Positions 1-64,000 of a stretch of 64,000 bases of DNA are shown one piece after another (positions within the stretch are counted from its first letter, which is position 1; each line of letters opens with the position of its first letter). The position numbers and the translations under genes are program-made. This DNA is from Austropuccinia psidii (taxonomy: Eukaryota > Basidiomycota > Pucciniomycetes > Pucciniales > Sphaerophragmiaceae). The stretch covers positions 4,249,888 to 4,313,887 of the forward strand of contig JALGQZ010000014.1 in assembly GCA_023105745.1 (NCBI GenBank). The letters are read 5' to 3'. A model generated the notes under the pieces. That model made no database searches, was not told the origin of the DNA, and was given only the letters and a program-made list of their open reading frames with translations.

Positions 1-1023
1 CAGGTGAGTTTTTTTTTATCTTTGTGCATGATACTTGATTATTGGCTGTTGACTGGTGATATAAATTGCAATATACAGGGTTAGATTTTTTTAAGCCAAC
101 TGAAACAGAAGCGTTTTTTGATTACAACATTTGGAATCTCAAATTGATGAAGGAATCAGCTAAACCTCCCGATAATCTCCCCAAATCTGAACACTCCTTC
201 TTCAAAATGGTTCAGAGCCTTCTTTACCCCGCCAATCCAGTTAAACATTTTTGGGCAAATGTTATGTTTGAATCCATTAGTTTAGTCTCATACGATGTGA
301 TTGCACCCAAACCATATGTTGCACCAACATCAAATTCGACTGATCCTCTTGGACTCGAACGGGGAGCAGTTGAATACCTTGCCTCCTGCTTGAGTAAATC
401 GAAGCAACGTGCAACCCAACTCAGCCTTGAAGGTGGCGGGGCTGACAATGAGATATCCACAAAGCCGCACAAGAACCTGGAGGATCTAATGGATACAGTT
501 ATCCATTTGATGATTGCGTACAACATGGTACGTGCACATACAAAGGTCGAAGTTAATGGCATCAAAGGCAAACTCACGAACTCAAAAAAAAAATGAGGCC
601 ATCAAAGATCTTTTGGCGTGTCACAAGAATCTCGGAATAAATCGAATTTGCTATGGTATATTAGCGGCATTCTGTGCGGCGGGGGTTCGTGGTTTGATGG
701 TATGCTCAGATGACTGGAGAACAAGCTCAGTTAAAGGGGCTTTATCACTAATTGACATTTCCGCAAAACTTTCAGAGGGTAAAAATCTAGTGGAGCCAGT
801 GTGGCTACGTACTAATAAGTATATATGTAATTTACTGAATAAAGGTTTCTTCTCATCAGAGTCTTTTAAACCCACTGTACCTCTTAGATTTGAATTTGCA
901 CGATGCTTAGTATTAGACTTTGGTGATGCCTGGGTGGCGAAACGCGGTCTTGGTTCAAGTGATGAGGTCACCTTGACGGTACCCAGGTCAGCTAAACTCA
1001 CAACCAGGATTGACCCGTTTTAG
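1..1023 (+). pseudogene. Unknown protein, 5'-partial, frameshifted at an A10 run
   Basis: The window opens with CAG followed by GTGAGT, so bases 1-3 look like an exon end. Bases 4-78 are an intron ending in TACAG, and the next exon starts at 79. It reads in one frame to a TGA at 594-596, directly after ten adenines (584-593). Removing one A joins it to a second frame that stays open to TAG at 1021-1023. Both halves look like real coding sequence (about 170 and 140 residues), so this is probably one gene split by a 1-nt homopolymer indel. I recognise no domain and assign no function. It is the leftmost member of the gene block that includes the TET/JBP, SNF2 and transposase genes, on the same strand as those three. 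An alternative is a consensus error in the A run, which would make the gene intact. Confidence 0.5.
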
Positions 1024-1600
1024 ATTAGCTTTGTACTAGATATATTGTAATTTAATTTTGCAAAGTTATTTATGAATTTAATAATCATGACTTCCTATCC
1101 TACTACTGCCCGGATGCCACAGTCTGAGTACCAATAGTAATTGTACGGGGGCATGCCTCCGTACATCATTGCAAAGACTCCGCCAAGACGCAAGCTGAGT
1201 CAGGCTTTGTGCCCGCGAGTAGCACACTCGGGGGCATTGCGGGAAGTCGCGTTTATCACTTCCCGCCAGCCCATAATAGGCAAATTGTTACTGTGTCTTT
1301 CAAGAGGACTGGGATAACTAGGGATCCGCAGCAGGATGCATATTGCATTTGCGTGTGCTTGCAATATTCCAAATGGTTGGATTGGAAAGTGATTGCATGG
1401 GAACATCAATGTGTAAAATTGAATAATGCACTATCCACTGCAATTTTCAGGTTCAGGTATTTGAGATCGTGAAGTTGCCAAGGTCAGGCGTGAGCTTTCT
1501 TTTTAGCCACAATTAAAAAAGATTCATCCACCGCAATCCAATTTAGGTGATATTAATAAATCAGTAATCATTTGGTTTCATTTCATTTTCTGCTGCAAGC
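1024..1600. other. Intergenic gap with dyad site 1
   Basis: No gene is supported here. The gap holds the first 26-bp dyad (1141-1166). Short ORFs on both strands at 1200-1472 have no family resemblance. The last bases before 1601 are presumably the 5' leader of the oxygenase gene. Confidence 0.4.
1141..1166. repeat. 26-bp dyad-symmetric site, copy 1
   Basis: The arms start TGTACGG and end CCGTACA around a central GGCATGCC. The inner 24 bases pair everywhere except one G-T pair. It is the first of five such sites and lies between the first gene and the oxygenase gene. Each arm carries one CpG. Confidence 0.75.
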
Positions 1601-2944
1601 ATGCCATTCACAAAAAAAGGAAAAGAGCGTAAAAGGGAACTCGCGAGAAAGCGTCGGGCTGAGGAAGGAAAGTGTGAGTTTCTCACTTAATCTCAGTGTA
1701 TATATATAGATATATATATATGCTTCCACATTTATGTGGCACCCTCATTGGGCCCCACGGAAGAACATTGGCTTTAGTCGGTTCAGATTGTGCCAATGTC
1801 CTGTGGGCTCTAAAGGGAAGTCAAAGGATGTGTGCCAAAGAAAGCTGCTTGGCAGTATCTGATATCTTTTGTGCTTCAACACATAGTGATCCCGCAACCA
1901 CTCGGGAATAGTAGCAGATCCCAAAAGACAAATGAGCGCAAAACGACCCGAATGAATAGGTTTTTTTCCTCCTCTCGCCCAACAGCACAAATATCAATGC
2001 CAGTATCAGCAAATATCACCCCAAGTGAAATTCGGAGGGTGGTGGATGTCAATCAGATCAAACGCATTCACTTTGGCCATGTGGCAATTTTCTCTTCAAC
2101 CGGATTACTCATTGCCCTTGTTGAATTCCGACCATTCACAACAATGAGTGAAGTCGAGGTCAATCAATGGGATGAATTATCACAATTCTTATTTCGCAAA
2201 AAGAGGTTCACTGACCCTATTGCAACAAATGGAGCATTACTGGAGGGATTTATGTTCGCGATTGGGTGGCGCAAATGCACCACGAAGAATGAACAATTTG
2301 GTCTGTATGGTAGTGCTGGCAAAATTGAAAATGCAAAAGATGAATGGCGGGACCGAGGTGCCAATCTTAGCTCGGTGGGTCGCATTCTAGGTCAATCCTT
2401 ACGATATGTTGGGGATAATTTATTTCAGAAGATTCAAAATTGCTACAACTCATTGGGGGTTCCGTCTTTTGATCAAGTCAACTATGAAGGCAATAATCCC
2501 GCAAATCAGGGTGCATGTGAGTTTGCTTCGGCACTCACTTTCACCATGAATGGATTCAAAAACGCACCTCATGTTGATAAGGATGCATCACTGTATGCTT
2601 CGGGATGGTGGTTTCAAGCTGATAAGCGGACCGGCCAAATTCAAAGAGATGCGTCAAAGCGGTGTACAGGGGGAAAATTGATTTTCCCAAATGAGCATTT
2701 TTGGATTGATCTATCCGCATGTCATGGGCTCATTCAGGTAGTGTGGGCCAGTAGTACATTTGTTCATTATACTGATCCAGCACAGGACAACGAAAGCACG
2801 ACACTAGTGGGTATGTCCGCACAATGCTCAAGGAGGTTGGCAAAAACAATGCGGCAAACAAGCCATGGCTATTATGAGATTGCCGAGAGAGCGGGCTATC
2901 AAATCAGGGATGGTAATACAATCTCATGCCGATTCAAAGAGTGA
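1601..2944 (+). CDS. TET/JBP-like 2OG-Fe(II) dioxygenase
   Basis: TET/JBP enzymes oxidise 5-methylpyrimidines in DNA using Fe(II), O2 and 2-oxoglutarate. Exon 1 (1601-1673) encodes a very basic start, MPFTKKGKERKRELARKRR, and ends at a good GTGAGT donor. The catalytic part is one open frame from about 1814-1985 to TGA at 2942-2944; the exact acceptor is not settled. The core shows HVD (H codon 2570-2572, D 2576-2578) after NGFKNAP, then GWWFQADKRTGQ. The distal His is probably that of FVHYTDPA (2765-2767), followed by an SRRL arginine pair. This layout is that of the 'Tet-like 2OG-Fe(II) oxygenase' family expanded in rusts and other basidiomycetes. Family members are known to travel with DNA transposons. 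No premature stop is visible, so it may be active. Dyad sites flank it on both sides. Confidence 0.82.
1674..1820 (+). other. Probable first intron of the oxygenase gene
   Basis: The donor GTGAGT at 1674 is strong. An acceptor AG ending at 1820 keeps the downstream catalytic frame but lacks a pyrimidine tract; AG ending at 1844 also fits the phase. The interval contains an alternating TATA microsatellite near 1697-1720. cDNA would settle it. Confidence 0.4.
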
Positions 2945-3072
2945 GGCAGTCGGAATAGCAGCGTGATTGGTAGATGATGGTGGGGTAAGGCAGAGGACAA
3001 TATACAACAGGATTGGATGGATTCGAGTGCGGGAGATAGGGTGTCTCACAGGAAAAAGGGGTGAAGTGGATT

Positions 3073-3098
3073 ATGTACGGAGGCATGCCATCGTACAT
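3073..3098. repeat. 26-bp dyad-symmetric site, copy 2
   Basis: The arms are ATGTACG and CGTACAT around GGCATGCC, with one G-T pair and one mismatch. It lies 128 bases after the oxygenase stop. With copy 1 it brackets that gene; the two share the left half TGTACGG.GGCATGCC. Confidence 0.75.
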
Positions 3099-3122
3099 AT
3101 GCCAGGTTTGTTGCTCTTGTCC

Positions 3123-3695
3123 AGGATCCCAACGCTTCACACGCGAATCCTTATGCTTGTGCAGGTGCCGACAATGCTAAAAGTTTCTTACGCCTATGCG
3201 GGGTGCCGAGGCTTCACACGCCAATCCTTACGCCTGGGCAGGTTCCCGACAACTCACACGCCAATCCTTACGCCTGTGCAGGTTCCCGACAGCTCACACG
3301 CCAATCCTTACGCCTGTGCAGACTCCCGAAAGCTCACACGCCGATCCTTACGCCTGTGCAGGCTCCCGACAGCTCACACGCCAATCCTTAGGCTTGTGAA
3401 GGTTGCCAACAATGCTGACAATTTGTTATGCCTGTGCAGGCTCCCGAAAATTCACACGCCAATCCTTACGCCTGTGCAGCCTCCCGACAGCTCACACGCG
3501 AATCCTTAGGCTTGTGAAGGATGCTAACAATGCTGACAATTTCTTACGCCTGTGCAGGCTCCCAACAATTCACACGCCAATCCTTTCACCTGTGCAGGCG
3601 CCCGACAGCTCACACGCCAATCCTTACGCCTTTTCAGGCTCCCGACAGCTCACACGCCAATCGTTACGCTTGTGAAGGTTCCCGACAATTTAAAC
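3123..3695. repeat. Minisatellite, 40-bp unit, about 14 units
   Basis: The array repeats a 40-bp unit containing CTCACACGCCAATCCTTACG, followed by a GCAGGTTCCCGACA-type stretch. Some units are shortened or changed, for example those with GCTGACAATTTCTTACG. Because 40 is not a multiple of three, all forward frames show runs of ANPYA/RQSLRL/TPILTP-like peptides. These are by-products of the repeat and not a protein. The core CACACGCCAAT recurs in the second minisatellite at 17.7 kb. Confidence 0.9.
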
Positions 3696-4110
3696 AATTC
3701 AATACATGACTAAGATTAATAGCGTGTGACCATAGGAACGGCAATTTCTCATGAATCTGGAGTGGATTGCTCACATGCCGGAACCTCCCGCTTTTTTACA
3801 GTTAAGATTTGATATGGCTCTAAACAATGGAGGAAGAAAATATAGGAGGCAGGAATGGTGACTATTGGCGCATTTTTGGCAAAAGATTTTCTCACATACA
3901 AAAATACTAACTCAAACTTTTGGTGGGGCACTTACGAAAATTATTCTCACCCAATAGTAAATATGAATCATTGAGGAATTATAATAAATTCACGTGAACA
4001 AAAAACGTAAGAGAAATTGAAAATATCTTTCATTGAATACAAATAATTTATCTAAAGGAGTGTATTACAAAAGGTAAAAAGAGGAAAGAATACGATTTTT
4101 TTTGTGGATT
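3696..4110. other. Gene-free stretch
   Basis: Between the 40-bp minisatellite and the stop of the minus-strand zinc-cluster gene I see no supported gene or repeat. The part near 4110 is presumably that gene's 3' UTR. Confidence 0.4.
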
Positions 4111-5452
4111 TTATTTTTCTAAGAATTTGGAGACTATCCCGGTGATGTCCTCCATTGGATAAGCCTCTATCGCCTCGCCAAGGAGGGAGTTTAGTTCCTC
4201 CCGGAATTCCCGGTGCATCTCATTTCGATGAGTTGCATCCACGAAAGGAATCATGTGGAGCAACCGATGATGCTCCAACAAGATTCGGTTGATCGATTCG
4301 TGGACGATGGCTCGAGGAATCATTAGTATCGGGCGCAGGTCGGTGAATTCCTGGCGAGCGTCATCGTAGGAATGAGAGGAGCTTGGCACCGGGGGGGAGG
4401 AGGCTGTTGGGTTCTCGGCGTCAATGGGAGGGATATCTGGGGTAGGAGTGGTGGGAGGGGGAACAGGAGGGGAAGGTGGGGGAGGGGGAGGAGGGGAACC
4501 GACTGGCGTATCGTCGATGATGATAATGGAGCGGGGAGTTGCGGGACGAGCTGGAGATGGTCGAAGGAGGGGTGAGGAAAAGTTGAGTTGAGTTAAAAAG
4601 GTGAAATAGGGACTTACCAAAAGGTTCCTCCGTTGATTGCGTAGGAGCCACCTCAGGTTGAGGCTCACGAGTCGCAATGTCCTCAGGTGGTTCGGAGGAT
4701 GGACTCGGGCCAGGAATAGGTGGCTCATTGTGCTGGGAGGCTTCTACAAAAGGAGAAAGAGTCAGTTAACTTGATGCGAAAGTGAAAATGAGAAAAGAGA
4801 AAGTTGGCTGCTTACCGCGGAATAAGTCCTCAGACCATCGGGTGCCACTCGGGCCTGGAGTGGGTTGCCGCGGGGTTTGCTCGCGAGGCAAAGTAGGAAC
4901 GGGAGAGTCTTGTTGGGGGGGATTAGGGGGGTTTGGTTCTATGAGTAATGGAAAAAAGTGAGTATTATTGCATGAAGATAAATGAGAGAAGGAGGAGAAA
5001 GAAAACTTACTTTGGCGTTTGAATCCCATCGGTGACAAGACATGGTGACGATCAGCCCAAGCTCGAATGTCCTCTTTCCATCGCCATCCTTCATCGGCCG
5101 GATAATCACTTCGCTCAGGTCGAGGAGTGAAGTGACCATCGGATGGTGGCCTAGGAGGGGGGGTGGACAAATCGATGCTTGAGGGGACTGGGCTAATCGT
5201 CCTGAATCGTTCCCGCTGGCCTGTTTGGGGTCCCGGGGTCCACTCACGCTCGGAAATCGTTTCATCATCATCGGCCACAAAGGAGTCCTGGCGAGGGCGT
5301 CTTGGGCGGGAACTCCTCTGGCCGCGGGGTCGGAAGGGGCGGACGACGAACGAACATTTCTTGTGTGCTTGTCGGCAAGCATCACAAGCGTCGGTCGTCG
5401 TCGAGGAACGAATGCAGGGGATACCCCGCTTGGTGCATAACGTGCACGACAT
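4111..5452 (-). CDS. Zn2Cys6-like proline-rich protein with SIM-like motif
   Basis: Four exons on the minus strand splice cleanly: 5452-5011, 4938-4816, 4743-4618 and 4550-4111, all GT..AG and phase-consistent, giving 376 aa. The N-terminus carries cysteines at 3, 6, 13, 23, 26 and 33, that is CX2CX6CX9CX2CX6C. This spacing fits a fungal Zn2Cys6 binuclear cluster, usually a DNA-binding domain. An Arg/Pro-rich stretch follows (residues about 37-55), then long proline-rich disordered sequence. Residues 238-244 read SIIIIDD, a good match to a SUMO-interaction motif: hydrophobic run followed by acids. The C-terminal 100 residues look helical. No fungal_trans middle domain is visible and the protein is much shorter than typical Zn2Cys6 activators. 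It sits between the oxygenase and SNF2 genes. A transposon-encoded DNA-binding accessory protein is my inference. Confidence 0.65.
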
Positions 5453-6035
5453 CTAAAAACAAAACAAAACAGGTTAGTAACTGAATAGAAAGTAAGCAAT
5501 CAAGAAAGAAAAGGAGGACATACAATGATTTATAATTTTAAAACGGAATTCAAATTAAAAAGACTCTAGTAGGAGGTTTTTAAAAGTCTAGAAGAGAGTC
5601 GTGAAGAAAGAAAATGATTAATATCGGACCATAATGTTGACAAAAGTTCAATTGGAGAAAACGTACAAAGTAGATAGAAGTGGGGTTCTGAAATTATCAG
5701 CAGGAAAAACAAAAAGCGAGCAGGAAGGGGAGTGGGGTTAGTCGAGTGCGAAAGAAAAGACTGGAAAGGCAGGAAGACGAGGGGGAATACGCACAAGAAG
5801 GACAAACGCGGGTGACGTTGAACGAAGTGGAGCGGGTGAGAGAGAAAGTGAAAAGTGCGTGTCGTGTGAAGATGGTCTTTTATACCAAGGTGAAGCTGAG
5901 ACGATTGCAGCAGTTTCAGCACCCGCAAAAGTCTCAGCTTCAAGGCGTGTGGGCAAAATTGAAGCTGAGTCTCAGCGAATGCTGCAACTGAGAAGTGAAA
6001 TGCTCGCGTGAGGCAGAAGAACAATGGGGGTCTGG
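5453..6035. other. Upstream region of the zinc-cluster gene
   Basis: This is the 5' flank of the minus-strand gene. ORFs on both strands (5566-6048) overlap one another and resemble nothing I know. No TATA-like site stands out. Confidence 0.3.
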
Positions 6036-6777
6036 CTGAGTATTGCAATTTATTGAATTGTCAAGCTGAGTCAAATCCCCTTTGTTTCCTTAAATAGCCA
6101 CCCGATCACCCAAGAGGGTGGTCGTGAGGCCCTTGTTGAATGTGCATTCAACGTGCAATGCACAAGTGACCCATGCAGAAATGCACCCGGTGCATTTGGT
6201 CACAAGTGACCGCGGCAAGATCACCGGCCGTATGGCCTGGTGATAGTCTTTGAACAAAGGGGGGGGCTGTAAGACAAGTGAATACAGCGTGAGCTTGCCT
6301 CGACCCATTGCTCAGGTTTGCTTTCGGGTCATAATTGAAATGCGCAGTGGCTGAACATTTTAATTGCACAGTAATTGAACAATTGATATAACAATATCAA
6401 ATGCACCGCTGAGTATTGCAATTTATTGAATTGTCAAGCTGAGTCAAATCCCGTTTCTTTCCTTAAATAGCCACCCAATCACCCGGGAGGGTGGTCGTGA
6501 GGCCCTTGTTGAATGTGCATTGTGGGTGCAATGCACAAGTGCCCCATGCAGAAATGCACCGGGTGCATTTGGTCACAAGTGACCGCGGCAAGATTACCGG
6601 CCGTATGGCCTGGTGATAGTATGTGAACAAAGGGGGGGCTGTAAGACAAGTGAATACAGCGTAATCTTGGCTCGACCCATTGCTCAGGTTTGCTTTCGGG
6701 TCATAATTGAAATGCTCAGTGGCTGAACATTTTAATTGCACAGTTGTTGAACTATTGATATAACAATATCAAATGCA
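6036..6777. repeat. 373-bp tandem direct duplication with LTR-like features
   Basis: Two copies lie head to tail: 6036-6408 and 6409-about 6777. Both start CTGAGTATTGCAATTTATTG and differ by scattered substitutions and a few indels. Each holds a purine tract AACAAAGGGGGG followed by CTGTAAGACAAGTGAATAC, which looks like a polypurine tract beside an LTR start. Each is also rich in short inverted repeats such as GGTCACAAGTGACC. Copy 1 has a perfect 8+2+8 dyad at 6134-6151 that is lost in copy 2. It may be an LTR-derived or TRIM-like remnant; no coding sequence is visible. Confidence 0.7.
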
Positions 6778-7973
6778 CGATGCTGAGCAATTGCTAGGTC
6801 ATTTTTGTAAGCACACAATCTGAGCATTTGGCACAGCATCGGATGACATTTCAGCCAGGTGCAGCATTTCACACGCTTTGGTGAAGTGCTCCAAATTGAG
6901 CCTTCCAGTGAGCTATTGCAGAATTAGTTCATTCCATGGCTTTACTGAGCACTTTCACACGGTGCTTTTGACCATGACATGCTCAGCTTGTGTGTGCAAA
7001 TCGGGTGAAACGCAATGCTGAGCATGTGGCACATGAGCTACGTAAATGCAAACGATCGGAAGGTGCATGCACATTTGCTGTATGCATGCAGGCTCAAGTA
7101 GTATTACACCTTCCTGATCTGTACAGTCGACACTGTAGTACGCAGTACACCTTTGTAAATGTACTGCGGGGCAGAGCAAAAAGCTGTTCAACAATGTAAC
7201 ATGCAATCACGTCAAGCCATCGAGTCATATCTCTCACCTGAATCCCTTTGATGCACCTTGCTGGACAGCTCTGCCTAACTACGGCACAGATGCGCATGTA
7301 ATGCAAGTTAATGTAAGTGGGTCATAATGGGATGACTTAATATTTGGGTCATACACAAAGAGTTGATTCACTCCGGTGCCATTGTTGGGGCAAACAATGA
7401 CTGGCCCGCTTGTTCATTGTTGGGAAGCCACACGCTTTCATGCGCACCCCCGATGGGTCATACGCAGGCAGCTTTCACACGCCTGGAAGACATTTTTCTG
7501 CCAGTCTTCCAGCTGCCTATTTTCTTGGTCGGGTTGTCAGCTTGACTGCAGACGCTCACCCGCTTGCGCGTGGAAACCTGAGGCCAATCAGTGTGAATTT
7601 GCTTCAGCCTCATCCACATTAGAATAACAATCCCAGCCTATGATTGCTGAGGCTGGTCATGTTTGCGTGGGTATCTCCCACCGCGGGTCATTTTCTTCAC
7701 GTTCTCACACGCCCCGCGCAAGTTGTGGCACCTGGCTTGGAGCCAAAAAATCCCTGGGGCGTGTGGCCTCTTTCCTCCGGAGTTTTGTACACGCCTGAGT
7801 CAAAGACCCTGATGCCAATCTCGGTAGATTAGTACTCGCCTCAAACGCCATAGGGGTGAATGTATATGTGGATCACGGCTCACGGATGGCGCCCCCTTTA
7901 ATCATCCTACACATTCCCCCCTGAAAGCCCAGTATGCATCAGTCAGCAAAAAACTTCACGCAAAACCAAAGTC
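6778..7973. other. Gene-free stretch between duplication and dyad pair
   Basis: I see no supported gene. ORFs at 6955-7206, 7363-7627 and 7644-7832 overlap in several frames and lack any motif. CACACGC words recur (about 7430, 7475, 7708) but not as an array. Confidence 0.35.
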
Positions 7974-7999
7974 ATGTTCGGTGGCACGCCACCGAACAT
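7974..7999. repeat. 26-bp dyad-symmetric site, copy 3 (perfect arms)
   Basis: Perfect 12-bp arms, ATGTTCGGTGGC and GCCACCGAACAT, flank a 2-bp centre. Compared with copies 1, 2 and 5, both arms carry T/A instead of A/T at position 5 and its partner, so the change is paired. Confidence 0.8.
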
Positions 8000-8113
8000 A
8001 TCTCACCCGCCTACACACAAGCATCCCCACAGTGAGATTGCCCTTTGAAACCGCCAAAATTGCCCAGTAGGTCCCTGTGCGACAATTAACCTGAGGAAGA
8101 TATATATGCATCC

Positions 8114-8139
8114 ATGTTCGCTGTCACACCAGCGAACAT
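8114..8139. repeat. 26-bp dyad-symmetric site, copy 4
   Basis: Ten-base perfect arms ATGTTCGCTG and CAGCGAACAT flank a 6-bp centre. Position 8 and its partner have swapped from G/C to C/G relative to copy 3, a second paired change. It lies 140 bp from copy 3 and about 370 bp before the SNF2 start. Confidence 0.75.
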
Positions 8140-8402
8140 GACTGCATGCCTCTGATATGCCCTCCACAATAAGTTGCTACAACCCACCCAATTTCGGATG
8201 TGCTAATGTCAACCTTGTTCCACCAAAGTTTTCGTAAATCGCTGCAGATCCAGCAGTCATAATGGTGCACCCACATTTTGGCCACCTTGCCTTGATATAT
8301 GCCCCAAATCGGATATGAAAATTATGTGCCCAAGAGGCCCACCTCCATCAAGACCATTCACGTAACCACAGGCCATCCCCCTTTTGGCCTGTTGCTGCCA
8401 CT

Positions 8403-8409
8403 CATATAA
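8403..8409 (+). promoter_or_regulatory. Possible TATA box of the SNF2 gene
   Basis: CATATAA lies about 100 bases before the ATG at 8506, a usual spacing for a fungal TATA element with a short 5' leader. There is no transcript evidence here. Confidence 0.25.
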
Positions 8410-8505
8410 GCTCCCCACCTGCGCTTATTGCGCTTCATTCCCTTTAGCTAACCCTTCCCGATCATATAATTTGCAACTGTCCCCAAATAATTTAAAATAG
8501 CCATC

Positions 8506-10938
8506 ATGTCAACGCCTTCACAACCACTTTGCATTGGGATGATTAATATTCGTATTCAAATAAATAGTGATATAACCTTAAAGCCTGAGAATTCTCACTT
8601 AGGTTCTTGGATTATCCTATGGCACAATCAACACAACATATTCGTATATCTCCCCAATCACCAGCATGCTATTGGCTCTCTCCCGGGAACCCTTTCCCAA
8701 ACGTTGATACCATTCCTTGGGGCACCAAAAACGTTCATGCACTGTGGTCCTGGTGGGGCATGGATTGAAAATTGCCAATCCAATCCTACTCAAATATTAT
8801 TCGTTGAGGGAGTATTTATGACTGATGCCAATGATCCCTCCTCATCTCAGAAACCCAATCTAGCATTGATGTTCTTCACATGGTATCCAAACATTCTATT
8901 CATAATGGAAAGCTTTCGAACACAAGATTTCAAGCTTAAAATGCCCAAAGAATATGACTGTACTACTCATTGTCAATGTCAACTCTTTACTCCGACATTT
9001 CCCGCTTCAAACTCGATGCCTGCTTCATATCCTGCTGTTTCATCATTGATTTCCAAGCAAAAACTGATACAATTACCCAGTGGATCAGACCTCCCCATGA
9101 TAACCCCGCCCCATGCCATTATTCAAACCCCCCTCCTCCCTCATCAAAAGACCGGACTAGCTTTCCTCTGGGATCGAGAAATCCCCAATGGCCAATCAGC
9201 CCGTAACCTTTGGGCCACCTCACCCCCAGGATCCACTTTCAATGCCAGGCACATCATTACAAACAAGGTCGTTAGCTCATTTGAATCCCTTTCGACCAAT
9301 ACCCCTCTTGGAGGACTGCTCGCGGATGATATGGGATTAGGTAAAACCATTCAGGCCATTGCTCTAATTGGTACCTCCAAGGAGCGGATGATTGCAAACC
9401 CCCATCGCTCCACGCCCACCATGATCATCTGCCCCCCTTGCTTAATTACCAACTGGCAATCAGAAATATCCAAGCATGCTCAGGCTGGAGCACTGCATGC
9501 CAAAATCTACCATGGTCCCACTCGTCACTCATTATCCCAAGCCGACATTTTAAAATATGATATCATCATCACTTCTTACAATACTATCACCCAAGAATTT
9601 AAGCAAACCAATCCCTCTACATCATTCATTTTTCAAATCAATTGGCATCGTATAATCTTGGATGAAGCACAGTGAGTGGCTGAGCTTAAATGATTCAAAT
9701 TACCTTTTATATCCAATAACCCTTTCCCCCTCTTATAGCTATATTCGCTCTCAATACACTGCCACTCACCGTGCCATTAATAGCCTCCTTTCATCCCGTC
9801 GAATATGTTTAACGGGCACACCTATTCACAACACCATTTATGACCTTTTGGGCATAATATCATTCATCACTCAACCCCAGAGCGCCGATCAAGATAACTG
9901 GTCACCATTCATCCTGAGTAGTCTTTCAAAAGGTTGCAATGATATTTTGCATTTGGCATTGCGGCATTTAAGTTTGCGCCGCACCAAAACCACACATCTC
10001 GAATCCCTCCCCACTATTAGCCATCATTATGAGCTGCTCCCACGCAACCCGACCATGCAGCAAGAATATTCCATATTATATGAAGAATTCCTATCATCCA
10101 AAAGCAAAGGACCAGGAGAATTTTTCAGAAATATTAATAAGCTGCGAATATGTTGTAACCATCACATCATGCTTAACACAATTGCGGAGGCGGAGTTGGA
10201 AGACCCCGAGGGCAGGAGCACTCAGGATAACTCCCCAAGAATCACACGAACTATTGTGGATGTGGAAACATGCATGATGAGTAGTAAAATTGCACACCTC
10301 CTACAAAGCTTAATGAAGAACAAACAAACAAGGTGTGGTCCGACGAAATCGGTGGTTTATACCCAATGGACCCAATTTCTAGATTTGTGCGTTAATTCTA
10401 ATATGCATCCATTACCAATTGACTCCATCTGACTTTTTTATATTGTAGAATTGGTATTGCTCTTGCCCATCACTCTATCCTTTCAGCACGAATTGATGGA
10501 ACAATTACACCACGAGCGCAGGACAAGGCGCTTGAGAGTTTCTTCAATAATCCTGAATGTGAAGTACTCATTGCATCCATTGCCGCGGCTGGAACTGGCC
10601 TCAATATAACTTGTGCTAATATAGTCTATTTAATGGTGAGGGGCCCCCCAAAATTCTCCCCTGATTTTCGGACCCTGACATCCACATTTCCAGGAGCCCA
10701 ATTGGAACCCAGCCATTGAGGCTCAGGCTGTTGATCGTCTACATCGTATTGGCCAACAACGACCTGTACAGGTCATCCACTATATCACTCCTCATTCAGT
10801 TGAGGTCAACATGCGGAAGGTACCTTTCAAGCTCATCTTTCACTTGATTGTGTTACTATTCTGAAATCCTTCCTTATGGGAATGCCATATTCCAATCACC
10901 AATAGGTCCAAGAAAAGAAAAAATCATTAACTGCGTGA
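8506..10938 (+). CDS. SNF2-family ATPase, Rad5/HLTF-like, no RING
   Basis: Five exons join in phase: 8506-9671, 9739-10386, 10449-10635, 10694-10819 and 10906-10938, giving 719 aa. All introns are GT..AG, 58-86 nt. SNF2 ATPases use ATP to translocate on DNA and remodel chromatin or displace bound proteins. Motif I is GGLLADDMGLGKT (about 269-281); the ADDMGLGKT form is typical of the Rad5/Rad16/HLTF clade. Motif II is DEAH (386-389), with its last codon split by intron 1. Motif III is LTGTP (about 413). In helicase domain 2, AAGTGLN and DRLHRIGQQRP (681 onward) are intact. The RING finger of Rad5/HLTF is absent and the protein is short for that clade. No stop or frameshift is visible. Kinetoplastid JBP2 fuses a SNF2 module to a TET/JBP domain; here the two are separate genes about 5.6 kb apart on the same strand, so a functional link is inference. 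Confidence 0.88.
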
Positions 10939-11207
10939 GCCTTACTGATATTATATAATTTGTGATTGACAAAGTTGATAACTCCTGTTGACTCTGGCAC
11001 AGGTCCACAATTATGAACACCATGAGCTGGATCGAACTTCTTCAATATTTCCTCAATGAAAATGAGCAATAGAGTATTATTGCAAGGGAGACGGTGATAC
11101 ATTTCAATTCATATTGTCTATATTCTAACATATTTAGCAAGTTGTTGCATCCTTAAGAGATAATAATCAGATTTTATTACACCTGCACAAATAATTCACA
11201 GAATTTT

Positions 11208-11238
11208 AATTTGTCACAGTGCTATACCGTGACAAATT
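11208..11238. repeat. 10-bp-arm inverted repeat after the 645-aa gene
   Basis: AATTTGTCAC and GTGACAAATT pair perfectly around an 11-nt loop. The structure starts 7 bases past the stop of the minus-strand gene, so it lies in its 3' UTR. It could mark 3'-end processing or be a small repeat scar. Confidence 0.6.
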
Positions 11239-11244
11239 ACTAAG

Positions 11245-13306
11245 TTATTGCAGAGCATCACCATTAGGCCTAATAACTGGCATGTCAAGTATCTTGAGGG
11301 CGCTAGTCTGCATCTTACTACAGCCTTTGAGCCAATCTTGATCAAATACCTGAAATGATAGGCCTTCCGGAATATCACCATCATCTGTCGATCGTAATTC
11401 TGGCAATCTATCAATAGTTTTTTTACCCTTTTTTTTAATCCTATTACAAAACTCTATGTCTCTATCCATTTTCAATACCAAATCATTAAATAACTGGGAG
11501 CGCCAGCGTAATCCCACTTTGCGGTAAACTTGACGGCCATTTTCCAGTATTTCCTCAGTATCTGAGCATACTCGAGGGTCATTGAATTGTGATGCTAGGA
11601 TGGGAAATTTAGCCGTATCACACCATTCACGACGGCGCTCACAGGTCTGCACATAATCAAGTAGATCATCATCAGACTTGGTCCACAATGAAGAAGAGAT
11701 ACAGTAACTAACTCTTTGACGAATCTTCGCGAGCTTTTGATTCTCCTTCTTTTTAACCAAATACTCCGCATCCTTTTGAATAGACTTCCATTCTCTTTTC
11801 AAATAAGTGAAATATCGCTCCATTAGAGCCGCCACGACCCCATAGTTGTTATGATCCTTGTTCCAACAGTAGTGATGATACTCAGTGCTGACAAGTGCGA
11901 GACGGAATGTACGGTAAAACACCATAGACATCAGCTCGTTAAACGGATGTTGCCATGAGCTCTCCCAGTCCCAAGTGAATCGCTTTAGTCCTAGCTTGTG
12001 GAGCTCATTTTCGCAGTAGCTTTGGAAACCCTGAGACTGAACCTGTGTTGATGGCTCATTGAAAACATCCTCGGGGACATAACCGAGATGACCAGCCACT
12101 TGAATTGCAATTTCACGCTCTTCTGTGCTGGGTGGTGCTGGTAGTGAGGAAAAATCCTTATCCCTAACTTTGAGTAGGAACAGGCAATGTGCGTGTACTG
12201 CTGATCTCATTCCATGGACATTCTCTGGAAGTTCTGCCTTCAGCCATTTTTGTTGCTCCTTCTGGCTTGCACGTTTCGCCACATTGTGAGCTTTGCGGGC
12301 CTGGTTCCTTTGCTGTCTGACCTCGGATTGTTCAAGCATACTCTGGGCAAGGCCCAGCTGAGGATGGGTGAACTCACTATTTGATTGAGTGCCTTGCTCA
12401 TGCGCGGTGAAATTGTCCCTCGTTGGTTCATCATTTCTTTCACTTTGAGTCGGAGACATGTTCTCATCCTCATCATCCACCATTCTTTCTCTTGATGTAC
12501 TGGCATGACCCGTTCTTGGTTTGGAGGCATATGGATGATGACGTCCAGTGACTTTCTCTTTATGGACCAGAGGTGAAGACGCATAAAGTTCATCCCCTGC
12601 CATGCAAATCATCAGTTAACACATCAAAACATTAATGAAGACTGGTGATACTCACGATCTTCAATTGGCTCCTGAGATCGGACTGACTTGCCTTTAGGTG
12701 CCATATCTAACCCATGAAACAAACATATCAAATTGTGAATAAGTTTCTACTCCAAAATTCAAATGACTTACTTTGATGAAGCGTCAATACTGGATTTCCC
12801 TCTGACAGACCGCTCCAAGAGACATTTTCCAAAGGTCTTTTTCGTCGCCCCCCATCCACGCGCCTTTCATCACCCACATGAACCTGAGATCCTGATGGAA
12901 TATTGAGGGTTGGCTGTTTACTTTGGCCAAAGGGATCCTGGGATGCGACTGGATTCCGACCGGGATTAAGGAGGAACTCACGTGGAAATTTTGATTGGGG
13001 ATTAGCGTGTGATGAGATTTGAGGTGTGCCTTCTGGCCCCTGAGACACATGAATTTGTGTATTAGTGGGATTCGGGGGAATTGGAGTGACGGAAATATTT
13101 GGGATCGACCAAGTGCTTGAAATTGGAGCCTTTGGATTGCCCACATCAATGTTAAGACCTGATACATTCATTGAGGATGCGATAGGGGTTGTGAGAGGAA
13201 TGTTGGGACTCAATGGTGACTGTGTTTGAACATATTCTATGCTAGATTCACTATTTGAGTCATGAACAGAACCTGAACGGGATTTATGTGACTTGAAAGA
13301 TGACAT
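11245..13306 (-). CDS. Unknown 645-aa protein, probable transposon companion
   Basis: Three minus-strand exons join in phase: 13306-12772, 12706-12656 and 12596-11245, all GT..AG. The first 180 residues are Ser/Pro-rich and look disordered. The middle is charged and helical (QSEVRQQRNQARKAHNVAKR). The C-terminal half, from about residue 320, is rich in Trp, Tyr and Arg (WDWESSWQHPFNELM, YFTYLKREWKSI) and looks globular. It ends with a WR....ND.V...DRD.E pattern and FDQDWLKG. I recognise no named domain. From memory, its layout (RRR core, a short acidic SDTEE segment, a WRS..F segment, then a terminal 'DQxWL') resembles unnamed proteins that accompany KDZ-type transposases in other basidiomycetes; this is a weak inference. 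It is convergent with the SNF2 gene (306 bp between stops) and divergent from the transposase. The reading frame is intact. Confidence 0.7.
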
Positions 13307-14266
13307 AAGGGCCGAAAAAGTACAGTAATATTTTTAACTAGATAAAACACCTCAGTATTATGATAAAATAGAGTGATATGAGATGAAATCTTTTCAAATT
13401 TAGAATAGAGAAATTCTATGAATAGTTGGAACTAAGTGTTGTGTGGAAGTCGGATAAGACTCTTTTGAGGAGAATCCTCCCTGCCTCCTCTTGAGCTCCT
13501 CCGCTTTTGTCGGAAACCACCCTGCACGGCCTACCAGAATATAATGTGATATTTCCTTGATCTGAAAGGGGACCCATCATCCATAAGTAATCATATTTGG
13601 TAACATTTCCGCCTCCCCATTGTCACATTTTGTGAATTATCCAAACTGCCAATATATGCATTGAAATTCCACAACATTGTACATCTGTAAAGGGGTATAT
13701 TCATGAAGGATTTACCCACAAAAGAGACATCACCTTTTCACGAAAGGCAAGACAATCCAAATCACATTCCAACTGATTCAAAGCCCGCCGCACTCAAACC
13801 AAATACCAAGACTTTAGCTGCACTCCACCCCCTTATGTAATAGAGTTATATAGTTATGTCTGTAATAAGGTTTAAACCATGTACGATGGCGTGCCAGCGT
13901 ACATGGGTTAAATGTTAATCCCCTCAATTCAATGGTAACACTTCACTAATGGAACCCCCTCAATGGTAAAACCCGCACTATCACAATGTGTAAATAAACT
14001 AGAATATGTATGAGCATTGAGCAGCATGGCATTTTACCCAATTAAACGCCTAACCAATTCCGCCATCCAGATGAGACATGTTAAACTTTATCCACTGCAG
14101 CTCATGCTCCATTACAAATGGGATAAAATCCTCAGCTGGCTCAAATCATCTCCCCCTTCATAAATAATCACTGAATTTTATTCCCAATTAATAACACTCC
14201 TAAACACTTTCACATCAACCATAGATATTTATACACAAACCAACCGTACTCCCAATTCCTGCAACA
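13307..14266. promoter_or_regulatory. Divergent promoter region of the 645-aa gene and the transposase
   Basis: This 960-bp gap separates two divergent genes, so both promoters should lie here. It contains dyad copy 5 and, about 35 bases before the transposase ATG, TATTTATA (14226-14233). No gene is visible. Confidence 0.4.
13879..13904. repeat. 26-bp dyad-symmetric site, copy 5
   Basis: ATGTACG and CGTACAT arms flank a TGGC..GCCA inner stem and a 2-bp GT centre, with one mismatched pair. The outer symmetry extends to CC..GG. It sits midway in the divergent intergenic region, about 570 bp from the 645-aa gene start and 360 bp from the transposase start. Confidence 0.75.
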
Positions 14267-17200
14267 ATGACAACCCGGCCCTATTCCTCAATGCGTATAT
14301 GCATGTGTCAACACTGCTCAACTCAAACACACTCTTCCCCTGAGGGTGATAAGCAAGGAGTTGCCTTCACACCTTTCCAATATAAACAGCACATTAAAAA
14401 GCTCAAATCAACCATTGCACCCAAATCTCTTCCAAACATCCCTACTTCTGCATCAGGATCTGGGTGCCCACAAATTCTATTGGATCAAATCTTCCCAGCT
14501 GATTATTCACGTTTGACCCAAAGCACTTTCCCAACTGCAGCGGGTCTCAATTCAACTGCACAGAAACCATATAGTGGCAGTCAAACCCTTCCCCCACAAG
14601 ACCTAGGAATGATAATATCTGCCATTCTATCATTAAGGTATAATTTACCCCGCAGGGCTTCACGCATACTCAACCCCGCCCTGAACCTGCTGATCAAGTC
14701 CAGTATCTCAAGCTCAGCTGGTCCCCCCGCTCCTGCATTCCATATACCTCAAGATCTGAGTACCATATTTGAACATCTCCAATTGGAGCCAGTGATTCAA
14801 AACTATATATGTTGTCCTCAATGTTTCTCTCTTAATGGCCTTACTGAATCAGTCACAACTGACCAACCCCACTGTCAACGCCATAATGACCCAAATGATC
14901 ATGATCCCCCTTGCACACAATCATTAGGCAAATTCATCTATTCATCTGAACCCCACACCCAAAACACAACCAACATGAAGCAAAAATTTATACCAACAAA
15001 ACATTTCATTTATCAACCATTCAAAAATTGGCTTGCCAGATTTCTCCAGCGGGCTGGAATTATGGACATTCTGCATCAACATCAACAATCCCAAACTCCC
15101 GAAGATTCCCCAAAACGTGACGTCTGGGATGGATTGGTCTGGAGACGCTTCACTGGCACTAGAAATATCCATGACCCCCCATTCATGTCCATTCCTGGTG
15201 CATTGGCCTTCTCCATATATGTGGACTGGTTTAATGCACATGGAAAGTCAACCCGGTTGGCTAGCATTGGACCTATCATGCTTATTTGTCTTAATCTCCC
15301 CCCAAGTGAAAGATTGAAGCCCGAGAATGTCTATGTTGCAGGAATCATCCCTGGTCCGAAGGAGCCAACTGCGCTTCAATTGAATTATCTATTAATGCCA
15401 CTCATCAACGAGCTCAAAGAGCTATGGCAGGGTTACCATTTTGCACCCACCTCAACAGGTCCATCAGGATCCTTTATCCGTGTTGCCATCCTCACAGCCA
15501 TTGCGGATGTGGTTGCCATGCGCAAGCTTACTGGATTTATTTCCCATTCAGGAAACCACTTTTGTAATTTTTGCACCATTCACAAAGCTCAAATTGAAGA
15601 AATTGGTCCTCAATTTCACTACACGCGCTCATACCAAAGTCATAAATCAACCATTGCCAAATGGCTTCGGGCAACCCCACAACAAAGACAAGCAATTTTC
15701 TCTGAGTATGGAGTGTGATATTCAATTTTGGAAGACCTTCCGTATTGGGATGCAACCAGAATGGTTAATCTTGACATAATGCATAATTTAATACTTGGAA
15801 TTTTGAAGGATCATGCAACTTTCAAATTGTGCATTCCAGAGGCGAAATCAAAAATTTACTTCAGGTCCCGCAGGAAATCCAATGACACCAACAGTTCAGA
15901 CTCAGATTCCAAGACCTCCAACAGCTCTCTTGATAAAATCACATTGAGAGAGGCCCGCTCCCTGAGAAGAGACGCAGCAAAAATAATAAATGAGCCACTC
16001 CCCACTACTTCCACCCGAAAAAACTACTTCCCAATGCCCACCCCTAACACAGAACATCCATCTAGTGGTTCTGCGGAGATTCCTTCATTTGATGCCGATT
16101 ACATCCCCACTTCTGAAATACCCTCTGAATTGGATATCACTGCACTGAGTGATCACCAGATCAAGGGTGAGGCTCTTGAGCATCTCCGACAAATCATATC
16201 TGAGACCATAATTCCCTCATCATGGACAAGAGTTCCCCGCAAAATGGGTTCCCCCTCTCATGGTAGCTTAAAAGCCGCTGAATGGGCTCTCTTATATAAG
16301 GTCTATATTCCATTTCTAATGCTCAGTCAACAGATGTCATTAGATGCACACCAATCTGCCAACACTCAAAGAAAAATGGGTCAGTCAGAAGAACTTGCAA
16401 ATGAACTAGCCAAGAATACATTCCATTTGATTAGTGCTATCAACATTGCCACAAGCTGGACTGTTTCAATAGATGATGCGACTGCATTTGCTGAACATTG
16501 GAAAAAATTCCGCCTTTCCAATCAACACCTGTTCCCAAAACAGAAAAGTAAACCAAATCATCATTTTGCTGATCATATTCCCGAACTCTTCCAACGTTGG
16601 GGCCCAGCACAAGCCTCAGCCACATGGGGTTATGAGCGCTTGATTGGAGTATTTGCAAAGATGCCAACAAATAACAAGATATGTACGTCAATTAATAAGA
16701 TCAATATATTCACATTGATGAAACACCTGAACTGAATAAGACTAACTTTTTGCAACTCTGAATAGATGATATAGATAAAACCTTACTTCAACATATCTGT
16801 CGATGTTCCAACCTTTCCGTTCTCCTGAAATCCCCATCTGTGCCATGTGAAATAAAAAATCTTTTCGAATCACAGCCACCTGCCGTGTTCAATCACCATA
16901 AATATAACAAGCCATCCCGCCATGACCAACAAAATTATGCTTGCCTGGTTGAGTACTTACAGAATTTTCATTCCACAAGGGAAGTAGTTGATTGGATCAG
17001 CTTAGACACTACCATGCAATCCACAAGTCCTCCCACTTCAAGGATTGTCTCACCTTGGTATTTTCCAGTTTCAAACATTAATATTGGGAACAATATATTT
17101 TCAACTGAATCCAAAAATATCAGCAACAGTGTGATATGTTTTCTGAGGGGCAACTCACGACAATTTGGTATTATTGATAGCATTTTCAAAGTCTCTGAGC

Positions 17201-17427
17201 CATCTAGCATACTGAATAATAACTTTCTGATTTTAAAAACTTTGAAGATTGATGTGAATTTCCTACCAGATTGGCCGTATCTCAATATTTATAAAGCTGT
17301 TGGTTTTGATGATGGACACTTGATTATATCAGAAGAAGAAATAGAAGGTAACTGTGGATTGTATGATAACAAAGCTCTGTCATGTGGACTGCTTGTAATG
17401 ATAAAGCCGTTATTTCATGATATTTAG
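14267..17427 (+). pseudogene. Plavaka/CACTA-like DNA transposase, one in-frame TGA
   Basis: Two exons, 14267-16682 and 16766-17427, join in phase (GTACGT..AATAG) for 1,025 codons. The N-terminus has a CX2C pair (CMCQHC) typical of the family's zinc region. The RNase-H-fold core shows YVDWFNAHG, VYVAGIIPGPKEP, GFISHSGNHFCNFC, a VNLDIMHNLILGIL block and WGYERLIGVF. These are the signature blocks of basidiomycete Plavaka (Tnp2/CACTA-related) transposases. The frame is open except for TGA at 15716-15718, between GV and YSILEDLPYWD. Arg is common there in relatives as I recall, so a CGA-to-TGA transition is likely. Everything downstream is preserved, so the loss is recent, or the stop is a sequencing error or read through. 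The 30-bp minisatellite lies about 280 bp past the stop codon, where CACTA-type elements usually keep subterminal binding repeats. Confidence 0.82.
15716..15718 (+). other. Premature TGA in the transposase
   Basis: The stop lies in the same frame as both flanking coding blocks; no intron with GT..AG ends removes it cleanly. Confidence 0.8.
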
Positions 17428-17710
17428 TCTACAAAAATGCAAATCTCTCAGATTCATTAGCAATTTTGCTAGTGAAATAATTGCCTCAAAATTTAGTGAC
17501 AGAGACATGCCATTGTGACAAGCAAAGCCCATTATTTCACATTGCCACAAAGAACTTACTATTTTGACATTGGGTACAGTGTGAATAAGCCAAGTCCAAT
17601 GATCAAATGACCCACACACTCACCTTTCATAGCATCCAAAATTTCTAACTGCGCCATCATCATGTTGGAAGCGGAATCGGCTTTTGTGTACCCACACCCG
17701 CATGTGCACC

Positions 17711-17944
17711 CGCACGCGCCAATGCACACGCCCACGCACCCGCACACGCCAATGCACACGCAAACCCACCCGCACACGCCAATGCACACGCAAACCCACC
17801 CGCACACGCCAATGCACACGCCCACCCACCCGCACACGCCAATGCACACGCAAACGCGCCCGCACACGCCAATGCACACACAAACGCGCCCACACACGCC
17901 AATGCACACGCAAACGCGCCCGCACACGCCAATGCACACGCACA
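17711..17944. repeat. Minisatellite, 30-bp unit, about 8 units
   Basis: The unit is CGCACACGCCAATGCACACG followed by CAAACCCACC, with CCCAC or CAAACGCGCC variants. The 30-bp period gives open frames in several registers on both strands (for example repeated CIGVCGRVCV on the minus strand), but these are repeat artefacts. Its position just 3' of the transposase gene suits a subterminal repeat of that element. Confidence 0.92.
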
Positions 17945-20152
17945 CTTCATGGATGACCTGGTGAAGTCAAACCCCCCGCCTACATCAAAACTGGCTGAAG
18001 GACATCTTTGATGTGTGTGTGTGCAAACAGGCGGGTCTGGTGTAATTTTTACCAATCATCGGACGGTTGTGGGATGATCAGGTGGTGAGGAATCTGAGTT
18101 GAAGGCACAGGGGAACCAATATTATTGGATGTCACAGGATTTGGTGTAAGACCAGAGTGTGACATGTGCTTGACGTTTGCTTGACGTGAGCTCGACTTTT
18201 ATCCTGCTTGACGTTTGCTTGACGTGAAGTCAATCGCCGACGATTGACACGAGATTCGCCCCGGTGTGTCACTTCTTCATTTTTAATCAAGAGTCTACCG
18301 AAATTACACCTTAGCTACTTGTTATTTTAGTTTCCTCTAATTTTTTTACTTGGCTGTTAGTCTCATTGGTAAAAACTTCCTCAACTTGATTTATTCAAAC
18401 CTTCATCTTGACAGCGTTAGCCATATCTTTCATGATGGTTGATCTCCAGAGGTGCTTATCAATGTTTTCATTTCTTCTATCACCTCCTGTTTGGAACGTT
18501 TGTGCGTTTTTGTTTGCCATTCCTCATACCGGGAGAAAGAGTACAGTCAAGGGGCGGGTTTAAAGGGGAAGGAAGTCTTGAAGATTTTGCTATCTTGGAG
18601 AGGCCTCCAGGTAATTGCTGATGAAAAGAAGTAGCCAAGCTCGAATTATTCAGCATGGCATTTAGAGGGGCCACTAGCCATCGGAATTAATCTAAATCTG
18701 AAGTCAACACAACAACAAGCAAAGCCTTATGTTTATTGAGGCGTTATTTGGGCTTGTTGCTGGCGCCAATCGATCCATTCAGTGAATTTAGGCATGGGCT
18801 ATACCCATTACATATCATATCACTATCAGGCTCAGTTGGCGATTGATGCTTGACTGTTGAAATGAGCGCTAGAGCACTACAACCCTCATTATGGGCAGGC
18901 ACGGGCAATGCTCCATCCATATACTGTACATCGATCCAAGTGCTTGTGCCCTGGTATGGAAGCAATCACAGTTGAGGACAAATCGGACTTGAGCCTCTGT
19001 GCACCCTGCTCTCACCCAGACGTGCAGTCCGCGCAAACATGCGCAAAAGCTGGTATATATCTCCAACTGGACATGGCGAACTATGGACTGCTAAAATAAA
19101 GGGGGAACCTTGTGCTACTTCGGCCTGAGGTACTTTCAAAATCTAGGTGAGCGGGCTGAATGCACTGTTCATTCGAGTGGGGTGAGCATATCCACACTGT
19201 CTCATCGCCAAAGACACCTTCAACGGACAACTAGCTCTGGTGCTTTAACCTTTAGTGACGAAGTTTTGGACCAAATAGGGACCTCGTGTACTGAGCCTCT
19301 TGGGTAAGCTTGATGGCATTCTTTCCCTTGTCTCGGACTCTATTACACTGTTCTTGCCAGGGTCGTATAGCTCTTTTCCTGAAGCTTTGTTTTCTGTTGA
19401 CAGTCAATGATGCCTTTGCCCCCAGCTGAGCTTAGCTTTCTAACGGAAAGAATGCTGCGATGAGGTCTCCGTCATAAGTGACAACCGCCTCGAATATTCT
19501 CACTTAAAAGATCGTGATGGCTGAATTTTGTCGATAACATTTCAGGAAAGTATCACTATAAGATATCATCTTTGTGAATGCCCAAGAACCTACCAAATGG
19601 CGCGTACCCTCAGGCGACACAAGCAGCTATTGCATGGGTCACCTGAGTAATACGTTGCGTTTGACTTCTGAGTTCCGTCAACGATAGATAGCATAGGGGT
19701 GGGCCAATCTTAACGAGGCATAACTGTAGCCGAAGATGCTGGAGTTGTCCGGTTATATATCTAAGGCGTGACTCACAAATATTTTGCGCATCATCTCCAT
19801 GCAGAACAATGCTTTCGCGATGCACCGGTTATATTAAGCAATGGAGTTATCCTGGGCTGAAGGCAGTATGTCCTGTAGAAGCAGAGGGTGCTTTCCTCCT
19901 GGTCCATTACGGTGTTTGGTCCAAGGCCGTTGGCATGGCCAAATCGTTGATAATGCAGTGACAGTGAGTCAGAGTTAGCCATCAGCATCATTACTGTATG
20001 GCAGATTTTGTTCGCTTCAAAATCTTTCCCAGCGGAAAAACAAGCAACCCGATACTATCAGACACTTGTTCGCCCAAGTGGACGATATATCAGGGTCATT
20101 CTCTGTTTCCTTTCAAGCTCATCTTGCCTCACATTACAAGCTTCCCCCTCAC
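17945..20152. other. Gap between transposase block and host gene
   Basis: No gene is supported. Near 18,166-18,226 the words GCTTGACGT(TT/GA) repeat four times as two pairs. At 18,229-18,248 GTCAATCG and CGATTGAC form an 8-bp-arm dyad. The right end of the mobile block may lie here. ORFs at 18,439-19,825 on both strands are short and featureless. The last several hundred bases should include the promoter of the next gene. Confidence 0.4.
18166..18248. repeat. TTGACGT short repeats and adjacent 8-bp-arm dyad
   Basis: Four GCTTGACGT words fall as two pairs separated by a CTCGACTTTTATCCT spacer. They are followed at once by GTCAATCG-CCGA-CGATTGAC. It could be an element end or a cluster of CRE-like TGACGT sites. 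Confidence 0.55.
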
Positions 20153-22244
20153 ATGCCTGATGCGGCCTTATCCAAGCAGCTTGTTGGGCTTGGCTTGCCT
20201 GTGCCAGAACATATTCCCCATGCCATTTCGGTTTCCTTGCCGCTCTGGACGGACGCCGTTGATCATGAACTTGGCTTAGACCGGGTCCTCAACGCACTTC
20301 AAGCTGGTTATCCACGTTTTTTCATCCATCATGATATTCGCAGGGTAATGCTCCTTGTTTACATCACCTAATCTGTACCTTCCTAAGTTGAGCCTGTGAA
20401 ATCTTTTTAACCATTAGCTGGCCGAAGTTTGTCAAGCAGCTCATGCCCTGACGTCAAGTGAAAGATGCATGCTTTTTCCTTCACAAAAGGCCGCCAATCT
20501 CTGTAGAAACTTCGTAGCTGATCAGGCTTTGAAGCAACTAGGCTGCCAACTCGGTGTTGAGAATCAGTGTCGTATGGTCACATTCGACGTATTTTCCTCC
20601 CAACAGTCCACTGCATTCGTCGGTCAGACAGACTGTCGGCTACGAGTCTTTGTGCTCTTTGTGCCTGATGATAGGATTTTCCAAATTGCTCATACTTTTT
20701 GGCAGCACACCGGACTTGGTATCTCGTCCCGTTTTGCTAACCGTTGTTTACGACTATTAGGATCTGATTCTGCTTCCAAGGCTAATCCAATTCTCACAAT
20801 TGTCAGCCAACTTCCCTCTCCACATATTTCCCCTCGAACTGGCCCATGTCGGTACATTTTCAAGCCGTCTTCGCAAATTTCATCTACAATCATTAACCCT
20901 ACCCCAATTACTCCAGAAGACGAAAGCGCTACATCATATGACCAAGAGAGGTACGGTCCTAACTTATCAGTGCAGTTTTCCTGTGCTGCTAAGCTTTCAC
21001 TCCGCTGTCGAATCGTTGATATCTTGCAAGAAACAGCCACAACTGCCAATACTAGCTTTTCTGAAACAAATCTTAAACACTCCATACGTGGTACTGGGAA
21101 ACTGACGGAAGATAATGTTTACCTCTATCCTTCCGGAATGAGCTCAATATTTTTTGCTCATCAAATCGCAATGACTGTTCATTCTCAAATCCAGCCTAAT
21201 AAGCCAATGGGAAAAAGCATTTGTTTTGGATTTCCCTACACCGACACTCTCAAAATCATCGAGAAGTGGGGCCCCGGGGCCCATTTCTTTGGTCACGGGG
21301 AAACTGAGGATCTCCAAAGCTTGGAACAGCTACTTGAGCACAACGACTTGATTGGAGATCCAAAAATTGTCGCCTTGTTCTGCGAATTTCCTTCAAACCC
21401 GCTCCTAAAATCTCCAGATCTGATTCGGATTCGTAATTTGGCTGACCGCTATGGGTTTTTGGTAATAATTGATGTGACAATCGGAAATTTTTGGAATGTA
21501 GAGGTGCTGCCGTTCACAGACATATTGGTTTGCTCGTTGACTAAAATCTTCAGCGGCGAGGGAAATGTGATGGGCGGTAGGTAAGCGGGTCTCTTTTTAT
21601 TCCACCTGATCCTTACATCTTTACATATCATGATCACTACTGACAAGTCATGTGAATGCTCAAGTTTGATTGTAAATCCGAAGTCCAAATTCTTTGATTT
21701 AAGTAAAGCCATTCTAGATGGAGATGGATCATATAAGGAGGGTATTTATGAAGATGTTTACTTTGGCGAAGATGCAATTTGCATGGAACGAAATTCGCGT
21801 GATTTTCTATCGCGAGTAGAGAAAATTAATCAAAATACGATGAAATTGTGCAAGTACTTGCGTGAGCTCAAAGCTTCTGATCCTCACCAGCTTATTATCG
21901 ATATTAACTACCCACGCTTCACTACGCCTGAGAATTATGAGGCTTGTCGCCGAAAGCCTGGAGGTGGATATGGTGGTCTGTTTAGTATTACTTTTGCCTC
22001 TCCCAAAGCAGCCCACACCTTTTATGACAGCTTAGAAACCTATAAAGGTCCTTCATTAGGGACTAATTTCACGCTTGCTTCTCCATATGTTATTTTGGCT
22101 CACTTCAAGCGACTTGAATGGGCTGCGAAGTATGGTGTTGATGCTAATTTGATTAGGGTTAGTGTAGGTCTTGAAGATGAGGAAACTCTATTGCAAACGT
22201 TCAAGCTCGCTTTGGATCAAGCTATGCTAGCTTCAAAAATGTAA
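20153..22244 (+). CDS. Cystathionine gamma-synthase, fungal long form
   Basis: This PLP enzyme of transsulfuration joins an activated homoserine ester to cysteine to make cystathionine. Three exons join in phase: 20153-20344, 20418-21580 and 21665-22244, giving 644 aa, the usual length of the fungal long form. The start at 20153 is the only in-frame ATG before the conserved HAISVSLPLWTDAV N-terminal block, which fits the fungal family start (HA(V/I)SVSLPTW). The Cys/Met-PLP fold follows: YLYPSGMSSIF, the CEFPSNPLL substrate-loop block, VIIDVTIGNFWN with the cofactor Asp, and CSLTKIFSGEGNVMGG, whose Lys 440 should form the Schiff base. The exon 2/3 junction restores MGGSLIVNP, as expected for the family. 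No damage is visible. This is a resident host gene at the edge of the TE tract. Confidence 0.93.
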
Positions 22245-24066
22245 ATGTCGATTTTCAGGCTTGTTTCAATATTGCAGATTCATTATATTTTTTCAACTCC
22301 GTTGGCTGTGAATTTATTTGAATCCTTAGTTCGAATAAAATCCTCTGAAAATCATTAAATCAAAAGTTATTTTGTTATGATCATTAAGTATCAACTTTTA
22401 CTGTCGATCTTAATGATCTTATTTTGTTAACTCAACTATACTGCTCTGTATTCCCATAACTGGTAACTTTCTATCCCGTAGCAGCTAGGATTTTTTGCTA
22501 GTTTGTAACATTAAAATACATGAGTTTTTCTTCCTTGTTTTCATTAAGTTAAATTTTTTTCTCTTTGATTTCCCTAAACTTTCTCACTAAAGAATATCTT
22601 GATCTTTACTGTCTTATTCTCCTTGCTATCCTATGTCATCTTTTCCTACTACGTTTTTCCACTTCAACTTAGCCTGCGCCGCTTAAAAAAGCCTTGATGA
22701 AGATATATTGCATGGAAGTTGATGAGGTGGTACCATAAAAGAAGAATCAGAATAATGTAGTTTTAGCCTTATATTGAGCAATCTTGACAAATTTTCATTT
22801 TGAATTGGTTTCTTCTTTTGTATTACTAAATTAGCTGTCTAAGAATCTGAAAAAACAATAAAGTGATCCTTTGGATGTATATGAATAAAAGATTGATTAA
22901 GAAAACTTAATAAACTCATGATAAATGAATAAGAAATCATAATCAAACAAATATATGTTTAACTTGGGGTTGTTTTCTCACCTTTTTGTTTCAAAATATT
23001 TATTTTTGTATTATAAAATTCAGATTTTAACTCATATTTTAAGATATTATAAATTTAAATCAAAGTAATCCCTAAAATAATAACAGTTTAATATTAAGAT
23101 AAAATAAAAAAAGTCATTAGTTTGAAATTTATAATTTGAAATGTTGAAATAAAATCTCAGAGAAAAAAAGGAAAAGTAAAAGATATAAATTTTGCATTTT
23201 ATACTAGAATAGTTTTGAATAAAATAAGTAGATTGTATCCTGTAATTTACCTTGAAGGAGTAAGACAAAACATCTTGTGAGCCTGAAAGCATGAAAAGTA
23301 TTACTTGCTACACAAGCTCCAATCACTTTCTCTAAATCCTCTTTGAATTATTTAAATTTTTTTATTGAAACTTAATCTTACTTTTTTTCTTCTATTTTTG
23401 TTTCCAAGTCACTCATTTAAGATTTGTTGTTGTATCAATCTTGTTACAAAGTCACAGCTTTAAGACTTTCAGTTATAAAAACTTTATTTCTATAACACCA
23501 TTTTTGTTGATATAGTAACTTTGCTTCTATAACATCAGTATAGATTTTTTGTTATATATCTTGTTACTATAACAATTCCTTTTATTCTAAAAAACTGTAT
23601 CAGCTTATTTGTGTTTTATTTTTATTTTGTACCTACAGCATTTAAAGAGGAACATTCTCCTTGAAAATGATTCCTAAGAGCTCTTCCAAATATATTTTTT
23701 TACAAATAGATTCATAACAATTTTGTTATTAGATCTCTCAAAAATAAGTAATAAAAATTACTTTCAGTATTTTTCATATTGGTGAAGCTCATTCCACCAA
23801 TTAAATACCTCTTTTTATATAGTTATGTCTCTATTAAACAAACATAATAGTATTCCACTGCCATTTTTAGTTTATGAAAATTGCTAATAATTTGACTGGA
23901 AGCCATGTTAGAGGCCCCAGGCCAACACATCTAAAGAAATAGTTTTTGGGTGAGGAGTGTAAAAGGGAAAAATATAAATAAAAAAATAAAGGAGAGTAAA
24001 TATAAAATTTGAAGTGGAAGGTCAAATACAATTTTAAAGGCTAAATTTATATTCTAAAGCAATAAT
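22245..24066. other. AT-rich gene-free stretch
   Basis: Past the gamma-synthase 3' end I see no gene. The sequence becomes strongly AT-rich. Around 23,460-23,580 short TTCTATAACA words recur, perhaps an old small repeat. No ORF resembles a known family. Confidence 0.5.
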
Positions 24067-24740
24067 TTTAGTTATGCAAGAGTAGTTACAATTGAACAAT
24101 CTTTGGTCACTTTGTTTATAACATGTATGTATTACCAAACCCCAGTAGCAGTAGAACTTGTTAACAACAGATTATCTAATAAGTGGATAAATTATAAGTA
24201 TAAATACATAGCCTATGAAAAAAATAAGTTTTTTAAATACATACAACAGTAAACAAAATTCAAATAGCATTAAATTATTGACTTTTAGGCAGAAGTCTGT
24301 TTCGACAATACTAATACAGCCCTATAGACTGTTTTGTTAATAGTCTGATTAGTTAGTTGGGATGGTGAGATAGTTATTTACCTTCACTTGATAATTATCT
24401 AGCTTATTCCGCTCTTTTTGGTTAAATAATAATACCTCTAGGATAGTTTTTCTAAGAATAAAGTTGTATGATTATATGTAAATTTATTTTGATTTTATTT
24501 AATAGCAATGGTTTTCTTTCTGTACTGACTGACTAACTGTTACTCTTATAGCCAACTTTATGACCACTGGTGAGCAGATATGCAAGTGTTAAAGTAAGAA
24601 AATGAAGAAAAAAAATTGAAACTAAAAAAATAAAGAATATTTTTTAGCATAAGTAAGGATTGAGAAATGTGATGTTTCAATACTGAGGAATCCACAGCAC
24701 CTGTGTGTGCTGTGCATGTTGAAAAATAGTTATTTCTCCT
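24067..24740 (-). repeat. Ty1/copia 3' LTR (left copy)
   Basis: About 670 bases align along their full length with 29,038-29,711. Shared blocks include GCAGAAGTCTGTTT and AGTAGAACTTGTTAACAACA. Many substitutions and small indels separate the copies. Because the element is on the minus strand, this is its 3' LTR. Edges are accurate to about 10 bases. Confidence 0.8.
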
Positions 24741-27700
24741 TGAAATTGGCATGATTGGTTAGCTTTAACATTCTTTTTGCTTTTATTACCTTGATGAAAC
24801 CTAGCGGTTTTGTTAGTGTGTTGGCAATAATCTGATTTGTTCCTACCTGCTTGATTGTCATTAGTTGTTTCTTTCTTAGCTGAGTTACATATTGAAACCC
24901 AATTTCAATGTTTTTTCAATTAGGGTTGAGTTGTGCCTCCTTGCCAATGATTATGCCACCTGTGTTATCATTCCAAATCTGAGGTGTGCAGTGGTCAATC
25001 CCCATATCAAGTAATAGGTTGGACTTCCATATTGGTTGTTTGGTTACCTTATTGATAGCTAAAAATTCTTCTTCTGTTGTTTATTGAGGAAAAATTGGTT
25101 GTTTCTATGTTTACTAGGCTATAGGATTGCCGTACAACATAACCACAATACTTGACATGGACTATTTTGTGATCAGAGACATACCATAATCAGCATTGGC
25201 CCAGCCAATAAGTGTACTTCCTTCACTGTTGCTTTGCTTAGAAAAATGTAAACCAGTATCAGTACACCCTTTTAAGTTCCTCAATTAATGTTTCACTAGC
25301 TACTAGTGTATTGTGGTAGGGTTGCTAGCATGTTGAGATACTACATGTGTTGTAAAATTTATTTGGATTCTGGTATGTAGTGAGAGATGGTTCACCATTC
25401 CCATTTCTTTCTTAATTGTCTTTTTATTAAACTTCTCAGAAGATTGAGCCAGCTAATATTGGATTTTTTGAGTTGATGGTGTTTTGACACTGTTTGAATC
25501 CACCATTTGAAATACTTCAAGCACTTTATTTCGGAAATTTCCTTTAGTTATGAATACTGAGCCATTGGTTTTCCATACTAGATTGTAGCCTAAGTGTTGA
25601 GAAGGTTTTTCTTTGATCTTGATGGATTAGTGACTTTTTGATTAAGAAAAGAAAGAAAGTCTTTCCCTTTTTGAATTACCTACCCTAAAGCCATCATCCA
25701 CATGTATGTATACAAACATAGACTTGGTGATGTTCCAGAAAAGGCCCTCATCTGTATGTGAGTAGTGAAAACTGCAGTCATTTAGTGTTTTGAACTGGTG
25801 GGCTTTCCAATGTTGTGGGTCTCTTTTGGTACCCTAAAGAAATTTTTTCAGCTTCCAAACCCAATTGTCCTTTCCACCTTGTTCAAAGTTTGCAACTTGT
25901 GACAAATAAATGGGAGAATCCATTACACCATAGAGGAATGCTGTTTTGAAATTAAATTGAGATGCATGAAGGCTTTTATTGACAGAAAAGGATAGAAGAA
26001 TTTTGAAAGATTTGTTTTGACCAGCTGCAGAATAGGTGTTATAGTAATTCACCAGATGATCTTGATGATTACCGAAAAATACTTATAGATCTTTGTATTG
26101 TATTGTATGACCAAACTCATTTTTCTTCTTTAAGGGAAGCCACATACCTTTTAGGATATTTTTACCTGGCTTTCATGGTACCAATTCCCCTGTGATTTTT
26201 GAAGTCAGTGAGTCAAATGCAGCTTTCATGGCTTTAAACCACTCATCCTTTTCATCAAAGTCTTTTGAAGCATATTTCACTTTTACTACTTCAGCCATAT
26301 TTATTGTTTCCTTTTCTTTAGTACTGTAGATCCAGTTGGCATTCATAGATGATTCATTATCATTCTGGTTAGTTCTCCTTTTTTTATGAGCTAATATCTT
26401 TTATTATTCTTCTTGAATTTTCCTTTCGAGAAAAATCATATTGTGGTATGTAGTAATACCCCTGTTTTGTTGTTTGAGTCTGTGTTTTAACCAACTCTGA
26501 TGGCTGGTGGGACAGAGGCAGGAGGCTTGGTTTGTTTATTTGGTTCCATTTCAGGTGTTTATTTCACTGAAGGGTGTAATAGAGTTTGAGACTTGGAGGG
26601 AAGAGTTATTTTCTTAACTGTACACTTATTACTGCAACAATGGATAGGTAGTAATTTGATTGGCTTCTTTAGTGTACTAGTGGAATTGTACTTGAGTTTC
26701 ATTGTGAAGGGGGTGTAATAATGGCTTATTACAACTCTGCATGAATTTGTTGCAAGGAATTTTGAAGTGTTGGAGTAGTTCTCAAAGCCTAGGAATAGTA
26801 ATTTTTTAGAATAAGGTTTAATTTTTGAGGATTTTAAATGGCTAACTTGGACTTTTATCCCAAAGGGTACAATACTGTTGAGTGACCTAACAGGTCCTAT
26901 GACTCTGTCAGAGAATTTATGTATGTAGAGTGGATCTTGCCATTTTAAAGCCCTATAAGGTATTGAATTGATTTTATTGGAGTATCTTGCAGATTCATCC
27001 CATAAGCTAGGAAGAACAGTGAATTGAGCCATAATAAAATGTATTTTTAGTATTAGGGCTTGATTGAAATGTTTGGCTATACCATTTGTTTGGGGAGAAT
27101 TAGAGGGACCACATTCAAGAATGAGACCCATCATTTCACATGTATTAAAGAAGTTTGAAAATGGTAATTTGCCACCACAATCACTGTGTATATAGACCAG
27201 ATCTTATTGAAAATTTTTTCTTATTTCAGTAAAGTAAGTTGATTTTTTGATTTGGATTGAGAGTTTTGTTTCAGAATATAGATACAATGATAGCTTAAGA
27301 AATCATCTATGATGGCAAGTGAATATTTCACGCAGCTTTTTTCTGTTGGGAATATTTTGAGAATTTCTGTGTGCAGTTTGCAAAAGGTATATTAGCTTAT
27401 TATATAGGATTGGTGTGTGGTGATCTTTTTAGCTTTCATTGAATACATATCCCACCTGTTTTTGATTTATTAATTTTGAAGGAGTCTAGGTTATTCAATT
27501 GAAGAAATATTTTTAAATAGAGATTGAATGGGTGAGCTAACATTAGATGCCAGTCCGTCTTTCTGTTAGTTTTTTAAATTTGTGTTGAGAAAACTTTATT
27601 GAAAAAATAATGATCTAAGTGGTCATGATTGTAGTGTATAAATTCCCCTTACGTTGAAAAATCTTGACAATATTATTCGCTGATCAAACAATAATCACTT

Positions 27701-29037
27701 TATTCTTGCTATAGCTTCTGAGTCCATGGTCTTCCGGCTGTAACTGAGAAATGAGATTTGACTTCCCATCTGGACAGTAGTATGCCAGGAATAGTATGGT
27801 TCTACCAAAATTAAGCTTCCCAACTTGAGTAACACTAAATGTACCTGATAATGTATTCATTTTTCTTTTGATAGTTTTGGAGTCCAGAAGTAGCTTTATG
27901 TTTCTGACCGTAGACCTAGAAGCACCTGAGTCATGAATCATAGACAAGTTATCCTTCACGGTATCTAAACGTACCGTCAGTAACTCGTTTCCGAGATCTC
28001 TGTCTAAGTAGAAACCTTGTTTTCAATCAACATCATCTGAATTTTCAGATTCAGATGATGATAAATAGTTGACCTGATCTATCAAACAGTTGTTCTTTTT
28101 TCACTTGAGTTCAGATTAGCTTTTTATTGATTATGTATTTGATTTTCTTTTCAAGATATTGATCTTGAGATAATTTAGTAGGAATTTCTGAGTGTATGGA
28201 TGAGGAACCAAGTTGGTTAAACTGATGAGATGACTTAGGTTTAGGTTTTTTATTCTTGCTAAGAGGGTTAGGCTGAAGTTTATTTAGAGATGTTTTGTTG
28301 TTGCTATTGGTATGTCTATTGTCTTCAATCAAAGGTCTGTTGCTTCTTTTTTCAAAATGAATGGTTCTGCGTTGTAAAGTTTCTGTACAAGGATGGTTAA
28401 ATTATGATTATGTGACACAATTTTGAGAAGAACAGCGTCAGAGGAGCGTTTTGGCAAACCTCTTTGGTAAGTGTTTCCTAGGGTATAGGTGAGAAATTTG
28501 GAGTATGCAGTATTGAATTGAAATAGATCCTATCTTAGTTATTCAGTCGGGTCTTAAGTGAAATCGAGAAAGTTCTGAAGTTGATCACACATATAAGAAA
28601 CTGAGCTATTTCTGAAAGCAGAGGATAGAGCTTCAAGTGAATCAATGAATACTTTATTTTGAGACAAGATGGACTGCAACTTGACTGATTTGAATTTTTA
28701 GAGAATTGACATAGCAAGTGTGTTCTTTTCTTCCGATTCTCTTTCAGTTTTGTTATTTTCATAACAATTTAAATCAAATAGTGACTGATATCCTTGTAAA
28801 GTAAGCACATGGTTTAGCTGCTTACGCCAATTGGAACAGTTATATCTACTGACTACTTGAAGCTTCAATTTACTTCAGAGTCCATTGTATGAGTATTGAT
28901 TGTCAGGCTTCCTGGTAGCTATAGTAGGGAAGATATATACCTGGTGATGCCATATTTTAGTAAAAGACCTTTGAATAATATCGAGTGTTCTGAATCTAGG
29001 TTTTTATTTTTTTTAAGTGCCGGCTCAATTTCTACCA
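24741..29037 (-). pseudogene. Degenerate Ty1/copia polyprotein (gag-PR-IN-RT-RH)
   Basis: Read on the minus strand, the domains come in copia order. Gag-like fragments lie at about 28,900-28,000. The protease with HDSGASRSTV is at 27,959-27,684. The integrase block with SPQTNGIAKHFNQA is at 27,134-26,559. The reverse transcriptase block with FKTAFLYGVMDSPIYLSQ is at 26,052-25,834. The RNase H tail with TNQIIANTLTKPLG is near 24,860-24,770. Integrase before reverse transcriptase defines Ty1/copia. Frameshifts and stops separate nearly every domain, so it is dead. A possible primer-binding site starts TGGTA just inside the 5' LTR at 29,037. Both LTRs are present. Confidence 0.85.
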
Positions 29038-29711
29038 TGTATTTATGAATAAGTAGTTATGATAAAACAATCTTTTGTAAATTTGTTTATAACCAGTATT
29101 TATTACCAAAAGCCCAGTAGAAGTAGAACTTGTTAACAACAGATAATCTGATAAAGTTGATAAATGATAAGTATAAAGACATAGCCTATGAGCAAATAAG
29201 TCTTTCAAATACCTATAACAGTAACCGTAATTTAAATAGGATTATATTATTGACTTTAAGGCAGAAGTCTGTTTTGACAATACTGATGCAGGCCTATATA
29301 TAGTTGTGTTAATATTCTTATTAGTTAGTTTGGATAGTCAGATAGTTATTTATCTCCACTTGATAGTTATCCAGCTGATTCTTCTCCTTTTATTCAACTA
29401 ATAATAAATCTATGATAATTCTCCTACTAATATGGCTGTATGTTTATATTTTAATTTATTTTAATTTTATTCAATAGATGTAGTTTTCTTTTTGTACTGA
29501 AAACTAACTTTCATTCTTATATCCATCTATATAGTCATTTGTGAGTTTACACGCGAGTGTTAAAGTAAGAAAATAAGGGAAAAATAGAAACTAAAAAAAT
29601 GAAGAAATTTATTTTGTTTGCAAGTAAGGATTAAGAAATATGAGGTGTAAATACTGAGAAATATGCATTACCTGCATGTTCTGTGCAGGTTGACCAATAG
29701 TGATTATGTCA
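29038..29711 (-). repeat. Ty1/copia 5' LTR (right copy)
   Basis: On the minus strand it begins TGACATAATC and ends ATAAATACA, so it has TG..CA ends. It pairs with the left LTR. I could not find a convincing 5-bp target duplication. Confidence 0.8.
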
Positions 29712-32096
29712 TACATTACTTACATAATTATTACATTTTGTCCGTCACATCAATAATGAATGAAAATCAAACCCTTTTAGTTCACCTGAGATGTATCTTG
29801 CTTATCGTGTGAATTAAGAACAAATCACACAACTAATGGTTCAAAATTATTGGCTTTAAGAGTTACACTGAGACTTTTTGAGCCACATATATTCACACTG
29901 AAATCACTTTCAAATGATTAATTTGATTATTTTGGTGAATTATTTGGGGGTGATCCTACTATTTTGAGACAATTAAGAGGTTCTTGAAACCTCATGTCAT
30001 TTCATACCATTACATTTAATAATAATTAATATTTGGTACTTATCTTATATTTTGTAGACAAGAAGGGTAAATAACAGTGAATGGAGAATGATAGATCACA
30101 AAATGTATACTTGAGAAGTAAAATTGAACACAGTTTTAATCTACCAGATTTACCTCACTGCACTATCCAACATTTTGTTGTGATGAATATTATTCTTGGT
30201 TTGATAACCATTAATCTTATAGTTTTTATCTCAATCATTGATCTCATTAGAAATTGGAATCACTTTGTGGTACAGAAAAGTGATATTAACTTGTGCTATT
30301 TGTAATAGTGTGACACAGTCAAACCATTCATACTATAATTAAGTTTTCTAGACTTGTGAAGAATAGATTTTATAAATCTACTGTGAGCACATTTCATAAT
30401 ACTCATTAGCTTCTGAGATTTATTAACTATCCAAATATTAAATATATTAATGAGCTCACAGATTATAAAAGAACATTTTCTAATATTACTAATTTTCTTC
30501 ACATATTTTATATTCAAAAAACATAAGGGTAATAATTTGAATTGAATTTTGAATAAAAAATGGTTTCTTTTTACCTATTCTGATAGTTTTTGACAACTTT
30601 CTCCCCTTCTCAAAACTAAATGGAGAAAGGTTCAACCTTATGCAGACATCTATGGCCATGAAGATTTAATAAACTTTTAAATCAAGGTCTTAATGAAATC
30701 CAGAATCTCATACACACTCAAAAGAAAAAAACTTCTCAACAAGTAAAGGGTGCCATAATAGACTATTTCAGATCTTGATTTACCTATTGTAGATATCTGA
30801 ATCAGAACATGAGAATTTACTTGGTACCACTATTTATTGATTTTCTCTTATTGAAGCCTAGCTTTATGGAAGCCTTACTTAAAGATCAAGGTATAAAAAC
30901 CTGTGAAGTTTTTTCAAAGTCAATTATGGCATGGAAATTCACTTTATTTTATATGCAGTAATCAGAAAAATAAAGAGCTTGGAGGTTTTTTATCTCTTTT
31001 ATTGTAAGCTATGTTTTTATGGGGATTTAACTCCTCATTTGTTCCAGGAAACCTTCCTTTTCTATTGATTGAAGTACACCTAATATATCTCAGTAATGTT
31101 TCCATAGCTTGTCACAGGGGCTCTTGGGGATAACAAGAGTGACCTGGCACTAAGTAATCAAGAGCTCACTTGGAGGGCTCCAAAAGAATAAAAAAAAGTT
31201 GAAGAATATATTTCCCTAAAGAAGAACAAGAGAAAGTATAAAATATGCATGAGATAAGAAAGGCAGCCAAAGGCCAAAGAGCCAACCAAATGAATCCTCA
31301 ACTCACTTTTTCAACATGCCAGAAAGAACAATGGAATAAGTAAAGGATATGACCACCAATATCCACTGAAAGGAAAAGAAGAAGGTGAAAATGATTTACT
31401 TATGAATATAATTATTTACTTTCAAAAAATAAAAAGAAAGCAACAATAAAAATCAATCCAATAGATTAATTAACTAGTTAATAAGTCCCTCAGGGGTGGA
31501 AAGGTGGCCAGTATATGTGAAATTTTAAAAAACTGATCCTGGAGGGTTGAGCGCTCAACGGTATTAACGGTTTTGAGAAAATACAGCCTGGCCATCTTGA
31601 GAAGTGAACTGTGTGTATTGAATTCCCATGGTTGATAATTAATTGACCCAAAAGGGTAAATGGCATACAGGTTTCTTGATTACAGCCTGTATGGATCAAT
31701 TGAGTTGTCCAAAGAATGATGGAGCTTCTGATGCCTTTAAAAATGATTTTAGAAGTAACAACCTCTTGCAATTACCCTTAAAGAATCCTTGTACTGACTA
31801 ATACCCAAAGGGACAGGAATTTTTTTCCTCAAATGGTCTTCTGAGTGTCCCGATAAATCACAAGGTTGAGTATTTTGAAGGCTTCCTTTGAATTTGGTTG
31901 ATGAACTTGTAACTTGATTTAAGACAAAGAATTGAGTCTTGAAATTTTCACCATTTAATTGATGAGGAAAAATGGGGCATAATGGTATATGATACCATAT
32001 AGGCCCCATCCAAGATTCCTGAAGTCCTGGGTCTAACATTGGGTAAGACCTTCCCTTTCCTTGAGGGGAGATTCCTCAGAAGGATTGATGGTGTCC
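29712..32096. other. AT-rich interval between the two LTR elements
   Basis: No gene is supported. Minus-strand ORFs at 31,490-31,771 and 32,039-31,749 are fairly rich in Pro, Gly and His (for example GPIWYHIPLCPIFP). They are less AT-rich than their surroundings and stop right before the gypsy LTR. They may be a fragment of another repeat, but I cannot name it. The ORF at 30,081-30,305 has no recognisable domain. Confidence 0.4.
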
Positions 32097-34239
32097 TGTG
32101 AGCCTGTGAGGTATATATGACCTACCCATAATGCTACAAATAACTTTATATACAATTGATTCAGGCTTGAACAGACTTTTCAATTGAATTTAAACTGAGA
32201 AATAACAAAAAATAAGTATAAATTTTCTTTGTAAACAAAGCTTTAATTATTATTTCATCTTTGGATTCTACACCAAAAATAACCTAGGGTACACCCACAG
32301 GGTGTTATACCCAAAATGCTTATTTCTTATGTTATCAGAAGATTTGAGAATCTCGCAGTACAATTTCAGCTTTTTTTAACATTTTTTAAAAATTGATAAA
32401 TTCAAGCTGAAATAAGGTTAAATGTAAATTTGCATAAGGTTTATGCAAACATACTGAAACTTTAGTTAAAATTAAGGTGTTGTTTATATTTACTGAATTG
32501 GCTAAGGATTTTCCATACAGCATGTAAATCCTGTGTGGGATCAATTCAAAAGGTTTTAAGGCCATAGTATGGCTTTAAATAAATAAAAGGGCCAAATCCA
32601 CGCAAAAAGGTGGGACAAAGGAAAAAGACCAAACAGAGATGGGGTACCCGACTTTTTAGATCTGCAAGGATTCAATTAAGGTTGTCCACCTGTATTGAAG
32701 TATTTTCAACTTTATTGAAACTTTAATATTAGACTTTGAGCCAACCTTAAATTTTAAACTGTTTTATCCCAATTTGGACCGAAATTTCAAGCTGCCAAAG
32801 GGTAAATCCCAATATTCAAGCTTGAAATCAAGGTTTTATAAGCTTAAAACTTTAAAGCTAAAAGCATTAAAACCTTATCAAAAGTTAAGGTTTGGTGTGT
32901 ATTGCTATTTTATGTAAAAAAATAGTAATAACTTCAAAAATTCATTAACAATACAATTCTGGATGTATTTTCATGAAGGCTTCACACATCTTATGATTTA
33001 ATGTTATCTGTGTATAATTTAAATTTTAAGTATCTTTTATAAACAGGTTTTATTGGTAATTAGCCTTGAAATTTACTCTTTTAATTATAGTTAAAGAAAA
33101 TTAAGATTTCTTTAGAAATTAATTAAGCATTGAGTTTAAGATACTTTTGCTTGTAACTCTATTTTCAAGTTGTTCATGTGATTAACTTTAATATAAATAA
33201 GCTTATCTTATATCAAAACTTAAAATAATCAATGAAAATGAGGATTAGACTTACTTGGATTTAAGAATAACACTGGTAACTTTAAGTTGTAATTGAAAAT
33301 AAGTAACCTGCAGTTAAGAACCTTATTTTTAAGCATAGTTTTTCATTTTTAACCTGAGAATTCCCTCTATATCAATTATTAATCATGATATCTTCTCTGC
33401 AGACATAAAAAGAGTCAATTCAGCACTGTTTGTGTCCATCATTCATTATCAATCCAATTATATTAGACATTTAAAACAGGTTAAGTGTTATTACATATAA
33501 AAATATTATTATTAGAGTAATTCTTAAGTTATTTTATTTTTTATTAATCTTAAAATTAAAGAATTGAAATCATAGAATGCAATTATTGTTGTAATAACCA
33601 ATAATATATTTTATTTTATAAAATTATCATGTTAAATATCTTTTAAAATTTACAAATTCCTCTTAAAAACTCTTTAAATCATTTTTTAATTATCAAAAGT
33701 TTTTATCTTTAAAATATTAATTTTTTGGCATATTTTTAACTTATAATAATTATTTTTATATAATTACTGTTGTATTTAACTTGTTGTATTGAATATATAC
33801 TATGAGTAAGTTTTTCTCTGAAGTTCTATGTTTTTTTTCTATATTTGGTTTTTTCATATAGAGTTTTTCTATAAGAATTCTTTCTGCACATTGTGTGTGA
33901 TAATCCTTTTATAAATAATATTTATATTCTTTATAAGTGGTTAAATATTAATATTCTCCACATGTAATTGTCTTATTACAAGCTTTACACTTCTTATTGT
34001 TATAACTGTCAGTGACTATAACAATGATAGAATAATTATAATTTATTTTAGCTATTAAGATCTTTCTTATTATTAAATTATATAATAATAATTGAATTTC
34101 TTTTTTTATATAGTTATTTTCAATAATTATATATATTTGTGGTTGTAATATTTTATTTTATTATATTTTTCTACTGAGGAAAGTCGTAGTACTCATGATC
34201 TTGTTAATATTATCAAGTGTTTTATGGACAAACCTTACA
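32097..34239 (+). repeat. Ty3/gypsy 5' LTR, 2.1 kb
   Basis: It begins TGTGAGCCTGTGAGG and ends ACCTTACA, and aligns end to end with 42,725-44,887. In the first 80 bases I count roughly 11 differences, so the LTRs have diverged by something like 14 percent there and the insertion is old. The flank just before it is TGTCC; the base run after the 3' LTR is TGGCC, a possible decayed 5-bp target duplication. Confidence 0.88.
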
Positions 34240-34790
34240 TTTGGGGGCCTGGTAATGATTTTAACCAATTTTTGGGACATAAATCATATTCTAGACCTTA
34301 ATTTACTCTTTTTTGACATATAATTGCCATATTTACTTTGATTCTGGCTTCTTTGGGACTTATCCCTCATAAATAATGTTTAGAATATTAATAAATTTAT
34401 TTTTTCTTAAGAATATTGTTTGAAAAAATATACTATCGAGTGATTTGAAATAAATTTTTCTTTTCTAACTAGTGGATTTTTCACATCACAGACTTGAAAT
34501 TTATTCTTTGAGTTATTCTAGTATAAAATGAATAATAATACAATTTTGATTAATAACTTATTAATTGCATAATTATCATTTCTTTAGAGAAAAGATAAAA
34601 TAAAATAAAAAATTAAAAAAAAGTCAAAAATATTTATTTAAAAACATTTTTCTTTATTCTTTGGACATTTTTCTTTATTTTTGGCATAATTTGCCATAAA
34701 TTACACTAAAACACCTTTATCCAACAAGTTGAGTTTATAAGTTATTTTTATTGTTTAATGAAATAACTTATATTTTTGGTTTTTTCTCTA
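34240..34790 (+). other. Gypsy leader
   Basis: AT-rich sequence between the 5' LTR and the gag start. It opens TTTGGGGGCCTGG, which may hold the primer-binding site. No coding sequence is visible. Confidence 0.4.
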
Positions 34791-37088
34791 GTGTCATCCA
34801 CCAGAGAAAGCTCTTTAGACTCTGAGGTCTCAGAGTCTAGTATTGTAATTCAAACCACCCCAGCACCAAGAGGTTTAATTACCAAAGAACCCTTTAAAGG
34901 TCCAGCAGGTGAATTCAATCAATTTCTTAGTCCATTTATCTTTAAATTGATTTGAAATTACTCCTACTACAAGTGGAAGTAACCACTCCATCCAATCAAA
35001 TGGATCTGGACCAGGACATTCCAGTCATGAATCCAAAGGGCAAGATTGTCAGCCCAGAGGAGAGGCACAAATGGAAGATTCCAGAACTTCCACCAGTCCT
35101 CAAAGGTGAGCCAGCACCTTTGACACTCTTATTGAGTCCAGAAGCTGACATAACTGCTATTCCTGTTGTCACACCTGAATCATTTCAAACAGGAAACAAT
35201 ACAAATATACCAGTCTCAATACAAGAACTGATTTATGGCATCAAAGTAGCAGGAGTGGGAACTTCTTCCAATTCTTTGGATAGGCAAAATGAGCTCATAT
35301 CTTCAAGCAAAGAAGTTCATGGCCCCAGAAAAGACAGAGGATCTTCTGAAGGGTTGGATATCCATGTCTTGCAAAGGACAAGTCCAAAAGATAAAAGCTT
35401 GGTTGAAAAACCAAAGCATGTTGTCAGAGGACCAGAGGAAGAATTTGGCCCAAGGAAAGGAAAACAGCCCAGTGGAAGCTCCCCAAGCCTCCAAAAGTAA
35501 AACTCCTCCTCAACAAGTGCCAAAAAAGGGCAAGCAAACCCCAAAGAACAATCAGAAGGGCAAGCAAAAGGCAAAGCCCAAGTGCAACAAGCCTTACCCA
35601 CAGAACTACAGAATTCCCAAGAAAGAGAAGACAGCCATGGACAATGTGTTCAATATTGCAAGAGCTCTGATGGAAGTCAAAGCCAAGGAGGAGGAAATAA
35701 TGAACCAATCCTTTCCAAAGAAATAGACCTCTTAAAGCTTGTGAATCATTTTGAAACTTGTAATAAAGAGATTTTAGCAAAGCTGGAAAATTCTGAGTAC
35801 ATCCAACAGAAGGTGGGTAGAGAGATTTTACAAGTAAAAGAGACACAAAAGACCATTATTGGTCTAGAAGGTGTTAATCAAGACAATGTTTTGTCTTTGA
35901 CACATATTTGTGCAAGAATTGAGTCTAAAGTTACCTTCCTCAACAATCAGATTACAGTTCTATTCCTTTTATTACTAAGCAATTAAGAGAATGAATAATA
36001 CAAGTCCAGAACTTGAAAAATTCAACTGGTCACAATGCAGCTCTTTTCAAGAACAATTGGAAAAAAGTGATAAAGCAAGACTTGAATTGAAAGAAGATAT
36101 TCAATTAAGTATTCATATCATATCACTGAAAAATAAATTACCAAGACAGTAAACACCAATTCTTGACAGAAATGTGCTGAACTTGAACAATTATTTACAT
36201 CATACAATTTCAAGTAATGCAGAAGTGGAGACTGCTTGTAATTTTAAATACATTCCAAGATTAGAGGAATGGCCAACCGTCAGTGGTGAAGGATAATATA
36301 ATCATATAGAATTTATGAAAACAATTGATATGTTCAAAGAAGAATTTAACATACCAGATGAATACATAAATGCCATATTTCACTCATCATTTACCAAATC
36401 AGAAAAGAAATGGTATTCAAAAATTAGACAAGACCATGGTAAACATTATTGGCCTTAGTGGAAAGAACAAGTTATTTCCAAATGGTCAAATGATTCCTGG
36501 AGATTTAAGATGGAAAGTTCCTTTGAAGAATCCATCTTCAATATTGAGAGGTACAGGCACATGTCCTGGTTTCTCAAGCAGAAGGACATATTAACTGCCC
36601 TTTGTCCTGATATGTCTGAAACAATGATACATAAAAGGATAATAAGGAAATGTGGTGGTGACCTTGAGCATTCTATAAGAAGCAGATTTATTGAGCCTTT
36701 CTCTACAGAAGATTATATCAATGCCATGGAAGACATTACAACCAGAACAAAAATTGGAAGAAATTGGTATAAACCCCCAATAGATAACAAGCCTAGTGGG
36801 AAACCCATTTCAAAACCAAATAAACCACATGATAAAGCTCCTTTGAAATTTCATTAATGTGGAAGTAAATCTCATTTGGCCAATAATTGTCCAAAAAAGA
36901 CAAGAATCAATGAGAGAGAAATTGAAAAAGAGGATGACACAAAAGAAGCCAATGACTTATCTTTACATGAAAGGTACTTGGAGCCTTCTGAAGAAGAAGA
37001 ACTAACTGATAAGCTTAGTAGAGATAAAATTAATGTTCACTTTGAGGTCACAGAAGTGCATACTCACTTACCACAGTACAGTGATTAA
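34791..37088 (+). pseudogene. Degenerate gypsy gag
   Basis: Several shifted fragments form one gag: 34,952-35,500 (starting in a 'MDLDQDIPVMNPKGK' segment), 35,582-35,986 (coiled-coil-like, EILAKLENSEYIQQKVGREIL), 36,510-36,857 and 36,876-37,088. The nucleocapsid zinc knuckle near 36,850 survives only as CGSKSHLANNC. Its first Cys is now Phe and a TAA stop sits just before the second Cys. The wording of this gag is the main reason I suggest Austropuccinia as the host. Confidence 0.8.
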
Positions 37089-37091
37089 TGT

Positions 37092-37700
37092 ATGGATCTC
37101 ATTCATGTGCAAGATGCTAAGATGCAGAAAGCCAAACCTGCCAGAGGTAAAGGCTATACAGCTGGATCATCCTGCATCATTAATATTGTGATAAAAAACA
37201 AAGAAGCCAAGATAAATCTTGAATCAGGGGCTTTTTGTACTTGTGTTGGAAAAGATTATCTTCAAATTATTTATACCAATTGGCAAGAAAAGTTAATGCC
37301 GATTGAAGGTATAAAATTCAGCAGTCCTAGACAAGATATGCATCCCTTGGGCATTCTTGAAGCAGAAATCATATTCCCTCATCCTTCAGGAAGTATCAGA
37401 TTGAAAGTTGAATTTTTTGTAATGAATCATTGTACTTCACAACATTTTATACTTGCAAATGATTATCTTAATATTTATAGTATTGATATTAATAATCATA
37501 AAGACAGATATTTCACTATAGGGGAAAATAAAAGGCAGAAATTTGCTTTTCCTCTAGAAAAAGGAGAAATGACTTTCATTATACAAGTAAGGAATGTTAA
37601 TAAGGACATATTTGTGTCAGATCAATTAATTAAAGCACAAATTAACCCTGAATTAACATTACAAGTTAAGGAAGAGCATATTGAAATCTTATTTCAATAA
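37092..37700 (+). pseudogene. Gypsy aspartic protease region, catalytic Asp changed
   Basis: This 202-codon open stretch carries the retropepsin-like block AKINLESGAFCTCVGKDYL. The active-site triad should read DSGA or DTGA; here the Asp is Glu, so the protease is probably inactive. The flap and hydrophobic core around it remain legible. It follows gag after a stop at 37,088. Confidence 0.75.
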
Positions 37701-39140
37701 AAAGAAGGCTTTGCTTCTAATAATGAACCAATTGGAGCCATCAAAGGGAATGAAGTGGACATTGTTCTTAATTTGGAAAGACCTTACCCTCCACTATTAA
37801 GAAGACCAGCTTACCCAGCTAGCCCCAGAGCTAGAGAAGCATTTGAAACTCATATTGATGAGTGTATTAAACTTGGAGTTCTTAGAAAAGTTGGACACAA
37901 TGAAGAAGTAGAAGTCACAACTCCTTTAATCATTACTTAGCATAATGATAAACCAAGGATGGTTGGTGATTTTAGAGCATTTGATACTTACACTATTCCA
38001 GATAGGTATTCAATCCCTAGAATCCATTAGACTTTGACTCAATTATTCAAAGCAAGATTTATCACTTCTATCGATGCCCTTAGAGGCTTTCATCAGAATT
38101 TTTTGACACCTTATCCTAGGAAATTATTGAGCATAATTTCTCATTGTGGTACTTATGAATACTTGAGGATGCCTTTTGGTATTAAAAATGCACCCTCTCA
38201 TTATCAAAGAATGATGAATACCATTTTCCCACATGAAGTATCAGAGGGATGGTTGATAATTTATATTGATGACATTATCATTTGTTCAGAAACTTGGCAC
38301 TTGCATTTAGAGAGACTTTCATTGGTACTTATGAAGATTCTTCAAGTGAACATGAAAATATCTCTTAAAAAATGTAATTTTGGGTTTCTTTAGTTGTAAT
38401 CTCTAGGAAATATAGTCTAAGGACTGAGCCTTGGTGTTGATAAAAACAAAGTGTCTGCAGGTTTACTGAAACAAATGCCCCAGAACAAAAAAGGAATGAT
38501 GTCTTTCTTAGGGTTTGCCAGCTATTAAAGGCAATACCTTAAAGATTTTGCAATCCATGCCAAATTATTGTATAGAATTTTTGATCAACAAGCTGTCTTT
38601 AGAATGAAACAGGGAAGTATTCAAGCATATGAAAAAATCAAGTATGCATTGACTAATGCACCATTTTTATTGATTCCAGACTGGAAAATTCCTTTCAAGT
38701 TGTACATTGATGCATGTGGTGAATTTTTTGGTGCAGCTCTTCATCAAGTTCAAATTTTCAACGACAAGCCTTACGAAGGTCCAATTTGTTTTATCTCAGG
38801 AAAAATAAAGCCTGCTGAGGTCAGGTATAGATCTATCCAAATGGGGTGTCTTTGCCTTGTTTGTGCTCTAGAAAAACTTCATTATTATCTTGATGGTAGT
38901 GTGCTTGAAGTAATTACTGATTTTAATGCAGTGAAATCACTTCTTAACATGAAAACTCCAAACAGACACATGTTAAAATGGAAGATTGTTATACAGGAGT
39001 ATAGAGGTAATATTATCAAAGTACAAAAAGCTGGAAATATTCACAAGAATAATGATGGATTAAGTAGATGGACATTACCCATTACACCTGACAATCCTTC
39101 CTATGTTCCTACAAGTGCAGAACCTCAGATTCCAATTTAA
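37701..39140 (+). pseudogene. Degenerate gypsy reverse transcriptase and RNase H
   Basis: Fragments at 37,755-37,940, 38,034-38,393 and 38,568-39,140 cover the polymerase and RNase H. Visible blocks are RPAYPASPRAREAFE, LRMPFGIKNAPSHYQRMMN, the catalytic YIDDIIIC near 38,263, and [15 protein letters not shown] opening the RNase H. The stops between fragments are mostly single substitutions (for example TAG at about 37,938, in a position I recall as Trp). Confidence 0.85.
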
Positions 39141-39631
39141 GGAGTTAACATCACAGATTTGGGTACAGAACTCTTTGAAGAAGCTACAGAAAGCTATAAA
39201 AAAGATAAGAATTTTTATATTCTTACTGCTCTGCTTGACAAAGATTGCAAAGATGCAGCTTTGGATAATTCTCTGGATGATATTTGGAAGACATCTCATG
39301 ACAATGGAAGATTCCATTTATTTGATGGTATCTTATATCATAGATCTAAACACACATGTGTCATGTTCTTATGTAGCAGAATGTTTATCAACACAATACT
39401 ATGATAGCATTTATTCTGAACATCTGTTTTAGGACAGAACAATGGAAAGAATTAAGAAATGTGCCTGGTGTCCATATTGGAGAAAAGATGTCATTGAGTA
39501 CTGTCATAGTTGTGATAGATTCCAGTAAGCCAATAAAGCTACTGGTAAAAGATTTGGTTCAATGATTCATATCCAGGAACCAAGAACCCCATAGTAAGTG
39601 GTTCATATGGATTGGGTAGCTTCTTTACCAC
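39141..39631 (+). pseudogene. Gypsy integrase, N-terminal part, cut by an insertion
   Basis: The zinc-binding part of the integrase is seen as ECYDSIYSEHLF-like sequence and CHSCDRFQ near 39,505. The frame runs to VHMDWVASLPL at 39,631, then breaks inside a conserved LPPGG motif where another element is inserted. The motif resumes at about 41,512. Confidence 0.75.
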
Positions 39632-41511
39632 TGTGGTATTCCATACCTTTTTACCAGTTTCAAGAAATTTTTTGAAAATTAACAGTTGGAAAATCAAGAT
39701 CAAAATGACTAATTCAGAAAATCACCACTCAAAGGACATGCTTAAAATCACAAAAAACCTAGGAATAACATCGGCAGTAGGGAGGAATGGAAGATTTTAG
39801 CATTCACAATTGAAATATTCAATATACTTCTATAATTAAATGAATAATAGAGGAGTCCAATCTTATGGAGCTACATAATAAAACTTACATATAAGGCTTA
39901 CATGATCAACAATAGTCTTAATACATACAGAAAACTCAAAATTACATGCGAAAAGTAACATTGTAGTATTATATCCACCCTAAAGCCATCAAAAAGATTA
40001 TATTACCAAGAATTACAGTAACCAAAATACAGTTCATGTGACACAAGGATCATATGACAGTATCCAATTCAACTCAATACATGTTAAATCCACTAAAAAC
40101 CTGAAATTAAATAACAATACAGGCACTTAAAGAAGGTTTATGCAATCCACATGCATGACATCTGTACATTACACAGCCTCAAGATCATCAAATACAGCTC
40201 GATTCAACTTCAATTAGCTGCATGAAAGGGGAATACACTAAACTTTAAACCACACAGCAATTACAGTAATCAAGAATTAAAACTCAAGAAGATATCCCCA
40301 CATTTCACAGCATTATTGCCTGAAACTAAATAAATCTTACAAACAAAATTATACAAGGGCTTATTCACATAACACAACCTTCATCCTTTACTCACCAGAA
40401 TTAATTACTCAAGGCTATGCAAGCTGACTAAAGCAGTGCAAAAGAGAAGTAACCTGATATTTTTATCAAAATCCCCACCAAACAAAACATCTCAACCTTC
40501 ATTTTGACCAAACAAATGGTGAAAATATCTCAGTCATATGATACCATTCCCAATTTTACACACTAGCATTAATCTCTCAAGGCTGTGCAAGATTACTAAT
40601 GCAGTATAACAGATAGTTCATCTGACTTTTGTTAAAAAAATCTACACCAGCAAAATTATCTCAAGGGCAAGAATGAAACTTTACATGGAGAGCCCATGGG
40701 TATTTCTCACAACATAAAAGGAGGCCTCTCTCTCTCATTTTCTCCTCTTCTTCTCATGAATCCAATTAGCTATATACCAAGAAGGAGAATAACTATTCAT
40801 CCCTTACTAGTAGGTTAATCTAGAAATTATTATTATTATTATTATTATTATTACATTACATTAAAAGTGATTTATATATAGCTGTAGTTAACAGTAGGTC
40901 TGCCTATATTATAAATTCATTTATTAGTGAAATACTCATACTCAACAAAATATTTATATTATACTCTTCTCACTAGAAGAAAATCCATATCACTATTATT
41001 ATTATCACAAAATATATATTTAACATATTATCAAAATTATTTATCAATTACACTTATTTAAGATATCAAACAATATTATTATATTATCACTATTACTAAA
41101 TTTTCTCATATCGAGCTATTATCCATTAAACAAAATACCTTCAACAAAGAAAACAACTTAAAATCACCACTCAGTACTATTATATCTATTATTTATCTAC
41201 TCAATTATTATCTTATCATCTTGAAATCACCTACAAATTTATTTATTTAAAATTATTATTATTTTATCATTAGTCTGATTATTTAATAGGTCTGATAGAG
41301 ACTGCTAAAAAGTCTTCTCTAGTTGTAAAGCCACAATCTTAAATATTGATTTGTGAGCTCTGTAGGGAGATTGTTTAGTATATTCAGAGGGGCAGCTAAA
41401 ACACCATTAGCACCCTTGGTTACAGGAGTACTTCAGAAATTCAAAACTGTTTACCTGTGATTTCCCCCTCAAGGACTGCCTTATCCAATCCCACCAAAAG
41501 GAGTTCCACAC
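39632..41511. mobile_element. 1.9-kb insertion inside gypsy integrase, solo-LTR-like
   Basis: The segment starts TGTGGTATTCC and ends GGAGTTCCACA, so its ends are imperfect inverted repeats of TG..CA type. Removing it rejoins TTACCAC and CTGGAGG and restores the integrase Leu-Pro-Pro-Gly-Gly block. The short direct repeat ACCAC (39,627-39,631 and 41,511-41,515; one base overlaps the terminal CA) is the target duplication. No coding sequence is visible inside. It holds an (ATT)n run at 40,826-40,852. A solo LTR of a second retroelement is the simplest reading. Confidence 0.8.
40826..40852. repeat. (ATT)n microsatellite
   Basis: About nine uninterrupted ATT units inside the solo-LTR-like insertion. 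Confidence 0.9.
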
Positions 41512-42590
41512 CACCTGGAGGTGATAAGAGTTACAATAAATGTCTTGTTATTGTAGAAATATATAGCAAAACTCCAATCTTTTTACCATGTCATAAAGAT
41601 GACACAGCTATGGATACAGCTCTTTTGATTTGGAACAAAGTCATATCCCATACTGGTCTCTTTAAAAATATCAATAGTAATACAGACTCAAAATTTACAT
41701 CAGCCTTATGGACTAATTTACATAAGATTTTGGGTACAAAACTATCATTCTCAACAGCATACCATCCACAAACAGATGAGTTAGCAGAAAGAATGATTCA
41801 AAACCTTGAGGACACAATAAGAAGATTTTGTGCTTATGGTCTAGAGCTTAAAGATTCCAATGGCTTTACCCATGATTGGTGTACTCTTATAACATAATTG
41901 GAATTAGCCTATAAGACTTCTATCCATGCTTCAAGAGGAAAAACTCCTGGAATTTTGGAAAAAGGATGGAACCCTAAACTTCTAGTTGATACTTTGAAAA
42001 AAGATTTAGTTGATATTAATCCAACTGCTTCAAGCTTAACACTATTTCTCAATAAAGTGAGAAATCATGCAAATCAAAGCATGAATTATTCCATTGAATA
42101 TGCTAAACAGAAGTGGTATAAAAGTCATAAAGCCTCAGAATTCAAAGTAGGGAGCTTAATACTAGTTTCAACCTTGAACTTTGATAATATTGAAGGCCCA
42201 AAGAAATTGAAAGATTCCTTTTCAGGACCATTTATTATTAAAGCTCTTCATGGGACAAATTCAGTGCAAGTACAACTGTCAGGAGAACTGGAAACAAACA
42301 TCCAACTTTCCCTGTAAGTCTACCAAAGCATTACACTTCAATTGACAAGGAATTATTTCCTTTGAGAAATAAAACACCCTTAGAAGTACCCCCGCTTGAT
42401 CAAAGTGAGGGAAAAAGTACTGAAAGTCTTGAAAGAAAGAAGAATTAGGGGAAAGAATGAAAGAGAGTACTTAGTCAGGTACAGGAATCCACAAAATGAA
42501 GATTAATGGATTGCAGAAAGTAAAATACCTGATTCCCAAAAGGTTCTCAGAAGATTCAGACATGAGATAACATCAATTCCTAAATGAAAT
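41512..42590 (+). pseudogene. Gypsy integrase core and chromodomain-like tail
   Basis: The frame resumes at PPGGDKSYNKCLVIV (41,512 on). The core shows STAYHPQTDELAERMI with the catalytic Glu, but the block that usually reads D-R-D-P-K-F is NTDSKF, so one acidic residue is doubtful. A TAA at about 41,895 separates the next open part, 41,898-42,317. A chromodomain-like end (EREYLVRYRNPQNED, RFRHE) runs to about 42,586 in broken frames. This tail marks the element as a chromovirus. Confidence 0.8.
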
Positions 42591-42724
42591 TTTGAATTGT
42601 GTGCTTAACATACTTCAAAGGTGTAAATAGAGAGGTTAGACAGTGGATTATACCCCCCCCCAAATAAATTGGGGGTATACTACAAAAGAAAAATTGTGGT
42701 ACAATTTTTTTTGGCATTAGGGAA
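42591..42724 (+). other. Gypsy 3' leader with C-run/G-run inverted repeat
   Basis: TATACCCCC and GGGGGTATA (42,649-42,679) form a hairpin just before the 3' LTR. The G-rich arm may be part of a polypurine tract. Confidence 0.4.
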
Positions 42725-44887
42725 TGTGAGCCTGTGAAGTATATATGACATACCCATATGGGCACAAATAACGTTATATAAAATGGATTCAGTCTTGAAC
42801 AGAATTTTCAATTTACCTCAAAATAAAAAATAACAAAATATAAGTATAATTTTTTTTGATAAACAAAGCTTTAATTATTATGTCATTTTTGGATTCTACA
42901 CCAAAAATAACCTAGGGTACACCCACAGGGTGTTATACTCAAAAATGATTATTTCTTATGCTATTCAAAGATTTAAAAATCTCACAGTACAATTGCAACT
43001 TTTTTTAACATTTTTTCAAAATTGCTAAATTTAAACTCAAATAAGGTTAAATTTAAAGTTGCATAAGGATTATGAAAACATACCAAAATTTTAGTTAAAA
43101 TTGAGGTGTTGTGTATATTTACTGAATTGGCTAAGGATTTGCCATACAGGATGTAACTCCTGTGTGCAATCAGTTTAAAAGATTTTAAGGCCATATTATA
43201 GCTTTAAATAAATAAAAGGTAAAATCCAGACAAAAAGGTGGGACAAATGAAAAAGACCAAACAGGGCTGGGGTACCCAGCTTTTTGGATCTGCAAGGATT
43301 CAATTAAGGTTTTCCACCTGTATTGAAGGATTTTTAACCTTATTTGAACTTCATGATTATACTTTGATCCAAACTTACAGTTTAAACTGGTTTTATCCCA
43401 ATTTGGACAGGAATTTCAAGCTGCCAAAGGGTAAATCCCAATATACAATCTTGAAATCAAGGTTTTAAGAACTTTCAAAGCTTAAATAAGCGCAACACTT
43501 TAAAGTTACAAGCTTTAAAACCTTATCAAAAGTTAAGGTTTGGTGTTTATTGCTATTTTACATGGAAAAATAGTAATAACTTCAAAAATTCATTAAAAAT
43601 CTAATTCTTCATGGATTTTCATGAAAGCTTCACACAGCTTAAAATTCAATGTTATCTGTGTATGATCCAAATTTTAAGTATCTTTTATAAACAGGTTTTA
43701 TTGTTAATTAGCCTGGGAATTTACTCTTTTAATTATACTTAAAGAAAATTAAGATTTCTTTAAAAATTAATTAAAAATCCATTTCAAAAGATTTTTGCTT
43801 GAAGCTCTATTCTTAAGCTGTTCATGTGATTAACGTTAATATAAATAAGCTTATCTTATATTAAAACCTAAAATAATTAACCCAAATGAGGATTAAAGCT
43901 ACTTGGAGTTAAGAATAACACTGGTAACTTTAAATTGGAATTAAAAATAAGTTACCTTAAGCTAAGAACCTGATTTTCAAGCATAGGTTTTTGGTTTTGA
44001 CCTTAGCACGCCCTCTTTATACATTATGAATCATGAGAGCTGCTCTGCATACATAAAAAGAGTCTATTTATCACTATTTTTGTCCATCATTCATTGTTAA
44101 TCCAATTATATTAGACATTTAAAACAGGTAAAGTTTTATTACATATAAAATCTTATTATCAAAGTAACTCTTAAGTTATTTTACTCTTTATTAATCTTAA
44201 AATTAAAGAATTGAAATAATAGAATTCAGACTTTTTTTATAATCACCAATAATATATTTTATTTTATAAAATTATCATCTTAAATATCTTTTAAAATCCT
44301 CAAATTCCTCTTAAAAACTCTTTAAGTCATTTTTTTATGATAAAAGGTTGTTTTATCCTTAAAATATTGATTTTTTGGAGTGTTTTGAACTTATAATAAT
44401 TATTTAATATAATTACTGCTGTATTTAACCTTTTGCATTAAATGTATATTATAAGTAAGTTTTTTCTCTGAAGTTCTATATTTTTTATCTATTAGTAGCT
44501 TTTTTATATAGAACGTTTGTATAAGAATCATTTCTGCACAGTGTTTGTTATAATTCTTTCATAAAGAATATTTATATTATTTATAAGTGGTTAAATATCA
44601 ATATTTTCCACATGTAATTTGCTCATTAAGAGTTGTACACTTCTTATTGTTATAATTGTCAGTGACTATAACAATAATAGAATAATTATAATTTATTATA
44701 ATGATTAAGATTTTTTTATCATTAAATTATTTAATAACTTAAATTTCTTTTTTTAATATAATTATTTTCAATAATTATATATATTTGTGGTTATAATATT
44801 TTATTTTATTATATTTGTTTACTGAGGAAAGTCATAGTACTCTTGATATTGTTACTATCATCAAGAGTTTCATAGACAAAACTTACA
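42725..44887 (+). repeat. Ty3/gypsy 3' LTR, 2.2 kb
   Basis: It begins TGTGAGCCTGTGAAG and ends AACTTACA and matches the 5' LTR throughout. Shared blocks include AACCTAGGGTACACCCACAG and AGTAATAACTTCAAAAATTC. Very long LTRs are a feature of some rust gypsy families. Confidence 0.88.
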
Positions 44888-45360
44888 TGGCCTTTGGTGA
44901 CTGCCAGAGGCCATTTCTTGATTTTGTGGGGACCATGGTTGAAACTGGCCAGATTGAGTTTTTGGGACATTTTGGCCCTTAGGGATTGGGGGGTAAGATT
45001 TGGTTCTGGACCCACCTGGGATTGGGTCCAGAGGTATGCCCCTTTGGCTTCATTGGGTTCAGGCCAAAGGGTTCTATGGATCATGGGCTGTAATATGTGG
45101 TCTATGTTCTTTAGGGAGCCTAAATGGCCCAAAACCCTGAATCAAAGGGGTGGGCCAGAGGCCCTGGAAATGGCTGGAGGGCCAAAGGCCCCTGGAGAGC
45201 TAAAGAGACCCCCCATGCCCCATTTCAGTGGAAGAGGATTGTGGCAAAGAAGATACCAATTTGGCCAAGAGGCCATAGGATCAGGATATGGCCAGGGATA
45301 ATGGGAGTGGCTCAGAGGCCACTAAACACCATAAGGGAGGCCAATTGGCCATAAATTGGT
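44888..45360. repeat. GGCC-rich low-divergence segment
   Basis: This stretch is much richer in G and C than its flanks. It repeats GGCCNNNGGCC-like words (GCCAGAGGCC, GGCCAAGAGGCC, CCAATTGGCC). Forward ORFs give Trp/Pro/Gly-rich peptides that are probably not proteins. It resembles repeat-derived sequence common in large rust genomes. Confidence 0.5.
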
Positions 45361-48300
45361 TATGCAGTGAGTTTCTGTAAACACCCATTAGGGGGGGTAT
45401 TTCCCATGGTTGTGACATTGCTCAAAATTCAATGAAAAGAAATTCACCTTATTGGTTATTTCTAAAATTTTCTATTCATCACTATATTTCTGTAATTAGT
45501 TTTTTATCCATGATAGAAATATTTAATATTCTTAAACCTCTCTTTTGAGCGATAGAAACTCATTGGCCAAAATTAGAGGACCTATTTGAATTTTCAAACT
45601 CTTACTAAGCTTCTCATTCACTTCAAAATTCCTCCTTGATATGAAAAAGAATCTTTGAAGCTTTAGTAATTTAAAGGTTCTGTGATAATAACCCTTAAGT
45701 GCACTTGCTACAGTGAAATAGCAACCACAATTAGATACAACCACTAAATTATTTCAGAAACTATCTCTTTTGATTGGCATTTTTTTATGTTTTGAAAGTT
45801 GGGAGAGAGGTGATGCTCCACATTTGTCTCAGAAATTTCTCATTTTGCTATCCATAACCTAGCCAGGTATTGACCAAATTGGGTGCAAATACTATATTCC
45901 TCAAGAACAATTTTTCTTCTGTCAAAATTCTGTCTGTCAGACCTAAACAAAGGAAACTCTTTCCAAAAGGCTATGAAACCAGTTGAAAGACTGGTTAATA
46001 CTGGAATGTTGTAGATCACATTCCACCATGTGAAATCTTCCTACAGTCAAAAAGCTTCTCTGGGTTCCAGAAACAGTCTGATATGACCCCCTCTGGAACT
46101 AATGTTGTCCAACAATATATTCCCAGCCATGTCAATTTATCTTAAATGAAATAGCACTTGGTTTTGACTTAAATCTTCAATATATCTATAATCAATGGGG
46201 AGATCACTTTCTATAAACCAGTTTCTCTTTTGAGAATGATATTCTTCATTCTGAGCATTTAATCTTACCTTGATAGGACTTATTTATGTTTTCTCTATGA
46301 GCCCACAGCCTTCTTCTATTTATATGACCATTCCTAAATTATTATAAGCTATAATTTAGGCTATTTAAATGCATCTATTTTTTACTCTCCTCCAAGAAAA
46401 ATTTCATTTTTTCAAAAAAATCAACTTCAATTCACATTCAAGATCTATGTAGTTGCATAAATATTTGAATGTGAGTATTGGAAGAGTTATTCTACTGATT
46501 GAAGAAAGTAAAGTTAATTTAAACCCAGCAATGATTACAATTTTAATTCAACTTCTAATATCAAAAGAATCTATAATAGGTTACATTACAAGATCTCAAA
46601 TCATAATTGATAAGACTAAAAATCTTTATTTCCTTCTTCTAACTTATGTAATCTATTCTTTATGAATCCCACTCCCAAATCTCAAAGAATTAAAGGATTT
46701 CTACTTTCACTTGATAAACGTTTTCAAAATAAAAAAACAATCTTGATAAATTAGAAAAATTGGGAAGACATTATTAAAATAATTGGCTTTTAACAAAGTT
46801 CTTGATATTGGAACAGTAGTCAGTATTTGATTTTCATTATTTTAAGTAATGAATTCTATACCAATATTTTCTTTGATGTTCCATTTTTTACTGATTTTTT
46901 GAAGGAAAAAAGCTTGATATGTCAAGAAAAATGGAGGATCATAATAAGTCATGGGTTATAAATTAAGATTTTAATAAAATTATCTTAAGGACCAATATAA
47001 TCTCCAGAAGCCAATCTTAACAGATTAATAAAGATACCTAACTATTCCAGTTACAAAATTTGATTTTTGTTTTATCAATTTCTAATCAACACACCTATTC
47101 CAAAGAATATTTAAATATAAATATCACTTAAAAACTTCTCATAGACATATATAAAAATATAGCTTAATTTATGTACCTATTTATCATTTATATTTATCCA
47201 AATGAGATTATTTTTACTTAATTCATACAGGAAAAATATACACATCTCTCAGATTTGATTTAAAATATATTTTTTAAGAATATTGGGAATAATTAAATTC
47301 CTTTATAAGGTATTATGAATTATTTCTCAATTCAAAACATAAGCTTATTTCACATAAACAAATTTCTAAATTTAAATGATGTTTTCAGATCAAATAGAAA
47401 TTATTCAATTTAGGAAATTTATTTAAATTCATTCATCTAAAATTGATTTAATGAATCTTTTATCGAAAAAGGTTACAAAATTAACAAATTAAAGGGTTTC
47501 CAAAAAAAAAACCTAAAAATATTTATTACATAATATATATTTTTTCTAAATTCTTTTTTGAGATAAAAATATTATTTATGACTTAAATTCCAAAGATATA
47601 TTTAATTAAAACTTTCCCATATGTTTCTGTTACAATAAAAGGTAACAGGTTTATTGATATTTTTTAACTCTTTTTTATAATCCCATTCATCCCCAGGCTG
47701 AGGGAATAAGGTATACAATGAGATAAATGAAAAAATCACTTCAAAAATCAATTTAATCCAATTTTGTTTTATGTATAATTTCTCACTCCTGTCAAGAGGA
47801 ACCACTTTCCTACCAAAATATCTATGGCATTTTTGAATACTCAAGCAAGACTTTTAAATGAATATATCAAATTTTCTGATCAACTTAAATATTTTCAAAC
47901 TATTAATTTTTATTCCCATCTTATCCAAATTTAGATAGAATATTTTATATCCAAACTTAAATGTTGCTTTTTAAGGATAATTCTTTTGAATAACTTCAAA
48001 ATTAATTTATTTGAATATAGATTTGAATTATGAAGTTAGTCCGAAAATCTTACATTAAACACAATATATATATATTATTAAAATTAGGATTTCATTAGTT
48101 CAAATTGAAATACCTTATATATTTCAAATTATTAGCTAGAATTTTATTTAAACCATCTTTTTTACTATGAAAATATTATGATTATTTAGTTAAAAATGGG
48201 ATTCTGAATGATGTGATAGATTTTTATATATATTGATAAGATAACCAGCCATATAGAAATAAACCATACTCCAGGTGTTTATCAAACAGCTACCTCATGG

Positions 48301-48557
48301 GTTTTGATCTTCTATTAAGAGTTAGACTCTCTAATATAATCTTGTTTTACTTTTATTTAACATAGTAGTTCACCTTTATAAAACAGCAGTCTTACACCAA
48401 ATAACATACCAATCATTTCTAAATCCACCCGATTCCTATTTTATTCCAAATAGGAAGCATTGAAGCCAAATTGAGTTACTGGATTCCTCTAATTCCTTTG
48501 TGGTAAATTTTGAAATATTTGATATTCTTAAATTTTCAGAACCACTCTTTGAAATGC
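45361..48557. other. AT-rich gene-free stretch
   Basis: Three kilobases without any supported gene; ORFs at 46,453-46,665 and 47,602-47,844 have no family resemblance. It may be old, unrecognisable TE sequence. Confidence 0.5.
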
Positions 48558-49662
48558 ATTGAGAGTCATGTGTCACATTCATTTGGTCTTTCCTGGATGA
48601 AACGTTTCTCAAAGCCCTTCACATGAACATATAAAAGATTGATATTGGTACTCTGGTCGTTACAGGTACTTTTTGGTAAATTTCATATAAAGAAGTTATA
48701 TACTGTTTTGTACCTCTCAAAAACCAGTATCAAATTCCATTGAATTAAAAAAAACTGCAATAAAATTAAATCATGAATTAACCAAGTTCTTGTATGATTC
48801 CTTGAAATGGAATGTGATTTCAAGTAAATAGTGAGGTAAATAACTATGCTAAAAAAATTAATTCCCATTAAAAAGCTAAAGATATAATGAAATACTTTTT
48901 AAATTCTCTATTTTTAATAAAAGCTTTCAGATATTCTTCTAAACAACAAGCAGTTTGATAAAATCAGACATTTACCCAGTAGTTTTTGTTTACTAGAAAA
49001 TTGTGATTGAGATGAATAAATCAGGTATTGGAAGTGTTGAAACTTATGGTTTTGGACCGCAAACTCGGCTTTTCTAGTATTTTAAAATCCTTGATCTTAA
49101 ATGCAGGACAATTGAGAGTCATGTGTCACATTCATTTGGTCTTTCCTGGATGAAAAGTTTCTCAAAGCCCTTCACATGAACATATAAAAGATTGATATTG
49201 GTACTCTGGTCGTTACAGGTACTTTTTGGTAAATTTCATATAAAGAAGTTATACACTGTTTTGTACTTCTCAAAAACCAGTATCAAATTCCATTGAATTA
49301 AAAAAAACTGCAATAAAATTAAATCATGAATTAACCAAGTTCTTGTAGGATTCCTTGAAATGGAATGTGATTTCAAGTAAATAGTGAGGTAAATAACTAT
49401 GCTAAAAAAATTAATTCCCATTAAAAAGCTAAAGATATAATAAAATACTTTTTAAATTCTCAAATTTTAATAAAAGCTTTCAGATATTCTTCTAAACAAC
49501 AAGCAGTTTGCTAAAATCAGACATTTACCCAGTAGTTTTTGTTTACCAGAAAATTGTGATTGAGATGAATAAATCAGGTATTTGAAGTGTTGAAACTTAT
49601 GGTTTTGGACCGCAAACTCGGCCTTTTTAGTATTTTAAAATCCTTGATCTTAAATGCAGGAC
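48558..49662. repeat. 553-bp tandem duplication
   Basis: Copy 1 (48,558-49,110) and copy 2 (49,111-about 49,662) both start ATTGAGAGTCATGTGTCACA and end TTAAATGCAGGA. I see only about a dozen differences, far fewer than between the LTR pairs in this window. Each contains the same 61-codon minus-strand ORF (48,868-48,683 and 49,421-49,236), which has no known relatives and is probably not a gene. Confidence 0.92.
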
Positions 49663-50172
49663 TTGATGAAAACAAAGTTAGAATTTTAAATTTTGGATTT
49701 CAAATAATTTTATCTTTGAAAACAACTTTACTTTCAAGAACTATTTTTAGTGATGAGTCATTCACTCAAAGCCTTGCCAATCAGTTGCTACATCGGCTGC
49801 AGCCTTCAATTTCCTTAAGCTGTTCAAAGTTTGTTTCTGAAGCAAGTTTTATGTGCAGCATTTTTTTCCTTATGAGGCACAAAAACATGACTTTTTCAAA
49901 GCCCTTTGGGGTTTGAAAATTTAGGCAGCTGACGCAACGTAAGTCTGAGGGTTTTTGCAATAAAATAATCCAACAATACATTACAATTAATTTTGGCTTT
50001 GCAGGGTTTTTAGATTGCTTATCAACATTTTGCAAATTCCATCTTGGAGGAACTTTGGTATGTTCCAATACCAATTAAGGGAACTTTAAATTCTCGGAGT
50101 TTTTTTACTATTCACATATAATGATACTGCATAAATTTAAATCCTTCTTTTCAGGTTTCTAGAAATCAATTT
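49663..50172. other. Gene-free stretch 3' of TYW1
   Basis: Opposing ORFs (49,587-49,916 and 49,781-50,074) overlap and lack motifs. Part of this is presumably the TYW1 3' UTR. Confidence 0.4.
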
Positions 50173-52885
50173 TCAACTTGCAGCTTTTCTCTCTTCTTTC
50201 GATTTCCTGAACCATCTTTGATCTTCTGGTGAAAACCCGGCTTCTGGCGACCCATAGATTGCGAAATCTGGCGTTTGGCTGCAATACTTCAATCCATCGA
50301 AATCCCTTTCACCCGATTCAACTAATTCAAAGAATCCTAAAAGCAAATTGGAACATTCTTTAGTTAATATTCTATTTTGGCATAAAATAATTAAAAGTTG
50401 ATTTGAAAAATAAAACAAACACACGATCGTAATTAATCCATGTATGCCATTGGTCATCAACATAATATTTTGTGTTCGCCGCCAATACACAACATGAATG
50501 TGCATGCTCGGCCGCAAGTCCATACCTTACAGCTGAAAGTTTTTTGGTCAACCCTTTTGGTTTGTTTACTTCATCGCAAAGTCTTTCAACAAAGCCGGCA
50601 ACTTCATGATGCCAAGGTGAATTTTGAATAGTCAAGTTAGAAGACCCAGGGTATCCACAATATGTTACCTATAGAATAATAATGCATAAGCCTTATGTTT
50701 TGCTATCATTAATTGCACTGTGCTCATAATTTGATTGCTAATGTCAAGCTGATATTGAAAGTTTGAAAAAAAAACACTCAAGCGAACTCCTTTGACTTCG
50801 ATAAAATCCGGTTCACCCCTTCTAATCAATTCAGCGTACTCCTCAATTTCTTCTGAATTTTCTCCTTTGACCAAGGTCAGTCTAAAAACCGTGCGAATTC
50901 GCTTCTTCTTGACTATATCAATGCTTTTTAAAAATCTTTCCCAAAAGTCTCGATGTAATGGCCTGTCAATTGATTTGAGGGAGTCTTTGGATCCTGCATC
51001 AATAGAAAGATATAATTGGGTAACCGGCGGTAGGTCGATCAGTGCCTCTGGAAACTGGGCGTTGGTCTGTGACATCAAAAATAAATCAGTGTGAATGTGA
51101 ACTTTATCGTGCTTTGGAAGAAAGAGTGGGCAATGAAGCTCAAGTCATCACCCACCACAAGGAAGGTTGAAATCCGTTTTTCCGTGAGGAGTTGTATGTA
51201 CCTTTTGATGTGTGCTAGAAATATGTGGCACATGATTTGTGCAAAACGGAAAAAAGAAAACTTGAGTCACTTTCTTTAAAGAAACAAATTACCTCAACTC
51301 AGAAGAGCAATCTTCACGTACGAAACATCACGGGTTCTCCAACCAAACTTAAAGCAGCGTGCCGGGGGGTTCGAGCTTCAAGAAATCGCTCAGGACGAAC
51401 CCCAGGCATTCCTGACAATTGCTTGATTACTAAAAATGATCAACTTTTCCAAAATCAGCTCACAAGAAATGAAAAAGCAAACACGATAACTTAACATCGA
51501 TCATGCTCCTTGAGACTTTCTGACACCACAAAATCCGCATCATCTGTTTTCCACCTCCATGACGTTCCTACTGGATTTGTGTGAGCCCTCCAACAGAATG
51601 TACACTAATAAGAATTTGACATTGCCATGATCAGAAATCGGAACAATATTAGATATATTTAAGCAGAAAAAGCGACGTTTTACGATCAAAGAAGGAAAGT
51701 AAGAACTTTACTTTGTTTGCACAAGCTAAAGACGGTGTAGCTTCCATACATTGATGAGATTGAATGCCTAAGTAAGACATTGTTGATGTTTCAATGACGA
51801 TAAATATGATTGCGAGAGTAATCAAGAAGGATGCCGGTTGGAATAGACATGGAAAGCGTACCGTAAAAAGCATGCTTGTAACAAAAGCCCCTGCCTCTTA
51901 ATGACGCCTTAGTCCATCTACAGGTCTTGACGGCACTATGGGAGCCAATAATGGCATAGCCTTGTTTGGTTAAGCTTTTGCGAGTCAGTGAACTGATCAT
52001 CTCCTTTTTTTCATTATGATTTTCACCCGTCGTCATCTGTGGTACTCCAGACCCCAAATCTTCAATATCAACTGAAGCTTGTTCTCCAATTCCGTTACGA
52101 ATTCCTGAGCGCTTAGATCCGTTCGATTTTCGTTTTGCTACCTCTGCTTTAGATAACGGTTTCGAAGCAGAATAATCAAGAAATTGATCATCGGAACCCT
52201 CGTCGGCATCAGATACCTCTTGCTCCTCCTCCGCTTCCTCTTCACTATTATGACCATTTGCTTCTTCTTTGGGTTTGTTGTTTAATTGTAAGCTTGAGAG
52301 GCCTTTGATGACTGAAAGTTCAGAAAACGATTGAATTGAAGGTGAGAATGTTTTATGAATTTTCAAAGAGTAATAGGTCAAGTCTCGTTCAGGATCAGCC
52401 GAAACATCCGACTTTGTTAGTTCTATCAATCTTCTTCCACCAAGAGCTTCCAATATTTGGTCTAGTTCAATAGCTTGCTTGCAAAACTCTTTCCCGTAAG
52501 CGCGATCTCCGACTCCAAAGACTGCAAAATTCAAACCGGAAAGCGAGTTCTTGGGCAATCTAAAGTCATACAGGGCATCTCTGAATTGAGAAAGAGTTGA
52601 ATCGACAGGAGACTCGACATTGTAGGATGGTAAGAAGAAGATAGCCAGATGATGATTTGAATCTTGCGGTGTTAGCAGTATAAGTTGATCCAAATCAAGG
52701 GTATCCAAACAGTCCAGAGTGGGATTGAGATGGGAAGAGGTAGATTTCAGAGCGCATAAAAACTGAGTTGCAAGCTTTTTCGTTGTCGATGATAACGAGC
52801 AGTAAAGGACGTGGGTCTTGAAGGCGATTTGGGGAGATTGTCTGACGGTGAATCCACCTGGAATCGGCAAGTCTTCCTCGTCCAT
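50173..52885 (-). CDS. TYW1: TYW1, tRNA 4-demethylwyosine synthase
   Basis: TYW1 converts N1-methylguanosine-37 of tRNA-Phe to 4-demethylwyosine, the ring-forming step of wybutosine synthesis, using pyruvate, SAM and FeS clusters. Eight minus-strand exons join in phase: 52885-51862, 51767-51712, 51604-51496, 51429-51322, 51214-51156, 51066-50788, 50668-50425 and 50336-50173. This gives 680 aa; all seven introns are GT..AG, 66-119 nt. An N-terminal flavodoxin domain (about 20-185, with NFAVFGVGDRAYG) is followed by an acidic linker with EEEAEEEQE, then the radical SAM domain. The cluster motif CX3CX2C is C357, C361, C364 (ACANKCTFCW), its cysteines split by intron 2. LVGEP, TNAQFPE, LYLSIDAGSKDSL and FIEVKG follow in family order, ending FFELV..GERDFDG. 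No damage is visible. The Met at 52,885 is the first of the frame before the flavodoxin fold. Confidence 0.95.
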
Positions 52886-54618
52886 TCTCGTTGCTGATGC
52901 GGGAAAAGCTTGGTTTTTTTAGACGAGTGTTTCTTAAGACTTTAAAAAATCGCCAACGTGCTTGATTGGCTTCATGAGTCTTGGGGAATTCGCCCCCGCC
53001 TGCATTTGAAAGCATCCGTCATTCTTCTAGCTTAGATCTTGATCCCTAGAGAGCTCTGGTGGTGATTTCGCCAGAGGATCAAGGGTATATGTCCAACATC
53101 AGAAACTTCCTTCACTTTTAGCTTCCTTGAGGCACCAAACAAGAGTGAATGCCACTTTGGTAAAAGACTCATTCTCAAGGAAAGCAAAGGAGGAACTAAA
53201 CATCTAGCTAATTAAGGCAGTTTGATAACTTCAGTTTAGCCATTTAGGGTGCCTCTGTCAATGGCAATTTTTTTCAACATGCTATATGACAGGCTAATTG
53301 ATTCAATGCTATGGAAATCCTAAAAGACCCATAAAATTTTAAATCCTTGGCTCGATTTTATGGTCAATTTTCCATAACTCACGGCGGCAAGACATTGATC
53401 CCCAAATAAAATGCAGTTAATGTGAATCAAGGACTAATTTGAATGGAAGCCAATTGATTTGATACTGTATTAATTCTATTTTCATTATTGATGTATGTTA
53501 CTACAACGTTTTTGACTTGAATACTAAAGAACTCGAGCTTTGTCCCCAGCAAAGGGCTCCAGTATTTCAGATTTGTGCTTCTGATTGTACATAGCTGAAT
53601 GAAAATGAAAGATTGAAGGCCAATCCATTAGTATTTTTACTGATTTTCCATGTCCAATTGAAAAAGTACAGAAATTTCAAAAGTTTTTATTTTTATTGAA
53701 AAAAGAAAGACTTAACTTATTTTTTATTCTAATTTGTTCTAATTAATTACTCCAGCCCTTGAAATTTAAATAAAACCCTTTCAAGTTTCAAGTAACAAGA
53801 AGAGAATAAAATTGTATATGTTTCATGAAAAAGTTTGAAAAAATTTGAGAATATGCAGAATTATTTTGAATCATCCAAAAATGCCAAGATATTCAAAAGA
53901 AAATAAAGAAAAAATATTTTTTAATGTTTTTTTATTCATCAAGACAATTAGGATAATTCTATGAAGCAATTCTCCAAGAAAAAGAAGGCTTGATTTATTG
54001 GGTTCTGATCGAAAAACAAGAAAAAATGTATTGATTTCATGATAATCATTACACATCTTAATATTTGAATCAAAATACTGAATAAAACATGAGAAGTTTT
54101 TGAAGATAAAAAAAGGAACAAGGAAAACATTGCTTTCATTTAAATTTATTGATACTGACTTTTGAAAGTAATCAAGAGATGTTTTTTTTCTATCAAGGTG
54201 GGGCAAAGTAGTTGTCCTGTAATCTAGTTTTATTTCATTTATGAGGTAGGATTAAGCCAGGTCCCCAAACCTGACCTTTTAGGGATTTCCTGCAGGCAGC
54301 TCATGTGGGATCAGGGGTTGGGATGATGTTTTGGTGATTTTTTTGTTGATCCTCCTAGGGATTGGGCATGGGGTTAGATTATGATCCCTGAAGGGAACCT
54401 AAGGTAACCTTCTTAAATGAAAGCATGGATTACAAGAGACAATGGTACAGGAGAGCAAAGAAACAAAAAAACAAACTAATGACTAAATTTTGTCATAAGA
54501 TAAGCCAAATGTACATTCCCAGTCCTTTACGCATGCCAACTGCTCAACATGCAGAGATGTGAGTGAAGGCCATCAATAAGACAAAATCCTTCTACCACAA
54601 GAGAAAACTTAGTCTGAT
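52886..54618. other. TYW1 upstream region and AT-rich gap
   Basis: The first few hundred bases should hold the TYW1 promoter. Beyond that only short, featureless ORFs are seen (for example 53,871-54,206 on the minus strand). Confidence 0.4.
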
Positions 54619-55260
54619 GGTGTGAGCCTTATAGGTATTTTCAGATACCCAAAAGACCACAAATAATAAAACAATATACAATTATAAATAAAATAAATTT
54701 ATTTATATTATCAAAACAAAAATTAAAATATAAATATAAGTTTATACACAAAAATTAAAATTTAATTATGATTTAAAAATAAAAGTATATTGAAATTTAA
54801 ATTTGTGAAAACACAGTTTTACTTGAAAAAATTAAGTAAAAATGAATTTTCAACAAAAATACCCAAATTAAAGAATTTTTGGAAAAAAATTTAAAGAAAA
54901 TTATTATAACTTTTTATCCTACAAATAAACATATTAAAATTATTTCACCATTGGACTCCTCATAAAAAATAAGGCAGGGTCACCTCTGGGTAAAATTTCT
55001 GTAACTCAACCCTAAATAAGCTTAAATTAAGTTTTTAGTATTTTCTGTACAAAAGTTGAAAATCCTCAAAACTTTATTTTAATTCACATCACATGTGGTA
55101 TTAGCCATTAATTTTTGTGTTAAAATTGAGTTGTGGTGTGTAGAAAGGGTGGCCTTTCAGTCCCTATTGAGTATGTAGTGAAACTTACTGTATTACAGAT
55201 TGGTTTCAGTTTATGTCACTATGATACTTAATCAGTTAAAACTGATTAAGTACAGACTTG
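54619..55260 (+). repeat. Probable LTR fragment related to the gypsy LTR
   Basis: It starts TGTGAGCCTTATAGGTAT, close to the gypsy LTR start. Further in, the motif GGGTCACCTCTGGGTAAAAT stands at the place of the GGGTACACCCACAGGGTGTT block. The body is otherwise diverged. It fades toward the hAT copy, which may have inserted into it; 58,860-59,260 could be the other side, but that is uncertain. Confidence 0.45.
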
Positions 55261-55437
55261 TTTTTCAAATCTCTCATGCCCTTTTAGGATGGGTTAATTC
55301 TAATGCAATACTTAATACATTTCAAAATCAAACAATCACACCACCAGCAAAATGGTGAGCTACAAAAAACAAAATCAAGGCCCATGAAGGGCTGAAAGTA
55401 AAGTAGGTCCACCTCAGGAGCCATTAAATGGCAGCGG

Positions 55438-58077
55438 TCAAAAAGCTTGTTTGTCCTCATTTAGCCGTTCTTTGAGACATGTGAGATGTGCTATTGTTCG
55501 GGCACCAAGGGATGCGTGAGCTGGGCATTTAAGTTGTCCACTCTGAGAAAAGACACGTTCCACACATGCTGATGATGATGGAATGCTCATGTAGCACATA
55601 GCAAGTTTCCCAAGTTTAGGGAAGTTGCCTGTTATCATCTGGCACTAGTAAAGTAACAATGCAATGAATGGGTGTATTTTTAAGATAGGAGAGATATAAA
55701 CACGTACCTTCCAGTAGTCCAATATGTGCTTGCCTTTTGACATTGGATGTAAGTTTTGTAAATATGCCACCACCTCGTCTTTGAAAGAGTTGGGGTTAGC
55801 AGAGCCTAATTCAATTGGGGCCTTCCCCAGATGGGACAGGAGATCATAAAACTCAGGGTCACTATTAAGTTGAGGAGGAGGATCAGAGTTCCCAGGTGAA
55901 GTCAGATTTGGCCTGGTGTGCTTGTTCATTCTGGCACATTCTTCCATTATCTGGTCAATGATGCAATTGGAGTAGTCAATAGGCACATTCAATTGCTTGA
56001 GTAGTGCTAGTTGGTATTTTGGATTGAGCAAGGTTGCAATCAATGTATCGTGATTCTTCATCTTGATCTCGTAGTACTTCTCCAGCTTTGCCATGGCCGC
56101 TGCACAGGCCAGTCTCCAAGTGGGTGGGCTAAGTTGTGCATAATTCTTGAGCCGGTTAATCAACACCTTGTAATATGGGAGCACTAAGTGCTTATTTGGG
56201 GCCTTATACTGGAAAACGTTACAAGACTTCTCAAACATTTGCAAGATTGGTTTGAGAAACTCCATGGCACTCCAATTGTCTTCTGTAAGTTTGTGTTTGC
56301 TTCCTGAGGGGGTATTTGTATAGAGCTCAATAGAGAGTTTGAGTTGTTGAGCCCTTTGGATCTGGTGCAAGAAATAATTACATCTTGTCATAGGGATGCT
56401 GATTGGTAAGACCCTTGGATCACGTGTCTTGTTGCAAGCTTGAATGAAGGCATCTCGCTGCTTGGCTGATCCACGTATATGAGAGCAAAGTGCTCTCAAA
56501 CATTGCCCAATATTGTGCCCTGTAAGAGTATGACATTATTATTGGTGCTTGATAAAGCCCAAGGGTATGTACTTACCAGATGGCATAGGATCATCTTTGA
56601 TTTCACTTGTGGGGGCTATATTATTACTAGTAATAAATTTGACGGCTTCCAATTGATCCTGCGTTTTTGATGTGGTCTGATTCAATGGGCATTGTTTCTT
56701 GGACTGTGCAGTAATCCTTTTGTTTCCTTTCACATTTGAGATTGTAGCTAAATAACACACAGGTCAATATCCAATGATGCTGATATTGAAAATGTCAGGC
56801 TTACCCTGCACCTCCTTGGTTCAGAGAGTTTTGTCATCTTCACTGTCATAAATTGGGGCCCTACTAACAGCTAAGTAATCATTCAAAAAATTGTAATCAT
56901 CTTCGTTCAATTTGCCCATTAAGCTTAAAAATTCTTTTGCCACCAAATTGATCACATGACATGTGCACCGATGGAACCGGTGCTTATGTGGCCACTCTAT
57001 GTTGAGCCTATTGTATTTCTGTTCCAGATGTTGGATCATTGACAAATTATTGGCAATGTTATCCCCAGTGATGCTATAGAAACGCCCAAGAATGCCACAT
57101 TCAGAGAGTGATTCCCAAATGCTCCAGGCAAGTGACTGACAAGTGTGTGCACCTGTTAGGGTCTTTAACAACATATATTGAAAGTTAGAACCCCTTTAAG
57201 AATAGTAAGGCCTTGTTTGCTTACCTCAAATGATAACAAGGGCTTGCGAAACGTAAATCTGATTGGATCAATCCATTGACCAACAACTGCCAGATAGCTC
57301 TGACTCTGATCCTTGGTTGTCCAGCAATCCAGGGCTGTGCAGATGCGCGTTCCATTGGGCAGGAAGGTGCTTTATTCAATGAGTTCTTTCTTGAATTCAA
57401 AGTACAGCTATGTGGATATTGCAGCAATTTACTTGTGCTTTGGCCAGGAAAAGCTGGGTGCCAAGCGTGATAACACAGTGCAGAGCCGACCAATTTCAAA
57501 CACCAAAAAGGATAACTGACTAGCAACCAAAGCCTCAACAACAGATCTCTGGAGGGCCTCTTGTTCTTTGGCGGCAAGCTTGGCCCCAAGGTTAGGGTCA
57601 ATGGACCCTGGACATCTTGCATCCAAGATGTATATCAGCCACAACACTTTGATTGATGCTTGTTTAAGCTGGAGGTATTGTGCCCCAATACTGCAGTTGC
57701 AACACTGTAGAATTACAAAACAAATATGAGCTGCTCTTGTGGGGGTCTGATATAGTGTTATTAGTTGAAAACTTGACAACATAACTGCAATGCCAACATT
57801 TGTAGGTATATCAAAACATCTTTTTCTCCTGATCCCATACACCATTGGGAGTGAGGTTCTGTAGATTGTACAACATTAGTATGTCTCCCCATGATAAACG
57901 TTTATGAATACTTACCTCAAAGTATTCATATAAATCAGACCCGATACAGTGTCTCTTCTTGGCATTGGAAAAAGTTCCACCACTGCTTGCCTCTTCAATA
58001 CACTCCCAAGTAATCACCTGAACCAAATCATCATCATTGGTATCAGATAAATCTGAAGTGAGATACTCAGCATCCAT
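55438..58077 (-). pseudogene. Degenerate hAT transposase
   Basis: Read on the minus strand from 58,077, MDAEYLTSDLSDTNDD opens an N-terminal region. A TGA at 57,813-57,811 is followed in frame by a YKCWHC pair that may be the BED-type zinc finger. Shifted pieces at 57,845-57,221 follow. Then comes SITGDNIANNLSMIQHLE with HRCTCHVINLVAKEFL (57,174-56,821), the typical hAT core carrying a catalytic Asp. A long open middle part (56,499-55,645) includes LLNPKYQLALLKQ. The C-terminal dimerisation block SIPSSSACVERVFSQSGQLKCP is in 55,638-55,438. Some breaks between pieces may be introns (GTAAGT at about 57,915), but others are frameshifts and stops, so it is probably inactive. I could not find the terminal inverted repeats. 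Confidence 0.82.
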
Positions 58078-60480
58078 GCTTGAGCAAATGCTACCTAAAA
58101 CAATTCAGTAGGTGAAATTTACAATAATAAGTAACATTCATCAGCTTGATGAAATGCAAAAAGTAGAAAAGCAACTCACTGTCAAAATCAAAAGAAAGTA
58201 GTTTGGCTTCCAGATAAGGCCTTGGAGGTGGATGCATGACAAAGTTCCAATCTTCATAGCAAGATGGTTCACCAATGGGCTGGTTGTATGATTGCTGCCC
58301 TAAGAAACACTTGATTGTAGATGAAACATTGAATTGTCAGGGAGAATGTTGAGCTCAATGAAGTGTGAGTCAGTGTTTGGCAAAGAAGTGAAATTAAGCT
58401 ATCTCTGAAAAATGAGGAAAGATCTGGAGACGCAATGGATTTAAGACAAGGTGTAGGTAAGTACTTAGAATCAAGTTGGGGAGTTAGAGATTGGAGATCT
58501 GTCTGGAGCTGAATGAAGTAGGACTGCATTTAGGCTTAATAGGTTCAGGTATATACTCCTTACAATAAAGGAGGGTGGGATAATGAATAAGCCAAACATG
58601 AATAAGGAGCCAAATGAGTCAGTACATACCAAAAGGCCACCCTTGGTGTGTAGTTTAGAAGTTATGAGGAAGTGAAGTATTTTCAATTCAAATGTCAAAA
58701 TGTGCATGTGTATTACATAAGCTAACTGTAATTTACATGAGGTATCAATTATTACAGTTGTGTACTATAAAACTCAATTGAATTGTATATGTAAATTACA
58801 ATTGTATTACTTGATGAGGAATTAAAGAAAAAATAAATTGGAAAGATTGATTCTGGGGGGGAAAGGAATCTTGGCTCCAAGGGGAATCCAGACCCCCAAA
58901 TTCCTTTCTGACAGGCGTGAGATGTCAAAATCCATGCAATAGTTCATCACTTTTGGCCTGGAATTGAGTCACAGGGTCTGTGTCTCAATTGATGATGAGG
59001 TTTTGATACCAACCAGGTCAGTTTTAACTGTTGCCAAGAGGGTAAAGCTACCCTTAAGATGAGACCAACATTTTAAAAACCATTTTAACTGGTTTTGACA
59101 TTACAAACACACATTCTGACATGTTTTGAAGGCTTAAAACTAGGTATTACTATAGAAATGGCTGATTTAAGGGTCTAAAATTGCTAAAACCAGCCTTTTT
59201 TTGGTCTAAACAAGGGTTCAATGATTCCATAACTGGCTTTTCTGTTGTCAGAGTGTTTTAAATGACTTACAAGAGCAAATTTTACTTTGGGAGTAAGAGA
59301 ATTGATGGCTATAAAAGAATGTCTTCTTTTCCCACTTTTCCCTTCATGTTAGAATCTTTTCCTTTTATAATTAGTTTAAACACTGTCAAAAAAAACAATA
59401 AAAGATTCCAACCACCCTTTTTAAATCATTTTAAACCTTTTAATCATTTGAAAAGACAATTCATAATCATTTTTACCCCTGAGCCACCCCATAAGTGAAT
59501 TAAAGCATCTTCCATCACACTGTTAACTTTGTCACTTTGTTTCCAAATTCACTATGGTCACTTTTGGGTGTGTTTTCTCTTTAATAATATTTTTAAAGAC
59601 TCTGTTCTTATATCAATTTCCTGCAGTACTTTTCTCAATTAATTCCAATTGAAATTGCTCTTGAAGAAATTTCTTTTGTAGCCTTAAATATCTCTTGTAG
59701 AGTATTTTTGGAAAATTTTTTATTTTTGGTAAAACAATAAATCTTTATAATATTATTGTCTCATACTAATAAAGTTAAAATAAATAGAATTGGTGTTTTT
59801 CCTCTTAAAAATCTCACTTCATACTATTTTTGATGAATTTTTACCTTAAAAAAATTTTGAGGACAGGAAAAGTACTTGATTTTTAATCAAAGTTTATTCA
59901 CACCTTACAGATGGTATGCTTGTAGCAGGTATTTCTATAAAATTTTAATCCATCACAACCAAGGTGGGGAATATTTTACTTTGGGACTTCCAGAAAAGGA
60001 GGATCTTGGTGTATTTTGGTTCAGGAGGTTCTGCAAGAAACCTTGAAAGTTCAAGTTCAGAACTGCTTCCTTCAAGTGTGGTAAATGGGTAATATCTTTT
60101 CCAATAATTTAAGGTTTGAATATGAAACAATAAGTAGAAATTAGTCATATTTTACTTATGGTACTATGAATGTCCTGATAGAAATGAATAATAAGATTAA
60201 TGATAACTATCATAATAATATATTAGGGGGTTTCAAATTCATCAAATCTTGCCTTAAAATAATGCAGGATTTGGCTTCCAAATCCCAAAATAAATCCTGG
60301 TGTTTTTCATGTGTAAGTCACATGGCATTTTAGCCACGTCCCCTGGTATTTTCACCAAAGCCCATGCATCTGGAATTTCAGTTTGAAACCTAACCCAAAT
60401 CAGTATTCACAATTAACAAGTATACAAAATATTCTTCCACACTCCATTTTTGACAATCTGACCCAAAAGCTTACAATACA
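58078..60480. other. Gene-free stretch right of hAT
   Basis: It contains the hAT 5' flank and low-complexity AT-rich sequence. 58,860-59,250 is somewhat richer in G and C and includes GTTTTAACTG words. No supported gene is present. Confidence 0.4.
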
Positions 60481-61745
60481 TTTATATTTCTTCATCAATA
60501 TAATAATGCCTTGGGCCAAAAGAAAACACATCAAGTCAGATATTAAGATAACCTCTGGCCTAGCTCATCCATAAGGTCACTTAATCTATACTGATTATTC
60601 AACCATAATTAATTGGCTTTCAATAAAATCCAATTTTGAGTCATTTTTCAGTACTAGTGGTTCAAAATTAATTGGAAGGCCACCTTCATCACAGAAGCAT
60701 GGGTTTCATCTTATGGAAATTGAGGTCAACAAGAAATTATGACATTGCTTAAACCTTATCTCAAGCAGAATCCAATATTGATGGTGAACATATAAAAAGA
60801 AGTATATGACAGCAAAAAAAATTGAAAATTCAACTGGGGCTGGAATAACCAAAGAAGATGAGATTAAATGTATCAAATAAATGAGTGAAAAGATTGAATG
60901 TATGTGTCCTTGCTATTCCAAAATGGATGCACTCTTTGGCCACAAGCACAATTTCACTCCCATTGCAAGCTATGATTCACAAAAAAAGACAGCTTAAATG
61001 GTGATGATTATTATGATTATCTTTTTCTTAATAAGGTAAGTTATGGGCTCTTTTTCTTTTTAACTGAGATAATAAAAGATAATTTGCATTTTAAAGGGGA
61101 ATGATAATTTGTCATCACCTCTCAATCTTGATCCTTTGCATAATAATGATAATGACTTAGTTTAAGTGGAAAACCTTCAAGATGAATCAGTAAGTACATT
61201 TAATCCTGATATTTATGAAATACAATGTTAATTATTTCTCCTTTGACCAGAAAAAAAAATCCATAATGCATTCAACACAAAAGATTAATCAAGAATTGAT
61301 TCCCAACTTTAATGACAAGAGTGGATCTAGGAAAAGTTCAAGAGATATGTTTGCACCTACGTATGCAAATTTGGTTGAGTCACAGAAAAATGGTATGTCT
61401 TGAATTTATGGTTACTCTGATCAGTCCTGCTGACAATAGTAATGATTTATAGGCAGTGAAGCCAGTGATAATTCTTGTTTGGAGTGGGAAAAGGAGAGTT
61501 GGCATTAAGAGAAAGTGAGGAATATGGAACAGCAATGGTTTTAAGAACCCAAGTTACAAAAGAAAATGGAGTTTGACAAAAAATAACACAACAAGAAATA
61601 TTAATTCAAAAAAGAAAAGTGGAATTGTGAATTAGAACTGAAGGAAAAGCAATTCAAGATTGATCTCACTATAGCAGAATTGTCATCAAGCAGGCCAGTT
61701 ACAGAGCTTGAACACATTCTGAGATCAAACAATAAAAAATAACAC
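60481..61745 (+). pseudogene. Possible Myb/SANT-like transposon accessory relic
   Basis: In broken forward frames I read AKKIENSTGAGITKEDEIKCI, then KIECMCPCYSKMDALFGHK with FTPIASYDSQ (about 60,810-60,998). Near 61,620-61,735 a charged helical tail (ELKEKQFKIDL.IAELSSS) follows. This order resembles the Myb/SANT-like families abundant in rust genomes, often linked with DNA transposons. Stops interrupt it at least five times. The assignment rests on pattern memory only. Confidence 0.35.
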
Positions 61746-62446
61746 ATTAGGTGTATGTTGTGTGATCATTTTATAAAATTGTGATTTGTCAATTAAAATT
61801 GATGTTTATTTTTAATTGAGACCCAAAGTTGCAATCAATATTATTTTTTGAAATTGACTTGCAATTTATTGCAAAATTGAAACTTTGGGAAAGTTTTGCA
61901 TTGCTATTTTATGTTCGAAAGACCAATGACCAAGTTTGTTCAAATCAAATTTGAATGCTCCCTCCAATTTCTTTTGTTGATTTTTTGCAAATGCAAGTGA
62001 ATTGCCTCTACCAATTTGAATTTTTTTTTTAAATCAAAAACTCTGTTGAAAAACTACCCCTGGTTAAAAATTCTCTCCCTCACTCACAACTAATTCACTG
62101 GAGCTGATTTTTTTTGCATTTGTAATGTTTTTTTAATATTTTGTTTTTCAACTATTTTAGTCCTTTTTTTTGTATCTTTTCTCTCGCTCACTCCCAAATC
62201 TCTCACTTAAACTGATGTTTTCATTTCTTTTATATGTTTAAGTTTTTTTAAATTTTTTCAACTAGGTAAGTTTTTTTTATTCAATTTTTTTTATCTTTTG
62301 AACAGGTCCATCTTCACCATCATCACCTCAGTGTCAGAAACCACCAACCATCCATTTATCCACCTCCACCATCCATCTATCCATCTCCACCACCCTGCTT
62401 TCCACCTCCACATAACTGCTACCTGCCACCATCCACCCCTCAGTAG
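61746..62446. other. Low-complexity stretch with CCACCATCCA runs
   Basis: T-rich sequence is followed by a short C-rich block (62,310-62,440) with CCATCCAT/CCACCTCCA words. Its ORF (62,298-62,483) is compositional and not a gene. Confidence 0.5.
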
Positions 62447-62485
62447 CCCTAGAACCTCCAAAGAAGTCTTCTGGAGGTTCTAGGG
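62447..62485. repeat. Hairpin 1: 13-bp arms with inner stem
   Basis: CCCTAGAACCTCC pairs with GGAGGTTCTAGGG. The inside AGAAG-T-CTTCT extends the stem, with two extra As on one side. Confidence 0.85.
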
Positions 62486-62588
62486 ATTCTCCAACTTGAA
62501 AAAATCTGAATCAAGTTTAAATCACTTTGGAAGGCCTACTGAATTGATTCTAGGACAATTTAAGGTATTATTTTTGATTTTCAACTGC

Positions 62589-62613
62589 ATAATGGCCTCC
62601 AAGAGGCCATTAT
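62589..62613. repeat. Hairpin 2: perfect 11-bp arms, 3-nt loop
   Basis: ATAATGGCCTC pairs with GAGGCCATTAT around CAA. Confidence 0.85.
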
Positions 62614-62634
62614 TAATTTGAAATATTTTTTTTA

Positions 62635-62669
62635 AATAGACTTCATCCTCAATCATGATGAAGTCTATT
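62635..62669. repeat. Hairpin 3: perfect 13-bp arms, 9-nt loop
   Basis: AATAGACTTCATC pairs with GATGAAGTCTATT around CTCAATCAT. Confidence 0.85.
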
Positions 62670-63320
62670 ATTTCTGACATATTCTGATTTTTTTTCATCA
62701 TTCATGATTTTTTTCTTTTAATTTTTCTAATGATGATTATAGCTGACCCATTTTTTTGTGTTTTTTTTCTAATGATAATCACTGATGGTCATTTTTCTCT
62801 TTTTTTTGTTCCATCATGATCATGATTGATCATATTTATTTTAAATTTCCTTTTTTTTCTTTTTATTTTTCTGATGATCATCATAACTAACCAATGATAT
62901 TTTTTTCTGATGATTAACATTGATGATCATTTCTTTTTATTTAATCAAGATAATTACTGATCATCTTTAATTTCATTTTTTTTTCATTTTTTTTTCTAAT
63001 GATCATGATACCTAAAATATGGTTTTTTTCTATTCTTTTCTGATAATAATCACTGATGATCAATTGTTATTTTATTTCTTTTTAATCATGATCATTACTG
63101 ATCATTTTTATTTTAAATTTTTTTTTTGGATTTAATTGAAACTAAAAATTTCTATTTTTTTCTGATCTTTTTTAAGTGATGATCATAACTGATGAATATC
63201 TTTTTTATATATTTTTTTGTTAATTGATAATGATAATAGCTCATGATTCTTATTCTTATTCTTATTCTTATTTTTATATTCTTTTTGGATTCTTTTTTTA
63301 ATGATGATATGGGATAATGC
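62670..63320. repeat. Degenerate array of T-tracts and TGATCAT dyads
   Basis: Blocks of 6-10 Ts alternate with TGATGATCATNACTGATGATCA-like words about every 50-70 bases. It looks like an old minisatellite. A TTCTTA run (63,250-63,270) is embedded. No gene is visible. Confidence 0.6.
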
Positions 63321-63473
63321 TAATTATTCTGTTTAATTGATTTTCAATATAGGGGTGGAGTACATATGAGGTTTATTTCTGCAATTTCATTTAATCTCAC
63401 CCCCTTCCATCATCATTGAAATTCAAGAAACCCTCCTCCTCTCTCTCACTCTGAAAATAATTCTGATGATGTC

Positions 63474-63956
63474 ATGGTTAAGACTAAAACAGATTCAGAA
63501 AATCATAAGAATGATTTGAAAGATGATGAAGCTATGATTCCTCCTCTTTATTTCATGGTTAGGACTAAACCAAATATAGAACATCATGAGGACAATAATA
63601 CCAAAACAAATCATAAAAGAAAACTTAACCAAAGCCGACGACAACATATCCATTATTCAAAACAGATCATATCTCACCTGGAAAATGTGAACATAGCATA
63701 TGAAAACTTCTCAACCAACTCAATTGACAAAAAAGAAGCCAATGCCTCATGGTTAAAACTTCCATCAGTAGACACTTTACCCCATCCTTATCTAATCATT
63801 GATAAAACAGCAAAGCCATTCTTACCATTTGTCATTTATGAAATCACCCCTTTTGAAAATTCATCTGGCCACTCTCAAATTCCACAAGACCTTATTATGA
63901 CATTAATGACCTTATCTCAAAATATCCAAGAAATTAAAACAAATGAAAAATACTAG
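63474..63956 (+). CDS. Unrecognised 160-codon ORF
   Basis: ATG at 63,474 opens a 160-codon frame ending at TAG 63,954-63,956, in a region where other frames are closed. The protein is Lys/Asn/His-rich at the start, with a repeated MVKTKT/MVRTKP segment at residues 1 and about 28. A more ordered second half follows (LPSVDTLPHPYLIIDKTAKPFLPFVIYEITPF). I do not recognise it. It could be the beginning of a retroelement gag or a small host gene; composition suggests it is at least a former coding sequence. Confidence 0.3.
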   Translation: MVKTKTDSENHKNDLKDDEAMIPPLYFMVRTKPNIEHHEDNNTKTNHKRKLNQSRRQHIHYSKQIISHLENVNIAYENFSTNSIDKKEANASWLKLPSVDTLPHPYLIIDKTAKPFLPFVIYEITPFENSSGHSQIPQDLIMTLMTLSQNIQEIKTNEKY

Positions 63957-64000
63957 GTGGAATTATGAAAGGTATGGCCTTTTTTGCTGGTTCAGATTCT

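Follow-up and report, generated by a model that had tools for sequence, protein, structure and literature searches.

The window, a 64,000-nucleotide stretch of the genome of the myrtle rust fungus Austropuccinia psidii, begins inside a single mobile element, a DNA transposon of the CACTA/EnSpm type. Its genes follow one another in the order A(+), TET/JBP(+), B(-), SNF2(+), C(-), and transposase(+) (Table 1), and all six were found, four on the plus and two on the minus strand, as a first-pass annotation of this DNA had stated. That annotation had placed them in a block at 1..17950 and proposed one composite element. The composite element was borne out: many copies have the same ends, with TIRs and target duplications. 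The block is indeed one, but its true extent is greater, and the edge of the window truncates its left gene.

Table 1. Features of the element, in window coordinates unless another sequence is named; negative positions lie to the left of the window.
Feature	Position	Strand	Remarks
Transposon, whole (20,764 bp)	-2497..18266	+	ends common to another copy; left 2.5 kb outside window
Transposon, part inside window	1..18266	+	TSD TGT on both sides
Right TIR (46 bp)	18221..18266	-	left partner at -2497..-2452, outside window
TSD TGT, right side	18267-18269
Gene A	1..1023	+	last part of exon 3 (1-3), then exon 4 (79-1023); splice sites inferred
TET/JBP-like 2OG-Fe(II) oxygenase (330 aa)	1952..2944	+	open frame; Pfam PF20515, E = 5.4e-47
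Gene B	5452-4111	-	four inferred exons; proline-rich product
SNF2-family ATPase (741 aa)	8506..11072	+	six inferred exons; open frame; nearest PDB entry Rad5
Gene C (645 aa)	13306-11245	-	three inferred exons; no known family
Transposase (Transposase_21, CACTA type)	14267..17427	+	exon 1 14267-16682, inferred exon 2 16766-17427 (GT/AG)
Palindrome (24 bp), TGTnCG-N12-CGnACA	1142..1165	.	between gene A and TET
Palindrome (24 bp)	3074..3097	.	behind TET, between convergent TET and B
Palindrome (24 bp)	7975..7998	.	upstream of SNF2
Palindrome (24 bp)	8115..8138	.	upstream of SNF2
Palindrome (24 bp)	13880..13903	.	between divergent C and transposase
Sixth palindrome, less symmetrical	~-1700		before gene A
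Minisatellite, 40/118-bp unit	3118..3687	.	behind TET
Two tandem copies (~372 bp each)	6035..6778	.	between B and SNF2; present in copy C9 too
Minisatellite, 30-bp unit	17706..17945	.	right subterminal
Minisatellite, 51-bp unit	L031:5857-6281		near left element end

The TIRs run CACC..GGTG and begin CACC(A/G)GGGCGAATCT.., giving the CAC..GTG termini of CACTA/EnSpm elements. Also as in that class, perfect 3-bp TSDs flank 23 of the 24 copies checked (6/6 and 17/18), with an empty site recovered for one copy, and a subterminal repeat, CTTGACGT, occurs three to four times near the right end in the three copies inspected; a shorter subterminal motif, TGACGT, occurs twice, inverted, near the left end. 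Because 1,826 and 1,830 matches to the two ends were found in the genome (none for the backward-pattern control), the element is perhaps present in ~1,800 copies, and 22 of 31 facing TIR pairs are spaced 20.1 to 22.2 kb apart. Palindromes 1142 and 3074 resemble at first sight separate TIRs around the TET gene, as would be expected if the six genes were a chance neighborhood drawn from unrelated elements. This reading is refuted by the identical gene order in all six full element copies, by the single outer TIR pair with its TSDs, and by the position of gene C ~9 to 10 kb downstream on the opposite strand for 45 of 109 TET hits (wrong-orientation control, 0); neither unrelated neighbors nor separate inner elements were seen.

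The transposase frame matches Transposase_21 (PF02992; E = 6e-16), the tnp2/Transposase_21 type of CACTA/EnSpm elements, and HFCNFC, a candidate for the C(2)C motif that such transposases carry together with H(3-4)H between the catalytic D and E, is visible in the frame. The ORF at 16762-17427 is probably its second exon, judging from the sequence. Among 86 scored relatives, 836 codons of the frame are open in 65 and 497 in 3, including the window's copy, where the single stop noted by the first-pass annotation lies at 15716-15718 and is the sole one in frame. This copy is further damaged by a frame break in the last exon (exon 4) of gene A, and at least one gene besides B is broken in four of the six full copies. 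The enzyme had been called a Plavaka transposase, an assignment that the sequence does not support: PF18759 reaches E = 0.033 as against 6e-16 for Transposase_21, the two matching separate pieces of the frame, and the Plavaka termini CATCA..TGATG or TGT..ACA are absent. In the main text of Kojima 2025 (PMC12730594), rust elements with CAC..GTG ends and 3-bp TSDs are filed as EnSpm, and no TET-bearing Plavaka element is reported from rusts. A KDZ identity was rejected on the TSD length of 3 bp, not 8 bp, and because the Pfam matches, followed up to E = 0.1, include no KDZ family. A giant Starship-type element is disfavored by the CACTA transposase and the TIRs.

Consistent with the earlier call of an oxygenase with HxD, the TET-like protein possesses this motif at residues 207-209 and the distal His at 272, as in TET/JBP domains. 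Both are retained in all 30 TET loci, which were chosen by protein similarity and of which 26 are stop-free, and no stop was found in 97 of 109 scored TET copies, a ranking by protein similarity that is biased toward intact genes. The best 120 of 292 protein relatives are all from A. psidii. The AlphaFold model (pLDDT 33.8) was too poor for a fold search to confirm the TET fold, and a PDB sequence search gave no match up to E = 1. The SNF2 ATPase is complete, as had been claimed, once five inferred introns are spliced: all six helicase motifs sought were found, and Pfam recognizes both lobes (SNF2, E = 2e-52; Helicase_C, E = 1.7e-15). Although Rad5 is its top PDB match, the protein is not Rad5/HLTF proper, as HIRAN and RING are absent from Pfam hits up to E = 1. 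TET and SNF2 do not form a single JBP2-type protein: they are encoded by separate genes, with 5.6 kb and gene B between them.

The products of the other three genes are less familiar. Gene A encodes 535 amino acids in the window's copy versus 677 in two other, intact copies, and matches no Pfam family over the cut-off. The N terminus of the gene B product has the pattern Cx2Cx6Cx9Cx2Cx6C, with Zn2Cys6-like spacing (one Cys is missing in copy C9), and its match to Pfam Zn_clus (E = 0.039) falls under the family cut-off. All 38 relatives found for gene C are from A. psidii, and the AlphaFold model of its exon 3 (pLDDT 59.9) was too poor for a fold search.

All six genes are under purifying selection in one comparison, made between two largely intact subfamilies, with dN/dS of 0.30 for A, 0.31 for TET, 0.25 for B, 0.18 for SNF2, 0.16 for C, and 0.20 for the transposase (binomial p from 2.2e-9 to 0.0076; TET, 0.0035; SNF2, 7e-5). 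TET, SNF2, A, B, and C therefore look like working parts of the element and not passengers. Within two close pairs, the signal is not seen in every gene: gene A shows none in W-C9 (dN/dS 1.68; 6 and 1 changes), gene B gives 0.57 to 0.59, and SNF2 gives 0.58 in C1a-C1b (4 and 2 changes). This last value would suit captured TET and SNF2 genes that are useless to the element, as would the passive transfer of TET genes between rust transposon families described in the main text of Kojima 2025 (PMC12730594); the ratios for both genes between the intact subfamilies, together with the predominance of stop-free TET copies in the intact-biased ranking, make such a passenger status improbable.

Inserted copies decay fast by CpG loss. 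In the closest copy pair, transitions affect 43 of 1405 CpG sites versus 14 of 7893 other C/G sites, and the CpG ratio among TET loci less than 0.5% diverged is 12.9. The CpG content of the element, 0.66 versus 0.04 to 0.21 in the repeat-rich flanks, was considered as proof of protection and rejected, the hAT control and matched spectra having removed most of its force: hAT genes (median CpG o/e 0.80, n = 20), taken as a control irrespective of any link to TET, keep as much CpG as the element genes, and the element's own transposase exon is CpG-poor (0.38). The CpG excess is 3.1 to 3.8 between the intact subfamilies versus 5.1 in hAT pairs, slightly lower in a small sample, and 5.8 to 8.0 in decayed element copies, the same as in hAT pairs (5.1 and 7.2). 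Since copies lose CpGs quickly and hAT genes retain them equally, no clear sign of CpG protection is seen in CpG content, spectra, or the hAT control.

Across the genome, the 24-bp palindrome pattern was matched 4,546 times and its backward control never, and 42 of the 50 sites listed fall within element ends, which span 3.6% of the stretch searched. Two of the six palindromes can be read as CGG-N10-CCG.

From sequence, we consider anti-silencing the likeliest role of this gene kit, with a probability of about 0.6. The first-pass annotation had proposed that the element might open or protect its own DNA with it; purifying selection indicates that the genes matter to the element, and protection was not clearly evident from the CpG tests. 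The host would methylate CpGs in young transposons, the TET-like enzyme would oxidize the methylcytosine, and the Rad5-like SNF2 motor would open or clear DNA or chromatin, giving access to oxidation or to the transposase. Source copies could thereby stay expressed long enough for transposition, while CpG mutation would still erode inserted copies. More speculatively, B or C may recognize the element-specific palindromes near promoters and guide the enzymes there. Taken to its full extent, this would be a self-run, sequence-specific demethylation regulon, in which the Zn2Cys6-like B, or C, binds the six promoter-near palindromes and recruits TET and SNF2 to erase methylation of source copies, leaving unbound or decayed copies to the host; we regard so elaborate a scheme as unlikely.

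TET and SNF2 might instead be kept because they aid transposition itself or affect what becomes of a newly inserted copy, through access to target or donor ends, DNA marking, or repair. Such a role would explain the selection on the six genes equally well, and it agrees with the lack of a clear CpG signature of protection and with the SNF2 protein having a DNA-repair protein, Rad5, as its nearest PDB entry. To our knowledge, however, other CACTA elements transpose without TET- or SNF2-type genes. Moreover, methylation by the host of its young transposons offers a ready substrate, 5mCpG being higher in younger TE families according to excerpts from PMC12774611, and we hold a transposition role to be possible but less than probable. 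Oxidized methylcytosine has also been found on Coprinopsis retrotransposons, as told in the main text of Kojima 2025 (PMC12730594), which would fit enzymes with targets in trans, whether in the host or in other transposons, a host-useful oxygenase having been amplified by the element. That the genes belong to an element of such likely abundance, and are so often broken in its full copies, makes a benefit to the fungus very improbable. For the preferred anti-silencing role, the same main text states that counter-silencing by TET has not been experimentally validated.

This family makes TET anti-silencing testable: its copies, perhaps ~1,800 in number, are closely related, TET and SNF2 are intact in some of them and broken in others, 5mCpG has been measured in the host, and the set of motifs is defined. 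A second conserved chromatin-type enzyme on one element would suggest that erasure of methylation alone is insufficient.

In kinetoplastid JBP2, TET/JBP and SNF2 are fused in one host protein that acts on thymine; the element likewise brings a TET/JBP oxygenase and an SNF2 ATPase together, as two separate genes on a transposon. TnpA of Spm is a transposon-encoded anti-silencing protein that binds its own element. Proteins encoded by plant VANDAL transposons (VANC) likewise bind the sequence of the element that encodes them and thereby counter its silencing, according to excerpts from PMC5735166 and PMC10398659. Unlike the element described here, neither system has an oxygenase, and the element's DNA-binding part is only suspected. 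Among DNA transposons linked to TET/JBP, the KDZ transposons (Iyer 2014, via the main text of Kojima 2025, PMC12730594) differ in transposase class and, in Zisupton, have 8-bp TSDs. Genes B and C and the six conserved 24-bp palindromes may be undescribed. TET-bearing EnSpm elements of rusts, A. psidii included, are known from Kojima 2025 (PMC12730594), whose main text contains neither "SNF2," "ATPase," "zinc," nor "copies," provides no report of an SNF2 ATPase on such elements, and, in the sections consulted, mentions no such palindromes, none being reported at the compared TET segment borders. Those elements share with ours the CAC..GTG ends, 3-bp TSDs, an EnSpm/Plavaka-like transposase, and a TET/JBP gene, and the A. 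psidii EnSpm family among them may be the same element as the one described here.

The six-gene block in the window is a single composite DNA transposon of the CACTA/EnSpm type, and a very abundant one in the Austropuccinia psidii assembly (1.015 Gb, 84 contigs), in which the window occupies positions 4249888-4313887 of contig C14. The genes and gene pieces listed in the first-pass annotation, which had read them as one composite element, were found in the window by sequence reading and Pfam. The limits of the block were obtained by comparing sequence that extends 8 kb beyond the left window edge with a second copy on contig C9. The window copy (W) and the C9 copy share a single block over its full length, with 98.7% identity and sharp edges at both ends, and the termini form a 46-bp inverted repeat that starts with CACC. 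Four additional copies (C1a to C1d) were picked on contig C1 solely on the position of the terminal inverted repeats (TIRs), and perfect 3-bp target duplications are present in all six full copies. The C9 copy is inserted within a Gypsy element; its joined flanks match an uninterrupted Gypsy copy without gaps over 297 bp (96.3%), thus revealing an empty site for this insertion.

Features of the element and of its surroundings
Feature	Location	Strand	Protein	Remarks
W element	window -2497 to 18266			TGT on either flank
Gene A		+	677 aa in C9 and C1a	no Pfam match above cut-off
TET/JBP (TET)		+	330 aa	single exon; PF20515
Gene B		-	376-389 aa	Zn2Cys6-like cysteine pattern
SNF2		+	741 aa	complete
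Gene C		-	645 aa	38 relatives, A. psidii in 38/38
Transposase		+	first frame 822 aa where open
PLP-enzyme-like gene (by eye)	window 20418-22244			host-like CpG content; adjoins element
Gypsy family	window 26559-27203 and 37089-39140; fetched loci L047-L054			open frames of 1,904 codons in many copies
TYW1-like fragments (by eye)	window 50665-52918			surroundings AT-rich repeats
Widely spaced facing TIRs	C1:12133052-12168773 and four other pairs			30.7-35.7 kb apart

Genome-wide, a 35-base TIR pattern with at most two mismatches was found 1,826 times in forward and 1,830 times in reverse orientation, while the reversed-pattern control gave no match. Pairing of the ends among 100 listed zero-mismatch TIR places on contig C1 yielded 31 facing consecutive pairs, 22 of them at 20.1 to 22.2 kb, 5 at the wider spacing in the table, and 4 at no less than 87 kb; not one of these pairs was spaced below 20 kb. 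Perfect duplications also flank 17 of the remaining 18 of the 22 pairs. If every end represents a full copy, we estimate ~1,800 copies, equal to 38 Mb or 3.7% of the genome. In the accessible part of PMC12774611, CACTA elements rank after Ty3 only among the transposable element (TE) classes of A. psidii. The five widely spaced pairs are perhaps elements holding another insertion.

Gene order is the same in all six full copies, which can be aligned across ~20 kb at a divergence of 0.4 to 5.8%. Among 109 TET matches, at least 45 have gene C 8.8 to 10.1 kb downstream on the opposite strand, and at least 28 have the transposase 11.8 to 19.4 kb downstream on the same strand; these are lower bounds because only the best-scoring copies were listed, 93 of gene C and 86 of the transposase. 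The four controls with the genes in the wrong orientation yielded 0, 0, 0, and 1. In W, the frames of TET, B, SNF2, and C are open, the transposase contains a stop, and A has a frame break; each of the six genes is open over its full length in two or more of the six copies retrieved, and the gene-breaking lesions differ from copy to copy. SNF2 relatives were ranked from candidates limited to 7,994, and among the best 120 of 4,960 matches the closest are nine A. psidii proteins (74 to 85%), followed by an ascomycete protein with 34% identity over 70% of the query, with some of the listed matches reaching 44% over about one-fifth of the query. Two A. psidii MF-1 gene models, P0136 and P0238, carry transposase-like or gene-A-like N termini fused to TET; these fusions are likely annotation or deletion artefacts that mask the element in gene sets.

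Between the two largely intact subfamilies (W and C9 versus C1a and C1b), dN/dS, as means over four pairs that have a common branch and therefore count as one comparison, was 0.30 for A, 0.31 for TET, 0.25 for B, 0.18 for SNF2, 0.16 for C, and 0.20 for transposase exon 1, in a small sample and with figures that ignore CpG hypermutability. The one-sided binomial p values, computed on rounded means, were 0.00019, 0.0035, 2.2e-9, 7.3e-5, 7.3e-6, and 0.0076, respectively. The close pairs, with tiny counts, gave some higher ratios, namely 1.68 for A (W-C9, 6 + 1 changes), 0.57 and 0.59 for B, and 0.58 for SNF2 (C1a-C1b, 4 + 2 changes). Pairs that include C1c or C1d, both decayed, gave 0.24 to 0.69, exceeding the subfamily comparison in most genes. 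Between C1a and C1b (loci L035-L040), dS of TET is 0.048 versus 0.004 to 0.011 in SNF2, C, A, and the transposase, and gene B is hypervariable between the subfamilies (dS 0.20); this mosaic of TET and B divergence suggests segment exchange among copies.

The element also carries its own palindromes, TGTnCG-N12-CGnACA, with six sites in W and five or six per copy across the six copies (at most one mismatch). Five of the W sites are in the window, every one within the element, where 100 shuffles predict 0. The W sites occupy intergenic gaps or lie ahead of gene A; two precede SNF2, and one separates the divergent C and transposase genes. The fixed-core form occurs at 4,546 sites genome-wide (control, 0), and 42 of 50 listed sites are located inward of a listed TIR, at most 22 kb away, within 3.6% of the stretch. 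Two of the five window palindromes can be read as CGG-N10-CCG, a layout that some Zn2Cys6 proteins bind; gene B, with its cysteine pattern, and these palindromes are a lead toward a putative protein-site match.

According to the accessible parts of PMC8063080 and PMC12774611, A. psidii has methyltransferase genes and CpG methylation, which is higher in younger TE families. The CpG observed/expected ratio (o/e) of the element is 0.56 to 0.66, and that of the surroundings of W and C9 is 0.04 to 0.21 except for two gene-bearing stretches (0.60 and 0.70); the pol of an abundant Gypsy family retains 1 to 3 CpGs per 2,262 bp in nine copies. Element copies, once inserted, decay at CpGs: the closest two differ by transitions at 43 of 1,405 CpG sites versus 14 of 7,893 C/G sites outside CpGs, which amounts to a 17-fold excess, and TET loci of <0.5% divergence show a 12.9-fold excess (14 pairs). 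In this decay TCG is the commonest context of polarised C>T changes (9/24, 7/15, 8/27, and 10/32). The excess is 5.8 to 8.0 in comparisons with decayed copies and 2.5- to 2.9-fold between the intact subfamilies (3.1 to 3.8 in coding parts). For hAT elements, the excess is 5.1 (four pairs, 1 to 2.5% divergence) and 7.2 (15 pairs, 3 to 5%), and intact hAT genes, sampled irrespective of TET linkage but selected for open frames and possibly low-copy, have a median CpG o/e of 0.80 (n = 20, range 0.25 to 1.14). At codon boundaries, CpGs of element genes are 27 to 65% below expectation (observed/expected: TET, 10/18.9; SNF2 exon 1, 7/20; C exon 3, 11/23.3; transposase, 22/30.3), two host-like genes show little or no loss (26/25.5 and 20/23.5), and four Gypsy copies show nearly total loss (1 of ~32 expected). 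Given the decay of inserted copies together with the hAT and codon-boundary comparisons, protection by TET can be neither demonstrated nor dismissed from CpG content. The CpG-poor Gypsy family seems to tolerate methylation through prior loss of its CpGs.

A putative anti-silencing role is the likeliest function of the gene set; the first-pass annotation had envisaged that a methylcytosine-oxidation and remodelling kit might open or protect the element's own DNA. The accessible text of Kojima 2025 (PMC12730594) describes TET-bearing EnSpm elements of rusts with like termini, A. psidii being among the hosts, and proposes that TET helps them to evade both silencing and C-to-T mutation. Its main text, as far as accessible, contains no mention of SNF2, ATPase, or zinc and a single one of helicase, for Helitrons; SNF2 is likewise absent from the accessible parts of PMC8063080, PMC12774611, and PMC12210899. 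A search with subscription literature mostly outside its range found no publication on SNF2 with TET/JBP and a transposon, or with an EnSpm transposase in fungi, and, for a transposon-encoded SNF2 with a dioxygenase and methylcytosine, one review, whose accessible part covers transposon-encoded TET solely by citing Kojima. TET-bearing EnSpm elements of rusts are already known as a kind; relative to those in the accessible main text of Kojima 2025, the selected SNF2 motor, the further conserved genes, and the element-specific palindromes appear to be new.
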